Positions 1-64,000 of a stretch of 64,000 bases of DNA are shown piece by piece. The notes beneath the pieces are model-generated. The model had not been told where the DNA came from. It worked only from the letters and a program-made list of their open reading frames with translations, and did no database searches. The DNA comes from Microglena sp. YARC. Its lineage: Eukaryota > Chlorophyta > Chlorophyceae > Chlamydomonadales > Chlamydomonadaceae. The first letter of the stretch is position 1, and each line of letters starts with the position of its first letter. The stretch covers positions 58,204,265 to 58,268,264 of the forward strand of contig CM039463.1 in NCBI GenBank assembly GCA_022414725.1, read 5' to 3'. The position numbers and the translations under genes are program-made.

Positions 1-720
1 ACACAATGACCTGAGTAGGGTTTAGGGTTTGGATTGGGGTGGGGTGGGATTGGGGGGAAGCGTCACAGCCATTTAGGGGGTCCCCAGCAGCCGCATCAAA
101 ACCAGCAGACACAATGACCTATGTAGGGTTTAGGGTTTGGATTGGGGTGGGATTGGGGGGAAGCGTCACAGCCACCAAGGGAGTACCCAGCGCCAGTATC
201 AAAACCAGCTGACACAATGACCTGTGTAGGGTTTAGGGTTTGGATTGGGGTGGGGTGGGATTGGGGGGAAGCGTCACAGCCACCAAGGGAGTACCCAGCG
301 GCGGCATCAAAACCACCTGACACAATGACCTGTGTAGGGTTTAGGGTTTGGATTGGGGTGGGTGGGATTGGGGGGAAGCGTCACAGCCATTTAGGGGGTC
401 CCAAGCGGCGGCATCAAAACCAGCCGACACAATGACCTGTCTAGGGTTCAGGGTTTGGATTGGGGTGGGATTGGGGGGAAGCGTTACAGCCATTTATGGG
501 GTCCCCAGCGGCGGCATGAAAACCAGCTGACACAATGACCTGTCTAGGGTTTAGGGTTTGGATTGGGAGCAGGATCTGGGACGGGTAGGTAGGTGGAGAC
601 ATGATGAGGGGGGGAGGGGGGTGGGGTGGGCTGGGGTGGGGTGGGGTTAAAAGGGTAGGGTGGGGGTGGGTGGGGAGGGGGGCATCAAAATCTGCTGACG
701 CAATGACCTGTGAGAGAAAG
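1..720 (-). repeat. Array of about seven partial copies of the HDAC VSAGFD exon
   Basis: About 105-bp units. Read on the minus strand, each holds a pyrimidine-rich stretch with CCCTAAACCC-type motifs, a 3' splice site (CACAG, CTCAG, CATAG or GACAG), and then the start of a class II HDAC exon encoding VIVSAGFD followed by a Gly-rich LGGC- or LNGC-type loop and CDASP. Exon-start bases are near 10, 118, 221, 329, 436, 539 and 707. In the HDAC family the Asp of AGFD is a zinc ligand. The copy at 539 has His there, and the copy at 707 is degenerate (SADFD). The copy at 118 fits the family best (AGFDAAAGDPL). No donor site follows the copies, so they are 5'-truncated exon echoes and the true exon probably lies past the left edge. 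The array follows directly, in phase 0, from the exon at 1036-1203. Confidence 0.85.
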
Positions 721-1035
721 GGTAAGGAGTTAGGAGGGTAGAGAGGGGGGGGAAGAGGGGTTTTGTGGAGACATGATGAGGCGGGGAGGGGGAGGTGTGG
801 TGTGGTGTGGTGTTTGGGAGGGAGTTATAAGGGTATGGGTGGGTGGGGGTGGGGGTGGGGGTTAGGGGAGGGATGGGGTGGGGTGTGTGTGTGTGAGGGG
901 GGGGGGGGGGGGGGGGGGCAGGAGATAGGGGGGCAGGGGGGGGGACGTGGTGGTGGGCGGGGGGGGGGGGGGGGGGGGGGGGGATGGGGGGGGATGCGAA
1001 AATCATTTGTAAATAAAACAAAATTCTTCTCCTAC

Positions 1036-1203
1036 CAGGTCAGGCGCAAACTCCCGTGCTATAGGCTCCACCACAAACTGGAAGGCAGCACGGAAATCAG
1101 CATCAGTCACTCCAGGACCCCTCCAGGCCACATTGATGTTGAAGCCTGAGCCGTCCCCGTCCCCAGCTTCATCTACATCCCCGGTACCAGGGAAGAAGTA
1201 GCC
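1036..1203 (-). CDS. Class II histone deacetylase exon (FPGTG segment)
   Basis: A 56-codon exon. It starts after the acceptor TGTAG and ends at the donor CTG|GTAGGAG. It encodes GYFFPGTG, an acidic GDGDGSGFNINVAW stretch, then DADFRAAF and EPIAREFAPDL. These match the part of class II HDACs between the zinc-binding DxDVHH segment and the VSAGFD motif. Both ends are phase 0, so it joins the exon at 2373-2492 upstream and a VIVSAGFD copy downstream with no frame break. It belongs to the HDAC gene running leftward from 14,299, which would remove acetyl groups from lysines of histones or other proteins. Confidence 0.9.
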
Positions 1204-1209
1204 CTACAG

Positions 1210-2050
1210 ACATTGAGAAGTGGTTTGAAGGAGGTTGACATTCAGGTTAGAACTCTGGCAGAGTTGGTTGGTTATTGGTTGGACCGGCGTGCAACCCAAT
1301 CCACAATTGGATTGGCTCGTTGAAGGAGGTGAGGACATGCAGGCAGGAAAAGTGGTTAGAAGTGGGTTGACATTCAGGTCAGAACTCTGGCAGAGTTGGT
1401 TGGTTATTGGATGAGAATCGCAACTGTCAGAAAGATTGGTTTGCAGTAGGTTGACATTCAGGTCAGAAATCTGGCAGAGTTGGTTGGTTATTGGTTGATG
1501 TTGAAGTCTGAGCTGTCTCCCTCCCCAGCTTCATCCACATCCCCGGTACCAGGGAAGAAGTAGCCCTACATGCATTGGACATTGGTTTGGTTTCAAATAG
1601 GTTGACATTCAGGTCAGAGCTCAGGCAGAGTTGGTTGGTTATTGGTTGGACCGGCATGCAGCTCAATCCACACTTGGATGGGCTCGTTGAAGGAAGAAGT
1701 AGCCCCACATACATTGAAAAGTGTTTTGAAGTAGGTTCACATTCAGGTCAGAACTCTGTCAGAGTTGGTTGGTTATTGGTTGATAATCGCAACTGTCAGA
1801 AATATTGGTTTGGAGTAGATTGACATTCAGGTCAGAACTCTGTCAGAGTTGGTTGGTTATTGGTTGAGAATCGCAACTGTCAGAAATATTGGTTTGAAGT
1901 AGGTTGACTTTCAGGTCAGAACTCTGGCAGAGTTGGTTGGTTATAGGTTGAGAATCGCAACTCTCAGAAATATTGGCTTGATGTAGGTTGACATCGATGC
2001 GTTGAGATATACTATCACCACCATCGTCAGCCCAGCACTCACCACCACCC
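1210..2050 (-). repeat. Intronic 85-90-bp tandem repeat with HDAC exon echoes
   Basis: The unit contains GTTGACATTCAGGTCAGAA, then CTCTGGCAGAGTTGG, GGTTATTGGTTG and CGCAACTGTCAGAAATATTGG. About eight copies are present. Embedded near 1491-1565 is a second copy of the 5' part of the FPGTG exon with its acceptor, and near 1690-1704 a very short third copy. Near 1990-2015 is a stub of the YISTHR segment of the next exon upstream. The whole stretch lies in the HDAC intron between 1203 and 2373. Confidence 0.75.
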
Positions 2051-2199
2051 ACCTACCGACTCAGGACATGAGTCCCCCCCACCGATAGACCCCCCTGGAA
2101 AGAGGCTTTACCCCCCCCCCTCCCCCCTCCCCCCCACCCACCACCCACCCTCTCCCTCCCCCCTACCACACATTAAACATTACACACACATACACACAC

Positions 2200-2300
2200 A
2201 CAAAGAAACTCACACAGTCCCATCGATGAGTTGAGAATGTACATGACACTTGGGTCTGAGAAGAAGATGTGTTAGATGCTAGACCATAGAACCCCCTGGA
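2200..2300 (-). repeat. Downstream echo of the DWDVHH exon with donor
   Basis: This is a 3' partial copy of the exon at 2373-2492, covering the SDPSVMY part, with its own GTGAGTTTC donor at about 2213. A small indel changes the frame so the last residues differ. It sits immediately 3' of the real exon, as expected for a donor-side echo. Confidence 0.75.
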
Positions 2301-2372
2301 AAGAAGCTTGTATCCCCCACCCCCACCCACCCACCCACAGAAACACACACATACACACACAAAGAAACTCAC

Positions 2373-2492
2373 GTAGTCCCATCTATGTGTTGAGATGTAC
2401 ATGACGCTTGGGTCTGAGTAGAAGATGTGTTGAGTGCCATTGCCATGATGCACATCCCAATCCATGATGAGCACGCGCTTAGCACCACCCTC
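2373..2492 (-). CDS. Class II histone deacetylase exon (zinc-binding DWDVHH segment)
   Basis: A 40-codon exon bounded by the acceptor TCCACAG and the donor GTGAGTTTC, phase 0 at both ends. It encodes [21 protein letters not shown] followed by [19 protein letters not shown] in continuous frame. In class II HDACs the second Asp of DWD and the first His of VHH bind the catalytic zinc. Both are intact here, so this copy looks functional. It joins AAQK (exon 3979-4112) to GYFFPGTG (exon 1036-1203) exactly as in the protein family. Confidence 0.93.
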
Positions 2493-2609
2493 CTGTGGAC
2501 ATGCACATAGTTTGTTTGGTTAGACCAGATTTTGGTCTGTTTTTTGGTGTGTTAATGGTCTGTTATATTTGGGGGGGGGGGGGGGGGGGGGGTGGGGGCT
2601 GATTTGGTC

Positions 2610-3045
2610 TCGTTTGGTCTGAGTAGAAGATGTGTTGAGTGCCATTGCCATGGTGCACACCCTAATCAATGATGAGGACACGTCTAGCACCACCCTCCTG
2701 TGTATGTGCACATAGTTTCCTTTGGTTAGATCTTGTCTTGGTCTGTTATTGATCTATTATTGGTCTATTGTTGGTATTCTTTCTGTTTTGCTATGTTATT
2801 GGTGTGGTTTTTGTCTTGTTTTGGTCTGTTATTGGTCTGTTATGAGTATGTTATTGTTATGTTTTTGGTGTGGTTTCGGTCTTGTTTTGGTTTCGGTCTT
2901 GTTTTGGGCCTGTTTTTTGTCTGTTATTGTTCTTGTTTTGGTCTTGTTTTGGTCTGAGTGAAGATGTGCTGAATGCCGTTGCTGTGGTGCACATCCCAAT
3001 CCATGATGAGGACACGTCTAGCACCACCCTCATGTGTATGTGCAC
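2610..3045 (-). repeat. Two upstream echoes of the DWDVHH exon
   Basis: Two 5' partial copies lie upstream (to the right) of the real exon. The copy starting at about 2697 keeps a CACAG acceptor but has an in-frame stop where the Trp of DWD should be, and Gly for the second Asp. The copy starting at about 3031 keeps MDWDVHHSNGIQHIF open but its acceptor AG has become AT. Between them is a T/G-rich stretch built from TTGGTCTGTTATTGG-like units and a poly-G run near 2570-2592. Confidence 0.8.
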
Positions 3046-3075
3046 ATAGGTTGCTTTGGTTAGGTCTCGTTCGGT

Positions 3076-3166
3076 TAGGGTACAATATCGTACAACATAT
3101 CAATACGGCGTATGATATCTCGCTCGATAATCTTGGGGACCAGTACGATATTGACATCCCCAATCA
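3076..3166. repeat. Short palindromic element in HDAC intron
   Basis: About 90 bp with inverted ends: GGGTACAATATCGTAC at one end and the complement of GGGGATGTCAATATCGTAC at the other. It resembles the AT-rich palindromic MITEs found elsewhere in the window, but I see no clear target duplication. It interrupts the run of exon echoes. Confidence 0.45.
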
Positions 3167-3184
3167 TTAAAATGCAACAAGCCC

Positions 3185-3870
3185 ACAATCTGTGCAGCGT
3201 GCGCTGCCAAACCCATTTTCTGTAAATAGCACACACATGTTCACACACACAGAAACAAAACACATGCGCATCGTATCATTAATAAGCAACAAAGCCCATT
3301 TTCTGAGCCGCACGAGCTGCTACAGCCGCGTTGTTGAACTAGCACGGACATTTACACACATGTACACACACACACAAAAACAAATAGAAACAAAACACAT
3401 GGATGTTGTATCATTAATACGTAACCAAGCCCACCTAATGAGCCGCATGAGCCACCACAACCACATTCTTGAACTAGCGCAAACACACACACAGAAACAA
3501 AACACATGAACAATGTCTCATTAATACGTAACCAAGCCCACCTTCTGAGCCGGGCGAGCTGCCACAACCACATTCTTGAAGTAGCGCACACATGTACACA
3601 CACACACACACAAATAGAAACAAAACGCAAGAACATCATATGATATGATGATTCATATCATTACATTCATATCATTAAAATTCAATAAAGCCCATCTTCT
3701 GAGCTGCGCGTGCCGCCACAATCATATTCTTGAACTAGCAAGCACATGTACACATGTACACAAACACACAGAAACAAAACCTGTATTAATTTATTTATTA
3801 ATTTATTCATCCCACCTTCCGAGCTGCACGAGCGGCCACAGCTGCGTCGTTGAAGTAGCGCTCATATGCG
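3185..3870 (-). repeat. Six donor-side echoes of the HDAC RPPGHH exon
   Basis: About 115-125-bp units downstream of the exon at 3979-4112. Each holds the last 40-50 bases of that exon ([14 protein letters not shown]) and the following splice junction. The donor is kept in the copies near 3815 ([15 protein letters not shown] then GTGGGA) and 3545 (RYFKNVVVAARPAQK then GTGGGC). It is changed to AT near 3690 and 3295. The copy near 3430 ends in a stop codon, and the one near 3185 is highly diverged. CA-rich spacers and CAAAACACATG boxes separate the units. Confidence 0.85.
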
Positions 3871-3978
3871 CAGAAACAAAATACATGGACATTGTATAAT
3901 TATAAGTATTATTATTTATCATTACCGGTATGTAAATCATGACATTGTCATTATTTATTAACAAGCAACAAATCACAC

Positions 3979-4112
3979 CTTCTGAGCCGCACGAGCCGCC
4001 ACAGCCGCGTTGTTGAAGTAGCAGAATCCCATTGCAGTACCACTTTCGGCGTGATGGCCCGGAGGGCGGATGATAGCTGCACCATTCTTGGCTTGGCCTC
4101 GAGCTACAGCCA
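3979..4112 (-). CDS. Class II histone deacetylase exon ([15 protein letters not shown])
   Basis: A 134-bp exon: acceptor CCCTGCAG, entry phase 1, exit phase 0 at AAG|GTGTGA. It encodes [20 protein letters not shown] followed by [24 protein letters not shown]. The paired histidines of RPPGHH are the charge-relay residues of the HDAC active site, and the GFCYFNN segment is diagnostic of class II enzymes. The entry phase matches the exon ending at 5401 and the exit phase matches the exon starting at 2492. Confidence 0.93.
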
Positions 4113-4174
4113 CTGCAGGGCAGGGAAGGACAACAATAATCAGATAAATAAATAAATACATATTTAAATAAATC

Positions 4175-4500
4175 CCACTCTCATCGTGATGGCCTGGAGG
4201 GCGGATGATAACGGAACCATTATTGGCTTGGCCTCGAGCTACAGCCACTGCAGGGCAGGGGAGGACAACAATACTCAGATAAATAAATATGCATATAAAT
4301 TAATTAATTAATTAATACATATTTAAATAAATATATCAATATGTAAATAAATATATATCTATACAGGCATACATATGTAAATAAATATATAAATATTTAA
4401 ATAAATGAATACATAATTGAATAAATCCCACTCTCAGCTTGATGGCCTGGAGGGCGGATGATAGCGGCACCATTATTGGCTTGGCCTTGAGCAACAGCCA
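4175..4500 (-). repeat. Two acceptor-side echoes of the RPPGHH exon
   Basis: Two 5' partial copies upstream of the real exon, with starts near 4247 and 4500. The first ([23 protein letters not shown]) has an intact CTGCAG acceptor. The second has RPPGHQ, losing one catalytic His, and a CTGAAG acceptor. Both are cut off before the exon's 3' end and run into A/T-rich AAATAAATA spacer, so neither can replace the real exon without a new donor. Confidence 0.85.
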
Positions 4501-4519
4501 CTTCAGGGCAGGGGAAGAC

Positions 4520-4860
4520 ATTATTTAATCTGCTATATTTGGGGTTGGCAAGTACGATATCGAATAGGTTCAGGCCTCACTGGGGTCTGGTTATAACATG
4601 TGGAGTCTGTGTAGCTCATATAACAGGGACTGTCACAATTTTACATGTAGCCCATATAATGATACGATGATACGATGATATATATATATATATATGTGTG
4701 TAGCTCATATAACAGGAACTAATACATTAAACATATAATACAAATTATATACATAAAACATATAATACACATAATACACTCTAGACATATACCGGTATAC
4801 CTTGCATACATATAATATGTCAAAAATTGAGTATATTTTAAATTCTGAATTTGTTTCCAC
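4520..4860 (-). other. HDAC intron segment, AT-rich
   Basis: Non-coding intron sequence with TA-rich microsatellite (TATATATATA near 4680-4695) and repeated AGCTCATATAACAGG boxes. No coding or RNA feature was recognised. Confidence 0.5.
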
Positions 4861-4864
4861 AGTG

Positions 4865-5400
4865 ATGCCTCACCGGCTATATCTGCAGCACTGCCAGCTG
4901 CCAGCCTGGCACACTCACCAGCTATACCTGCAGCACTGCCAGCTGCCAGCCTGGCACACTCACCAGCTATACCTGCAGCACTGCCTGCTGCCAGCCTGGC
5001 ACACTCACCACCTATACCGCAGCACTGCAAGCTGCCAGCCTGGCACACTCACAGGCTATACCTGCAGCACTACCAGCTGCCAGCCTGGCACATTGAGCGG
5101 AGTGAGCGTTGAAGTAGCAGTCGTGGATGTATGACTCACCGGCTATATCTGCAGCACTGCCAGCTGCCAGCCTGGCACATTGAGCGGTGTGTGCGTTGAA
5201 GTAGCAGTCGTGGATGTATGACTCACCGGCTATATCTGCAGCACTGCCAGCTGCCAGCCTGGCACATTGAGCGGTGTGAGCGTTGAAGTAGCAGTCGTGG
5301 ATGTATTACTCACCGGCTATATCTGCAGCACTGCCAGCTGCCAGCCTGGCACATTGAGCGGTGTGAGCGTTGAAGTAGCAGTCGTGGATGTATGACTCAC
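4865..5400 (-). repeat. Donor-side echo array of the HDAC CARLAAGS exon
   Basis: About ten copies of the 3' end of the exon at 5401-5553, each followed by a GTGAG donor. The right part has 87-bp units (29 codons: SYIHDCYF, NAHTAQ, CARLAAGSAADIAGE) with junctions near 5140, 5226, 5313 and 5400. The left part has 45-bp units (15 codons, CARLAAGSAAGIAGE). Both unit lengths are multiples of three and the first units are open in frame with the real exon. Choosing a later donor would therefore lengthen the protein by whole repeats instead of shifting the frame. Confidence 0.88.
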
Positions 5401-5553
5401 CGGCTATATCTGCAGCACTGCCAGCTGCCAGCCTGGCACATTGAGCGGTGTGAGCGTTGAAGTAGCAGTCGTGGATGTATGAGCTGGCATCCAAGGCATC
5501 TTCTGAGATAGCATCCATGTTACCAGTCCCTTCGCCCTTGTTCTTAGCAGCCA
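5401..5553 (-). CDS. Class II histone deacetylase exon (CARLAAGS segment)
   Basis: A 153-bp exon: acceptor CAATGCAG at the 5' side, donor GCCG|GTGAGTC, phase 1 in and phase 1 out. It encodes AAKNKGEGTGNMDAISEDAL, DASSYIHDCYF and NAHTAQCARLAAGSAADIA. This matches the class II HDAC segment D-x-Y-x(n)-S/T-x(3)-A-R-L-A-A-G that precedes RPPGHH. It is the only copy in the array that has the acceptor-side half. Confidence 0.92.
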
Positions 5554-5564
5554 CTGCATTGACA

Positions 5565-6170
5565 GATTGATGGTGTAGGCAGGTTTGGGGTGGGCTTTGA
5601 TGGGATGGGTGTGGGTAGGGTGGGATATGACAGGAGTGGATAGGGTGGGTTGTGCTGTGTTGGGTTGGGTTAACATCTCAGTGTGGGATGGGTGTGGGTA
5701 GGGTGGGATATGATAGGAGTGGATAGGGTGGGTTGTGCTGTGTTGGGTTGTGTTGTGTTGGGTTGACATTTCAGTGTGGGATGGGTGTGGGTAGGGTGGG
5801 ATACAAATATATGATAGGCGTGGGTAGGGTGGGTTGGGTTGGGTTAACATCTCAGTGTGGGATGGGTGTGGGTAGGGTGGGATATGATAGGAGTGGATAG
5901 GGTGGGTTGTGCTGTGTTGGGTTGTGTTGGGTTGGGTTAACATCTCAGTGTGGGATGGGTGTGGGTAGGGTGGGATGCAAATATATGATAGGCTTGGGTA
6001 GGGTGGGTTGGGTTGGGTTAACGTCTCAGTGGGGGATGGGTGTGGGTAGGGTGGGATATGATAGGCTTGGGTAGGGTGGGAAAGGATAGGCGTGGGTAGG
6101 GTGGGATGAGCTAGCATCCATGGCATCTTCCCAGATGGCATCCAAGTCACCCCCAGGAGGGGGGGCTCCG
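5565..6170 (-). repeat. GGGTAGGGTGGGAT minisatellite and a DAIWEDAMDASS echo
   Basis: G-rich plus-strand repeat of GGGATGGGTGTGGGTAGGG and GGTTGGGTTAACATCTCAGTG units, roughly 60-120 bp with nested periods. At its right end (6108-6165) is an upstream partial copy of the next exon, reading DLDAIWEDAMDASS against MDAISEDALDASS in the real exon. Proline-rich frames across this repeat are artefacts of its composition. Confidence 0.7.
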
Positions 6171-6193
6171 CCCAAAAAGAAACAGTGCCCTAC

Positions 6194-6304
6194 CTTGCTC
6201 AGAGGCTTGTTGTACTGCCACCACCAACTCCTTTTGATGCACTGCAACAAGCTCTTCAGTGCGTGCCTCCCTAGCTGCCATGTGGGTGCAGCGCTCCACC
6301 AAGC
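6194..6304 (-). CDS. Class II histone deacetylase exon (REARTEELVAVH)
   Basis: A 111-bp exon: acceptor AACTCACAG, donor CAAG|GTAGGGC, phase 1 at both ends. It encodes LVERCTHMAAREARTEELVA followed by VHQKELVVAVQQASEQ. This matches the R-x-A-T-x-E-E-L-x-x-V-H segment following the HPERPxR motif in class II HDACs. It joins CLTAEG from the preceding exon. Confidence 0.88.
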
Positions 6305-6314
6305 CTGTGAGTTG

Positions 6315-6409
6315 AAAAGGGATGATGTACAGTCTGTGATGGTGTACTGCAACAAGCGCATCAGTGCGTGCCACTCTGGCATCCACGTGGGTGCAGCGCC
6401 CAACTAAGC
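6315..6409 (-). repeat. Acceptor-side echo of the REARTEE exon
   Basis: An upstream partial copy with its own CGCACAG acceptor at 6410, encoding LVGRCTHVDARVARTDALVAVHH. It diverges before the exon's 3' end and has no matching donor. Confidence 0.8.
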
Positions 6410-6414
6410 CTGTG

Positions 6415-6960
6415 CGCTGCTTTTCTTTTCAGCTACCAGCACCAGCTTCTAGGCAGCTCCCTGAGACTGCTACTGGGCCACAGCCAAAGATTTCAGGAGC
6501 ACTGGAAAGCTGACGGTAGCAGCACTGTTTTTCTTTTCAGCTACCAGCACCAGCTTCTAGGCAGCTCCCTGAGACTGCTACTGGGCCACAGCCAAAGATT
6601 TCAGGAGCACTGGAAAGCTGACGGTATCAGCACTGTTGTTCTTTTCAGCTACCAGCCCCAGCTTCTATGCAGCTCCCTGAGACTGCTACTGGGCCACAGC
6701 CAAAGATTTTAGGAGCACTGAAAAGCTGACGGTATCAGCACTGTTGTTCTTTTCAGCTACCAGCCCCAGCTTCTATGCAGCTCCCTGAGACTGCTACTGG
6801 GCCACAGCCAAAGATTTCAGGAGCACTGGAAAGCTGACGGTATCAGCACTGTTGTTCTTTTCAGCTACCAGCCCCAGCTTCTAGGCAGCTCCCTGAGACT
6901 GCTACTGGGCCACAGCCAAAGATTCAAGGAGCACTGGGAATCAGACAGTACCAGCTTCCA
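6415..6960. repeat. 108-bp satellite, five units, derived from a MITE half
   Basis: Five near-identical units of about 108 bp, each CACTGTT, TTCTTTTCAGCTACCAGC, CCAGCTTCTAGGCAGCTCCC, then GCCACAGCCAAAGATT and AAAGCTGACGG. Each corresponds to the left half of the CACTG-ended MITE family seen complete at 12,398-12,600 and 40,289-40,491. Lies in the HDAC intron just upstream of the echo at 6409. Confidence 0.8.
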
Positions 6961-7445
6961 GGTTCACCAGGTTACTTCAGGTAAGGCAATTTGGGCCGAA
7001 ACAAGGTCAAAAGTAGCAAAAGCTATACATAGCGGGGGAAAGCTCTGGTCTAAACCCCCCACCTGTCAGTCAAAATTAGTACTACTATATCAACCAAGCC
7101 TGAGCTCGTTATATCCCTGTCAGTTATAATTTCATCACTTGTCCTTAACCCTACCCTGAAGCTTAAACTCTAAAGCCTGTGAACGATAAACACTAAACAC
7201 TAAACCCTACCCTAAACCCCTGATCGCTAAAACCCCAAAGAGCGTACCCCACTTATAAGCCCCATTTACAAGTGTGGTAAAACCACACTGTGCATTGTGA
7301 CTAAAACTAAAACAACATTATTTACAGGGAAAGAAATGCACACCATCCTATCTCTGCTGCTTTGTGCGTCCCTGCATGGCGACTCCTGGGTCTCGCGAAA
7401 AAACTAGTCAGAAATGCCCCCACGAACCCCCTGGGCTCCCTAGTA
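6961..7445 (-). other. HDAC intron segment with telomere-like CCCTAAACCC
   Basis: Unique-looking intron sequence. Around 7140-7230 are degenerate CCCTAAACCC motifs (ACACTAAACCCTACCCTAAAC). No exon recognised. Confidence 0.5.
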
Positions 7446-8610
7446 GCCTAGCAAAAGCTTGCGCACCCACCCACCCACCCAAGCCCACCTTTTCTCACCC
7501 ACTCTAGCCCACCCACCCTGGCCCACTCAACCAGCCAACCCACCCACCCACCTTCAGATGTGAGACACTCCCAGATGGCCGAATAGCACTTTTCTCACAC
7601 ACCCTAGCCCACCCACCCACCATATCTCACCCTGCCTTGCCCCCACCCTATTATCATCCACCCTATCTCACCCTGCCTAGCCCACCTATTCTCACCCTGC
7701 CTTGCCCCACCCAATTCTTACCCACCCTATCTCACCCTGCCTAGCCCACCCATTCTCACCCTGCCTTGCCCCACCCAATTCTCACCCACCCTATCTCACC
7801 CTGCCTAGCCCACCTATTCTCACCCTGCCTTGCCCCACCCAATTCTCACCCACCCTATCTCACCCTGCCTAGCCCACCCATTCTCACCCTGCCTTACCCC
7901 ACCCTATTCTCACCCACCCTATCTCACCCGCGCTAGCCGACCTATTCTCACCCACCCTATCTCATCCTGCCTTGCCCCACCCTATTCTCACCCACCCTAT
8001 CTCACCCACGCTAGCCTACCTGATCCCACCCACCCTGTCTCACCCGCGCTAGCCTACCTATTCTCACCCACCCTATTTCACCTGCCTCGCCCCACCCTAT
8101 TCTCAGCCACCCTATAATACCCACCCTAGCACCCTAGCAAAAGCTTACCTGCCCACCCACTCACCCTAGCCCACCTATTCCCACACACCATAGCCCACCC
8201 ACCTGGCCCACTCACCCTGCCTCGCTAACCTTATTCTCACCCACCCTATCTCACCCACCCTAGCACCCTAGCCCACCCTTGCACCTAGCAACCCACCCTA
8301 GCACCCTAGCAAAAGCTTGCCCACCCACGCACCGTAGCCCACCCACCCTGGCCCACCCAACCAACCAAGCTGCATTAGCCCACCCACCCTAGCACACCTA
8401 CCTTAGCACACCCACCCACCTACCCTAGCACACCCACCTTCAGAAGTCTTACACTCCCAGATGGCCGAAATGCGATCCGGGGGCTCTGGATGGTCCCTCC
8501 CTGATCCAAAGGGCTCACATACACCCTCGCCCACCCACCCTTGCCCACCAATTCCCACCTACCCGAGCCCACCTTACCTCACCCACCCTAGCCCACCTAC
8601 TCTAGCCCAC
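7446..8610 (-). repeat. C-rich minisatellite with stubs of the HPERPDR exon
   Basis: Arrays of CACCCACCCTATCTCACC, CTGCCTAGCCCACC and TTCTCACCCTGCCTTGCCC units, about 30-60 bp, filling the intron between 8615 and 6304. Two degraded stubs of the donor end of the exon at 8803-10,066 occur near 7555-7595 and 8440-8500 (CACTCCCAGATGGCCGAA). Confidence 0.7.
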
Positions 8611-8614
8611 CCAC

Positions 8615-8760
8615 CTTCAGCTGTAAGACACTCCCAGATGGCCGAAATGCGATCCGGGCGCTCCGGATGGTCCCTCGCGTCTACATTCTTCAGCATGTGC
8701 TCATCATAAGCAAGCAAGGTGCCAGCGCTGTGGCCTTCACCCCCACTTCCCAAGCCTATT
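8615..8760 (-). repeat. Second copy of the HDAC HPERPDR exon end, intact
   Basis: A donor-side copy of the preceding exon. It encodes SAGTLLAYDEHMLKNVDARD followed by HPERPDRISAIWECLTAEG, and ends at a GAAG|GTGGGTGGG donor identical to the real one. Relative to the real exon it changes L to H, H to N and I to V in the TLLAYDE half. It is open and could act as an alternative exon if an acceptor upstream of it is used (the CCCCACTTCCCAAG region); otherwise it is an echo. Confidence 0.75.
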
Positions 8761-8802
8761 CTCCACACCCTGGCCCACCCACCCACTCACCCACCCACCC
8801 AC

Positions 8803-10066
8803 CTTCAGCTGTAAGACACTCCCAGATGGCCGAAATGCGATCTGGGCGCTCCGGATGGTCCCTCGCATCTATATGCTTAAGCATGAGCTCATCATAAGCG
8901 AGCAAGGTGCCAGCGCTGTAGCCTTCACCCGCTCTCCCCAAGCCTATTCCCGAGGTTTGGGCTAAGCCCCCCTGAGCCGCCTGGTCCCCAGATGCCGACC
9001 TGTCTAATGCGTGCAGATGCTTCATAGCTACTACGCCTCGAACCCCATCCCTGTCACCCCTTCCTGCGGCGGGCTGTCCAGGAAGGATACCAAGGGGTGC
9101 TGACAGGGCGTGGAACACAGCAGTGCGACCGCAATCGGCTTGGCCCCCGTCTACGATGCTGCTGGTGAGCGCCGGCTTCACAGGCCCCTCAGAGGAGTGG
9201 AAGAGGGGGTGTCCACATGGGTGGCGACAAGCCGTGCACACACTACCCTGGAAGTCCTTAGTGCAATTCCTGCAGATATGGACTTCCGGGCGGGGGGGCG
9301 CGCCACTGTCACCCATGTCGTCGTCATCGATACTGTTGTTGTTGTCTCGTTCCTCGCTGTCCCCGCTGCTGCTTGTCAGTCCGCCGCTATCCACGTCGAA
9401 ATCAGGGGCAGCCACAGTGGTGTTGAAGGGCACTGAGACAGGGTTTGCATCTCTGTCGCTATAAGGCGCCGACACAGGGTTTCCACCCCTGTTGTTATAA
9501 GGTACCGACACAGGGTTTGCCTCGCTGTGGCTGAGGGGTGCCGCCACGGGTTTTAAATCCCTGCTGCTGAAAGGCAACGAGACAGGGTTTCCACCCCTGT
9601 TGTTATAAGGTACCGACATGGGGTGTGCATCCCTGTTGCCGAAAGGCGCCGAGACAGGGTTTGCATTGCTAGAACAGAAGGGCACTGAGCTAGCGGCTGC
9701 AGGGCAGTGCGAAGAGAACACAGGTATGAAAAACGAGTGAGGAGTCACATCAGCAGCTTTCATGCGTGCACTGGGAGAGAATGCGACCGCCGTGGAGGTG
9801 CAGGGGTCTGAGCTGTCCGCGGCACCCGCCTGATCCTGAGCAGCGACTTGGGGGTGCTGTGCTAGCTGCTGCTGTTGTTGCTGTAGCTGCTGTTGCTCTC
9901 TCGCTCGTGCTTGCGCTTGCTGCTGCTGTTGTTGTTGTAGTTGTTGTTGCTTTTGTTGTTGCTGCTGCTGTTGTTGTTGCAGCTGCTGCTGTTGCTGTTC
10001 CAAAATGGATGGGGGGGGAGGGAGGGAAGGAGCAGAGCAGAAGTCGTGCATCAGCTCATTGACATC
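8803..10066 (-). CDS. Histone deacetylase large exon: Gln-rich, CxxC motif, start of HDAC domain
   Basis: A 1264-bp exon: acceptor CTTCAACAG, phase 0; donor GAAG|GTGGGTGG, phase 1. It begins DVNELMHDFCSAP. It continues with a Gln-rich tract (CAG/CAA-coded, plus-strand 9865-10,005) and a tandem repeat of about 19 residues containing NPVSVPYNNRGG- or GNRDAHPMSVPY-type units. A strongly acidic SGDSEERDNNN/DDDD stretch follows, then a possible zinc-binding CRNC-x8-CTAC motif and a linker. The exon ends with SAGTLLAYDELMLKHIDARD and HPERPDRISAIWECLTAEG, the N-terminal motif of class II HDAC domains. The CxxC pair resembles but does not match a RanBP2-type finger. Confidence 0.85.
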
Positions 10067-10479
10067 CTGTTGAAGTCCAGGGTCAGTATGTGTGTGTGTA
10101 ACGTGTGAGTGGGTGTGGGTGTGGGTGTGTGGATGGGGGGGGGGGGGGGGGGGGGGGGGGGAAGAGGGGGAAGGCATTTGTGGGTGGGGGAGAAAGGTGT
10201 AGGTGGGTGGGTGGGGTGGGTGAGGGTAGGGGTGGGGGTGGGGGGTGGGGGGGGGGGGCAGAAAGGTGCGACCATGCAAGGCGCATGGCCAGGGAAGAAG
10301 GAGGAAGTAGCGATGAAGCGTGTGATAACAAAAGTGCGGGTATGGTGTCAGAAGGGGAGTGTGTGTGTGTATGTGTGTGTGTGTGTGTGCGTGTGTGTGT
10401 GTGTCTGTGGTTGGGGGGGGGGGGAGGGGGGGTAGAAAGGTGTGTGTGGGGTCCTAAATTGAGACCGACAAGAACATAC
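10067..10479 (-). other. HDAC intron with poly-G, TGTG and GGGT simple repeats
   Basis: Simple-sequence intron: poly-G runs near 10,135-10,161 and 10,405-10,430, and (GT)n near 10,360-10,405. Pro/His-rich minus frames here are composition artefacts. The (TG)n lies a few tens of bases from the acceptor at 10,067. Confidence 0.6.
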
Positions 10480-10584
10480 CTCGTTGCCCTCGTTGTTGCC
10501 GTGCGTTGCATAGGCACCCCCAGTGGGTGAGGGTAGGGACCAGTCCAAGCTAGTCGAGAGCCCTTCAGGGGGGGTAGGGGGAAG
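10480..10584 (-). CDS. HDAC N-terminal small exon
   Basis: A 35-codon exon: acceptor TTCTGACCAG, donor GAG|GTATGTTC, phase 0 on both sides. It encodes LPPTPPEGLSTSLDWSLPSP followed by TGGAYATHGNNEGNE. No domain recognised; a disordered linker in the N-terminal region of the deacetylase. A second CTGACCAG 15 bp upstream could add five codons in frame. Confidence 0.65.
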
Positions 10585-10750
10585 CTGGTCAGAAATTACC
10601 TGGTCAGAACTTGGTTTTAGGTGGTTTAGGTTTAAGCAATTTAGATTTTGGCTGTGTAGGGTTTACGTGGTTCAGGGTTTAGGTGGTTTAAGGTTTAGGT
10701 GGTTCAGGAAGAAGTGCTGGCCAGCTAAGTGCTGACCAGCTAGGTACTGA
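10585..10750 (-). other. HDAC intron with telomere-like TTTAGG motifs
   Basis: On the plus strand this is a run of GGTTTAGGTGGTT and GGGTTTA motifs. On the gene's strand it is a CCTAAACC-rich pyrimidine tract leading to the 3' splice site at 10,585, as in the VSAGFD array. Confidence 0.55.
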
Positions 10751-11985
10751 CCTTCAGGGCGGCCATCGCTCATCAAAGTGCCTACCCCGATAGGGTCCCC
10801 GTCACTTGCAGCACGTGTGAGGGAGCCCCTTTGGGGCAGCGGGGGGGAGTTCGCGCGTTGTCCAAACGGGGGGGGGCTGGCACGTTGTCCGAACAGCTCC
10901 TGTTGCTCTAGCCAGTAGCCGAGTGAGTCTGACAGGCGCTGGCTAGTGCTCCTTGCAAGCATGAGGGGCGACTGGGGGGTTGCTGGCGGTGGGGGGAGGG
11001 GAGGGAGGAGGATTGCTGGAAGACGGTAGGGGAGGGAGAGAGTAGGGGAAAGGGAGGTATGGCTGAGAGGGGGATGTGGAGGGGGGGACGGTTGGAGGGA
11101 GATGCGGCTGGCTCTGATGGAATTGCTTGGTGGGAGAAGGCTGGGGGCGGTGGATGAGTGAATTGCGATGGGGAGGAGGCTGGAGGGAGGAGGGGGGGGG
11201 GAACTGTCTGGGGGGGGCTGGCTGGAAAGGGGAGGGGGGTGGGAACTGGCTGGGAGGTGCTGAGTGGAGGGGAGAGGGGGGTGGGAACTGTCTGGGGGGG
11301 GCTAGCTGGAGGGGAGAGGGGGGTGGGAACTGGCTGGAAGGTGCTGGGTGAAGGGGAGAGGGGGTGGGAATTGTCTGGGGGGGGGGGCTGGAGGGGGGAC
11401 GGGGGGGGAACTGGCTGGAAGGTGCTGAGTGCAGGGGAGAGGGAGGTGGGAACTGTCTGGGGGGGCTAGCTGGAGGGGGGAAGGGGGGTGGGAATTGTCT
11501 GGGGGGTGCTGGCTGGAGGGGGAGGGGGGTGGGAACTGGCTAGGGGGTGCTGGGTGGAGGGGGGAGGGGGTGGGAACTGGCTGGGGGGTGCTGGGTGGAG
11601 GGGGGAGGGGGTGGGAACTGGCTGGGAGGTTGCTGAGTGGAGGGGAGAAGCGTGCGAGGTGAGCTGAGGTTGTGGAGGTGCGTGTAGCTCAGGTTGTAGC
11701 TGAGGTTGTGGAGGAGGATGTAGCGGGAATGGGTTTGAGAAGCAGGCTGAAGTCGTAGCCACAGATTGAAGGGAAAGAGGTGCCTGCAAGGCGCCTAATG
11801 CAGATGCAAACACAGAAGGTACGCGAGGGTTAAAGGGGGAGGGGGGTGCTGCAAGAGGCACAGTATCTTGCTGTTGCTGTTGTTGCTGCTGTCGCTGTTG
11901 TTGCTGCTGTTGCTGTTGTTGCTGCTGTAGTTGCTGTTGTTGCTGCTGTTGTTTTTGCTGCTGCTGCTGCTCCTGTTGCTGTTGT

Positions 11986-12017
<32 letters not shown>

Positions 12018-12085
12018 CTCCTGTTGCTGCTGTAGTGATTGTGGTAAGGTGGAGCTTGGGTGGAGAGGGGGGAAGAGTAGGTTGC
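10751..12085 (-). CDS. HDAC N-terminal Gln/Pro-rich exon region (frame not fully resolved)
   Basis: Probable coding exon or exons. The 5' end has a CCCAAACAG acceptor followed by a long Gln tract (plus-strand CTGTTG repeats 11,868-12,035). A Pro/Ser-rich part follows (FNPRVPSVFASALGALQAPL), then a tandem repeat of about 56 bp (11,180-11,640). The 3' end looks coding (MLARSTSQRLSDSLGYWLEQ, then QELFGQRASPPPFGQR) up to a GAAG|GTCAGTACC donor. The reading frame breaks inside the GGGGG-rich repeat, and neither end phase fits its neighbours. A missing small exon, or indels in the G runs, is therefore likely. Confidence 0.55.
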
Positions 12086-12250
12086 CTGTTTGGGAATGAA
12101 AGAGTGACGCTGGAGGCCACATCTGCGCATGATAAGAGTGAGGGGAAGAGTAGGTTGCCTATTTGGGACTGAAAGGGTGATATTGGAGGCCACATCTGCG
12201 CATGATAAGAGTGAGGGGGAAGAGTAGGTTGCCTGTTTGGGACGGAAACG
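12086..12250 (-). repeat. Acceptor-side echoes of the Gln-rich exon
   Basis: Two further copies of about 76 bp lie upstream of the exon start at 12,085. Each has CCCAAATAG or CCCAAACAG followed by GCAACCTACTCTTCCCC, and a GATGTGGCCTCCA box. Same geometry as the other exon-edge arrays. Confidence 0.7.
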
Positions 12251-12397
12251 TTGACCCTCACACCACACCATCCAACTACTTCCATAGACACCAACGCAGA
12301 TGCTGTGCCCATGAACTAACCAGGACATCCATCTTCCTTCCACTAACACATTTCCTTCTCGGCATGGATATGGCTAGTACTACCCACCCATACCTAA

Positions 12398-12600
12398 CAC
12401 TGTTTTTGTTTTTAGGTTTAAGCAGCAGCTTCTAGACAGCTCCCCTGACTCGCTATTCAGCCAAAGCTGGCGCAACCTAGTTTGTCTGGAAGCTGGTATA
12501 ATCCACTGTCCAGAACTGTCGAAATCTTAGGGCTTAGCCTAGTGACTGGCTCAGGGAGCTGCTTAGAAGCTGCTGCTTGTACCTGAAAATAAAAACTATG
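12398..12600. mobile_element. CACTG-ended MITE, copy 1 (family E, hAT-like)
   Basis: A 203-bp element. The left end CACTGTTTTTGTTTTTAGG and AGCAGCAGCTTCTAG are inverted at the right end (GAAGCTGCTGCTTGTACCT, then AAAACTATG). The flanks ATACCTAA and ATACCCAA match 7 of 8, as expected for an 8-bp hAT-type target duplication. No coding capacity. Confidence 0.8.
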
Positions 12601-12617
12601 ATACCCAAGCCCCAAAT

Positions 12618-12819
12618 CACTGTTTCCTTATTTGGCTATGCGTAGCAGCTTCCAGGCAGCTCCATTTCTGCGTTCTTGGGGCAAACCTGAAGCTAGGTAG
12701 TGCATCTGGAAGCTGACATGACATGCATTATAATGCTGCTAAAAGCTATAGGATTGAAGCATTGGCTGGCAAAGGGAGCTGCAGGAAGCTGCCATGAGTA
12801 GCCCCAAAAAGAAACAGCG
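12618..12819. mobile_element. CACTG-ended MITE, copy 2 (family E)
   Basis: A 202-bp copy. The left end CACTGTTTCCTTATTTGGC and AGCAGCTTCCAGGCAGCTCC are inverted at the right (GGGAGCTGCAGGAAGCTGC, then GAAACAGCG). Only 17 bp separate it from copy 1. The flanking octamers do not match, so its insertion site has been rearranged. Confidence 0.7.
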
Positions 12820-12829
12820 ATTATCCACA

Positions 12830-13426
12830 CATACCCAAGCTCCAAACCCATCCTGTGAAATGCATCTTCGTGCTCAGGAAGCACACTTGTGCATATCTGT
12901 GTAGTCAGAAGTACAGCAGGACATATCTTTGAACTCAGAAAGTGAAGTGGTACATATCTTTGTAGTCAGAAGTACAGTAGTACATATCTTTGAACTCAGA
13001 AAGTACTGTGGTTCATATCTTTCTAGTCAGAAGTTGAGTAGTACATATCTTTTACCTCCCAACTCCCACTCCTCCTCAGCTCCCACCCCACTCCCACCCC
13101 CACTTCCACCCCTTCTCCCACTCACAACCCCCTACCCGTTCCGACTCCCACTCCTACTCCACTCCCACCCCCCTGCCCATCCCAACTCCCACGCCCGCCC
13201 CCACTTCCAACCCCAACCCCCACTCCCACCCCACTCTCACCCTTTCTCCCACTCCCAACCCCCTGCCCGTCCCAACTCCCACTCCTAATCCACTCCCAAC
13301 CCCCACTCACCCTCACCCTCACTCCCACCCCAACTCCCACCCCAACTCTCACCCTCTCTCCAACCCATAATCCCATCACACAACCACCCACACTAGCACC
13401 CACACATCCATCAGACATTAACATAC
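12830..13426 (-). repeat. HDAC intron with two minisatellites
   Basis: At 12,890-13,050 are units of about 60 bp with ACATATCTTTG and TAGTCAGAAGTACAG. At 13,060-13,370 is a C-rich array of CACTCCCACCCC and AACTCCCACTCC units. It fills the intron between the exon ending at 13,427 and the Gln-rich region. Confidence 0.65.
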
Positions 13427-14091
13427 AATGTCCCGCTCGCGAGGCTCATCCTTGCTGAAGCGAGAGGAAGATGGCTTCTGCAGCTTGCTCTCCGCTGACG
13501 ACCGCCCTCTCAAACAGTCCATCTCATCATCCACATCTGCCCGTCGTTGATCTGGTAGGCTGATGGCTGAGCTGGCTTGGGCAGGAACGTAAGGGGGCGT
13601 GTGGTACCAGGGCCTTTGCATCGTTGGGGACTGAGGGCGCTCCGGGTGGGCCAGCGGCTCCACATTGGACCGAGAGCTTGGATGGATGTCTGCTTGAAGG
13701 TAGTGGCCCAATTCGAATGCGCTTGGAGAATGGGGTAGGTGTGTGTCATGGGGTATGAATGCCAGGCCCCCCTTGGTGACCTCCCCATGTGGCACCTCTG
13801 GGGTGGAGTCAAGATTCCGAGGCATTGGGATTCCTGGTGAGCTGGCACGGGCGGTACGTTCGGTTACCCGCATGCTTTGGAGAAGTGGGGAGCTGGGGGA
13901 GTGAGGGATATGGGTCTCTAATTGATTGTGGCTTGGCCCTGTGTGTTCAATGCTGCTAGTCCCCAGGTTGGGGCCCCCACATAGAGGCTGGGAGCTGGAG
14001 CCTGAGTAAGTGTAGCGCTCATTCCCATGCTCTTCACTTGCAGCCACATCTGGTAGGCTTGGAGCGCTGTGTGACGAGTGTACGTGTTGAC
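13427..14091 (-). CDS. HDAC N-terminal exon 2 (disordered region)
   Basis: A 665-bp exon. It enters in phase 1 after GTCACATGACAG and exits in phase 0 at GACATT|GTATGTTAATG. It encodes a Ser/Pro/His-rich stretch (QHVHSSHSAPSLPDVAASEE, HTGPSHNQLETHIPHSPSSP, SSRSNVEPLAHPERPQSP, RRADVDDEMDCLRGRSSAES). No known domain; probably the disordered N-terminus of the deacetylase. The link to the catalytic exons is by strand, order and absence of another gene signal, not by homology. Confidence 0.65.
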
Positions 14092-14181
14092 CTGTCATGT
14101 GACGGGCAAGACCGAGGAGATTAGTTAGGCCACGTACCGCACATGTACTGCAAGCAGGGACAGCAGTGCACCAGGTCTTAC

Positions 14182-14299
14182 CTGAGAGCGCGGAAACGCG
14201 AAAATGGCTCAGCTTGGTCGGGCTAGGATCCATATGTGACTCGGCGTTCAAAGGTCGACGTGGGCGTCTGAGGTGGACTGAAGTCGAAGTCAATCGCAT
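14182..14299 (-). CDS. HDAC first coding exon
   Basis: Starts at a true ATG at 14,299, the first in-frame Met of the open frame. It encodes MRLTSTSVHLRRPRRPLNAE and continues to SHFRVSALS, ending in phase 1 at TCAG|GTAAGACC. The 90-bp intron that follows is in frame and stop-free, but both of its splice sites are strong and the phases fit. If the intron is retained the protein gains 30 residues. A second in-frame ATG is 22 codons downstream. Confidence 0.6.
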
Positions 14300-14764
14300 G
14301 AATGATTACTGCATATAACGAAGGATCTGAACGCAAGAGAAAGGGGAGAGGGAGCAATCTGTCACGCCAAACTGGTTTCGCAGCTCAGCGTGAATAGCGC
14401 GTCAGACGAGTAGGGATGGCGAAGAGGACAAGGAAGGGTGGGGGAGGGAAATAGGCGCGTGAGTGGGTCATACCAGCCAGATTGAAAACCATTTCCATGG
14501 TCTTGTACTGCACACGTACTGCCGACTGTGCCAAGGCCAGAAAGCTAAGCGAACATTAGGCCCAAGAGCTAAGGGCCATGCAGCGTCTCCCCCTATTCCA
14601 CGCTGAACCGCTGTAGACGCCTGTCCGCCTTTCGCGAGTAATCGCAGCCGGAAGGCTTCCGAAATTTACACGCGTCATAAGGCTTGCTGAGCTCGACAAT
14701 CTACATTTTCAGCGGGTGGGGGGAAGGGGGGGTCAAGGTCGGGAACCCGAGTCTACACGTACTA
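14300..14764. promoter_or_regulatory. Upstream region between HDAC 5' end and the Copia insertion
   Basis: About 465 bp of balanced-composition, non-repetitive sequence immediately upstream of the HDAC ATG, ending at the retrotransposon's target duplication (14,765-14,769). Presumed to contain the HDAC promoter and 5' UTR; no specific element is recognisable. The Copia element points away from the gene, so its 5' LTR promoter and the HDAC promoter would be divergent. Confidence 0.4.
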
Positions 14765-14769
14765 ATACC

Positions 14770-15093
14770 TATCAGCATGTATAGCGGTGCTCTCACGCGT
14801 TTTATGACTTGGTGACTACTTATGTACTCCCTTAGAACTATCGGCTCTCCTGCGCCAGCTTCCCGTGGGACTGAGTCATCTTGAGATGACTCAGTGGCAG
14901 CTTCCTGTCACCTACGTCTCCGGTCTGATCTGTACCCTGTTAGGTTCCTGTCTACCGCCTCCTTTCACCACAGGTGCCCCTTTATGGGTCTCCTGTGTCT
15001 GTAACGTTATCCTTGTCTCCGTGTATAGATTGGTGCGTCTGTTCCGCTGCTTTAATCTACTGTCCACTCTACCGGAGTGATTTCAAGCTGATA
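14770..15093 (+). repeat. Copia 5' LTR
   Basis: Ends are the 7-bp inverted repeats TATCAGC and GCTGATA instead of the usual TG...CA. The target duplication ATACC fixes these boundaries. The sequence after it (GGTTATTGGGCTCC) should be the primer binding site. The same hexamer GGTTAT follows the 5' LTR of the other LTR element in this window. Confidence 0.93.
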
Positions 15094-15232
15094 GGTTATT
15101 GGGCTCCTCATCACTACCACTGCTTTGATCATGCAAACTTCCGCGAGGGCCTCCTGCCGGCTTTGTGAAACTTACCAAACTTAATGGTGTTTCATGGGCT
15201 CGTGGGATCCGCAGTGTCATTGTGAGCAATGG

Positions 15233-17258
15233 ATGCGACCGAATCCTCCCAACGGGGGTGAAGGTTCCTCTGGATTGGCTAGACGACTGTGTGCGCCAGC
15301 GGCCTCTGCTGCCGGAGAGGAGGATCCTTCCGCCATCAAGGAAGTAACCCCCCCGGTCAATCCTCCAACTTTACGGTTCCTTCTCTCAATGTTCGACGCC
15401 TTTCCTCTGATGTTGAGGATGTCCTGATGAAGCTGTGTTGTGTACAGACACAGATCATCCGTTGTGCATCAGACCCGCAGCCTCCTTTCGTCCCTTTCAA
15501 TTATGATGAAGACTACTCTACTACTACTGATGATGAGGAGGACTTGAAGAGTGCTACGAGTGCTGACTTCGGTGGCGTGACCCCATCTGCTGCTGCCACT
15601 CGTGTCTTTGAGACTTCCGCTGTTTCGCCGGTGTATGAGCCTGCTGATCAGCAGATGCCTAATCGAGAGCTTTCGCCTGTGTATCAGCCTCAGCCTTCGT
15701 CGGCGCCTCCCTGAGGTGGCTAAGCCCACTTTCTTGAAGGGCTTTGCTTCTTTTTCCTCTGCATCTGCCCCCATGGAGCGTGGCCTCCCTGGCTACCACA
15801 CTCGCTCTCGCGAGGCTGCTGTTTCCTCTGCACGCACCTCTGCTGCTAGTGCCTCCCTGGAACCCCCTCCGCCTCCGCCGGTGGAGCTGCCTCCTGCCCC
15901 TGGCCCTCCTCCTATGCTATATACGCGGTCATGCGAATCTTGGGAGCATCTGCTCACTGGTGGATCTCCTCCGACTTTGAACTTGCGGGACTACCGCCTG
16001 ATCAACCAGGATCGACGGGATGGTGAGTCCTTGAACCGCTCTTTGTACGGTCGGATGGATATGCAGGCTACAATGGCAAATGTTAGTGTGAAGCTGAGGC
16101 ATCGCCGAGTGATGGCTTTCTCTGAGCTTGGTACCAGGTGTCGTTCTTTTCTTGTCCAGTCACTTCTGGGATTCTGTATCCCCCAGATCATGGTGTTTCC
16201 TTTGGTGGTACGAGGCGTAGTGATCACGAGAAGCTTGGTTATCAGTTTGTGTGCGAGTGCCTGTCCCTCTGTGTCCTGTTAGCCCAGATTTCGAGCTGCT
16301 TATGAGTGTTGCGAGGTCCATTCCTGTGATTAGGAACATAGACGACCAGCGCGCTCTTGACGCTGGTCTTGCTGCGGAGTATTTCATGGACATTCGTAGG
16401 TCCTTGGCTCCTGTCCCTTCTGCGATTGGAGCTGGGTCTAATACCCTCATTCATGGTGAGTCTCGGTTTGATCCTGCACTGTTCGGGTTCAGTGCACTGC
16501 CTCTCGAACGTCAGGAGTTCATGTGTTTAACTATGATGCTCGCGAACATGGAGGACGATATGGTCAAGGTATACCAGGACTTTGCCACCCCTCGGGATAT
16601 CCTTTTGGATATCCGGAAGACGCAGTCTGATGCCCTTGCCTCTAGAGTCCCTCTCATGCGTATCGAACTTCATAATGCGCACATGGGCCCTTCTGACCGT
16701 GTCGATGATTTCTTTCGCATGGTTCGCAGTCTGTGCACTGACCTCCGCAGTGCTGGACATCCTGTCACTCAGCGCCACGCCATGGAAACCATTGTGAATG
16801 GGATCCGTTTGATCCGATTTGAATCGCTGCGGATCCAGTACGGTATGATGTTGGCTAACAGACAGACTGTAGATTACTGGTCTTGTCTGGAGGCATATCG
16901 GTCTCTCGACATTTTGAACATTGCTCTCCCCAGGTCCGACTCCAGGCATCCTGGTTGGTCCCGGGACGCTCCCCAGGTTCCTGCCAATGCTGCGTTTCAG
17001 CGTGGGCAGGGATCTGGTTCTCAGGGTTCTGGTTCCAACAAGCGACGTCTGGATTGCACTTGGGGCCCATGCCTCAGCAAGACGACCCACTCGGAGGATC
17101 GCTGTTTCACGAAGCATCCGCACCTGCGTAAGACCAAGCCTGGTGCACCGGTTACCAATCCGGTGCCCATGGCCTTGGCCCTTCCAGGTGTGCTTACTCC
17201 GCGGCAGCTGGCCTCCTTGCAGGCTCAGATTGATGGGTATGCTTTGGACAAGAAATAG
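15233..17258 (+). CDS. gag: Copia Gag (frame-broken)
   Basis: Starts near the ATG at 15,233 (MRPNPPNGGEGSSG). The frame must shift near 15,370 (to SLNVRRLSSDVEDVLMKL), near 15,710 and near 16,200 to stay open. The C-terminal half (16,251-17,258) is intact: a capsid-like helical region (DMVKVYQDFATPRDILLDIR, SDRVDDFFRMVRSLCTDL) and a variant zinc knuckle C-x4-C-x5-H-x4-C (CTWGPCLSKTTHSEDRC). It ends DKK-UAG. The middle is Pro-rich (LEPPPPPPVELPPAPGPPP). Gag would form the virus-like particle and package the RNA. Confidence 0.8.
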
Positions 17259-19737
17259 GAGGTACGCTCTGTCCTTTTCTCTTGCACTGCGAAATTTTCA
17301 AATGTCTGCAGCCCGAGCCTGTCTGAGGGTGTCTGGCATGTTGATTCTGGAGCTGGGATGTCAATCACAGGTGATATGTCTTTGTTCACTGTGTTTCATG
17401 CTTCTGAGACTGGGCCAGCAGTTAAATTTGGTGATGGTGTGGTTCAACGGTCTGTGGGTCAGGGTTCTATTGTGTTATGTAGTGATTGGTTACCAACACC
17501 AATCACTTTAACCAATGTTATCTACATCCCACACTGTCCGGTGAACCTCATGTCAGTAAATGCTGTTGCCCATGCTCACAACTGCAAGATTTCTTTTGAT
17601 AGTCTTAGTTGTACTGCCACACAGGGCTCTTCTGTTCTGTGGTCTTTCCCTGCCTCCAGTGATGGTGTGTACAAGTTTGCATGTAGGCCTTGTCACACCC
17701 CTCGTGGCCGTTTGTATGGTGCTGAAGATTATCCAGCTTTTGCTCTTGATGTTGATGAGGATGGTGGAGTTGTGATCCCTACCACTCCTGAATGGTTGTG
17801 GCATAGGCGGCTGGGTCACCCTGGCTATGATGCCATGCACAACCTTGTAAGGAAGGGTTTGGTTCAGAACTTACCCCTCACTCTCCAACAGGTGCAAAGA
17901 CTGTCTAAGATCCCATGTGATGCTTGTCAGAAGGCAAAGGGAAAACGTATCCCTTTTCCTAAAGAAAGCAAAACTAGGATCCGTGCCCCATTACAACGCC
18001 TTCACTTGGACATCATGGGGCCATTTAATATTAGGGGCTTGCGTGGGGAGTTTTATGTTCTGTGTCTCACTGACCAATACTCTGGCTATGCTGAGGTCTT
18101 GTGCTTGAGAACCAGGGATGAAGCTCCCTTAGCAGTTCAAACTACCATCCTCAGATGGATGACTCAGCTGCATGGATTTGTTTTCAAGTGTCTTAGGTCT
18201 GACAGGGCTAAGGAATTTATAGTGAAGTGGTTCGAGGATTTGGTTAGAATCGGTCGGTGCTGTGCATGAATTGTCCATGGCTTACACTGCTCAGCAGAAT
18301 GCGACTGTGGAACGGTACAATGGGGTCCTTCAGAACGTAGCTAGGAGCATTCACTTGGAGTCTAAGCTCACTAAGTCCTTCTGGCCCTATGCCTTCCTCG
18401 CCGCGTGTTACCTACGCAACCGGCTGCCTAATCAGGGGTGACAAGACTCCTTATGAGTTGTTCTTTGGGGTTCTACCTGATGTATCGTTATTGCGCGTGT
18501 TCGGGTGCCCATGCTATGTTACCTTAGTGAATGGGAAGAAGCGCAATACGCTTTACGAAAGGGCGTTATCTGGTAGACTGGTTGGGTATTCTCTGGTGAG
18601 TAAGGGTTATTTTGTTTGGGTTCCGAAGTTGCGCCAGGTGGTAGAGAGTCGTGATGTGCTCTTCTATGAACAGTTTAGCTATAACTGTATCCCTGGGCTC
18701 TTTCCCTATGATGGATCTCAGTATTTTTCTCGCACCCCTGCCGCTATCATCGGTAAAGGGCTTGATACTACTGACAATGTCCTGGGCCCTTTACCAACCC
18801 CGATTGTTGACCGCTTTACTGGTCATGGGATGACGATGCGTCCCAGGCCAGGTAATGATGGTGCTGTATCGCGTGCGGCGGCATTGGGCCAGGGGGAGTC
18901 TGATGTTCCTTCAAGCTCTAATTTATTCGAATCTCAGGGGGTCGCCGGGCCTTCCTCTGCGCCACGTTTCGTCGGTGAAGTCGTAGGATTAGGACAGCCT
19001 CGGGTCATAGTGGAACCTAGTACAGGTCCACTGCCCACTAGTCGCCACCCCCCGTCCACCTATTCGGATAGCTCGCGGGAGTTGTTGATCACTTCACCCC
19101 CTGCTATACCTGGTGGTTTATACCGGACCAGGCATTGCGACGATGTGGCCGTCACAGATGATGTGAGTGATGACCTCGAACACTGGTCCGGGTCAGATAC
19201 TGCGTATGGCTGGGGTGTTCCAGTGTACCCAGGCTTCGACGATTTAGAGGCAAAGGAGGCCGGCCTTGTTCAACCACGCATGAGTGCTGCGCTGGGGGCT
19301 TTATTACCGGTTACTGCTGATACTGCTGATATCCCCGCTGCCCATGTACAAGTACACTGCTTGTACGTGGGGGCTTTTATTTCTACCTCTACTGAACTCT
19401 CTTATAAAGCTGCAATGTTACCTACCAACCCTGACAGAGATCTCTGGCTGCAGGCTATGAAGGATGAGATGGCCTCCCTCCATGCTCATGGCACTTGGGT
19501 CCTCACTCCACAGCCTCCTAGGCAGAGGATTCTATCTGGCAGATGGTTATTTGTCAAGAAACATGGGGCTGATGGTTCTTTGCGTTTTAAAGCTCGTTTT
19601 GTAGTTCGTGGTTTTCTGCAACGTCCTGGGCTGGACTACCATGATGTATATGCCCCCGTCTCCTCTAAAGCAGGTCTTCGTGTGCTCCTTGCTGCCATCA
19701 CTCATAGGAAGATGTTTGTGAGGCAGCTGGACATCAA
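17259..19737 (+). CDS. pol: Copia Pol, 5' part: protease, integrase, start of RT
   Basis: In the same frame as Gag, directly after its UAG. The protease has WHVDSGAGMSITGD (catalytic DSG, near 17,335). Next come the zinc-binding GAG-pre-integrase region (LWHRRLGHPGYDAMHNLV, CDACQKAKG) and the integrase core (HLDIMGPF, RSDRAKEF, then E in QQNATVERYN). Frame breaks occur near 18,240 and in the GGGG at 18,433. An acidic/Ser-rich linker follows, then the RT start (WLFVKKHGADGSLRFKARFV, YAPVSSKAGLRVLL, RQLDI). It is interrupted by the LINE within the codon after LDI. Confidence 0.88.
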
Positions 19738-19895
19738 CACATTCAACACATTAATACACCAACACATTCAATACATCAACACATTCAATACATCAACACA
19801 TTCACCATACATCAACACATTCACCATACATCAACACATTCAATACATTAATACACATCAACACATTCAACACATCAATACATTCAACACATTAC
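19738..19895 (+). repeat. 5' repeat of the LINE
   Basis: Tandem CAACACATTCAATACATCAA-type units of about 14-20 bp at the 5' end of the LINE. 5' tandem repeats can carry the internal promoter in some LINEs; that role is inference here. Confidence 0.6.
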
Positions 19896-20084
19896 ATCGC
19901 CAAAGACAGGTCAAAGACAGACCATATGAAGAGAAGAATCGCCTCACTGCAATTACCTATGCGCACCTTTCCTCTGCCATCACAATCTTTCATCCAAAGG
20001 ACCCAAACTCGCAACTTTCAAATTGCACCTGTCACCCGGCACCCAATAACTCGCTGCTCTCCCAACTAAACCTGTGCGAATAGC

Positions 20085-20942
20085 TATGACAATAACTAGA
20101 AGTCAGACGCAAGACATGAGCATTGACCCTGGATCACCCGGGGATAATGCACCCCCCCGTGGTTTGCAATGTGGTACGCTACAACGCTTAAACCCACACT
20201 GGACAAATCGTTCGACTCGATTAAAAAAGAGTCGCATCAAACATTGAAGTCGGTGGAAGGACTTTTGAGTGAGATGCGGGAAACCGTTCAGAAACAGACC
20301 AATAAGATCGCAAACATAGAGGCCACTCTGAACGCCCAGAGGGATACGATAGTATCCCAGGAGAAGCGCATTTCCGCCCTGGAAGCTGCTATCAAGGATC
20401 GGCCGGTGGTGCCCCCAGCAGGGGGAAAAGAATCTGCATGGAGTCGGCCACTCATACAGCGACCGGGCTCAGCCCCCCCAGACCAAGCAGGTTACGACAT
20501 GCAATTCAGGATCTCAGGCATCCCTGAAGATCCCAACGAGAACGACAGGCAGCTAGCGGTGGCTGTAAAGTCTAAGCTCACCCAGGCTTTAGAAGCCAAC
20601 AACACCTACGCCCAGAAGGAGCAAGACAAGGCAGAGTTTACTATTGTGTCCGCTCGACGCATGGGAGGCAAGGTGGATCCCTCACGACCCCGCCTTGCCC
20701 TAATCACAGTATCCTCCAGCTTCGATGCTTCCTCCATTGTGAGGAACCGAAGGTTCCTCAAGGATAGCGGAATAGCAGCTCTGGATTTCTTGTCTCCTGA
20801 GGAGCTGAAGCTGCACAAGGAACACCTTCCAGCGTTTCTGGAAGCTAAGAGGGACCCCTCTAAGTGGGTTTCGTTCAATAGAGGACTCCTGAAGGTGCGG
20901 GACAAGGCTCCCCCTTCAGGTGTCTCATCGACTGATGCATGA
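20085..20942 (+). CDS. LINE ORF1 protein
   Basis: The most likely start is the ATG at 20,085 (MTITRSQTQDMSIDPGS), joined to the main frame across a C7 run near 20,150 that breaks the frame. From 20,169 the frame is intact: a heptad-rich coiled coil (LKSVEGLLSEMRETVQKQTN, KIANIEATLNAQ, KRISALEAAI), then an RRM-like part (MQFRISGIPEDPNENDRQL) and a basic C-terminal domain (LKDSGIAALDFLSPEELKLH). This is the layout of L1 ORF1 RNA-binding trimers. It ends at a UGA in frame with ORF2. Confidence 0.8.
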
Positions 20943-23900
20943 AGTGGACTAAGGTGCCTTGCATGGAACATCAGAGGACAACTCAGTGTTCTGAGCAGCT
21001 GCGGTGCAGCAATGAAAGTGGTGAGAAAACACGACATTTTATTGTTTTCACACACAGGGGTGCGTGGCCAGCTAGACACCCCCCACATTCCAGGTTTCAA
21101 ATGCCTTTCTTGTGCCCCTCGCCCCAAGTTGAGCAAGGATGGGGGGGTCGCTATCTATGTCCGCACTTGCCTAAATGCTACTTTAGTCCATGAGGCACCT
21201 GAATTAGGCATGGCATGGATTCGCATACATGGAACACACATTGGTGTGTGCTATATCCCACATGCTAACAGCTCATACTACAAACATGGTGACGACTGCA
21301 TTAGTATAGAGGACCACTTCCTCACTCTAGGTAAAATCATTGGGAACTTCCAGGAAAAAGGCAACGTTGTGGTGATGGGTGACTTCAACGCTCGGGTTGG
21401 TCTTGGTGTGGACAATGATGATACCGAGTTAGGAGATGAACCAGTATCCCAAACCAGTAGTACAGCCCCCAACCAAAACCATTCAACCGAGGTGTAGCAT
21501 GGACACAGCTCCCCCCAATCGATTGGGGGGGGCCCTACTCCAGCTATGTGTAGTAACTGGTCTTATCATCCTTAACGGTAGAACAGAAGGTGATATGCAA
21601 AGTGCACATACCTTCTTTGCAGATGGCATGGACAAGAAATCTGTCATTGATTATGCGCTAGCCGCCCCTAGTCTTCTCAACACCCCAGGAGTCAAGTTTA
21701 GTGTGGCTCCCAAGCATGACTGCCCTCTCAGGCCCGGGGGTGGAAAGTTTGACCACATGCCTATCACACTCCACATACCAGATGCTGCCCTTAGGCCTTC
21801 TCAAGGTACTATTAGTACACCTGCTGGTGGTAAACCTTCGCCCAAACTGAAATGGAAAGACAACTATGTCCAGATGTATGCACACACAATTAAGCGTGAT
21901 CCAGATGTTAACCGATTACTTGACAATGCACTCCATAGCTCATCTATGGAAGATTCAGAGAAGGGGATTGCTAGTGCTATTGAACTAGCCATAAGCAAAT
22001 GCACACCATGTCACAACCTGTAGCTAAGCGTAAGCACGGGCCCGTGAACGCATGGTATGATGATGAATGCAATCGTGCTAGACAGGCAGCAAGCCAAGCA
22101 GAACATCAACATGGCTCTAGCTCTGACTTGGCTGGTTCTATGCACAAGGAGTACAAGAGGATTCTCAGAAGAAAGAAGAGGAAGTGGCTAGAAACACGCA
22201 TGGAGAACCTTCATACGAATCTTCGGCATAATCCGAAAAGTTTTTGGAAAGACGTGCGTGAGCCTAACAAGGCCACTACGGCAGATATCACAATTCATGA
22301 TTGGACTGATTATTTTGCAGAACTCTTTGATGTGCAAGTAGGTATTGATCCAAGTCTGGATGCTAGGGACTTTGTCCCTCAAGCTGATGGACCTCAGATA
22401 GAGGCCGCACCAACATGGTTATGTCAAGACTTTACCACCCAGGAGGTGTTTTCTGTTCTCCAATCCCTACGGAAAAACTCCTCCCCCGGGGTAGATGGTA
22501 TCCCTGCAGAATGGTACAGATTTGCTTCCCATGAGGCCAACTCCCGATTTGTACAAGCTATGACTAACCTGTTTAATCTCATCTGGAAGACTTCTTACCC
22601 CAGCCAATGGGCTGCAGCTGCCTTGGTACCCGTACCCAAATCCAAAGGCAGTGTGTATGACAAGGACAACTATCGAGGTCTTGCGGTGAGCAACTCCATA
22701 GGAAAGATCTTCTCCCTTTGCATGCTACGTAGACTAGATGATTGGTCAGAAGAATTCAACCTCAGAGCCGCTGGCCAATATGGATTTAGAAGTGGTAGGG
22801 GTACTGCAGATGCATCATTCATTCTTAACCATATTGTAGATAAATATAGAGAAAAGAAAAAACCACTCTTTGTGGCTTTTGTTGATTTCAAGAAGGCTTA
22901 TGATTGGGTCAACAGAGACTTGCTATGGGATTGCTTAGCAAGGCTAGGAGTCAAGGACCCCTATCTCAGTATTCTGAAGTCCATGTATAATCATGTTGTT
23001 TTCCAAGTTCGCCTACATGGGGACATTGGATCCTCCTTTCCATCCCTTGTAGGAGTTAAACAAGGAGACCCCCTATCCCCACTCCTATTCGGTCTGTTCA
23101 TTGATAGAATTGAATCGTTCCTCCAATCCAAGCTCCCAAATGTAGGGGCTGAGCTTAGGGGAAAGATTCTGCAACTGTTACTTTATGCTGATGACCTAGC
23201 TATAATGGCAGAATCCCCGGCAGATATGCAAGCGATGCTTGACTGCCTGAGAGATTTCTGCGAGGCTACTAAGATGGCTGTGAATATAAAGAAAACTGAG
23301 ATTGTCGTTTTCAACAAACAATTCTGTGATGAGGCCCGCATGGATCCTGATTACAAATTTGTCTATGATGGAGCACAACTTTCTACAAAGTTATCTTTTA
23401 TCTACTTGGGATCCCTCTTTGTGGATGGTGACTCAAGCAATCGTGCAAAAGCTGCTTTTTCTAGGATGCTCACTAAGGCCCAAAAGGCACACCACATGCT
23501 TCGTAGGCGATGCCATACTATGGAGATATACAATATTGATATTCTCACCCACCTGTTTGATTCTCTTGTACAACCTATCCTGAATTTTGACTGTGAGGTG
23601 TGGGCTCCTTCTATTCTGAACAACACACTTATCTCAAATGACCATGCTTGTGAGAAATGGCATAGAGGTATACTTAAACAAATGTTGGGTGTTTGCCAAT
23701 CTACTACATCTAATATTATCATGGAAGAGCTGGGTAGAACCCCGTTGTGTTTTGCTTGGCTTAAACAAGCTTTGCGCTTCTGGAACAAGACCATACATAA
23801 AGAACCTGAGGATCTCATTAGAATGGCTCTTGAGGAATCTTTTGACTCCAACACTGGCTGGGTTCATGACTTGCGTTGTGCTCTCCACAAGCTAGGATCC

Positions 23901-24515
23901 AGTAAAAACATCAACATTTTGGAGGCTGTCGATGTCGAAGGTATTATGTCTGAAGTTTTTGAGTCATGGAGGTTTAAGTACCCAAGTGACACCAATGCAG
24001 TTAGAGACATCCCTGATGAGAGAAGGGTTGGCTTTAAAACGCCTCCGATACCAAAAAATGGTTCGCAGCCAACAGCAATGATGAGAAATGGCTTGATTCC
24101 CTTTACATCCGCCTTACATAAGCAGGATCAGATTCGTTCTATAGCACAGTTTAGAATGGGTTCCCATTGGCTGAACACAGAAAGAATGAGGGTGGTGGAT
24201 AGAGCACACATCCCTCGCTCAATGAGACACTGTCAAATGTGTGGGATCCAAAAAACTGAGGATGAAATGCATATGTTTGAGTGCCCTTTTTATAATGATA
24301 TTCGCCTCCGCTACCAGAATCTGTTTACAGATATTTATAGGCATGTCCATGAGGATACCGACTTAACCGTATGGAATGTGGAATTCTGCGATTCCACATT
24401 CAGAACCTTTATGAATGGAAATGGCACTAAGTCTTTTTGGAGCAACCTAGCCGACTATCTTTCTACTTGTAGAAGAGCAAGACAGGAAGCCCTGGACTGC
24501 TTAGTGGCACCGTAA
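20943..24515 (+). CDS. LINE ORF2: AP endonuclease, reverse transcriptase
   Basis: Endonuclease: LRCLAWNIRGQLS at the start, then GDFNARVG, LIILNGR, SVIDYALA and DHMPITL. The usual catalytic Glu motif (QETH) appears as FSHTG. RT: NYRGLAVSNSIGKIF, AFVDFKKAYDWVNRDLLWDC, GVKQGDPLSPLLFGLFIDRI and the catalytic YADD (LLLYADDLAIM). The C-terminal zinc motif is CQMCGIQKTEDEMHMFEC (C-x2-C-x8-H-x4-C), typical of L1-clade elements. Frame breaks occur in the G8 run near 21,525 and near 22,015; from 21,999 to 24,515 the frame is intact (838 codons). Confidence 0.88.
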
Positions 24516-24799
24516 TTTATTATCCCTTTTTTTTCTTCTTGAGACTTCTCATTTGTTAGCTTCTTACCTCCGCCACTGTAAGTGGTTGAGATCTGGGTCC
24601 TGCTCTAAGGGGTTTAATACCTACGCCACCAAAACGGTGGTTGGGAGTTTGGTTTGTTTGTCCTCGACACACCCCTGATGTAATGGGGTTTTTTGCTTTG
24701 TGGGTGCTTTTTCTTTTTGTTTAAAGCACAGAGTCTCATACACCCTCGCGGTGTCAAGTAGACTTTAACATGTAATGTAATGTAATGTAATGTAATCAA

Positions 24800-26032
24800 G
24801 ACTGCATTCTTGAATGCCAAGCTGGAACCTGGTCTAGACCTGTTCTGTTACCAGCCTGAGGGCTTTCATGAACTTGGTCCTGACAATGTTCCCCTTGTGT
24901 GTAAGCTGATTAAATCTCTTTATGGTTTGAAGCAGGCACCCAGGGCTTGGAGCAAAGATGTAAAGCAGGTTTTGGTTGCCCACGGTTTTACCATGTGCAA
25001 AGCTGAACCTGCTCTGTATTTCAGGAGGGATTCTACTGGTGGGTGGAGCTATGTCCTGACCTATGTGGATGACTTTATCTGTGCTTTTAGTGAGCTGCAT
25101 AGGTATGCCTTGCTGATCAAGGCTATGGAAGCAGCTGGGTGGGAAGTCAAGGAAATGGGTGTACCTGTCCAGTTCCTTTCATTGGACATGACTTGTACAC
25201 TTGATTCTGACGGCAGGTGTGTTAAGATCGACCTCTCCCAGCACTCCTACATTGTTGAGCTGGTGGAGCAGTTTGGTCTCACTGCTGCTACCAAGCCCAA
25301 GTTTTCAGTTCCCATGTCCAAGTGCACTGTCACTGATCCTCCTGGAGAACCTCTGGCCTCTAATAGCCAGTACCTCTCTCTTGTGGGGGCTCTGCTGTAC
25401 CTGGCTACCTGCACAAGGCCTGATATTTCTTTTGCTGTTAGCTACCTGTCCAGGTTTTCTGCTCAACCCACTGCCCCCTGTGGGCTGCAGCCAAGCGCTT
25501 GCTTTTGTATTTGAGAGAACATTCCCATCTGGGCCTCACTTACACTCACAGCCCTGGTTTCTCTTTTACTGTCTTTAGTGACTCATCCTTTGCTGATGAT
25601 GGGTCTGACAGGAGATCTCAGACTGGCTATGCTGTGCTCGCTGGAGGCTGCCTTGTGAACTGGATGAGCAAAAGGCAACCCACTGTTGCTGTTAGCTCCA
25701 GTGAGGCTGAGTATCAGGCCCTGTCTCAGACTGCCAGGGAGGTGCAATGGTTGAAAAAGTTGAGAATTGATCTAGGGCTGCCTTGTGACCTGGTCACCAT
25801 TCAGGGTGACAACTTGGGGGTCCTTGAGCTGGGCCAATGACTGTCAGCTGCTCCCTCGCAACAAGCACATTGATGTCATCCATCACTATATCCAGGAGCT
25901 GGTGGAGGATGGCCAGGTGGATGTTGCCTATGTTAACACTAAGGACAACTGTGCTGACCCCTTCACCAAGCCCCTTGATCCTATGGTGTTCTGGCGTTTC
26001 ATTCGCATGTTTGGAATGACTGCTTCTCCTTA
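24800..26032 (+). CDS. pol: Copia Pol, 3' part: RT and RNase H
   Basis: Resumes the RT exactly where the LINE split it: KTAFLNAKL, then KSLYGLKQAPRAW and the catalytic YVDD (LTYVDDFICAF). Connection: SQYLSLVGALLYLATCTRPD. RNase H: SDSSFADDGSDRRSQTGY and SSSEAEYQALSQTAREVQWL. It ends ADPFTKPLDPMVFWRFIRMF and TASP before the stop at about 26,032. Frame breaks at the C5 run near 25,470 and near 25,830 (LELGQ to ANDCQLL). Confidence 0.9.
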
Positions 26033-26405
26033 AACCAATTTTTTGGTTACATGTATTCTAGAATTTTGGTTACATGTATTCTGGAATTTTTGGTTACATT
26101 TAGAGTTTCTTTAAGTTATCATTGATTGGCATTAGGTTCCTATTCCCGGATCGGGTTTTCTATACCGTTGTTACCCGACTTTGATATTTAGTTGTCCTCT
26201 TATATCCACTTGGCAAATTTTGGTTCTTTGCCTTGCTTCTTACCTTCCCTTACACCCTTCGGGTTTCATTTGAAGTTTCTCTCGATTTTTATTTTTTCGG
26301 AGTTCTTTGATTTTTTTTTTTTTTTAATTTGTTACATATAGTTCTATGTCACCAGTGCCATAGGTGGAGTAGTACTATTGTATGTCACCTGTGTCATAGG
26401 TGGAG
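26033..26405 (+). other. Copia 3' untranslated region
   Basis: T-rich, with repeated TTTTGGTTACATGTATTCT near 26,040-26,100 and a direct repeat TATGTCACCAGTGCCATAGG / TATGTCACCTGTGTCATAGG just before the LTR. The polypurine tract next to the 3' LTR is weak (AGGTGGAG). Confidence 0.6.
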
Positions 26406-26729
26406 TATCAGCATGTATAGCGGTGCTCTCACGCGTTTTATGACTTGGTGACTACTTATGTACTCCCTTAGAACTATCGGCTCTCCTGAGCCAGCTTCCC
26501 GTGGGACTGAGTCATCTTGAGATGACTCAGTGGCAGCTTCCTGTCACCTACGTCTCCGGTCTGATCTGTACCCTGTTAGGTTCCTGTCTACCGCCTCCTT
26601 TCACCACAGGTGCCCCTTTATGGGTCTCCTGTGTCTGTAACGTTATCCTTGTCTCCGTGTATAGATTGGTGCGTCTGTTCCGCTGCTTTAATCTACTGTC
26701 CACTCTACCGGAGTGATTTCAAGCTGATA
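26406..26729 (+). repeat. Copia 3' LTR
   Basis: 324 bp, TATCAGC...GCTGATA. The only difference I found from the 5' LTR is CCTGAGCCAG against CCTGCGCCAG. Followed by the ATACC target duplication. Confidence 0.93.
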
Positions 26730-26734
26730 ATACC

Positions 26735-26776
26735 ATCGTGAGCCTTACTTTAGGGGTGTTGCTAGTAGCCTCCCCG

Positions 26777-26828
<52 letters not shown>

Positions 26829-26963
26829 CAATATCCAAAGGCTCTTACGTAGAGCATCTACCGTAACGACAAGGTACATAATTTTAATTTGCACGTGTGC
26901 AACAGGCAGCGCTTTAAATTCAGTCAAGCTTTAGAACCTTTGATTTTGAGGATGATTGCAAGA

Positions 26964-26997
<34 letters not shown>

Positions 26998-27344
26998 CCC
27001 CCCATGGATGCTGTGGAGCGACCTTGTCTTGGGTCAACTATGGCATGTCTATGATAATGATAATGGCACAGTAATGCAAAAGAAACCCCTGTACATGTTC
27101 GCTGGGAGCTTTTTCGAGGGCCGGAGGGCTAGAACTTGGCAAATGTTCACTACATCCCCAATAAGTAAATAGCCTCATTCGCCTATTATTCCGAGGCGCG
27201 AGGTTGAGGATGGTCAGCCCGTTTGCTTGTCCATCGCCTGTCCCGCTTAGAAAGTATACCAACGAGTGACAAAAGAAAAAGGCACGCTGATATATTGTAA
27301 GGGAATCTATTTAAATTCATAATTGAAGTTAATTATCTGTAAAC
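26735..27344. other. Intergenic spacer between two LTR elements
   Basis: Contains poly-C followed by (CA)n at 26,778-26,823 and poly-C at 26,965-27,003. Two dispersed motifs recur elsewhere: GTGGAGCGACCTTGTCTTGG near 27,015 resembles 33,370-33,400, and GGCGCGAGGTTGAGGATGG with CAGCCCGTTTGCTTG near 27,195-27,230 resembles 36,700-36,735 and 59,220-59,260. No coding feature. Confidence 0.5.
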
Positions 27345-27572
27345 TGTGAATGTAAGATTGTTACAACGGCATAGGCTCGATAGAGGAGAAGATGCTATTA
27401 AGCGCAACAGGCGCAATCATATAGAATAAAGATGTGTACTGCAGGGTACTGCAGTCACGTGCAGGCCACAGCTAGCCTGTGGCCTGGCGGCAGGCAACGC
27501 GGTACCAGGAGGGAAAGGTACCGGTGTGCATTATGCCGACTCAGAGACTGATATATAAATCAGTCAATAACA
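27345..27572 (-). repeat. 3' LTR of the gag-protease element
   Basis: 228 bp. On the plus strand it runs from TGTGAATGTAAG to CAATAACA. It contains a GTACTGCAGGGTACTGCAG repeat and TATATAAATC near its transcription-upstream end. Confidence 0.92.
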
Positions 27573-28222
27573 TCCCCCCCAATTCAAGGTATTCTTGAGC
27601 TCAAGAATTCCTGGTATTAACTGAGGGGCATAAGAAAATTAAAAATATAAAAGCTAGGGAGACTTTGAGAAATTATAGTAGCTGAAAGGGAGGAATCACT
27701 TTAGCAGGGGTCTTCAAAGAAATGTCAGTCTCCTGGGGTAGCTGGCTAGGTAAGGAACACTGCAGGTGGGCTGCAGGCTAAGTAGCAGAAAGGCTGCTGA
27801 GATGGTGCAATGAAACTGCAGGAAAGCTGCAGGCTAGGTGGCAGAGAGGCTGCTGGGAAGGTGTAAGGAAACTGCAGATAGGCTGCAGGCTAGAGCAGAT
27901 AGGCTGCCATGGGGCTGGACTAAGTGCTGCAGAGGGCTGCAGATAGGCTGCAGGGAGACTGCTGGGAAGCTGGGGAAGGAAAGTCCAGGCTTGGTTAAGG
28001 CATGTGAAGATGTCCTTGGTTACGAGAAGTGGCATGATTCGAGACTAGAGGATTTGTCTTTTAGACATGATGTCTGGACTAGTACCCCCATAATTTGGGT
28101 GAGCTACAGTAGTTTGATCCTAAATTAAAGCAAAGACATCATGGAGAGATTAGAATAACCCTAGATTAGAAAAGGGGTGCTGCCTGTGGAAGTACACGGG
28201 GCAGTACAGTAGGCAGGTAGTC

Positions 28223-29836
28223 TTAAAAAATTCTAGAGTGTTCAAGTCTATTCCAACAGATGAAGAGCAATGTTTGTAACTTTAAATAAGTGCCTGGCTT
28301 GCTGGGGAAACCATCAAGGTCAAGTTGCTGGCAGATTTGGGCAAAGAACTGGTCAAATGACTTGGGAGCTAGGCTGGGGGGGGTAAGGATGTTGATAAAG
28401 GTGAAGTCCATGGGGCTCCAGTTCATGCTGAGGTGGTTGACACATAGCACTTTGCCTCCAGGATGGGCACAGCTCCTGGGGTCCATGATCATCTTTGGTC
28501 TGAATGAGAGTGTGTGGGCATGTGCATTGACCATAACAGCTTGAAGGCAGATGGCCCACTGTAGAGTGGGTCTGGCTGTAGTAGAAACAGTGGGGTAGGC
28601 TTGCACCATTTGCTGGAGTCTGCTATTGTGCTTGATGATAGGGCTGCAGGCATCAGATGGCTCCTTGTGCATTGGTCTGTGTGGGAACTGTTCCTTTTCA
28701 GAAGTCAGCAGGGTAGGGAACCTGCTGGTGAATGCTGTGATGAGTTTGGACAGTGGAGGCCTTGGGTTGATGTTGAAAGCTGGTGAAGCAGGCCTGCTGT
28801 TCAGATGGTGTAAGGTGCATCCAAATCGTGTGAGGCTAAGGCTGGAGTTGTTGGAGAAGTGGATGTGGTTGACATTCTGATTAACTTCTCCCAGTGGTAG
28901 TCCAATGTCTGGTGACCTGTTGACCAGTATCCATTGGTCCCAGGTAGTTGCTGTGTCCAGATCAGATGGGTTGAGTGGCCCGTCCCCATCTATGGGGCCA
29001 TCATATTCCTCATAGTTGGTCCTGATCTGGTCACTGAGGAGTTCCATCTCTGCTCTGGCTTGTTGTAAGTTCAGGTTGTCCAGCTGTTGTTGGAGGGCTG
29101 GGGTGGTTTCTGGAGGGTCATCTACTCCTAGTCCAGGGTCATCCTGGGGCTTGTGTACCTCCGGATGGATGAGCTCTGGCATGTCATCACTGTCAGTATC
29201 ATCAGCAGAGTCTTCCAGAATGCCTGCAGTGGAATGGGAATGGTACTGGCAGATAGGAGGGGGATGGTCCTGGAGGTCTTGGTCTGCCTCCACATGAGTG
29301 GGTGGGTACTGCCCTATCTCAGAAGCAGTGTGGGGTGCAGATGGAGCAGAAGTAGAGGGGAAGTCATGGAGGTCTTGGTCTGCCTCCACATGAGTGGGTG
29401 GGTACTGCCCTATCTCAGGAGCAGTGTGGGGTGCAGATGGAGCCGAAGTAGAGGGGAAGTCATGGAGGTCTTGGTCTGCCTCCACATGAGTGGGTGGGTA
29501 CTGCCCTATCTCAGAATCAGTGTGGGGTGCAGACGTTGCAGAGGTAGAGGGGGGATCCTGGCAGTCTTGATCAGCTCTACTGGGGGAGGTCTCATGAGTG
29601 GGTGGGTACTGCCCTGTCTCAGAGCCAGTGTGAGTTGATGGAGTCTTGGTAACCATCATGATGTAGGCAATGGGAGGACTTACAGGGGTAGAAGGATTAC
29701 TGGTTGTGACTAATAAAGTTTGTTGAGGTAGAGTCCATGCCTTTTGGGGCATGAGAGGAGCAGTTTGGTACCAGATGGTCTTGGGATGGAGAGTATGGCT
29801 TGGGTCTTGGACAGGTGAACTTGGAGGTCTGGGCAC
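28223..29836 (-). CDS. Unknown ORF of the gag-protease element
   Basis: About 538 codons, open, in a different frame from the gag-protease ORF and overlapping its end. The N-terminal part is a Pro/Ser/Thr-rich tandem repeat of about 37 residues (EIGQYPPTHVEADQDLHDFP, STSAPSAPHT), three to four copies (29,280-29,600). Next comes an acidic region (DSADDTDSDDMPELIHPE) and a short Gln/Leu-rich helix (LQQQLDNLNLQQARAEMELL). The C-terminal half (ATTWDQWILVNRSPDIGLPL to LKLQTLLFICW) resembles nothing I recognise. The stretch after the repeat could be remnant Pol linker, but no RT signature is present. Confidence 0.6.
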   Translation of the reverse strand: MPRPPSSPVQDPSHTLHPKTIWYQTAPLMPQKAWTLPQQTLLVTTSNPSTPVSPPIAYIMMVTKTPSTHTGSETGQYPPTHETSPSRADQDCQDPPSTSATSAPHTDSEIGQYPPTHVEADQDLHDFPSTSAPSAPHTAPEIGQYPPTHVEADQDLHDFPSTSAPSAPHTASEIGQYPPTHVEADQDLQDHPPPICQYHSHSTAGILEDSADDTDSDDMPELIHPEVHKPQDDPGLGVDDPPETTPALQQQLDNLNLQQARAEMELLSDQIRTNYEEYDGPIDGDGPLNPSDLDTATTWDQWILVNRSPDIGLPLGEVNQNVNHIHFSNNSSLSLTRFGCTLHHLNSRPASPAFNINPRPPLSKLITAFTSRFPTLLTSEKEQFPHRPMHKEPSDACSPIIKHNSRLQQMVQAYPTVSTTARPTLQWAICLQAVMVNAHAHTLSFRPKMIMDPRSCAHPGGKVLCVNHLSMNWSPMDFTFINILTPPSLAPKSFDQFFAQICQQLDLDGFPSKPGTYLKLQTLLFICWNRLEHSRIF

Positions 29837-31352
29837 AGGCTGGTGGCTGCATGAATGCTAATGATGTTGGGCATGTTGCAGTCAGCAAGAAGTACATTGT
29901 TCAGGATGATCAGAGTCCTGCCATGGCCCTTGATCTTGGCCTTCCCTATCTGCTTGCAGAAGATAGGTGGAGAGTCTTGGTCTGCCAGCTGCAGCCTAAT
30001 AGGCTGTGGACGGTCCTGAATTTCATGCAGATGGGAGATGTTACTGGTTGCATGAGAGTGTGCTGCAGTATCTATGATCCATTCTGTCTGCAGTGCTGCC
30101 TGGAAAACTTCTCCATCATCTTCTATAGTGCATTCATCATCAGCACTTATTTGTCCAAAGAATGCTGTATTAGCCAGGGGGTCAGGTGGCAAGGCAAATG
30201 AAACAGACTTGCCTCTGGTTGGTGTAGCAAATCTCATGGGCTGGAGGTTGTCTTCATCCAGTGCCAGGGACAGGAAGTTGTGTTCTTCACCCTCACTGTC
30301 AGAGTTGGAGGTGGAGGTGGACTGATCACCATCAGCAACGTGGGCATGGCGTCCCCTGCTTGGGTATCTTCTTAGACGTCTCCTGTCACTGGTCTTCTTG
30401 GGAGTCTTCTTGTCGTATGGATCCTTGTCATCTCCTGATCTGTTCTTGGGAGGTGACTTAGATCCATGGTCAGCTTCATCTGAGTCAGCTGGCCTGAAAG
30501 CCAGGTCAGTGTCCTCACTGGTGCAGTCTCTGGAGCTATGACCTATTTCCCCACAGTTCCAGCAGATCATCTTCTTGTAGGAGATAGTCCTGTCTCTGAA
30601 TTGGAGGTGCTTGCTGTTGAATGGCTTCCTGGCCCTGTAAGCTGCAGCTGCCATCTCAGCCTCTTCAGGAGATGGTGCAGGGTCAACTTGCTTCACTAAG
30701 CTAGCACCAGTTGAAGATGGCACTTTGGAGCATAGCAAAGGTGGTGATTGCTGTGGGGTTGAATTGATTGATATACCCATCATATTCAGGGCGGGAATTC
30801 AGTCCCTTGACAATAAGGTTGAGAAAGGTGCTGGCAGAAACGATGTGGAGGCCTTGAATCTTGGGAATCTGGGAATACATATCAGCTGCCCTAGAGAGGT
30901 ATGTCTGCAGGGATTCAGTGGAAGTCATACGTATTCCAAGTAGTGCAGTCAGGGTGGTGTGCTCTAGCCTCCTGCCTTCCTCAGAGTACAGGGCATCCAG
31001 AAACCTGAAGGCTCTAGTGGCCATATCTGTGTTAGCATGAATGGCCTGCTGGATCGGATCTGATACATGATCTATGATGATCTTGAAGGCCTTGTTGTTC
31101 TTCCAGGTGGAGATCCTGGTGGGGACACCACGAGCCGGAACAGCTGGATCAGCACCCGCAAACAACAGGGTAAGTAATGTCATCAGCAGGGTAACCATCA
31201 GAGTCGGCAGGCTCGCCAGCGACCACCGCCTGTTGGCAGTCGAAAGCAATGGCAATGGTATCCCTATCTGATTTGAGGGCGAGGAGTATATTCTGCCTGG
31301 CGCAGCGCCAGTTGTAGAGGTTGTTACCAGTGAATATACGGGGAGGTTGCAT
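29710..31352 (-). CDS. gag: Gag and protease of the non-autonomous LTR element
   Basis: Starts at the ATG at 31,352 (MQPPRIFTGNNLYNWRCARQ), an N-terminus typical of Copia Gag. The frame breaks near 31,180 and near 30,735. The capsid-like region includes TRAFRFLDALYSEEGRRLEH and LIVKGLNSRPEYDGYINQF. The zinc knuckle CWNCGEIGHSSRDC is near 30,550. The protease region begins EWIIDTAAHSHATSN near 30,090, with DTA in place of the DSG usual in Copia. The frame ends at 29,710 with LLLSCPKRHGLYLNKLY. Confidence 0.82.
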
Positions 31353-31858
31353 GGTGAGGTCTTCTGTGTAGGAGTCTTGGCGTTTTAGGTCGGAGTGTTG
31401 GGATAGGGGGAGTTACGAGGGCGGGGCAGGGAAGGGGGATGGAGTGTGTGTGGGAATCGGCGATCCAAAGGGATCCAGCGGATTACCGGGGGTTGAACGT
31501 TGCCAAGCGGCAATGTTCGACGACAGAAGCTTCTCTTAAGCTGGGGTCGTAGACAAATTGATCGTCTGAGATCAATACAGCACTGTGTGGGTCTCGGTGA
31601 GGGCGTCGTCGTAAAACTCACTTCATAGATTTCGGTGACTTGTGGTCGCTCTTGCTTGCTCCAGTCGTAGGACGCAGTGGCAGATCCAAGGATTCTTGGT
31701 AGGAAGCGGCAGGGCGGAGCAGCGGGAAGTAGGATCCGCACAGGGAGTCCAGGTGCTTAGTTAAAACTCGGGCCTTCGACAAGTCAGAGGGGAACTGATT
31801 CCGAACGCGGAAATCAGCGGCTGTTCTTCGTTAGCGTCTAAAGATGGCGCACATAACC

Positions 31859-32086
31859 TGTGGATGTAAGATTGTTACAACGGCATAGGCTCGATAGAAG
31901 AGAAGATGCTATTAAGCGCAACAGGCGCAATCATATAGAATAGAGATGTGTACTGCAGGGTACTGCAGTCACGTGCAGGCCACAGCTAGCCTGTGGCCTG
32001 GCGGCAGGCAACGCGGTACCAGGAGGGAAAGGTACCGGTGTGCATTATGCCGACTCAGAGACTGATATATAAATCAGTCAATAACA
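31859..32086 (-). repeat. 5' LTR of the gag-protease element
   Basis: 228 bp, almost identical to the other LTR (differences such as TGTGGATG for TGTGAATG). The minus-strand sequence just inside it, GGTTATGTGCGCC, is the expected primer-binding position. Confidence 0.92.
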
Positions 32087-32091
32087 TAAAC

Positions 32092-33580
32092 CACGATCTC
32101 TGACCCCCCCCCATCGTTTTCAAATTTGTTGGATACAGTTCACCAGTACTTGTTTTTGCAACTACTTCACTGTTTTTAAGGTTGGGCAAGTCCTTTTAGG
32201 CCGTTGGGCTCCCCCTGGACTGTATCAAACAGACAGACAAGGGAATGTCTTCCCTTCCTGACTTCCTAGGAGTTGCACTTCGATTGTGTTCCCTCGATCA
32301 AATCTATCATCTTTGGACATTGGCAGGCTCAACAACATTTAATAGGTAAAAACAATTACTGCCGAAGACGGCGAGCAGCCAAATTGCTGGCTGAAGCCAT
32401 GTACGGTAACCAAGTTCAAGTTGAAGCTCAGCAGCATAGAACATATTGAGAAAAAATGATTAGTCGAGTAGTGGACTTAGGTTGGTGCTTGTGGTGGTGG
32501 TGCAGATTTTTCAAGACAGTTGCGCTTTTTGCCCAGGACATGGCTCTAAATGATCTCTAGCTAGGTATTACGGTACATTCAGTTACCAGGAGTATGGTGC
32601 AGTACAGGGTTCTTCAGGAGGCCCCCCAGCTCTGCTGTCTGAGACGCAACCAATTGTTTAGCCTGCGTCCTGTGACGCAATGGAGTCATCCTTCTGGTCA
32701 ATGGACCCTCCCCACGTTGCTCCTGCGACGGAGGACGCAGCGTCCTGAACAACTCTGCCCAGTACACCTGCCCGGGTTTAGTTACACAAACATACTTTTC
32801 CCACCGACGGAGGAATGCATGAAGACTGATGAAGTAGTACATTTTTAGTGTGGTCCAGTACAGTGATCCAGCAACCAAATTGTGAAATTGTGAATTACAA
32901 AAATGCGAGTTAGTGAATTTTAGTACAGTGTGGTCCAGCAGCCTAATTGCTGGTTGGAGCTATTTAACCAAGTTAAAGTACAGTGTGGTCACATAGAACA
33001 TCAAGAAACCAACAAAAACGACAACTGTATTCAACTCCTGGCTTGGTGCCTGGCATGGTAAATCTGATAGCAGTCTAAACAGAACGACCTATTGCTACTC
33101 CTACTACTGCAAATACCCATACAACTGTACTACTTGCCCACACCATGGTACCAGACCCAAGGAAGCCTAGTGAGCAAAACGGATTAGAAAACCGTTATTC
33201 TAATCAACAAACCCAATTACATTTTATAGTTCAAGCCTGGCTCAAGTTATATTTCATACACAGCAATTTATACATATTATATGGAATTAGTGCCGATAAT
33301 AATGCTACCTTGCTGCAATATTTCCTATCATATATTGAGGATTTGTTGGAAGACCCCTCCAGGATGTTGTGGAGCAGGCTTATTTTGGGCCAACAATAGC
33401 CTGTCGATGACACTGTAATGTAATATAGGGCACAACCAGTAGCATGACCCCCCCCACACACACCCCCCCTATCACAAACACCACTTTTATCATGCTGCTG
33501 ATATCGCCCGATGATACGATGGCAACATTTGATACCATGCCCCCATGCTAGTCCCACGAAGCCCGTGCGGGGATATTCAC
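32092..33580. other. Intergenic region, no gene recognised
   Basis: Mixed sequence. Related boxes recur: GTGTGGTCCAGTACAGTG and GTGTGGTCCAGCAGCC near 32,850-32,940, and GAAGCTCAGCAGCATAGAAC against GTGGTCACATAGAACATC. This suggests an old local duplication. Short frames here show no domain and no codon pattern that persuades me. CCCCCCACACACACCCCCCC occurs near 33,450. Confidence 0.4.
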
Positions 33581-33584
33581 TCAG

Positions 33585-33752
33585 TCTGACTAGGCTAAAG
33601 TAGTCATTTATATACATATACATACACATATACATATATATACACATACACATATATATACACATACACATATATACATATATATCATATGATGCAATTT
33701 GTATGATATCATACTCGCCTTTGGTCAAAATCATATGATATAACGTTCCCTA
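33585..33752. mobile_element. Fragment of an AT-rich palindromic MITE (family C)
   Basis: Contains TCTGACTAGGCTAAAGTAGTC, a (TATACA)n stretch and ATGATATCATACTCGCCTTT, GGTCAAAATCATATGATA, ending ACGTTCCCTA. This matches the right part of the family copies at 39,545-39,697 and 59,763-59,960. The left end is not recognisable. Confidence 0.6.
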
Positions 33753-34001
33753 ACTACTATACATGGAACAAACCACTCCTCCTTACCAATTCTAGGGTTG
33801 TTTAAAGATTACGTTTCATGTCCCAAACACAGATTTTGGAGGGACGATTCCGTTTTAAGTTTACGAAATGAAATGTTGGCTCATGTTACGTGATTTGGCT
33901 CATAAAACGTAGATTCTGAAAATAGTTACCTTTCAAAAACTTATATTTTGCAGTACACTTGAACACCCCTGATTACGACAACAACTTTACTGCTACCATT
34001 A

Positions 34002-35976
34002 CTAATCCCTGCCCCCCCAAATGCCAGACAATGCTTTGGACAGCCTCCTTTTTAACGACTCCGTTTTTGTCAGATCTGCCCCCCCCTCGCTCATCTTCCC
34101 AATACACTCCCTGCTGATGCGGCCCAGTTCCTCTGAACTACCCACACCAGGATGAGTGCATCCCCCTGCCCTCGGTCCAGCGGGCTGCCTGCCACCCTCA
34201 TTGAATGAAGCACCCAGCTTGTGGGAGGCCCTACCGCTCTTATTTCGGCCACCTGTCTTGTCATCTGGCTCAAAGAGACAGTTATAGGTCCGGGGAAGAG
34301 TGTCCGCTTGCAGGTCTACAGACTTGTTCGTTGCAAGGGTCTTGTCTGCCCTGTCGCCCATCGCCGCCCAGTTGGATGGGAGTATGGACACCGACTTCGA
34401 CAGGAACTGCTTGGACTGGGCAAGGCCCCGGGAGTCACGGTCGCAGTGGCGATTTGTATCGTCCTCCAAGTCGAGACGAGCGGCGTGGGAGGAGGGGAGT
34501 GGCGTGGGAAGGGGAGTGGGATGGAAGGGGGGCCGTCGTGGGGAGGCATCTGAGGGTGTGGGTTGTATCAAAACATCATCAGCAGCGCCAAATAGACACT
34601 TGGTGACCTCGGTGTTTGCACACGATGCATCTTGTGTTGGGACTTGAAGCTCCGCCCTCTGTCCATGCACCAAGGGTGTAGGTTGCAACAGCACATCAAC
34701 TGCCCTATCTCTATCAAGAGGTTCGGTGGCCTTGGTGTTAGCACTCAATGCATCTTGAGTTGGGACTTGAAGCTCCGCCCTCTGTCCATGCATCAAGGAC
34801 ATGGTATGCAACAGCACATCAGCAGCACTTTGTGGCACTGATTTGACGTCAGAGTCCAGGCTGTCATGCTGTAGGAAGTCTTGGGGCACTGAGTTGACGT
34901 CAGAGTCCAGGCTGTCATGCTGTGGGGAGTTTTGTGGCACTGATTTGACGTCAAATTCCAGGCTGTTATGCTGTGGGAAGTCTTGTGGCATTGAGTTGAC
35001 GTCAGAGTCCAGGCTGTCATGCTGTGGGGAGTCTTGTGGCATTGAGTTGACGTCAGAGTCCAGGCTGTCATGCTGTGGGGAGTCTTGTGGCATTGAGTTG
35101 ACGTCATAGTCCAGGCTGTCATGCTGTGGGGAGTCTTGTGGCATTGAGTTGACGTCAGAGTCCAGGCTGTCATGCTGTGGGGAGTCTTGTGGCATTGAGT
35201 TGGCGTCATAGTCCAGGCTGTCATGCTGTGGGGAGTCTTGGGGCACTGAGCTGACGTCATAGTCCAGGCTGTCATGCTGTGGGGAGTCTTGTGGCATTGA
35301 GTTGACGTTAGAGTCCAGGCTGTCATGCTGTGGGGAGTCTTGTGGCACTGATTTGACGTCTGAGTCACTGGGTTCGGGCCAGTCTCCCCCCACGGTGTAC
35401 AGAGGGGAGACTTGGTGCGAGGGGGAGTCATGGGTGCCATGCTGGGGTGGGTGCATGTACAGATCACCCTCCCCCCGGCTCATGCACTCAATCGAATGCG
35501 CCTGAGTCAAATGCGCCGGAGTCAAATGTGCCGAAGTCAAATGCGCCTGAGTCAAATGCGCAGGAGTCAAATGTGCCGAAGTCAAATGCGCCTGAGTCAA
35601 ATGCGCCTGAGTCAAATGTGCCGAAGTCAAATGCGCCGGAGTCCCCTGGGCTTCGAACAGTGGGTTGTGGATGCTGGGACTGCGCCCCGCAGAGATACTG
35701 CCATAAACTTGGGCTGGTACTAGGTCCAAGAGTGGGTCTTTAGCACTAGGACTGCACCAATCTGAGATCCCACCATGCTCCTGGGCATATTCTAGGTCCA
35801 ATAGTGGGTCTGGGGTGTTGGGATTGTGCTCATCTGATCCCCTGAGCTGCCTGTAGTCAGGCCCCTGGCCTAATGGGGGATTGTTGACGCTGCGGCTCTG
35901 TATGTTGGATCGCCCTACGCGTCTCTGGGTCAACCCCATGAGTATCTGGGGGACCGTCTCCAACTCAGGCATCGAA
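34002..35976 (-). CDS. Last exon of the giant coiled-coil gene
   Basis: Acceptor CTCCTTTGCAG, entry phase 2, which fits the exon ending at 37,649. It ends at a stop at 34,002 after KRRLSKALSGIWGGRD. It contains two coding repeats. One is a 5-residue AHLTQ/AHLTS/AHLTP repeat of about eleven units (35,500-35,640). The other is an 18-residue repeat SLDSDVNSMPQDSPQHD (54 bp, about eleven units, 34,830-35,370). A later pair of repeats contains LVHGQRAELQVPTQDA with ANTKATE or ANTEVTK. Acidic and Ser/Gln-rich, probably disordered. No known domain. Confidence 0.75.
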
Positions 35977-36194
35977 CTGCAAAGGAGTTGGAGGAGGGGG
36001 TGAGTGAAGGGGGGTGAGATGTGTGTGTGTGTGTGAAGGGAGGTGTGAAGGCGGGGTGAGAGTGTGTGTGTGTGACAGAAGGTGTGATGGCGGGGTGATA
36101 GTGTGTGTGTGAAGGGGGGGTGAAGGCTGAGTGAGAGGGGGAGGGGGAGGGGGGGGGAGAGGATGAGCACACGTGTAAAATCATTGGCATCAAC
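35977..36194 (-). other. Intron and possible 7-codon exon
   Basis: Simple GTGTGTGTGA and GGGGTGA repeats in the intron just before the last exon. At 36,194 a good acceptor (CCCTTGGCAG) precedes GTTGATGCCAATGATTTTAC, which could be a very short exon with a weak GTGTGC donor. The flanking exons already fit in phase without it. Confidence 0.4.
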
Positions 36195-36289
36195 CTGCCA
36201 AGGGGGCACAGCATGTTTAGTGATGCTGTAAGCAACATGGTTGAATACTTTGCTTTATTTGGGGCTTTGTTCTACTTGGGGTTGTTGAA

Positions 36290-36535
36290 ACTAAGGCTGT
36301 AATAATGATGAGCCCCACCAGGCCAGCCCACCAGCCCAGCCCACCAGCCCGCCAGGCATGGTATTAAGGGAGCCCCTTCTTATGTCGCTAGGAAACTGGC
36401 TGCTACTTTACCTGGACAAAGCTACCATGGCGGTTGACAGCAACCGCAAACACTAAAGCGCACCCATGGGGATTCGAACCCAGAATAAGACTGTATACCT
36501 TAGAGCCCCCTAAGCGCCTCTTGGACACCACCAAC
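36290..36535 (-). mobile_element. tRNA-derived SINE, copy 2
   Basis: On the minus strand the head has GGTGTCCAAGAGG (A-box region) and a perfect B box GGTTCGAATCC. The body is GTCAACCGCCATGGTAGCTT then GTCCAG, and the tail GGCTCCCTTAATACCATGCC. Head and body align with the plus-strand copy at 61,190-61,405, showing a repeated family and not a lone tRNA gene. The tail holds a small CCAGCCCACCAGCCC duplication. Confidence 0.75.
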
Positions 36536-36599
36536 ACAAGTATCACCACCACCATCAGCCGCAGCATCATAGTCATCACCCTCATCATCACCACCACCA

Positions 36600-37560
36600 A
36601 CAGCGGCTGCATCATCGTCATCAGCCTCATCATCACCACCGGCATGGCTCACCACCACCACCACCACCAACAACATAAATAAATTGTACGCCTTATTGTG
36701 AGGCGTGAGGTTGAGGGGGCCAGCCTGTTTGCTTTCACTGGGGCCAACCACCATCACCATGCTCACCATTACCACCGTGCACCACACTTGCCAGCACCAC
36801 CCTCATCAGCATCACCACGAACAACATCATCATGCACCACAGAACAGCGCACCTGTGAAGCATCTACATCTCCATCCCCTTCATCACCACCACCATGCAC
36901 CACACTTACCAGTATCAACCTCACCACCACCACCGTGCACCAAACTTACCAGCACCACCCTCATCAGCATCACCACGAACAACATCATCATGCACCACAG
37001 AACAGCGCACCTGTGAAGCATCTACATCTCCATCCCCTTCATCACCACCACCATGCACCACACTTACCAGTATCAACCTCACCACCACCACCGTGCACCA
37101 AACTTACCAGCACCACCCTCATCAGCATCACCACGAACAACATCATCATGCACCACAGAACAGCGCACCTGTGAAGCATCTACATCTCCATCCCCTTCAT
37201 CACCACCACCATGCACCACACTTACCAGTATCAACCTCACCACCACCACCACCGTGCACCAAACTTACCAGCACCACCCTCATCAGCATCACCACGAACA
37301 ACATCATCATGCACCACAGAACAGCGCACCTGTGAAGCATCTACATCTCCATCCCCTTCATCACCACCACCATGCACCACACTTACCAGTATCAACCTCA
37401 CCACCACCACCACCGTGCACCAAACTTACCAGCACCACCCTCATCAGCATCACCACGAACAACATCATCATGCACCACAGAACAACGCACCTGTGAAGCA
37501 TCTACATCTCCATCCCCTTCATCACCACCACAACCACCGCCATGCACCACACTTACTAGC
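36600..37560 (-). repeat. 158-bp array downstream of exon 37,649-37,782
   Basis: Five units of about 158-161 bp. On the minus strand each has GATGCTTCACAG, GTGCGCTGTTCTGTGGTGCA, GATGATGTTGTTCGTGGTGA and two GGTAAGTT-type donors. GATGCTTC(A/G)CAG followed by GTGCGCTG is the donor end of the real exon (GATGAGGAGATGCTTCGCAG then GTGCGCTG), so the array is a donor-side echo. His-rich plus-strand frames are artefacts of CACCAC repeats. Confidence 0.8.
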
Positions 37561-37648
37561 ATCACCACTACCATGCACCACAATTACCAGCATCACCCTC
37601 GTCAGCATCACCACCAACAGCATCATCAAGCACCACAGAACAGCGCAC

Positions 37649-37782
37649 CTGCGAAGCATCTCCTCATCCAGCCTCTGGCGAATGCTCTCACCAAAGCTTG
37701 GGCTTTGGCTCCCAACCTCCATGGAGCTCCGCAGCTGCACATCAGCATCCAGAAGCAAGCTAGCAAGGGAGTCCAATCGATT
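37649..37782 (-). CDS. Giant gene exon (NRLDSLASLLLDADVQLR)
   Basis: 134 bp: acceptor CGATCTGCAG, entry phase 0, exit phase 2 at CGCAG|GTGCGCTG. It encodes NRLDSLASLLLDADVQLRSS, MEVGSQSPSFGES and IRQRLDEEMLR, amphipathic and likely helical. It joins the exon ending at 41,096 upstream and the last exon downstream with matching phases. Confidence 0.75.
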
Positions 37783-38690
37783 CTGCAGATCGTGGCGGGT
37801 GGGTGTACGTGCGTATTGGGAGGCGGGGAGGGGGATAGGAGGCGGGGAGGGAGAGGTGTGTGTGTCAGTAGGTGGGGAGGGGGATGGGGAGGGGGTCAAG
37901 ATGAAACAATTGTACGCAGCTGCACATTAGCATCCAGCAGCAAGCTAGCTAGGGAGTCCAATCGCTCCTGCAGATCGTGGTGATGGTGGTGGGTGGGTGT
38001 ACGTGCGTATTGGGAGGCGGGGAGGGGGATAGGAGGTGGGGAGGGAGAGGGGTGTGTGTCAGTAGGTGGGGAGGGGGAGGGAGTCAGGATGAAACAATTG
38101 TACGCAGCTGCACATTAGCATCCAGCAGCAAGCTAGCTAGGGAGTCCAATCGCTCCTGCAGATCGTGGTGATGGTGGTGGGTGGGTGTGCGTGCGTATTG
38201 GGAGGTGGGGAGGGGAACAGGAGGCGGGGAGGGGGAGGGGCGTGTGTTAGTAGGTGGGGAGGGGGAGGAAGTCAGGATGAAACAATTGTACGTGGCTGTG
38301 AATCAGAATTCCAGCAGCAAGCTAGCTAGGCAGTCCAATCGCTCCTGCAGATCGTGGTGATGGTGATGGTGATGGTGGTGTGTGGGGGGGTGGTGTGCGT
38401 GTGTGTGTGTGTAAACACATCAGTTCTAGTATGCACACCAGAATCTGTCTAGCTAGGAAGTCCGATTGCTCCTGCAGATCGTGGTGATGGTGGTGGGTGG
38501 GTGTACATGTGTGTTGGGGGGCGGGGAGGGGGAGGGTTGTGTGTTAGTAGGTGGGGAGGGGGAGGAGGAGGAGGTCAGGATGAACCAATTATACGTGGCT
38601 GTGAATCAGCATCCAGCAGCAAGTTAGGTAGGGAGTCTAATCGCTCCTGCAGATCGTGGTGGTGGTGGAGGGTGGGTGAACGTGTTTGTT
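37783..38690 (-). repeat. Acceptor-side echoes of exon 37,649-37,782
   Basis: Five upstream copies (exon starts near 37,970, 38,155, 38,345, 38,475 and 38,650), period about 185 bp. Each has a CGATCTGCAG acceptor and 40-60 bases of the exon (ERLDSLASLLLDANVQLR) before running into GGGAGGGGGAGG-type spacer. All are 3'-truncated. Confidence 0.85.
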
Positions 38691-38884
38691 AAGAGACGAG
38701 GAAGGGGTTAGGATGAAAACAACCTGCACAGTTGTAAAACTGAACATGGCTAACAGCTGCACCACCTGACCAAGAATCAAATAAATTCAAATAAATACCC
38801 CTGTGACACCAAAACCTAAAACACATCATCAAGAGCCAAGTTCCCACATGCAGCCGGTCCACGGGGGTCAACATGGCAGGGATT

Positions 38885-39050
38885 TGTTTTTCAAATCTGA
38901 CAGGTTGTTTTGAAGCTATATGGTTTTAGGCCTCCTCCAGGGACAGCGTTTATAGCTTTGTATAGCTCTGTAGGGCCATACATTGGGGATCTTTATAGCG
39001 GCATTTTCCCACATGCTGACATGCAGCCGGTCCACCGGGGTCAAATGCCC
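38885..39050 (-). mobile_element. Inverted partial copy of dispersed family D
   Basis: On the minus strand it contains CGCTATAAAGATCCCC, AACGCTGTCCCTGGAGGAGG and CCTAAAACCATATAGCTT, matching the copies at 39,733-39,890 and 61,660-61,845. It is flanked by two copies of ACATGCAGCCGGTCCAC. Confidence 0.65.
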
Positions 39051-39120
39051 GGGGGAGCCAGACCCAAGCATCCTGTCGCTGCAAGGGGACGCATGGGCCA
39101 GGCTAAACTAATCAGAAATG

Positions 39121-39150
<30 letters not shown>

Positions 39151-39151
<1 letters not shown>

Positions 39152-39306
39152 GGGGGAAGCTACCCTCCAGTGAGCTACCTGCCACAAGCCAGGTTCAGGT
39201 GTAGGGGTTTAGGTTTAAGGGGTTTAGGATATAAGGTTTAGGGTTTAGGTTTTAGGGTATAGGAGATCTGGCTTGTGGAGGGTAGCTCACTGGAGGGTAG
39301 CTTCCC

Positions 39307-39310
<4 letters not shown>
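39151..39310. repeat. Foldback element with telomere-like loop
   Basis: Arms of about 42 bp: GGGGGGAAGCTACCCTCCAG, TGAGCTACC, CCACAAGCC at 39,151-39,192, and the complement at 39,269-39,310. The loop of about 75 bp is a run of GGTTTAGG/GGGTTTAGGTTTTAGGG motifs. Poly-C runs (39,121-39,147; 39,313-39,335) lie on both sides. Strong hairpin potential. Confidence 0.75.
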
Positions 39311-39338
<28 letters not shown>

Positions 39339-39377
39339 TTATCATCGGAGCAGCCTTAAGTGATGGTGTCATATACC

Positions 39378-39536
39378 TAGGGAACGGAAAATCATATGAT
39401 GTTGACCAAAGACGAGTATGATACATATGATATCATCCAAAAATTATATGATTTAATATCATATGATGTGATGCCCCAGGCCAAAGTTACCTAGTCAGAC
39501 CGCCGTCATCATATGATATCATATTGCCGACCCCTA
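39378..39536. mobile_element. AT-rich palindromic MITE (family C), copy 1
   Basis: 159 bp, from TAGGGAACGGAAAATCATATG to CATATTGCCGACCCCTA, flanked by the perfect 8-bp duplication CATATACC. The interior is made of CATATGATATCATATG palindromes. No ORF. An adjacent, partly deleted second copy covers 39,545-39,697 and ends GCCGGTCCCTA. Confidence 0.85.
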
Positions 39537-39732
39537 CATATACCAAGGGCAATATGATATCATGTCATCATATGATGTTGGCAGACTGACTAGGCTAAAG
39601 TGACCATTTATATACAATATCATACGATGCAATTTGTATGATATCATATGACTTCATACTCGAATTTGGTCAACATCATATGATATGCCGGTCCCTAGAT
39701 AAAACAGGGACTGCTCAGGGATTTTTATTTCT

Positions 39733-39890
39733 GCTATATATAGCGATCGCTAGTTTTGACCCCGTTTTAGCGAAATTATCGCTATAAAAAAGAAAAAAAA
39801 GTTTTTTTTGTTTGCCCTCAATGGCCCTAAAAAGCTATAAAAAGCTACAGAAAGCACTAAAACGCTGTTCCTGGAGGAGGCCTAAAACCA
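39733..39890 (+). mobile_element. Dispersed family D, copy 1
   Basis: Contains TATATAGCGATCGCTAGTTT, TGACCCCGTTTTAGC, GTTTGCCCTCAATGG, AAAGCTATAAAAAGC and GGAGGAGGCCTAAAACC. Matches 61,660-61,845 along its length. It lacks an obvious terminal inverted repeat; class unknown. Confidence 0.7.
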
Positions 39891-39965
39891 GAAAGCTAGA
39901 AGAAACCCACTTTCTTGTTTGAAACAAAATCACTGTGACTGCTACTCAAGGGGTGGTGTCATATA

Positions 39966-40154
39966 TAGGGAACAGCAACTAATATTAGTGTTTGGAAAAC
40001 TAATATTATTGTAGTGTCACAATAAGATTTGTTTTTCAAATAAAATTGAAATTCTGGTGAGACGGCTGGTCCGATTAATATTATATAATATTATTCACTA
40101 ATATTATATAATAGTGAATTATTCACTAATATTATATAACATAGCCGACCCCTA
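39966..40154. mobile_element. AT-rich MITE (family B), copy 1
   Basis: 189 bp, from TAGGGAACAGCAACTAATATT to ACATAGCCGACCCCTA, flanked by the perfect 8-bp duplication GTCATATA. The interior is rich in CTAATATTA palindromes and includes GAAATTCTGGTGAGAC. It shares its terminal ~10 bp with family C. Confidence 0.88.
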
Positions 40155-40288
40155 GTCATATACCTCTATTAATTCAATGTCCTTTACATTGACGAACTAC
40201 CATCAGAGTTGCAACCATACTGAAAACTGTCAGCAGCAAAACTTACTGGCACATCAAACATAAAACTAGCACAAATTTCTGCACCTTT

Positions 40289-40491
40289 CCCCGTTTTTAT
40301 TTTTGGCTACGAGCAGCAGCTTCCAGTCAACTCCCCGGACTGGCTAGTCAGCCAAACCTAAAGCAACCTAGTGCACCTTGAAGCGGATGTAATCAGCTTT
40401 CTAACGCTGCTGAAATTCTGAGGCTTGGCCGAGTTGCTGGCTCAGGGAGCTGCCTAGAAGATGCCGCTAGTAGCCGAAAACGAAAACAGTG
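40289..40491. mobile_element. CACTG-ended MITE, copy 3 (family E)
   Basis: 203 bp, the same length as copy 1. Left end CCCCGTTTTTATTTTTGGC; right end the complement of CACTGTTTTCGTTTTCGGC. Flanked by the perfect 8-bp duplication GCACCTTT (40,281-40,288 and 40,492-40,499), placing the family with hAT-type elements. Confidence 0.87.
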
Positions 40492-40559
40492 GCACCTTTC
40501 CCCAGAAGATTAGCTACCTTCACTTTTCCACTACTGGCTTCAACAGACTCTATTTCAAC

Positions 40560-41090
40560 ATGGCTGCAGCTTCAGGGGATGGTGCAAGGTTGGGCTCAAA
40601 AGGAATGCAAGCACTGCCAACACCGCCACTGCCCGTTCCCTGCCTTGCCCTGCTGCACCTACTCAGCCACTGCCAAACCTGCCTCAGATACCACCACCAC
40701 CACCACGGCCAACACTGACACCACCGCCACTAACCCAAGCTACGATACGACGAGACGAGACAAACCTGCAGCTGGTCCACCCGCTTTAGCATGGGAGCAG
40801 CTTCAGGGGATAGTGCAAGGTTGGGGTCAACAGGAATGCAAGCACTGCCAACACCGCCACTTCCCGTTCCCTGCCTTGCCCTGCTGCTCCTACTCAGCCA
40901 CCGCCAAACCTACCTCATATACCACCACCTCCACACCAATACCACCAACCTCACCACCACCACTACCAACCACACCACTGCCACCACTAACCACACCACC
41001 ACCACCAATCATACCATCGCCACCACCAACCACACCCACCCCAGATACCACCACCACCGCTACCCCATGCTACGATACGAAGATACGATA
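40560..41090 (-). repeat. Donor-side echoes of exon 41,096-41,545
   Basis: Two downstream partial copies. One ends at the donor CTGCAG|GTTTGTC at about 40,766 and encodes DPNLALSPEAAPMLKRVDQL; an older one lies around 40,560-40,670. (CCACCA)n spacers separate them. Period about 300-330 bp. Confidence 0.8.
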
Positions 41091-41095
41091 CACAC

Positions 41096-41545
41096 CTGCA
41101 GCTGGTCCACCCGCTTGAGCATGGGAGCAGCTTCAGGGGATAGTGCAAGGTTGGGGTCAGCCGTAATGCAACCACCGCCAACACTGACTACTGCTCCGCC
41201 GCTACTGCCCGTTCCCTGCCTTGCCCTGCTGCTCCTACTTAAGGGTAGGCTCTCAGCAGACAGATACATCTTGGCCCCAGCTGTCATGGGCCTGCTGCCA
41301 GTGAGCCCAATTCCACTGCTGTAGGTGCGCCCCCCCCGGGAGACACCTCGGGTGACGCGCGGGCGACCTGGCCCAGGCATGGCAGCTGGAAAGGTGGCGG
41401 GGTGGGTGTCCAGGGTGCGTGCATGGAGGGGGGGCATGCCACTGATGCCTCCGTTGCTGCATGTGCGCAGCCGGGTCTGGCCGCAAGTGCGCAAAAATCC
41501 ACCCGCCAAACTCTGGGCCAGGTGCTGGAGGTCGTTGAATTCAAA
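41096..41545 (-). CDS. Giant gene exon (150 codons)
   Basis: Acceptor CCCCTTTTCAG, donor CTGCAG|GTGTGTATC, phase 0 at both ends. It encodes FEFNDLQHLAQSLAGGFLRT and continues through SNGGISGMPPLHARTLDTHP, GLTGSRPMTAGAKMYLSAES to PNLALSPEAAPMLKRVDQLQ. No known domain; Gly/Ser/Pro-rich with short helical ends. The phases fit the exons at 42,593 and 37,782. Confidence 0.75.
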
Positions 41546-41880
41546 CTGAAAAGGAGCGGGGGAGGGTGCTGGGTTTAGGTGATGTCCTGCATGCTATGGT
41601 AATAGCTAGCTAAAGGGGTGTGGAACCATCCTGGGAAGTAAGCAGTGGAGTGAGAGCACTTGAGAGGGTTCTGGGTTGGGTCGTGCACTGCATACTATGG
41701 TGTTCGAGTGGTGGAGGTGGTTGGAGTGGTGGAGATCGTTGAATTCGAACTAAGAAGGGGCAGGAGGGGGTGCTGGATTAGGTTGTGCACTGTATACTGT
41801 GGTGTTGGAGTGGTGGAGGTGGTTGGAGTGCTGGAGGTCGTTGAATTCGAACTGAAAAGGAGCAAGAGAGGGCGCTGGGT
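41546..41880 (-). repeat. Acceptor-side echoes of exon 41,096-41,545
   Basis: Two or three upstream copies (starts near 41,745 and 41,850), with a pyrimidine-rich acceptor ending CAG, then TTCGAATTCAACGACCTCCA. They are truncated after about 15 codons. Period about 105-190 bp. Confidence 0.78.
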
Positions 41881-41914
41881 TTAGGTTAGGCACATGATAT
41901 CTACGCTCACGTTT

Positions 41915-42230
41915 CAGACTGCAGGGGAACGGAGCTGTCTAGAAGCTGCTGCAAGGGAACGGAGCTGTCTAGAAGCTGCTGCAAGGGAACGGAGCTGTCT
42001 AGAAGCTACTGCAGGGGAACGGAGCTGTCTAGAAGCTACTGCGGGGGAACGGAGCTGTCTAGAAGCTGCTGCAGGGGATCGGAGCTGTCTAGAAGCTGCT
42101 GCAGGGGAATGGAGCTGTCTAGAAGCTACTGCGGGGGAACGGAGCTGTCTAGAAGCTGCTACGGGAGAACGGAGCTGTTTAGAAGCTGCTACAAGGGAAC
42201 GGAGTTGTCTAGAAGCTGCTACGCATAGCA
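41915..42230. repeat. 30-bp satellite, about ten units, MITE-derived
   Basis: Unit GGAACGGAGCTGTCTAGAAG followed by CTGCTGCAAG. The core matches the inner terminal repeat of family E (GGGAGCTGCCTAGAAG). It lies in an intron of the giant gene. Its Glu/Arg-rich plus frame is not a gene. Confidence 0.75.
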
Positions 42231-42319
42231 CCCCAAAAGTGGTCGCTCCAGCCTTCAAGCCTGCTCGCCGTCCTTGGTAGAAACAAAACAAACATAACAT
42301 TCAACGCATTTTTGAAAAT

Positions 42320-42590
42320 ATGGACTCACCAAATCTTCCCCTGACCAAGGGTTGCCTGACCTGCTAGCTAGAGCCAACACCTTATCCATATCTGACCAAT
42401 TGTGACCATCCGAGCTGCTGGTCCTGCAGCCACAGCTCCACCCCTTCCCTTCCAATCCAGGATTACTGAGTGGGCAACGCAATTTTGAAAATAAGGACTC
42501 ACCTCATCTTCCCCTGGCTTTGGGGTGCCTGCCCTGCTAACTAGGGCCAACATCTTATCCATATCTGGCCAATTGTGCCTGTCTAAACTC
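42320..42590 (-). repeat. Donor-side echoes of exon 42,593-43,846
   Basis: Two downstream copies of the exon's last 85-150 bases, with donors at about 42,503 (GAAGATGAG then GTGAGTCC) and 42,330 (GATTTG then GTGAGTCC). They encode HNWPDMDKMLALVSRAG and HNWSDMDKVLALASRSG. Confidence 0.85.
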
Positions 42591-42592
42591 AC

Positions 42593-43846
42593 CTCATCTT
42601 CTCCTGACCTTGGGGTGTCTGCCCTGCTAGCTAAGGCCAACATCTCGTCCATATCCGGCCAATTGTGCCCATCTGAGCTACTGGTTTTACATTCGTAGCT
42701 CCACCCCTTGTCCTCCTGTCTGGGTGTGCTGCGTGGGGTCCTGCAATCGCGGCTCCACCCCTTCCCTTCCTGGCCGGGAGTGCTGAGTGGGGACATCGCG
42801 ATCATCACATTTGCCCTGTGTCCAGTAGAACCAATCGTATTGGTGCCAGGCCCATGTAGGTTGCGAGGCATGGCGCTCATCATATTAGCACCATGTCCAA
42901 TTGCACCCATCGTATTGGCGCCACGTCCAATAGCACCCATCGTATCAGCGCCATGCTCATGTAGGTTGCCAGGCATGGCGTTCATCATGTTGGTGCTATG
43001 TCCAATAGCATCAGTCGCATTGGCGCCATGTCCAATAGCACCCATCATATCAGCGCCATGCCCATGTGGGTTGCGAGGCATGGCGTTCATCATGTTGGTG
43101 CTATGTCCAATAGCATCAGTCGCATTGGCGCCATGTCCAATAGCACCCATCATATCAGCGCCATGCCCATGTGGGTTGCGAGGCATGGCGTTCATCATGT
43201 TGGTGCTATGTCCAATAGCATCAGTCGCATTGGCGCCATGTCCAATAGCACCCATCATATCAGCGCCATGCCCATGTGGGTTGCGAGGCATGGCGTTCAT
43301 CATGTTGTTGCTATGTCTAATAGCACCCGTCGCATTGGCGCCACGTCCAATAGCATCCATCCTATCAGGGTCATGCCCATGTAGGTTGCGAGGCATGGTC
43401 ATCACATTGGCACCGTGTCCAATAGCACCCACCGTATTGGCACCACGTCCAATAGCATCCATCGTATCAGCGCCTTGCCCATGCAGGTTGCGAGGCATGG
43501 CGTTCATTATGTTGCTGCTATGTCCAATAGCACCCGTCGCATTGGCGCCATGCCCAAAGGCACCCATCGTATCAGGGCCATGCCCATGTGGGTTGCGAGG
43601 CATGGCGTTCATATCGGCGTCACTTATTTCATCACCTATCTCACTATGAAGGTCACTATGAACGTCACTGTGAACATCACTTTGATTGTCACTGTGAATG
43701 TCACTGGGGGCCTGGCTGCTGGCATTGTGCTCGTAAGGGTACTGGCCGGGAGAGCCACCTCTTTGGGGGGTTCCTAGGGTGTCGTTGAGACGCATGGCAA
43801 CAAGGTCGGCTTGCAGAGCTAGTAGGTCCTGCTCCATGGTCTGCGT
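42593..43846 (-). CDS. Giant gene exon with 35-residue repeats
   Basis: 418 codons: acceptor CACATACGCAG, donor GAG|GTGAGTTTAG, phase 0 at both ends. It begins TQTMEQDLLALQADLVAMRL (amphipathic helix), then an Asp/Ser/His repeat (SDVHSDVHSDLHSEIGDEIS). About seven repeats of 30-35 residues follow, built on MNAMPRNPHGHGADMMGAIG and HGANATDAIGHSTNM (43,610-42,850). The C-terminal part repeats GHNWPDMDEMLALASRADTP. The repeat has no Cys/His spacing of a zinc motif. Function unknown. Confidence 0.8.
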
Positions 43847-43859
43847 CTGCGTATGTGTG

Positions 43860-45319
43860 TGGGTGAGGGAAAGCCTTAGGGTGTGTGGGTGAGTGGCATT
43901 GTGTAGGTGTAGAGTGTATAATGTAGGGATAGGGGTGTGTGGGTGGCATTGTGTAGGGGCAGAGTGTTGAGTGTAGGGGTAGGGGTGTGTGGGTGGCATT
44001 GTGTAGGGGCAGAGTGTAGAGTGTAGGGGTAGGGGTACGTGTGGGGGCCATTGTGTCTGTACGTGGAAAAGCAACAAGGTCTTGTTGCAATGCTAGTAGG
44101 TCGTGCTCCATGGTCTGCGTCTGCAAGTAAATGGACGGACAAGGAAAGTGTTAGGGTGTGGGGTTGGGGGTTATTGGGCACAGATGCCACTTTTTTATTT
44201 TAGTTGTGAAAGGTTTCCACCCCAGGAGGTGGGTTGGTTGGTTGGTTGGTTAACCCAGAGGTTAGGTTTCCACCCCAGGAGGTGGGTTGGTTGGTTGGTT
44301 GGTTAACCCAGAGGTTAGGTTTCCACCCCAGGAGGTGGGTTGGTTGGTTGGTTGGTTAACCAGAGGTTAGGTTTCCACCCCAGGAGGTGGGTTGGTTGGT
44401 TGGTTGGTTAACCCAGAGGTTAGGTTTCCACCCCAGGAGGTGGGTTGGTTGGTTGGTTGGTTAACCCAGAGGTTAGGTTTCCACCCCAGGAGGTGGGTTG
44501 GTTGGTTGGTTGGTTAACCCAGAGGTTAGGTTTCCACCCCAGGAGGTGGGTCATCTGACGCAGACCAGCGACACCGAGGATTCAATTTGAATGGCATTGC
44601 CAGCCCTACAAAATAACTAGCAGGCCCTGTTCCATTGTCTGTGCCTGAAAGTATATGAATGGGTAAAGGAAAGTCTTAGGGTGTGTGTGGGTGGCATTGT
44701 GTAGGGGTAAGGGTGTGTGGGTGTAATTGTGTAGGGGTATAATGTAGGGGTAGGGGTGTGTGGGTGGCACTGTGTAGGGGTAGATTGTAGGGGTAGGGGC
44801 GTGTGGGGGGGTTCATTGTGTCTTTACGTGGGAAGGCAACAAGGTTTCGATGCAATGGAAGTAGGACTTGCTCCATGGTCTCTGTCTGCAAGTAAATGAG
44901 TGGTTGAAGGAAAGTCTTAGGGTGTGTGTGTGGGTGGCACTATGTAGGGGTAGATTGTAGGGGTAGGGGTGTGTGGGGGGATTCATTGTGCCTTTACGTG
45001 GGAAGGCAACGAGATCCTGTTGTAATGCAAGTAGGACTTGCTCCATGGTCTCCGTCTGAAAGTAAATGAGTGGGTGAAGGAAAGTCTTAAGGTGTGTGTG
45101 TGGGTGGCACTGTGTAGGGATAGATTGTAGGGGTAGGGGTGTATGGGGGGGTCCATTGTGTCTTTACATGGGAGGTCAACAAGGTCCTATTGCAATCCAA
45201 GCAGGCCTTGCTCTATGGTCTCTGTCTGCAAGTCATTGGAGAGGCGAGTAAAATAAAATATAGAGTGGGACCAGATCTCGCGGTTGTGTGTGTGTGTGTG
45301 TGTGTGTGTGCATGTGTGT

Positions 45320-45350
<31 letters not shown>

Positions 45351-45955
45351 GGGTCTGGGTGTGTGTGGGCGTGTGTGTGGGGGGTAATGCTCACCTGGGA
45401 TACACATGGAGATGTTCATGAGGTCTTTGTAGTAGAGAAAGCACCAGATCTCGTGGGTGGGTGGGTGTATAGAGAAATAAAGATTAACTAACCCTAACAC
45501 CATGCCCCTCAAGGCGTTTGTTTATACACTTCATGATTGATTTACACCGCTTGAGCAATATGCAGTCAGTCAGTGCATACGCGGCATGTAGATAGGGTGG
45601 GATGGGGTAGGCATGAACAGCCACAGGGCAGCTTGCTTATTATATGGGCTTTGAGTTTGTGTATTTAGGGATTCTCTGAAGGGGAAACACGGCAGGAATG
45701 GTGGCACACACGATGCCGGTGAGAGACAATGTGTTGCCGCCAACAGTGCTACCCATGCACTCTGGAAACGGTGCAACGAGATGGATCTCACAAATGCCTA
45801 TGGCGTCCTAAGCTCAGTGACTTCCTTGTCTACTGCAAGGTTGACCACGCTCAAGCTGGTTCGGGTGGGTCAGGTGGGTGGTGGGTTGGGTTGGGAGGGC
45901 AGCGAGGTCCTGTTGCTATACAAGCAGGCCTTGCTCTATGGTCGCCGTCTGCACG
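43860..45955 (-). repeat. Acceptor-side echoes of the TMEQDLLALQ exon
   Basis: About five upstream copies (exon starts near 44,124, 44,890, 45,058, 45,231 and 45,955). Each has an acceptor such as ACTTGCAG, then CAGAC, then ACCATGGAGCA-type sequence encoding TMEQxLLALQQDLVAFPRK, and runs into GTGTGGGTGGCATTGTGTAGG spacer units. Variants include TIEQGLL. A separate possible donor (ATCCCAG then GTGAGCATT) sits at about 45,391. Confidence 0.82.
44211..44550. repeat. 53-bp perfect tandem repeat
   Basis: Six and a half nearly identical units: GGTTTCCACCCCAGGAGGTG, GGTTGGTTGGTTGGTTGG, then TTAACCCAGAGGTTA. Much more homogeneous than the exon echoes around it, so a recent expansion. Confidence 0.9.
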
Positions 45956-45971
45956 TCAATGGTGAGGGGAG

Positions 45972-46155
45972 CAGGGTACTACTAAGCGTGCGCGGTGCTG
46001 CACTGCCTTTTTGAGCCCCTCTGCGCGTTTCGCACAGTTTTTTCAACCCCTCTGAGCGCAGCGCGCAGTTTTGCGCTTTTTGCACAAAAAACGCTGACCA
46101 ATTTGACGTTTGTGCGCTTTAAGCGCTCACCAATTTGGCAAGAAGTAGTACCCTG
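45972..46155. mobile_element. CAGGGTACT-ended hAT-type MITE (family A), copy 1
   Basis: 184 bp, CAGGGTACTACT...AGTAGTACCCTG, flanked by the perfect 8-bp duplication GAGGGGAG. The interior is GCGC-rich with many short palindromes (GCGCAGTTTTGCGC, TGTGCGCTTTAAGCGCTCAC). The terminus and target length are typical of hAT elements. No ORF. Confidence 0.9.
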
Positions 46156-46199
46156 GAGGGGAGTAGAAAAAAACCCATCTAAAAAAGCAACAGCCGCAG

Positions 46200-47035
46200 C
46201 AGCATGGGCAGCAGCATCGTCATCAACATCACCAACACTATCATCATCACAATCATCACCTACCCTACATACCATCACCACCTATACATACCCTCACCAC
46301 ATACATACCATCACCACGTAGACCCCATCACCACCCCTACATACCATCACCACCTATATCCTATATACATTTTTTCATCTTTGACATGAACCTCAATAGC
46401 AGTGATGATTAAATACAACAGGTGGAAAAGCTGATCATTTTTTCAACCATAATAATAATACAATAATCTGCAATAATACCAATTAATATTATTACACATA
46501 TTATTATTAATAATGTGAACCATAATGATGTTGATGATACAAATGATGATGACGCAGATGATAAAGGTGCTGCTCCTGCTGCTGCTGATGTTGATGTCCA
46601 TGATGACGATGATGTTGATGTCCATGATGACGATGATGTTGATGTCCATGATGACGGTGATCATGCAGATGCTGTTGATGCTGCTGCTGTTGCTAATGAT
46701 GCTGATGATAATGATGTTGCTGATAATGATGATGACGCTGATGATGTTGACAATGATGTTGATGTCCATGATGACGGTGATGATAATGACGACAAGGGAA
46801 AGGATGACGCTGATGACACATATGGTGTGGATGCTGATGATGCTATTGTTGATGATGCCGATGCTGATGATGCTGATGATGATGTTGATGATAATGATGA
46901 TGCTGTTGATGCTGATGATGCTGTCGATAATGCTGTTGATGATGCTGTTGATGCTGATGTTGATGATATGTATGTTGTATGTATTGATGTATGTATTAGT
47001 GTATGTATGTTGTATGTATGTTGTACTGGGGCCAT
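46200..47035. repeat. CATCACCAC and GATGATGTT simple-repeat tract
   Basis: 46,200-46,370: TACATACCATCACCAC units. 46,510-47,000: (GAT/GTT/GCT)n trinucleotide tract with an internal 27-bp unit GTTGATGTCCATGATGACGA. 46,970-47,025: TGTATGTATG. The Asp-rich plus frame spanning it (about 247 codons) is a by-product of the repeat. It lies in an intron of the giant gene. Confidence 0.7.
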
Positions 47036-47039
47036 ACCC

Positions 47040-47110
47040 CACCCAACCTGCTCCATGAAGGTTGTAGAGAAGGGGCTATTAACAGAGGCTGAGGAGTGCA
47101 GGGTGGTACA
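47040..47110 (-). repeat. Donor-side echo of exon 47,266-47,420
   Basis: A downstream copy of the exon end (SVNSPFSTTFMEQ) with the donor GTTGGGTGG at about 47,048. Followed by a GTGTGTGTGT spacer. Confidence 0.78.
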
Positions 47111-47265
47111 GTTTGGCAGTGCTAAAGTTCTGTGTGTGTGTGTTTTGCTGGGTTTTTGTGTGTGTGTGTGTGTGGATAAAGCCTCCTCTACACCTCCTTC
47201 CCCTTCTACTTCGTGCTACATGAGGAGTGCATGGTGGTGCAGCCTGAACCAACAATGAGACTAAC

Positions 47266-47420
47266 CTGCTCCATGAAGGTTGTAGAGAAGGGGCTATTGA
47301 CAGAGGTTGAATACTCAGGAGAAGGTGGCGGCGGTGGAGACCCGAAACCTTCCCCCTCATCCATCCCATCGGCTTCCAGACGTCTCATACTCAGTGGGCC
47401 CACACCAAACATGGAAGCAT
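47266..47420 (-). CDS. Giant gene exon (FGVGPLSMRRLEADG)
   Basis: 155 bp: acceptor CGCCCCCTGCAG, entry phase 1, exit phase 0 at GAGCAG|GTTAGTC. It encodes ASMFGVGPLSMRRLEADGMD, EGEGFGSPPPPPSPEYS and TSVNSPFSTTFMEQ. Entry matches the exon ending at 49,331 and exit matches the exon starting at 43,846. Confidence 0.75.
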
Positions 47421-47559
47421 CTGCAGGGGGCGATGGTCCTGTTTAGCACCTGGGGGGGTGGGGTGGGGTGGGTGGCATATGTGTGTATGTATTTTCCCAA
47501 CTCTGATGCTTCCTGAAAAGAGAGCAGCATTGAGGGAGGGGAGGGAGGGAGGAAGGGAA

Positions 47560-48520
47560 GTTATGTGTGTATGTGGCACCTTGAACGCGAACAGGCCGCC
47601 GTACTGAATTGCCCACATCAGCAGCTTCCTTAACAGAGCGTGTTTATATGTGAGTGGCACATTCAAATTGAGCAGGCCTCCATATTGGTCAGCCCACATC
47701 AGCTGCTTTCTGAAAAGGGAGCGGCATGGTGGGGAGGGGGGGGGGGGGGGGGGAGTGAAGGAGTAAGTAAGTAAGTAAGTAAGTAAGTGAGTGAGGGAGG
47801 GAGGTTATGTGTGTATGTGGCCCCTTGAACTTGAAGAGGCCCCCGTAGTGGTAAGCTCACATCAGCAGCTTCCTGAAAAGAGAGTGTGTGTATGTGTTTG
47901 GCACCTTCAATGTGAACAGGCCGCCGTTCTGCTTAGCTCACATCAGCAGCTTCCTGAAAAGAGAGTGTGTGTATGTGTTTGGCACTTTCAATGTGAACAG
48001 GCCGCCGTTCTGCTTAGCTCACATCAGCAGCTTCCTGAAAAGAGAGTGTGTGTATGTGTTTGGCACCTTCAATGTGAACAGGCCGCCGCTCTGCTTAGCT
48101 CACATCAGCAGCTTCCTGAAAAGAGAGTGTGTGTATGTGTTTGGCACCTTCAATGTGAGCATGCCGCTGTACTGCTTAGCTCACATCAGCAGCTTCCTGA
48201 AAAGAGAGTGTGTGTATGTGTTTGGCACCTTCAATGTGAACAGGCCGCCGCTCTGCTTAGCTCACATCAGCAGCTTCCTGAAAAGAGAGTGTGTGTATGT
48301 GTTTGGCACCTTCAATGTGAACAGGCCGCTGTACTGCTTAGCCCAAATTAGCAGCTTCCTGAAAAGGGAGCAGCATGGAGGGAGGCAGGAGGTGGGGTGG
48401 GGTGGGGAGAGGGTATGTATGTATGTATGTGTATCTTGGTGTGTGGCATCTTCAATGTGAACTGGCCCCTTAACTGGCTAGCCCACACCAGCTGCTTTCT
48501 GAAAAGGGAGGGGCATGGAG
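47560..48520 (-). repeat. 84-bp array with TTTTCAG acceptor-like sites
   Basis: About ten units. The homogeneous core (47,860-48,370) has seven copies of CACATCAGCAGCTTCCTGAA, AAGAGAGTGTGTGTATGTGT, TTGGCACCTTCAATGTGAAC and AGGCCGCCG. On the minus strand each has CTCTTTTCAG followed by GAAGCTGCTGATG. Divergent copies encode KLLMWAIQYGGLFAFKVPHT and KQLVWASQLRGQFTLKMPHT openly, while core copies have a stop. Probably echoes of an exon that I cannot place; an additional small exon of the gene could be among them. Confidence 0.65.
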
Positions 48521-48599
48521 GAAGGCGGGGAGGGGGGAGGGTAACAAATAAAAGCTTTTTCCGGGCAGTGGGTAATAGGGATCTAATTTGAAATGTTCG

Positions 48600-49060
48600 G
48601 AAAGATAAATCAACAGTAAGAGGAGATGACAGAACGGGACGAATGATTACAAAAAAACAGCTCACCTCCGCAGGTGTGTGTGTGGAGTGTGAGGTGTGTG
48701 TGTGTGGGGGAGGGGGGGGTCGTAACTGATCAATGCTTCTTTCTGGGCAGTGAGTACTATGGATCTAAGGGGGATGAGAGAAAGGGGCAGATGATTACAA
48801 AAAGAGATAGGGACCAGGTAGGAACAAATGATTCAATGATAAAATTAAATTACGAGAGAAAGGGACAAATGGTTACAAAAAGATGCAGGGACCAGGTAGA
48901 GACAAATGATTAAATGATTGAATTAAATGACGAGAGAAAGGGACAAATTATTGCAAAAATCAGCACCTGTGGACTGGCACTGGGATCGCAGTGCGGCAGT
49001 GAGTCAGTGCAGTCAAATGGCAGTCAAAGAGGTGCACACATCTGCATTCAGGTAGTTCTA
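48600..49060. repeat. 78-bp tandem repeat and exon stub
   Basis: Units of GAGAGAAAGGGACAAATGAT, TACAAAAAGA and GGGACCAGGTAGA, about 2.5 copies (48,778-48,960). At 48,966-49,003 is a stub of the exon end at 49,331 (CACCTGTGGACTGGCACTGG, then GATCGCAGTGCGG) with its donor, i.e. a donor-side echo. Confidence 0.7.
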
Positions 49061-49330
49061 GGATGTGGGCCCGTGGCTTAGGAAAATCGCTGGACAAATT
49101 ATTACAACAAGTCCTACGCAGCGTGGCAAGCGACGCGGAAAATTGGCGGAGTGTGTTGGCAACGGAACGAAAGGTGGCAACGATGGAGCTGACCGAAGCG
49201 AGTTAGTTATGCTACCGTTGCCTGACGTGTCAGGCTTCAAGTTTGTTTTCTTTTTCCGGTCAAACGGACAAATGGGTAAACATGGGGGCTCCCGCCCCCT
49301 TGAAGAGGGGGCTCAGCCAAAAAGGAGTAC

Positions 49331-49460
49331 CTGTGGACTGGCACTGGGATCGCAGTGCGGAGATCTCTTGTAGAGATGACATGAGGTCGCCCATGAGCGA
49401 ACCGATGCGCCCGTGAAGCATCTCGATGTACTCTTCATGCGCAGTCACCAGCGATTCCTC
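49331..49460 (-). CDS. Giant gene exon (HEEYIEMLHGRIGSLMGDLM)
   Basis: 130 bp: acceptor ATCTTTGCAG, entry phase 0, exit phase 1 at CCACAG|GTACTCC. It encodes EESLVTAHEEYIEMLHGR, IGSLMGDLMSSLQE and ISALRSQCQST, a probable coiled coil. Entry matches the exon ending at 54,487. The intron downstream holds a 70-bp GC-rich stretch. Confidence 0.8.
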
Positions 49461-49469
49461 CTGCAAAGA

Positions 49470-50870
49470 TTGAGTTGGTTTGTCAGATGGCTTGCATCTT
49501 GATTTACTCTTCATGCGCAGCAACCAGCGATTGCTCCTGCAAGGGTCGGGTTGGTTTGTTACATGGTTTGGGTTTGGGATGGCTCCTGCAAGGGTTTGTT
49601 TGGTTTGTTACATGGTTACATGGTTTTGTTTTTGGGTAGCTCCTGCAAGGGTTGGGTTGGTTTGTCACATGGTCACATGGTTTTGATTTTAGATGGCTCC
49701 TGCTAGGGTTGGGTTGGTTTGTTACAAGGTTTTGTTTTTTATGTCTCTTGCTAGGGTTGGGTTGGTTTGTTACATGGTTACATGGTTTGGTTTTAGATGG
49801 CTCCTGCAAGGGTTGAGTTGGTTTTGGATGGCTCCTGCTAGGGTTGGGTTGGTTTGTTTACATGGTTCGCATCTCGGTGTACTCTTCATGCGCACCCGCC
49901 AGCGATTGCTCCTGCAAGGGTTGGGCTGGGACGTAACATGGTTTGTTTTTTGGATGGCTCCTGCTAGGGTTGGTTTGTTACATGGTTACATGGCTTTGTT
50001 TTTTGGATGGCTCATGCAAGGGTTGGTTTGGTTTGTTACATGGTTTGGGTTTTGGATGGCTCCTGCAAGGGTTGATTTGTTACATGGTTACATGTTTTTG
50101 TTTTTTTATGGCTCCTGCAAGGATTGGATCGGTTTGTTACATGTTTTTGTTTTTGATGGCTCCTGTAATGGTTGGGTTGGGTTGGGTTGTTACATGGTTT
50201 TGATTTTTTATGTCTCTTGCTAGGGTTGGGTTGGTTTATTACATGGTTACATGGTTTGGTTTTAGATGGCTCCTGCAAGGGTTGAGTTGGTTTTGGATGG
50301 CTCCTGCTAGGGTTGGGTTGGTTTGATTACATGGTTCGCATCTCGATGTACTCTTCATGCGCACCCGCCAGCGATTGCTCCTGCAAGGGTTGGGCTGGGA
50401 TGTAACATGGTTTGGTTTTTGGATGGCTCCTGCTAGGGTTGGTTTGTTACATGGTTATATGGCTTTGGTTTTTGGATGGCTCATGCAAGGGTTGGTTTGG
50501 TTTGTTACATGGTTTGGGTTTTGGATGGCTCCTGCAAGGGTTGATTTGTTACATGGTTACATGTTTTTGTTTTTTTATGGCTCCTGCAAGGGTTGGATCG
50601 GTTTGTTACATGTTTTTGTTTTTGATGGCTCCTGTAATGGTTGGGTTGGGTTGGGTTGTTACATGGTTTTGATTTTTTATGTCTCTTGCTAGGGTTGGGT
50701 TGGTTGGTTACATGGTTACATGGTTTGGTTTTAGATGGCTCCTGAAAAGGTTGGGTTGGCTTGTTACATGGTTTTGGTTTTGGGTGGCTCCTGCTATGGT
50801 TGGGTTGGTTTGTTACACGGTTTTGGTTTTAAATGGCTCCTGCTAGGGTGGGTTTGGTTTATTAAATGGT
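49470..50870 (-). repeat. Acceptor-only minisatellite of exon 49,331-49,460
   Basis: About 28 short units (40-55 bp). On the minus strand each has a pyrimidine-poor AACCAACCC stretch, CTTGCAG or CTAGCAG, and then only GAGCCATCC. Three units carry more of the exon (EQSLVAAHEEYI near 49,525; EQSLAGAHEEYTEM near 49,915 and 50,385). A block of about 470 bp (49,861-50,300) is itself duplicated at 50,332-50,770, a higher-order repeat. Confidence 0.85.
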
Positions 50871-50874
50871 AAGA

Positions 50875-51260
50875 TGTTTTTTCAGCTTGTCTGGGCTGCT
50901 CGCCATCTTCCAATTCCTAGTCCCTCCGTGCGAGACCCACGGAAACCAGTGAGCACACTAAGCAGTGAGCACCAGCACCAGAGAGACCCACGGAAATTTT
51001 GCACCAGCACCAGCACCAGAAATTTGCACCAGCACCAGCACCGGAGAGACCCACGGAAACCAGTGAGCACACTAAGCAGATAAGACAGCTCCTGCAAGCC
51101 AATGCCAGAGAGTGGAAGCACGTGAGGAGTGAAAGCACTAACTCCCTACATGCACTAACGCTTGGACTCGCACACACGGATGCACTAACGCAATACATGC
51201 ACTAAGGCATTAACAAACGAACAAACACCGCATGCACTAACGCATGGACCACCGAACAAA
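50875..51260 (-). repeat. Minisatellite with CTTGCAG site
   Basis: AGACCCACGGAAACCAGTGA, GCACACTAAGCAG and ACCAGCACCAGC units. On the minus strand an acceptor CTTGCAG at 51,092 precedes GAGCTGTCTTATCTGCTTAG (ELSYLLSVLTGFRGS), a possible small exon. 51,150-51,260 is ACTAACGCA-rich. Confidence 0.5.
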
Positions 51261-51261
51261 C

Positions 51262-51750
51262 ACCGTACGCACTATCGCAGTCATAAGCAAGTTATCCTGC
51301 AAGCCAACACAAGAGATTGGAAGCGTGTGAGGAGTGAAGGCACTGCATGCATGCTCCAACGCACTGCATACACCAACGCAGGGACAAACAAACAAACAAA
51401 CACCGCATGCACTAAGACAGTCATCATAGAGTTCTTCTGCAAGCCAACACAAGAGATTGGAAGCGCGTGAGGAGTGAAGGCACTGCATGCATGCACTAAC
51501 GCACTGTATGCGCCTACGCAGGGACAAACAAACAAACAAACACCGCATGCACTAAGACAGTCATCATAGAGTTCTTCTGCAAGCCAACACAAGAGATTGG
51601 AAACGCGTGAGGAGTTAAGGCACTGCATGCATGCACTAACGCACTGCATGCACTAACGCAGGGGCAAACAAACAAACATCGCATGCACTAACACATTCAT
51701 CATCGAGTTCTTCTGCAAGCCAATGCTAGAGAGTGGAAGACTGAGCAGGC
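51262..51750 (-). repeat. 124-bp array with GGCTTGCAG acceptors
   Basis: Five units. On the minus strand each has CTCTTGTGTTGGCTTGCAG then AAGAACTCTATGATGAC, with spacer CAAACAAACAAACACCGCAT and GCATGCACTAACGCA. Geometry suggests echoes of a short exon at the left end (51,271-51,297 region). The coding frame is not determined. Confidence 0.65.
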
Positions 51751-51859
51751 CTTCCGGCTGCCCTCCCTTATCACTACCTGGACCCACCCTTGCAAAGCAC
51801 CAAAAACAAAAATGAGAGCAGAAAGTACGAAAAATGACGCCACCCTTGGAAAGCACCAT

Positions 51860-52995
51860 TGGAAAGTACCAACTTGAATGATGAGCTGCGCAGCTTTCAA
51901 GCTTATCGTGGAGCAGGCATGCGCCAACGAATAAATGAACAAACAAACTAACACACACACACAAACAAACATACATGAGTCATGTTACATATTTAAACTA
52001 ACACACACACACACACAAACAAACTAACACACACACTCTACCTGGGCTCTAGAAACCGCCTCGGAAAGTAAACCTGGACCAACTGACCGATTCTCTGTCT
52101 ATCAACACACGATTGACGCTCCTTTGTATGTGAATTGTGATGAGCTGCGCAGCTTTCAAGCTTATCGAGGAGCAGGCATGCGCCAACGAATAAATGAACA
52201 AACAAACTAACACACACACAAACATACACGAGTCATGTTACATATTTAAACTAACACACACACACACACACAAACAAACTAACACACACACTCTACCTGG
52301 GCTCTAGAAACCGCCTCGGAAAGTAAACCTGGACCAACTGACCGATTCTCTGTCTATCAACACACGATTGACGCTCCTTTGTATGTGAATTGTGATGAGC
52401 TGCGCAGCTTTCAAGCTTATCGAGGAGCAGGCATGCGCCAACGAATAAATGAACAAACAAACTAACACACACACACAAACAAACATACATGAGTCATGTT
52501 ACATATTTAAACTAACACACACACACACACACAAACAAACTAACACACACACTCTACCTGGGCTCTAGAAACCGCCTCGGAAAGTAAACCTGGACCAACT
52601 GACCGATTCTCTGTCTATCAACACACGATTGACGCTCCTTTGTATGTGAATTGTGATGAGCTGCGCAGCTTTCAAGCTTATCGAGGAGCAGGCATGCGCC
52701 AACGAATAAATGAACAAACAAACTAACACACACACACAAACAAACATACATGAGTCATGTTACATATTTAAACTAACACACACACACACACAAACAAACT
52801 AACACACACACTCTACCTGGGCTCTAGAAACCGCCTCAGAAAGTAAACCTGGACCAACAGACCGATTCTCTGCCTATCAACACACGACTGAAGCTCCTTT
52901 GTATGTGAATTGTGATGAGCTGCTTAGCTTTGCAGCTCAATGTGGAGCATGCGTGCGCCAACAAATAAATAAACAAATAAACACTCACACTTTAC
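51860..52995 (-). repeat. 261-bp array with exon-end copies and GTAGAGTG donors
   Basis: Four to five units. On the minus strand each holds KLESCAAHHNSHTKERQSCV, DRQRIGQLVQVYF, PRRFLEPR, then the donor GTAGAGTG, and a CA-rich spacer (ACACACACAAACAAAC). The coding part is a divergent copy of the exon end at 54,487 (HAKELQSCVDRQSIRHLVEI). It continues the array at 53,000-54,486 with a longer period. Confidence 0.85.
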
Positions 52996-54486
52996 CTGGG
53001 CTCTAGAAACCATCTCGTAAAGCAAACCTGGACCAAATGACTGATGCTATCTATGTCTATCAACGCACGATCGAAGCTCCTTCGCAAGTGACTTATGATG
53101 AGCTGCGTAGCCCTCAAGCTCAATGTGGGGCATGCATGCACCAACCAACGAACACACAAACTTTACCTGGGCTGCAGAGACCACCCTAGAAAAGCCGATC
53201 TCAACCAAATGGCGAATGCCGTATTCGTCAACACACGATTGAAGCTGCTTTGCATCTGCTTCATGATGAGCTCCTTTGCTCTGCAGCTCATTGTGGGGCA
53301 TGCATGCACCAACCAACAAACACACAAACTTTACCTGGGCTGTAGAGACCACCCTAGAAAAGCCGATCTCAACCAAATGGCGAATGCCGTATTTGTCAAC
53401 ACACGATTGAAGCTGCTTTGCATCTGCTTCATGATGAGCTCCTTTGCTCTGCAGCTCATTGTGGGGCATGCATGCACCAACCAACAAACACACAAACTTT
53501 ACCTGGGCTGTAGAGACCTTCCTAGAAAAGCCGATCTCGACCAAATGGCGAATGCCGTATTTGTCAACACACGATTGAAGCTGCTTCGCATATGCTTCAA
53601 AATGAGCTGCTTCGCTCAGCAGCTAGATGTGGGGCATGCAAGCGCCAAAGAATAAATAAACAAACAATTCAACTTTACCTGGGCTCTCGAAACCGCCTCG
53701 GAAAGCATTGCACTTTCGCATGTGCTTCATAAGAAGCTGCTTCGCTTTGCAGCTCAATGTGGGGCATGCATGCATGCACCAACCAACACACACACTCAAA
53801 CTTTACCTGGGCTGTATAGACCACCCTCAAAAAGCAGATCTCGACCAAATGGCGAATGCTTTGTCTGTCAACACACGATTGAAGCTCCTTCGCATGTGCT
53901 TCGTGATGAGCTGCTTCGCTCTGCAGCTCAATGCAGGGCATGCATGCAGCAACCAACACACACACGAACTTTACATGGGCTGTAGAGACCACCCTCAAAA
54001 AGCAGATCTCGACCAAATGGCGAATGCTTTGTCTGTCAACACACGATTGAAGCTCCTTTGCATGTGCTTCATGATGAGCTGCTTCGCTTTGCAGCTCAAT
54101 GTGGGGCATGCATGCATGCACCAACCAACACACACACTCAAACTTTACCTGGGCTGTAGAGACCACCCTCAAAAAGCAGATCTCGACCAAATGGCGAATG
54201 CTATTGTCCATCAACACACGATTGAAGCTCCTTCGCATGTGCTTCGTGATGAGCTGCTTCGCTCTGCAGCTCAATGCAGGGCATGCATCCAGCAACCAAC
54301 ACACACACGAACTTTACCTGGGCTGTAGAGACCACCCTCAAAAAGCAGATCTCGACCAAATGGCGAATGCTATTGTCCATCAACACACGATTGAAGCTCC
54401 TTCGCATGTGCTTCGTGATGAGCTGCTTCGCTCTGCAGCTCAATGCAGGGCATGCATGCAGCAACCAACACACACACGAACTTTAC
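52996..54486 (-). repeat. 168-bp donor-side echo array of the coiled-coil exon
   Basis: About nine units. Each encodes EAHAKELQSCVDRQSIRHLV, EICFLRVVSTAQ and then a GTAAAGTT donor (sites near 53,166, 53,334, 53,502, 53,677, 53,801, 53,976, 54,144 and 54,317). One (53,976) has GTAAAG changed to a CATGTAAAG context. Substitutions are mostly conservative and most units remain open, unlike typical decaying repeats. Confidence 0.88.
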
Positions 54487-57291
54487 CTGGGCTGTAGAGA
54501 CCACCCTCAAAAAGCAGATCTCGACCAAATGGCGAATGCTTTGTCTGTCAACACACGATTGAAGCTCCTTTGCATGTGCTTCATGATGAGTTGCGCAGCT
54601 CTCAAGCTCAACGTGGGGCATGCATGCAGTTTCAAGCAGCTCAAGATGAGCTTTAGCCAGGGCGTCCTTCTCAGACAGCAGTTCCATAACTTGCTCAGCA
54701 TGAGTCACCGCCATAGCTTCCTCCTCTGCTTTAAGAATTTCAAGCTGCTCAGCCAGGCACTTAATCTGCAGTGCCAGGCTGTCAGCATTAATTGCATGCT
54801 GTTCGTGAAGGCTCCTAAGCTGCTCAGCATGAGCCACGGCCATCGCCTCCTTTTCTAATTGCATGCCATTAATCTGCTCGGCATGAGCCACCGCCATAGC
54901 CTCCTTCCCTGCTTCAAGATTTCCAAGTAGCTCAAGATGTGCTTTGGCCAGAGCGTCCTTCTCAGACTGCAGGTCAGCATGAGCCATGGCCATAGTCTCT
55001 TCTTCTGCTTTAAGAGTTCCAAGCTGCTCAGCATGAGCCATCGCCATGTTATCCTTCTCAGACTGCAAGTTAGCAACCTGGTCAGCATGAGCCACCGCCA
55101 TAGCCTCCTTCTCTGCTTCGAGATTCCCAAGCTGCGCAAGATGTGCTTTAGCCAGGGCGTCCTTCTCAGACAGCAGTTTCATAACTTGCTCAGCATGAGT
55201 CACCGCCATAGCCTTCTCCTCTGCTTTAAGAATTTCAAGCTGCTCAGCCAGGCACTCAATCTGTAGTGCCAGGCTGTCAGCACCAATAGCATGCTGTTCG
55301 TGAAGGCTCCTAAGCTGCTCAGTATGAGCCACGGCCATCGCCTCCTTCTCTAATTGCATGTCATTAATCTGCTCAGCATGAGCCACCGCCATAGCCTCCT
55401 TCCCTGCTTCAAGATTTCCAAGTAGCTCAAGATGTGCTTTGGCCAGAGCGTCCTTCTCAGACTGCAGGTCAGCATGAGCCACGGCCATAGTCTCTTCCTC
55501 TGCTTTAAGAGTTCCAAGCTGTTCAGCATGAGCCATCGCCATGTTATCCTTCTCAGACTGCAAGTTAGCAACCTGGTCAGCATGAGCCACCGCTATAGCC
55601 TCCTTCTCTGCTTCGACAGTTTCAATCAGCTCACGATGTGCTTTAGCCAGAGCGTCCTTCTCAGACTGCAGGTCAGTATGAGCCACCGCTACAGCCTCCT
55701 TTTCTGCTTTAAGAGTTCCAAGCTGCTCAGCATGGGTCACTGCCATGTTATCCTTCTCAGACTGCAAGTTAGTAACCTGGTCAGCATGAGTCACCGCCAT
55801 AGCCTCCTCCCCTGCTCCAAGATTTTCAAGCAGCTCGCGATGTGCTGCCACCAGGGAGTCCTTCTCAGATAGCAGTTTCATAACTTGCTCAGCATGAGTC
55901 AGCGCCATAGCCTTCTCCTCTGCTTTAAGAATTTCAAGCTGCTCAGCTAGGCACTCAACCTGCAGTGCCAGGCTGTCAGCACCAATAGCATGCTGTGCTT
56001 CAAGGCCCCTAAGCTGCTCAGCATGAGCCATCGCCATGTTATCCTTCTCAGACTGCAAGTTAGCAACCTGGTCAGCATGAGCCACCGCCATAGCCTCCTT
56101 CTCTGCTCCGAGAGTGTCAAGCTGCCCAGCATGTGCTTTAGCCAGGGTGTCCCTCTCAGACTGCAGGTCAGCAACCTGCTCGGCATGACCCACCGCCATA
56201 GCCTTCTTTTCTGCTTTAAGAGTTCCAAGCAGCTCAGCCAGGCACTCAACCTCCTGTTCCAGGCTGTCAGCACCAACTGCTTGCTGCTCCTTCACCTCAG
56301 CTTGGAATGTGCCCCTCTCTACAGTCTGGGAGTCCGCCATGCCGGCCAGCACACCCTCCAAGCGTGCTTGCAGTGCACACACCTCTAACTCATGACTAAG
56401 TGCTACTTCGTCCAGAGCTGCCTGATGGGTCCTCTCTTGCTCTGATAGACTCTCCTCCAGCACCTGCACCTCAGCTTGGAATGTGCGCCGCTCTACAGTG
56501 TGTAAGTCACGGACATTGGTCAGCGCGCAAAGCAGCTGACGTTCTGAAGACTGCATATGCGCTGTGAAGGTCTGTGTCAAATCTTGAATTGAACGTTCAA
56601 GGCAGAAGACCTCCTCCTGGTGTGCATCCCTCTCTGCCTGGAAATCCTGGACTAGGAGGGCGCCTGCTTGGAATTGCGCATTCCTCTCTGCCTGGAGGCT
56701 CTGAATTTGAAGGGCGCTTGCTTTAACGAGTGCATCCCTCTCTGTCCGGAAATCCTGAACTAGGAGGGCACTTGTTTGAAATTGTGCATCCCTCTCTGCC
56801 TGGAGGCTCTGAATTTGGAGGGCGCTTGCTTGAACGAGTGTATCCCTCTCTGCCTGGAGTCTCTGAATTTGGAGGGTGTTCGCTTTAGCGAGTGTATCCA
56901 TCTCTGCCTGGAGGCTCTGAATCTGTAAGGCACTTGCTTTACCGATTTCATCCCTCTCTGCCTGGAGGCTCTGAATTTGGAGGGCGCTTGCTTGAACGTG
57001 TTCATCCCTCTCTGCCTGGAAGCTCTGAATTTGTAAGGCACTTGCTTTACCGATTTCATCCCTCTCTGCTTGGAGGCTCTGAATCTGGAGGGCGCTTGCT
57101 TGAAAGTGCGCATTCCTCTCTGCCTGGAAATCCTGAACTTGGAGCGCACTTGCTTTACCCATTTCGTCCCTCTCGGCCTGGAGAGCTTCGACTTGAACAG
57201 CTTGGGCCTCCATCAGAGAGTAAGTTGCAACAGGATTTGCTGCCAGGCTGTACTCCTGACGAGCTTGCATCCCTGGTTTGGAGTTGCCTAT
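54487..57291 (-). CDS. Giant gene main coiled-coil exon
   Basis: 935 open codons: acceptor CTCCTTGCCAG, donor GCCCAG|GTAAAGTTC, exit phase 0. After IGNSKPGMQARQEYSLAANP come about twelve repeats of 19-20 residues (ASALQIQSLQAERDEIGK). A non-repeat coiled coil follows (VEECxQDLTQTFTAHMQSSE region, TFQAEVQVLEESLSEQERTH). Then come long nested repeats of KEAMAVAHADQVANLQSEKD, NMAMAHAEQLGTLKAE and ALQIECLAEQLEILKAEEKA (54,870-56,260; a block of about 470 bp occurs twice). Strong heptad character throughout; no motor, kinase or membrane segment. A structural coiled-coil protein of unknown role. Confidence 0.88.
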
Positions 57292-58972
57292 CTGGCAAGG
57301 AGGGAGGGAGCTCTGAGAGAGAGCAGCGGGCTCTGAGAGAGGGAAGGGAGGGAGGGGGAGGGAGCAGGGGGCAGGGAGGGAGGGAAGGAAGGGGAGGGAA
57401 CAGCGAGCTCTGAGAGTGGTGAGTGAGCTCTGAGAGAGAGAGGCAAAACAGATCTCGACTGCGTCGCTCTGACTAGCTGCAAATGGACTCCGTGCTGTCA
57501 TATGCCCTGAGTCAGTGGTCTGCAGGACCCAGCGGTTGAGAGGGCGGTTGGAGGCGGGCTTGTTGGCTGCAGCTGGCACAGGGTCTGCCTGCTTGGAGCC
57601 GGCACGAGACATCTCAGTGTTGGAGGATGGCTTGTTGGCCACAGCTGGCACAGGTTCTGCCTGCTTGGAGCCGGCGCGAGACAGGTCAGCGTTGGCTGCA
57701 TTGGAGCAGGGTGCTATAATAGGGGAGGGCAATGCAGCACCAGCAGCAGTAGCAGCACCACCAGTACCACCACCACCGCCAGCAGCAGTGCCAATACCAC
57801 TACCGGCAGCAGCAGCAGCACCACCAGTACCACCACCACCGCCAGCAGCAGTGCCAATACCACCACCGCCAGCAGCAGCAGCACCACCAGTACCACCACC
57901 ACCACCAGCAGTGCCAATACCACCACCGGCAGCAGCAGCAGCAGCAGCAGCAGTGCCAGTACCACCACCAGCAGCAGCAGCAGCACCGCCGCCGCCAGCA
58001 GCACCACCAGTACCACAGCCAGCGGCAGTACCACCACCACCGCCAGCAGCAGCAGCGGCAGCAGTGCCAGTACCACCACCGGCAGCAGCAGCAGCAGCAG
58101 CAGCAGTGCCAGTACCACCACCGGCAGCAGCAGCAGCAGCACCTCCACCACAGCCGGCAGCAGAAGCAGCAGCACCACCAGTGCTGAGCATCTGGAGCTC
58201 TGTGTGTATCTCTTCAGCCAAGCCTTGCGTCAGCCTCAGGACTTTGCTCTTATGCTCCTCGCACATTAGATCCATCAGTTTGGCAGATTCCACACTGCGT
58301 AAAGCAAGATCCATCTTCAGCAACGCATTTTCATGCTCAGCATCCCATTTGACGGAGTCAGAGGCCGGTAAGGACATCCTCAATGAGCTTGAGCGCCCGT
58401 GTGGGGAGCCTCTTCTTGCAGGAGTTGGCCGTCGATTCGGGGATTGGGTCAGGGCCCTTCCCGATGAGTCGGAGGCCGGTAAGGACATCCTCAATGAGCT
58501 TGAGCGCCCGTGTGGGGAGCCTCTTCTTGGAGGAGTTGGCAGTCGATTCGGGGATTGGGTCAGGGCCCTTCCCGATGATTCGGAGGCCGGTAAGGACATC
58601 CTCAAGGGGGTGGCGCGTCCGTGTGGGGAACCTCTTCTTGGAGGAGTTAGCTGTCGATTCGGGGTTTGGGTCAGAGCCCTTCCCTCCGACCTGTGACAGG
58701 TCCTCTTTGGGGAACTGCCTGGGGAAAGCCTGCTTTTGAGGGCTGATTTCTGTGGAGAGGTGGCAACGGATCGCCTGCTTTTGAGGGAGGACTTCGTTGG
58801 GGAGCTGCCAGGGGAGCGCCTGCTGTTCAGGGGTGGTTTCTTTGGGGAAGTGGCAGGGGGGCACCTGCGCTTATACCACGCCTTCCATGGCTTGCGCGCT
58901 GCGTGTAGAGAGCTTGTAGCTCCTGCATGGGCCACGCGAGCGTGGTGGCTGATACGCGCAGTGCCGGAGTGC
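57292..58972 (-). CDS. Giant gene N-terminal region: basic SP repeats and Ala/Gly-rich tract
   Basis: Open in the same frame as the coiled-coil exon. It begins at a GGATGCAG acceptor (entry phase 2), so the true start codon is upstream; the open frame has GTG, not ATG, at 58,935. Features in order: basic S/T-P repeats (NSRRSPGSSPTKSSLKSRRS); three 38-residue repeats (GRALTQSPNRRPTPARRGSP; 58,350-58,690); a helical stretch (KWDAEHENALLKMDLALRSV); a long Ala/Gly tract (57,735-58,180); and two SRAGSKQADPVPAAANKPAS repeats. The stretch 57,292-57,465 is pyrimidine-rich and probably an in-frame intron. SP/TP density suggests cyclin-dependent or other proline-directed phosphorylation (inference). 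Confidence 0.8.
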
Positions 58973-59039
58973 CTGCATCCAATCAGTTGTTTTAGCTTTA
59001 GTTTTAGTTTATAATTATGATGATGATGACAACATTTGA

Positions 59040-59407
59040 CCTGGTGCCCTACTAGACTCTAAATGCGCCCTCGGCTTGATGGAGACAAGAGGGACCTATT
59101 AGCTTTAGTTTTAATTGATTAGTAGCTGCAGCATGGGCCACACAAAACGAGGACCCTGTGGGGCATCTGTAGAAACAAAGCTGGCTGAAAATAACGAGGT
59201 GTATTGGTGGTTGGCCGCAGTGCAAGCAAACAGGCTGGGCCCCTCAACCTCATGCGTCGTAATTAGATAACATATGAGATACGTGGTTACGTAGAGGACC
59301 CTGAGGGGCATCTGTAAAAATGAACCTGAAAATAACTAGGTGTATCGGTGGTCGGCCTCAGTGCAAGCAAACGGGCTGGCCCTCTCAAATTCATGCCTCG
59401 TAATAAG
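59040..59407. repeat. Dispersed GGACCCTGTGGGGCATCTGT repeat
   Basis: Several copies of a block of about 120-150 bp: GAGGACCCTGTGGGGCATCT, GTAGAAACAAACCTGG, CTGAAAATAAC, GGTGTATTGGTGGTTGGCC, GTGCAAGCAAACGGGCTGG. Copies lie near 59,145, 59,295, 59,635, 60,320 and 60,460. The final part (CAAGCAAACGGGCTGG, then CTCGTAATAAG) is distantly related to 27,190-27,240 and 36,700-36,735. Confidence 0.65.
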
Positions 59408-59603
59408 TAGGGAACGGCAACTAATATTAGTGTTTGAAAAACTAATATTAACTAATATTATTATAGTGTCACCATTATATTAGTTTTTCAAATAAATTCG
59501 AAATTCTGGTGAGACAGCTTGTCTGACTAATATTATATAATATTATACGGATATTATATAATATTATTTATTCACTAATATTATTTAACATAGCCGACCC
59601 CTA
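59408..59603. mobile_element. AT-rich MITE (family B), copy 2
   Basis: 196 bp, TAGGGAACGGCAACTAATATT to ACATAGCCGACCCCTA, flanked by the perfect 8-bp duplication GTAATAAG. Alignable along its whole length with the copy at 39,966-40,154. It has inserted into one of the dispersed GCCTCGTAATAAG repeats. Confidence 0.9.
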
Positions 59604-59762
59604 GTAATAAGAGAATATAAGAGGTACGTGGTCATGTAGAGGACCCGGTGTGGCATCTGTAGAAACAACCCTGGCTGAAAATAATCAGATCTGCCTACAT
59701 TAGCTTGGCCTGGGAGCGATCCCGAGATATTACCGCCCTACCTGTAAGTAGGTACTCATACC

Positions 59763-59960
59763 TAGGGGTCGGCAATATGATATCATATGAAAGCATGTCA
59801 TCATATGATATCATATAATACCATATGATGCCGGCGGTCTGACTAGGTAACTTTGGCCTGGGGCATCATATCATATGATATTAAATCATATGAAAAATGT
59901 ATGATTTCATATGATATCATACTCGTCTTTGGTCAACATCATATGATTTGCCGTTCCCTA
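59763..59960. mobile_element. AT-rich palindromic MITE (family C), copy 3
   Basis: 198 bp, TAGGGGTCGGCAATATGATATC to ATATGATTTGCCGTTCCCTA. The flanks CTCATACC and CTCATATA match 6 of 8. It carries the family's internal GTCTGACTAGGTAACTTTGG box. Confidence 0.8.
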
Positions 59961-60044
59961 CTCATATATACTTACATCCTATCCCTGTGTAGAGGACCTG
60001 GGGTGTAGAAACAACCCTGGCTGAAATTAATCAGATCTGCTTAC

Positions 60045-60239
60045 CAGGGTACTTCCAAGCGCGCGCTTTTCCGCGCTGACGCGCTGCCTTTTTGAGCCCC
60101 ACTGCACGTTTCGCGCAGTTTTTTGCAACCCCCTGTGGGCGCAGCAAGCAATTTGTGCGCTTTTTGCACTACAAAACGCAGTTTTTTTGTTTTCAAGTGC
60201 GCTAAAGCGCTGGCCAATTGGGTCAATGGAAGTACCCTG
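60045..60239. mobile_element. CAGGGTACT-ended hAT-type MITE (family A), copy 2
   Basis: 195 bp, CAGGGTACTTCC...GGAAGTACCCTG, flanked by the perfect 8-bp duplication CTGCTTAC. Interior shared with copy 1: CTGCCTTTTTGAGCCCC, TTTCGCGCAGTTTTTTGCAA, TGTGCGCTTTTTGCAC and AAGCGCTGGCCAATT. Confidence 0.92.
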
Positions 60240-60247
60240 CTGCTTAC

Positions 60248-60675
60248 ATTAGCTTGGCCTGGGAGCTATCCCGAGGATATCACCCCCCTTCTCCTCATAC
60301 CTACTTACATCCTATCCCTGAGTAGAGGACCCTGTGGGGCATCTGTAGAAACAAACCTAAAAATAATCAGATCTGCCTCGATTAGCTTGGCCTGGAAGCT
60401 ATCCCGAGGATATATACCCCCCTTCTTCTCATACACACTTACACCCTATCCATGTGCAGAGGACCCTGTGGGGCATCTGTAAAAATGAACCTGAAAATAA
60501 CTAGGTGTATTGGTGGTTGGCCTCAGTGCAAGCAAACGGGATGGCCGCCTCAAATTCATGCCTCGTAATAAGAGAATATTTATATAATAAGAGACAAGCG
60601 GTTATGTAGAGTACCCTGTGTGGCATCTGAAGAAATACACCTGGCTGAAAAAACGAGACCTACCTACATTTGCGG
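60248..60675. repeat. Further copies of the dispersed GGACCCTGTGG repeat
   Basis: Two or three copies of the 59,040-59,407 block, plus repeated TAGCTTGGCCTGGGAGCTAT and CCCGAGGATAT. No coding feature. Confidence 0.6.
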
Positions 60676-60677
60676 GG

Positions 60678-60820
60678 TTGTTTACTGTAACTTGGGGGGG
60701 TCGCTAGTCCGCCTATGGGCGGTACTAGCTTACCCAGGTTGTTGTTTACTGTAACTTGGGGGGGTCGCTAGTCCGCCTATGGGCGGTACTAGCTTACCCA
60801 GGTTGTTGTTTACTGTATCT
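60678..60820. repeat. 64-bp tandem repeat
   Basis: Two full units and a partial: TTGTTTACTGTAACTTGGGG, GGGTCGCTAGTCCGCCTATG, GGCGGTACTAGCTTACCCAG. GTCCGCCTATGGGCGG is a near-perfect palindrome. Confidence 0.85.
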
Positions 60821-60954
60821 TGAGCAGCCTTAAGTACGGATAGCTGCTTGCCTACACTTTTTTTACCCATAACAAAACAAAACAAAAGAAGTTATTTGGG
60901 AGTATGAGGAGAGGGGATAAATGTATCATAGCTATTTAGCTTTAGTTTTAGTTT

Positions 60955-61015
60955 ACTAGTAGCTGCTGCATGGGCTACACGGACGTTTCAGCTGGTACGC
61001 GCCATGCCAGAGTGC
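60955..61015 (-). repeat. Upstream echo of exon start 58,972
   Basis: On the minus strand it has ATGGATGCAG, then GCACTCTGGCATGGCGCGTA and CCAGCTGAAACG, matching the exon start at 58,972 (GGATGCAG, then GCACTCCGGCACTGCGCGTA). A second stub with the acceptor TGTATGCAG starts at 61,432 (GCCCTCCAGCATGGGGCGTA). Both are acceptor-side copies, now separated by other insertions. Confidence 0.75.
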
Positions 61016-61189
61016 CTGCATCCATGTTTTGTCATGCATTTTTGTTTGATGTGTGTTTATGTATTTTTGTGCTTACAAGCTTGAGAGCCAGCATCCAAAC
61101 AGGTTGTGTTTACACTTATTCGCTTGATTGTTTCACACGCATCCGTACGCATGATGATTTGTTTCTGTATAGCCTCTTTCAGTGATATG

Positions 61190-61405
61190 CATTGGTCTAG
61201 GGGTAGACTAAATCACTTTAAGAATGAAGAGTCGGGGGGTTGACTCCCCCTTCGGTCGCTCTTGGCGTTGCAGGTCGTCGTCAACCGCTATGGTAGCTTG
61301 TCCAGTTGTGGTAGGAGACCGCTCCCCACCTGCTTTCGACGGGCTCCCTTAACACCACGCCCCACCAGGCGTTATCATTACCTTGTTTCTGTGTACAATA
61401 AAACA
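61190..61405 (+). mobile_element. tRNA-derived SINE, copy 1
   Basis: The head resembles a tRNA: A box TGGTCTAGGGG, paired D arm (GTCTA/TAGAC), degenerate B box GGTTGACTCC in a GGGGG/CCCCC stem. The body is GTCGTCAACCGCTATGGTAG, CTTGTCCAG, then GGGCTCCCTTAACACCACGC and CCACCAGGCG. The body matches the minus-strand copy at 36,290-36,535. The tRNA head is too degenerate to be a working tRNA gene. Confidence 0.75.
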
Positions 61406-61659
61406 ATCCTGATACGCCCCATGCTGGAGGGCCTGCATACAATCAGGATTAGCTTTATATATATATAACCTAGTTTACAACAACATTCTGCATACATGTA
61501 TAATACCCTAGTATACAACAACATTCTGCCTACCCAGGCCATCCAGGTTCAATGCATGTAGAACAATCTTATGGAGGGGTCACATAACAATATACATGGG
61601 CAGGATCACTGGTATCATATATGCATATGTATAGGGGTCACATATACATGAACCAGGGT

Positions 61660-61845
61660 TTCTCCCGCTTTATATAGCGATCGCTAGTTTTGACCCCGTT
61701 TTGGCAAAATTATCGCTATAAAATGAAAACAAATCGTTTTTCTGTTTGCCCTGAAAAGCTGTAAAAGCTATAAAAAAGCTATAAAATATTTAAAATCACC
61801 AAAACGCTGTCCCTGGAGGAGGCCTAAAACCATAGAGCTAGAAAA
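61660..61845 (+). mobile_element. Dispersed family D, copy 2
   Basis: TATATAGCGATCGCTAGTTT, TGACCCCGTTTTGGC, CTGTTTGCCCTGAAAAGC, AAACGCTGTCCCTGGAGGAGG and CCTAAAACCATAGAGC, co-linear with 39,733-39,890. Confidence 0.72.
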
Positions 61846-61877
61846 AAACTATCAGATTTGAAATGTAAAACTGACAT

Positions 61878-61962
61878 GTTTAGGGTTCACATACATGTCA
61901 GTCTATGTGACATGTATAGGGTTCACATACATGTCAGTCTATGTGACATGTAAGTGACATAA
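61878..61962. repeat. Palindrome-containing 42-bp repeat
   Basis: Two copies of TAGGGTTCACATACATGTCA followed by GTCTATGTGACATGTA. ACATACATGTCA and TATGTGACATGT pair with each other. Confidence 0.7.
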
Positions 61963-62043
61963 ACTGGCATGTTCCAGTGATGGTAACATGTCAGTTTATA
62001 CAAAAAAAAGAATTTTATTTTAAATAAAAATCACTGTTCACAC

Positions 62044-62083
62044 CTTGATGATCTTTCATTGACAGCTTGGCTCCAGAAGTACT
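62044..62083 (-). CDS. Probable 40-bp exon
   Basis: Acceptor CACCACTGCAG, donor CATCAAG|GTGTGAAC. Two of three frames are open (YFWSQAVNERSS or STSGAKLSMKDHQ). It is called an exon because it stands at the 3' end of an array of its own 5' portion, as every recognised exon in the window does. It may be an upstream exon of the giant gene. No function can be assigned. Confidence 0.5.
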
Positions 62084-62985
62084 CTGCAGTGGTGATCGAA
62101 TGGTGGTGGTGGTGGTTGAGTGGTGGTTGGTGATGGTGATGGTGGTGGTGATGATGATGACAGCTTGGCTCCAGGAGTACTTTGCAGTGGTGGTTGAATG
62201 GTGGTGGTGGTGGTGGTGGTTGAGTGATGGTTGGTGATGGTGGTGGTGGTGATGATGACAGCTTGGCTCCAGAAGTACTCTGCAGTGGTGGTTGAATGGT
62301 GGTGATGGTGGTGTTGGTGGTGGTTGAGTGGTGGTTGGTGATGGTGGTGGTGGTGATGATGATGGCAGCTTGGCTCCAGAAGTACTCTGCAGTGGTGGTT
62401 GAATGGTGGTGGTTGAGTGGTGGTTGGTGATGGTGGTGGTGATGATGATGATGACAGCTTGGCTCCAGAAGTACTCTGCAGTGGTGGTTGAATGGTGGTG
62501 GTGGTGGTTGTGGAGGTGGTTGAGTGGTGGTTGGTAATGGTGGTGGTGATGATGATGATGACAGCTTGGCTCCAGAAGTACTCTGCAGTGGTGGTTGAAT
62601 GGTGGTGGTGGTGGTTGTGGAGGTGGTTGAGTGATGGTTGGTGATGGTGGTGGTGATGATGATGATGACAGCTTGGCTCCAGAAGTACTCTGCAGTGGTG
62701 GTTGAATGGTGGTGGTGGTGGTTGCAGTGGTGGTTGAATGGTGGTTGGTGATGGTGGTGGTGATGATGATGATGACAGCTTGGCTCCAGAAGTACTCTGC
62801 AGTGGTGGTTGAATGGTGGTGGTGGTGGTGGTTGTGGAGGTGGTTGAGTGGTGGTTGGTGATGGTGGTGGTGATGATGATGATGACAGCTTGGCCCCAGA
62901 AGTACTCTGCAGTGGTGGTTGAATGGTGGTGGTTGGTGGAGGTTGAGTGGTGGTTGGTGCATTGGCTCCAGGGTACAGCTATCAC
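62084..62985 (-). repeat. Acceptor-side echo array of the 40-bp exon
   Basis: Eight units of about 100-115 bp. On the minus strand each has CCACCACTGCAG, then AGTACTTCTGGAGCCAAGCT and GTCATCATCATC, then (CACCAC)n spacer. Every unit has the exon's first 20-24 bases and then departs into ATCATC repeats. The His-rich frames crossing it are not genes. Confidence 0.8.
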
Positions 62986-62989
62986 CACC

Positions 62990-63420
62990 ACCACTCAACC
63001 AGCGACACCACCGAGCAGAAATTAGTTACATGCCTCAAGCCCTTAGTGCTTGGTGGTGGTTGAGTGCTGGTGGTGGTTGAGTGCTGGTGGTGGTTGAGTG
63101 GTGTTGGTGATAGCTGAACCCTGGAGCTAATGCATCACATGGATAGATTCTGCTCAAGCAGGTCTTAGTTACATGCCTCAAGCCCTTGCTTAAACAGGCT
63201 GAGGGTTTTTTAGGCACCCCCACAAACCGAAAGATGGTGTTGGAATGAAATAGGAAGCAGGGTTGTTCAAAACATTACGTTTCACATATGAACGGTGACT
63301 ATAGCTAGCTTCAGCTTACGCTGTGGTGTCCTTAACATCACGTCCTGTGAGTACCTGTATGACACGGATGTAACAATTTCAATTTCAATTTCAATTGTTC
63401 AAAACATTACGTTTCACATA
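62990..63420. repeat. Direct and inverted duplications
   Basis: Direct pair TTAGTTACATGCCTCAAGCC (63,026; 63,166). Inverted pair GCTCCAGGGTACAGCTATCAC (62,965) and GTGATAGCTGAACCCTGGAGC (63,107). Direct pair GTTCAAAACATTACGTTTCA (63,265; 63,397). TGGTGTCCTTAACATCACGTCC near 63,330 followed by (AATTTC)3 could be a truncated SINE tail. No gene. Confidence 0.55.
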
Positions 63421-63424
63421 TGAT

Positions 63425-63600
63425 GTGTAGATGTGTGTGGGTGTGGGGTGGGTGGGTGGGTGGGGTGTGGGTGTGGGTGGGGTATGTGTGTGTGTGAGTG
63501 AGTGTGGGTGTGGGTGTGGGTGTGGGGTGTGGGTGTGGGTGTGGGTGGGTATGGGTGGGTGGGTGGGTGGGTGGGTGGGTGGGTGGGGGGGGGGGGGGGC
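63425..63600. repeat. GGGTGTGGGTGGGT simple repeat
   Basis: G/T-only tract on the plus strand ending in poly-G. No coding meaning. Confidence 0.85.
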
Positions 63601-63699
63601 AATTGATTGGCCTCTATGAAATAAATAAAAGTGCGGTATTGCTAGCACCTTTTGTTTACCTCCCGATGCACTTTGGGGGGGACATTTTGGGGCAGTTGG

Positions 63700-64000
63700 G
63701 ATTTGGGGTCTGTTACGTTGCAAACGTTGGTTTTGACCCATAGGGCATTGGGGCATTGTGTGGGGCATTGACAAGGGCTTTGGCTAGGGCATTTGGGTTG
63801 GCTCATCAAACGGAGCTTCAAGAATTAGTTACTAAAAAGCGTAGATTGTTTTTTTTTGGGGGGGGGGGGGGGGGTCTGTTACGTTGCTAACGTTGTTTTG
63901 TATTCATAGGGTTGGCTCATCAGACGGAGCTTCAAGAATTAGTTACTAAAAAGCGTAGATTGTTTATTTTGGGGGGGGGGGGGGGGGGGGGGGGTCTGTT
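63700..64000 (+). repeat. Two 120-130-bp units, possible plus-strand exon echoes
   Basis: Two copies of GGTCTGTTACGTTGC, AACGTTG, then GGGTTGGCTCATCA, ACGGAGCTTCAAGAATTAGT and TACTAAAAAGCGTAGATTG, ending in poly-G; a third starts at the window edge. On the plus strand one frame is open (LAHQTELQELVTKKRRLF) after a TATTCATAG acceptor-like site. This could be an echo array of an exon of a plus-strand gene to the right. Confidence 0.45.

Follow-up and report, generated by a model that had tools for sequence, protein, structure and literature searches.

In amphioxus, minisatellites known as 'mirages' have been described in the genes for Adh3, globin and troponin C, and PGBD5 contains similar repeats (PMC3087553, PMC3902484). 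As these reports describe them, mirages are tandem repeats that lie across an exon-intron boundary at the 5′ or the 3′ exon end, with units of 10-160 bp; many copies, not all, keep the AG or GT, RT-PCR showed normal splicing, and copy number varies between haplotypes or cells (PMC3087553, PMC3902484).

The window, that is, the whole 64,000-nucleotide stretch of DNA analysed here, carries a histone deacetylase (HDAC) gene and a second gene (gene 2). Exon ends were fixed before the search for echoes (copies of exon edges), from homologous histone deacetylases and from reading-frame chains whose introns are GT-AG. Both gene models are sound, with 650 and 2,873 open codons and GT-AG in 13/13 introns, and it is from these chains that we infer splicing, which RT-PCR revealed in the amphioxus mirages as described. 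For the long exon of gene 2, no homologue was found at E ≤ 1e-5 among 7,981 scored candidates, of which the repeat-rich ones may have crowded others out. An exon-like array at 47.6-48.5 kb was weighed as a possible gene 2 exon and left out; exons H and Jx join in frame without it. The features are as follows.

8803-10066, minus strand: HDAC exon E1; 3′ end echoes downstream at 8606-8674, 8400-8497 and 7514-7583.
6194-6304, minus strand: HDAC exon E2; 5′ end echo upstream at 6350-6414.
5401-5553, minus strand: HDAC exon E3; eight downstream copies of the 3′ end at 4865-5373 (87-bp and 45-bp units).
3979-4112, minus strand: HDAC exon E4; 5′ end echoes upstream at 4188-4287 and 4441-4520; five downstream copies of the 3′ end at 3278-3859.
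2373-2492, minus strand: HDAC exon E5; 5′ echoes upstream at 2638-2730 and 2974-3063; 3′ echo downstream at 2182-2273.
1036-1203, minus strand: HDAC exon E6; 5′ end echoes upstream at 1508-1610 and 1692-1744.
1-10, minus strand: start of HDAC exon E7, which leaves the window; five upstream copies of the 5′ end at 109-564.
12136-12234, minus strand: echo of an exon start predicted for the HDAC gene at 12122 and not linked to a verified frame chain.
62044-62083, minus strand: gene 2 exon G, 40 nt; eight upstream copies of the 5′ end at 62158-62950.
54487-58972, minus strand: gene 2 exon F; 5′ end echoes upstream at 60956-61024 and 61409-61457; thirteen downstream copies of the 3′ end at 52018-54377.
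49331-49460, minus strand: gene 2 exon H; three upstream copies of the 5′ end in 49494-50414; 3′ echo downstream at 48954-48996.
47266-47420, minus strand: gene 2 exon Jx; 3′ end echo downstream at 47045-47092.
42593-43846, minus strand: gene 2 exon K; five upstream copies of the 5′ end in 44071-45229; 3′ echoes downstream at 42497-42562 and 42324-42389; contains an in-frame 105-bp coding array.
41096-41545, minus strand: gene 2 exon M; 5′ end echoes upstream at 41726-41783 and 41828-41886; 3′ echo downstream at 40727-40825, plus an exon-only copy at 40559-40594.
37649-37782, minus strand: gene 2 exon N; five upstream copies of the 5′ end in 37915-38662 and five downstream copies of the 3′ end in 36813-37503.
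34002-35976, minus strand: gene 2 last exon O; 5′ end without echo; contains in-frame 51-bp and 45-bp coding arrays.

When each of the 30 junctions (60 nt of exon plus 40 nt of intron) was compared with the whole window on both strands at E ≤ 1e-3, 21 had crossing copies, with 73 copies on the expected side and 0 on the other. The 5′ junction of E7 was missed by the 12-nt exon rule because the window holds just 10 bases of this exon, and a separate comparison gave its 5 upstream copies. In total, 22/30 junctions are echoed and 78/78 crossing copies lie on the outward side, in agreement with a preliminary description of this DNA, which had claimed a fixed polarity without clear counter-example. 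It had also held that nearly every exon is echoed; this is correct for exons, of which only O and the one ending at 10480 have no echo at either end, but not for exon ends, as no copy was found in the window at E ≤ 1e-3 for 8/30 junctions (E1 5′, E2 3′, E3 5′, E6 3′, 10480, G 3′, Jx 5′ and O 5′). Its coordinates match ours to within tens of bases, except that a copy near 45,955 falls below threshold. Nine exon-only matches were labelled wrong-side: eight are 5′ copies of G found again, an effect of the 40-nt length of that exon, and the ninth continues an E5 5′ copy; two further exon-only matches were right-side. Identity of the copies to the exon edge is 72-99% (1-28% difference), many have E below 1e-10, and they exceed chance. 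Each exon edge matched copies beside its own exon only, never the exon across the intron, and many single introns contain donor copies as well as acceptor copies. As in the mirages described, the tandem units span the boundary, either exon boundary can be duplicated (12 acceptor and 10 donor families), and AG/GT is kept in many but not all copies (73/78), so that at the sequence level the window's introns are indeed the 'libraries of decoy splice sites' proposed earlier. Unit sizes overlap as well, although units here reach about 370 bp, compared with 10-160 bp for mirages.

Outside the window, we sampled 60 HDAC, chaperonin and kinesin exon cores from the same 568-Mb genome, in one assembly. 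Core edges are the ends of profile matches, not proven splice sites, and stops occur inside 11/50 HDAC and chaperonin cores, so some cores may span an intron or belong to broken genes. Edge copies, differing from the exon edge by 4-36%, were present at 30/60 cores on several contigs, and 174/174 lay on the expected side. A further 17 copies (14 + 3) were confined to the exon interior, and 2 copies were inverted (inversion was scored for the HDAC and chaperonin cores). That the side rule is purely the geometry of tandem arrays is contradicted by matched non-exon segments, with right:wrong ratios of 206:256 and 237:252. Matched flank segments gave 2989:2936, and those without whole copies 2251:624. 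The fixed polarity is partly geometric; beyond geometry (142:0), it arises because a single intact exon remains.

By comparison with locus-matched non-exon segments, whole-exon copies would be expected at 14.2 of the 60 sampled cores and occur at 0, and interior-only copies occur at 11 loci where 23.1 would be expected (P = 6e-5), in support of the earlier neutral reading that the duplications sparing one good exon are those that survive. We consider it likely that short tandem duplication throughout the genome, combined with selection for one intact exon, explains the exon-edge copies: they probably lie in adjoining introns because short stretches duplicate in tandem genome-wide and selection keeps the duplications that spare one exon. 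A unit of ~45-370 bp that starts in the intron and ends in the exon could be duplicated without harm, since the real exon and its remainder are still connected, and the spare edge and splice site remain in the intron and are spliced out. A unit within an exon would survive only when the reading frame is kept, and a unit containing the whole exon would be lost. Repeated rounds would make introns longer, in part out of sequence from their own ends. The duplications themselves might arise through slippage, unequal crossing-over or break repair. Array periods are divisible by 3 in 13/14 cases in exons, 3/9 at junctions and 18/39 in introns, a result partly biased because open frames served to recognise exons. 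In a simulation of this model that started from 200-bp ancestral introns and added a single copy at each event, 7.9 (sd 1.4) of 12 HDAC junctions were echoed and 45% of the intron was junction-derived; the real gene has 9/12 and 44%. The fit is restricted to short ancestral introns and, mainly, to events that add one copy. Separately, 158 near-perfect repeat pairs were listed for breakpoint homology, most of them within multi-copy arrays, and no conclusion was drawn from them.

It is quite unlikely that duplication is set off at the splice junctions themselves, for example by paused transcription, R-loops or splicing-linked nicking, which would make exon edges mutational hot spots. The 22/30 echoed window junctions would fit such a process, as would simulations with several copies per event, in which neutral placement falls below the observed 9/12 (3.9-6.0 of 12 junctions with two copies per event and 3.0-4.0 with four; P(≥9) at most 0.03). 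However, edge copies touch 30 of the 60 cores against 32.6 expected from locus-matched segments, which is no excess, and other stretches of the genome are equally repetitive, with local-repeat cover averaging 0.45 both in exon flanks and in ten such stretches. This cover has no peak at the exon core or its edge; its maximum is 0.54 at 100-200 nt outside the core, and by 1.4-1.5 kb, where partners extend past the fetched end, it has dropped to 0.35. Furthermore, repeats cover 21/33 junction tiles of the HDAC gene compared with 242/306 intron-interior tiles. The suggestion that splice junctions are initiation points or hot spots for duplication is not supported: for this junction-specific version there is no enrichment over other local tandem repeats, an outcome that the preliminary description had itself named as speaking against it.

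Retention of the copies for function, as alternative exon ends or as decoys that tune splicing, is very unlikely. Such a role would be consistent with the intact AG/GT in 73/78 window copies and with the 8 of 72 intact decoys that, if used, would give an in-frame, stop-free insert, these being the closest decoy at six junctions, but 58 of the 72 would introduce a stop and a further 6 would cause a frameshift. A frame constraint on the nearest copy was considered, several being in frame and open in the window, but was dropped, as outside the window the nearest-copy offset is a multiple of 3 in 11/43 cases. Copies are, furthermore, equally frequent in non-exon sequence. Selection against decoys was also rejected, the splice dinucleotides being lost no faster than neighbouring positions. 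These dinucleotides look better kept than most intron-side positions; they also adjoin an aligned exon base, so no excess is claimed.

It is highly improbable that the introns are new and were created by the duplications, with a duplicated AGGT site becoming a new intron. Donor and acceptor copies do occur inside one intron in many cases, and amphioxus mirages have been suggested to give rise to new introns (PMC3087553), but this route requires a duplicated piece common to both flanking exons, and the window edges matched copies of their own exon only. That the arrays are assembly artefacts is scarcely credible: tandem arrays are often assembled with the wrong copy number, but copies diverge from the exon edge both in the window (1-28%) and elsewhere (4-36%), the pattern recurs at 30/60 cores across several contigs, and the in-frame exon chains are intact.

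The matched controls indicate that no special mechanism is needed, as tandem duplication and protection of one intact exon suffice, and this provides a concrete route to intron lengthening. Gene prediction in genomes of this kind will be misled by intronic matches that resemble exons, and the many natural decoys can be used to ask how true splice sites are chosen. More tentatively, introns may grow outward from their own exon junctions, producing facing rows of near-identical donor and acceptor decoys among which sites are recognised non-locally, a possibility that we regard as doubtful. Pairing of the nearest donor and acceptor across an intron would pick decoys, and the lineage would therefore need to define its sites across exons or follow some other rule that is not local. 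If introns do grow in this way, they would be a natural system for comparing exon definition with intron definition in a unicellular eukaryote, and would put a mechanism of intron lengthening in plain view.

Dscam-like tandem exon duplication yields alternative exons. It resembles the present case in placing tandem copies in one gene, adjoining the original exon, but differs in that whole-exon copies occur here at 0/60 sampled cores (14.2 expected). Intron gain through tandem duplication of an AGGT proto-splice site was reportedly put forward by Rogers in 1989. There, as here, tandem duplication copies splice-site sequence, whereas the spare copies found here lie within introns, and no piece shared by flanking exons was found in the window (30 junction queries). 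Introners are mobile intron-making elements (PMC9860276). They spread one sequence to many introns. The introns here are likewise rich in repeated sequence, but in the window each junction has its own exon-edge copies, all of them local (matches with at least 12 nt of exon). The mirages, in the reports cited above, are described from single amphioxus genes, whereas the repeats here occur at 22/30 window junctions and at half of the sampled exon cores (30/60), in the large genome of a likely green alga. Mirage-type repeats are already known; the new elements here are their host, their density and the use of matched controls.

The two gene chains of the window are both on the minus strand, and retrotransposons occupy the stretch between them. 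In window positions, the features are:

Window low end, minus strand: HDAC gene (homology and frame continuity)
15000-26729, plus strand: Copia-type element with Pol_BBD, integrase and RVT_2 (domain matches)
27340-32087, minus strand: second Copia-type element with gag, zinc knuckle and Pol_BBD (domain matches)
34-62 kb (34002-62083), minus strand: second gene (frame chain with GT-AG introns)

The HDAC exon ends were set independently of the exon-edge copies, from tblastn alignments of 120 homologues and from frame continuity. Its top-ranked homologue, at 58% identity, comes from Pleodorina starrii, with Dunaliella salina at 55%; the nearest solved structures are HDAC6, HDAC7 and HDAC4, and together exons E1-E6 give an open frame of 650 codons. 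Exons G-F-H-Jx-K-M-N-O of the second gene join into 2,873 codons whose sole stop is terminal, and all 13 introns of both chains start with GT and end with AG; two further exon boundaries, a start at 12122 and an end at 10480, are predicted only. The second gene is predicted to encode a repeat-rich protein of 2,873 residues or longer; Pfam scans of its pieces gave weak or repeat-type matches only, and its long exon had no homologue at E<=1e-5. The array at 57317-57398, with a period of 41, is the only one in a verified exon to depart from multiples of 3, and it may signal an unrecognised short intron within exon F. Another array, at 47577-48510, consists of exon-like units of ~81 bp with CAG and GTG at their borders and stops in most copies; the H-Jx frame join works without it.

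A LINE (endonuclease, RVT_1) splits the first Copia-type element within its reverse-transcriptase domain, with RVT_2 profile positions 3-85 before the insertion and 83-237 after it. The element's 94-nt end repeats, at 15000 and 26636, are 100% identical, and the 234-nt end repeats enclosing the second Copia-type element are 98% identical. A LINE protein matches EukProt entry gene28679-biopygen32588 with 100% identity along 54% of the query; this match and the HDAC homology are the grounds for assigning the DNA to a green alga. By eye, short stretches at 12410-12600 and 40310-40480 have inverted MITE-like ends (GCAGCTTCTAGGCAGCTCCC and similar), from which the intron arrays at 6423-6955 and 41919-42220 also seem to be made.

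A search of both strands of the entire window with 30 junction queries (60 nt exon plus 40 nt intron) found 73 junction-crossing copies at 21 junctions, with every 5'-end copy upstream and every 3'-end copy downstream. Exon E7, with 10 bases in the window, falls below the exon-length rule of this comparison and was scored separately; five copies lie upstream of it. With E7, 22 of the 30 junctions are echoed and 78/78 copies are on the expected side, the polarity claimed in the preliminary description. No copy was found at the other eight junctions. Identity to the exon edge is 72-99%. Nine exon-only matches were labelled wrong-side, eight being repeat sightings of 40-nt exon G copies and the ninth the continuation of one E5 copy. 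In the introns of E1-E7, 44% of bases align to their own junctions, and some local direct repeat covers 82%.

AG or GT is retained in 73 of the 78 copies; of the 77 that belong to the two gene chains, 72 count as intact if GC donors are permitted. Use of these 72 decoys is predicted to introduce a stop in 58 and a frame shift alone in six, leaving eight in frame and open. If splicing joined whichever donor and acceptor lie closest across an intron, it would presumably select decoys.

The window corresponds to C2:58204265-58268264 in a genome of 568 Mb and 2,390 contigs. Exons elsewhere in this genome were sampled as profile-matched cores, which are partial exons, each with 1.5 kb of flank per side. 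The 60 cores comprise the full set of 26 HDAC matches and the 30 best among 64 chaperonin matches, minus six from the window's own gene, plus ten kinesin exons chosen by rank. Of the 50 cores from the HDAC and chaperonin families, 11 contain internal stops. Aligned to their own flanks, 30 cores carry edge copies, 174 in all over 43 of 120 core edges, and the side preference is again total (174/174). Interior-only copies number 17 (14 + 3) and inverted copies two. Edge copies are nearly absent wherever flanks are repeat-poor: among the first 50 loci, 1/34 edges is copied at the 17 with flank repeat cover below 0.3, and 33/66 at the other 33. At HDAC and chaperonin loci L001, L027, L029, L032, L037 and L039, local repeats make up only 0-9% of the flanks; L027 and L032, each a long unbroken frame, may be genes of organelle type or of foreign origin.

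Two explanations had been put forward, a neutral filter under which only duplications keeping one good exon survive, and splice junctions acting as initiation points. As a control, core-length segments were drawn from each locus's own flanks and scored by the same rule. The neutral reading is supported by the missing or depleted classes: none of the 60 loci has a whole copy, although the control predicts them at 14.2, and interior-only copies were seen at 11 loci versus 23.1 expected (P=6e-5). Right:wrong polarity was 2989:2936 in matched segments overall, and 2251:624 in those without whole copies; the first 50 cores gave 142:0. Part of the side rule thus comes from geometry and part from the keeping of one intact exon. 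This filter can also be seen in arrays within exons, whose periods are divisible by 3 in 13/14 cases (junctions 3/9, introns 18/39), or 11/12 after dropping one retrotransposon-frame and one predicted-exon array, a result partly biased because exons were recognised by open frames. Outside the window, the nearest-copy offset is divisible by 3 in 11/43 cases.

Random tandem duplication was also simulated, discarding events inside or across exons. With 200-bp introns and one copy per event, 7.9 (sd 1.4) of 12 junctions acquired copies and 45% of the simulated intron was junction-derived, versus 9/12 and 44% in the real HDAC gene; two copies per event gave 3.9-6.0 junctions and four gave 3.0-4.0. 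A simpler version behaved alike. The simulation supports the sufficiency of duplication plus filter, not its uniqueness.

Initiation at junctions is not supported by the control, in which matched segments predict edge or whole copies at 32.6 of 60 loci versus the 30 cores observed, and other genome stretches are equally repetitive. An earlier 50-locus run had edge copies at 24 cores (48%) versus 834 segments (37%) out of the 2,256 that lacked whole copies; the locus-matched sum over 60 loci compares the two more fairly. Over the 100 nt just beyond the core, local-repeat cover is 0.48; it is 0.54 in the next 100 nt and 0.46-0.51 out to 1.1 kb, falling to 0.35 at 1.5 kb, where repeat partners lie beyond the end of the retrieved sequence. 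Ten stretches taken at round genome coordinates, one containing 1,000 masked bases, have a mean cover of 0.45 (range 0 to 1.0), equal to the exon-flank mean, and in the HDAC gene 21/33 junction tiles and 242/306 intron-interior tiles are covered. The splice junction is not special as a duplication site.

Similar repeats in amphioxus are called mirages, of which Canestro 2002 is said to be the original report. As described in two papers, they are minisatellite-like duplications of exon-intron boundaries, involving either exon end and keeping AG/GT in many but not all copies, and RT-PCR suggests that they leave regular splicing undisturbed (PMC3087553, PMC3902484). A titles-level search of the open literature found no report of mirage-like repeats in a green alga, which does not exclude their existence. 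The window copies share the boundary-spanning units, the involvement of either exon end and the partial retention of AG/GT, and, judged on these three sequence features, the exon-edge copies described here can be filed with the amphioxus mirages.
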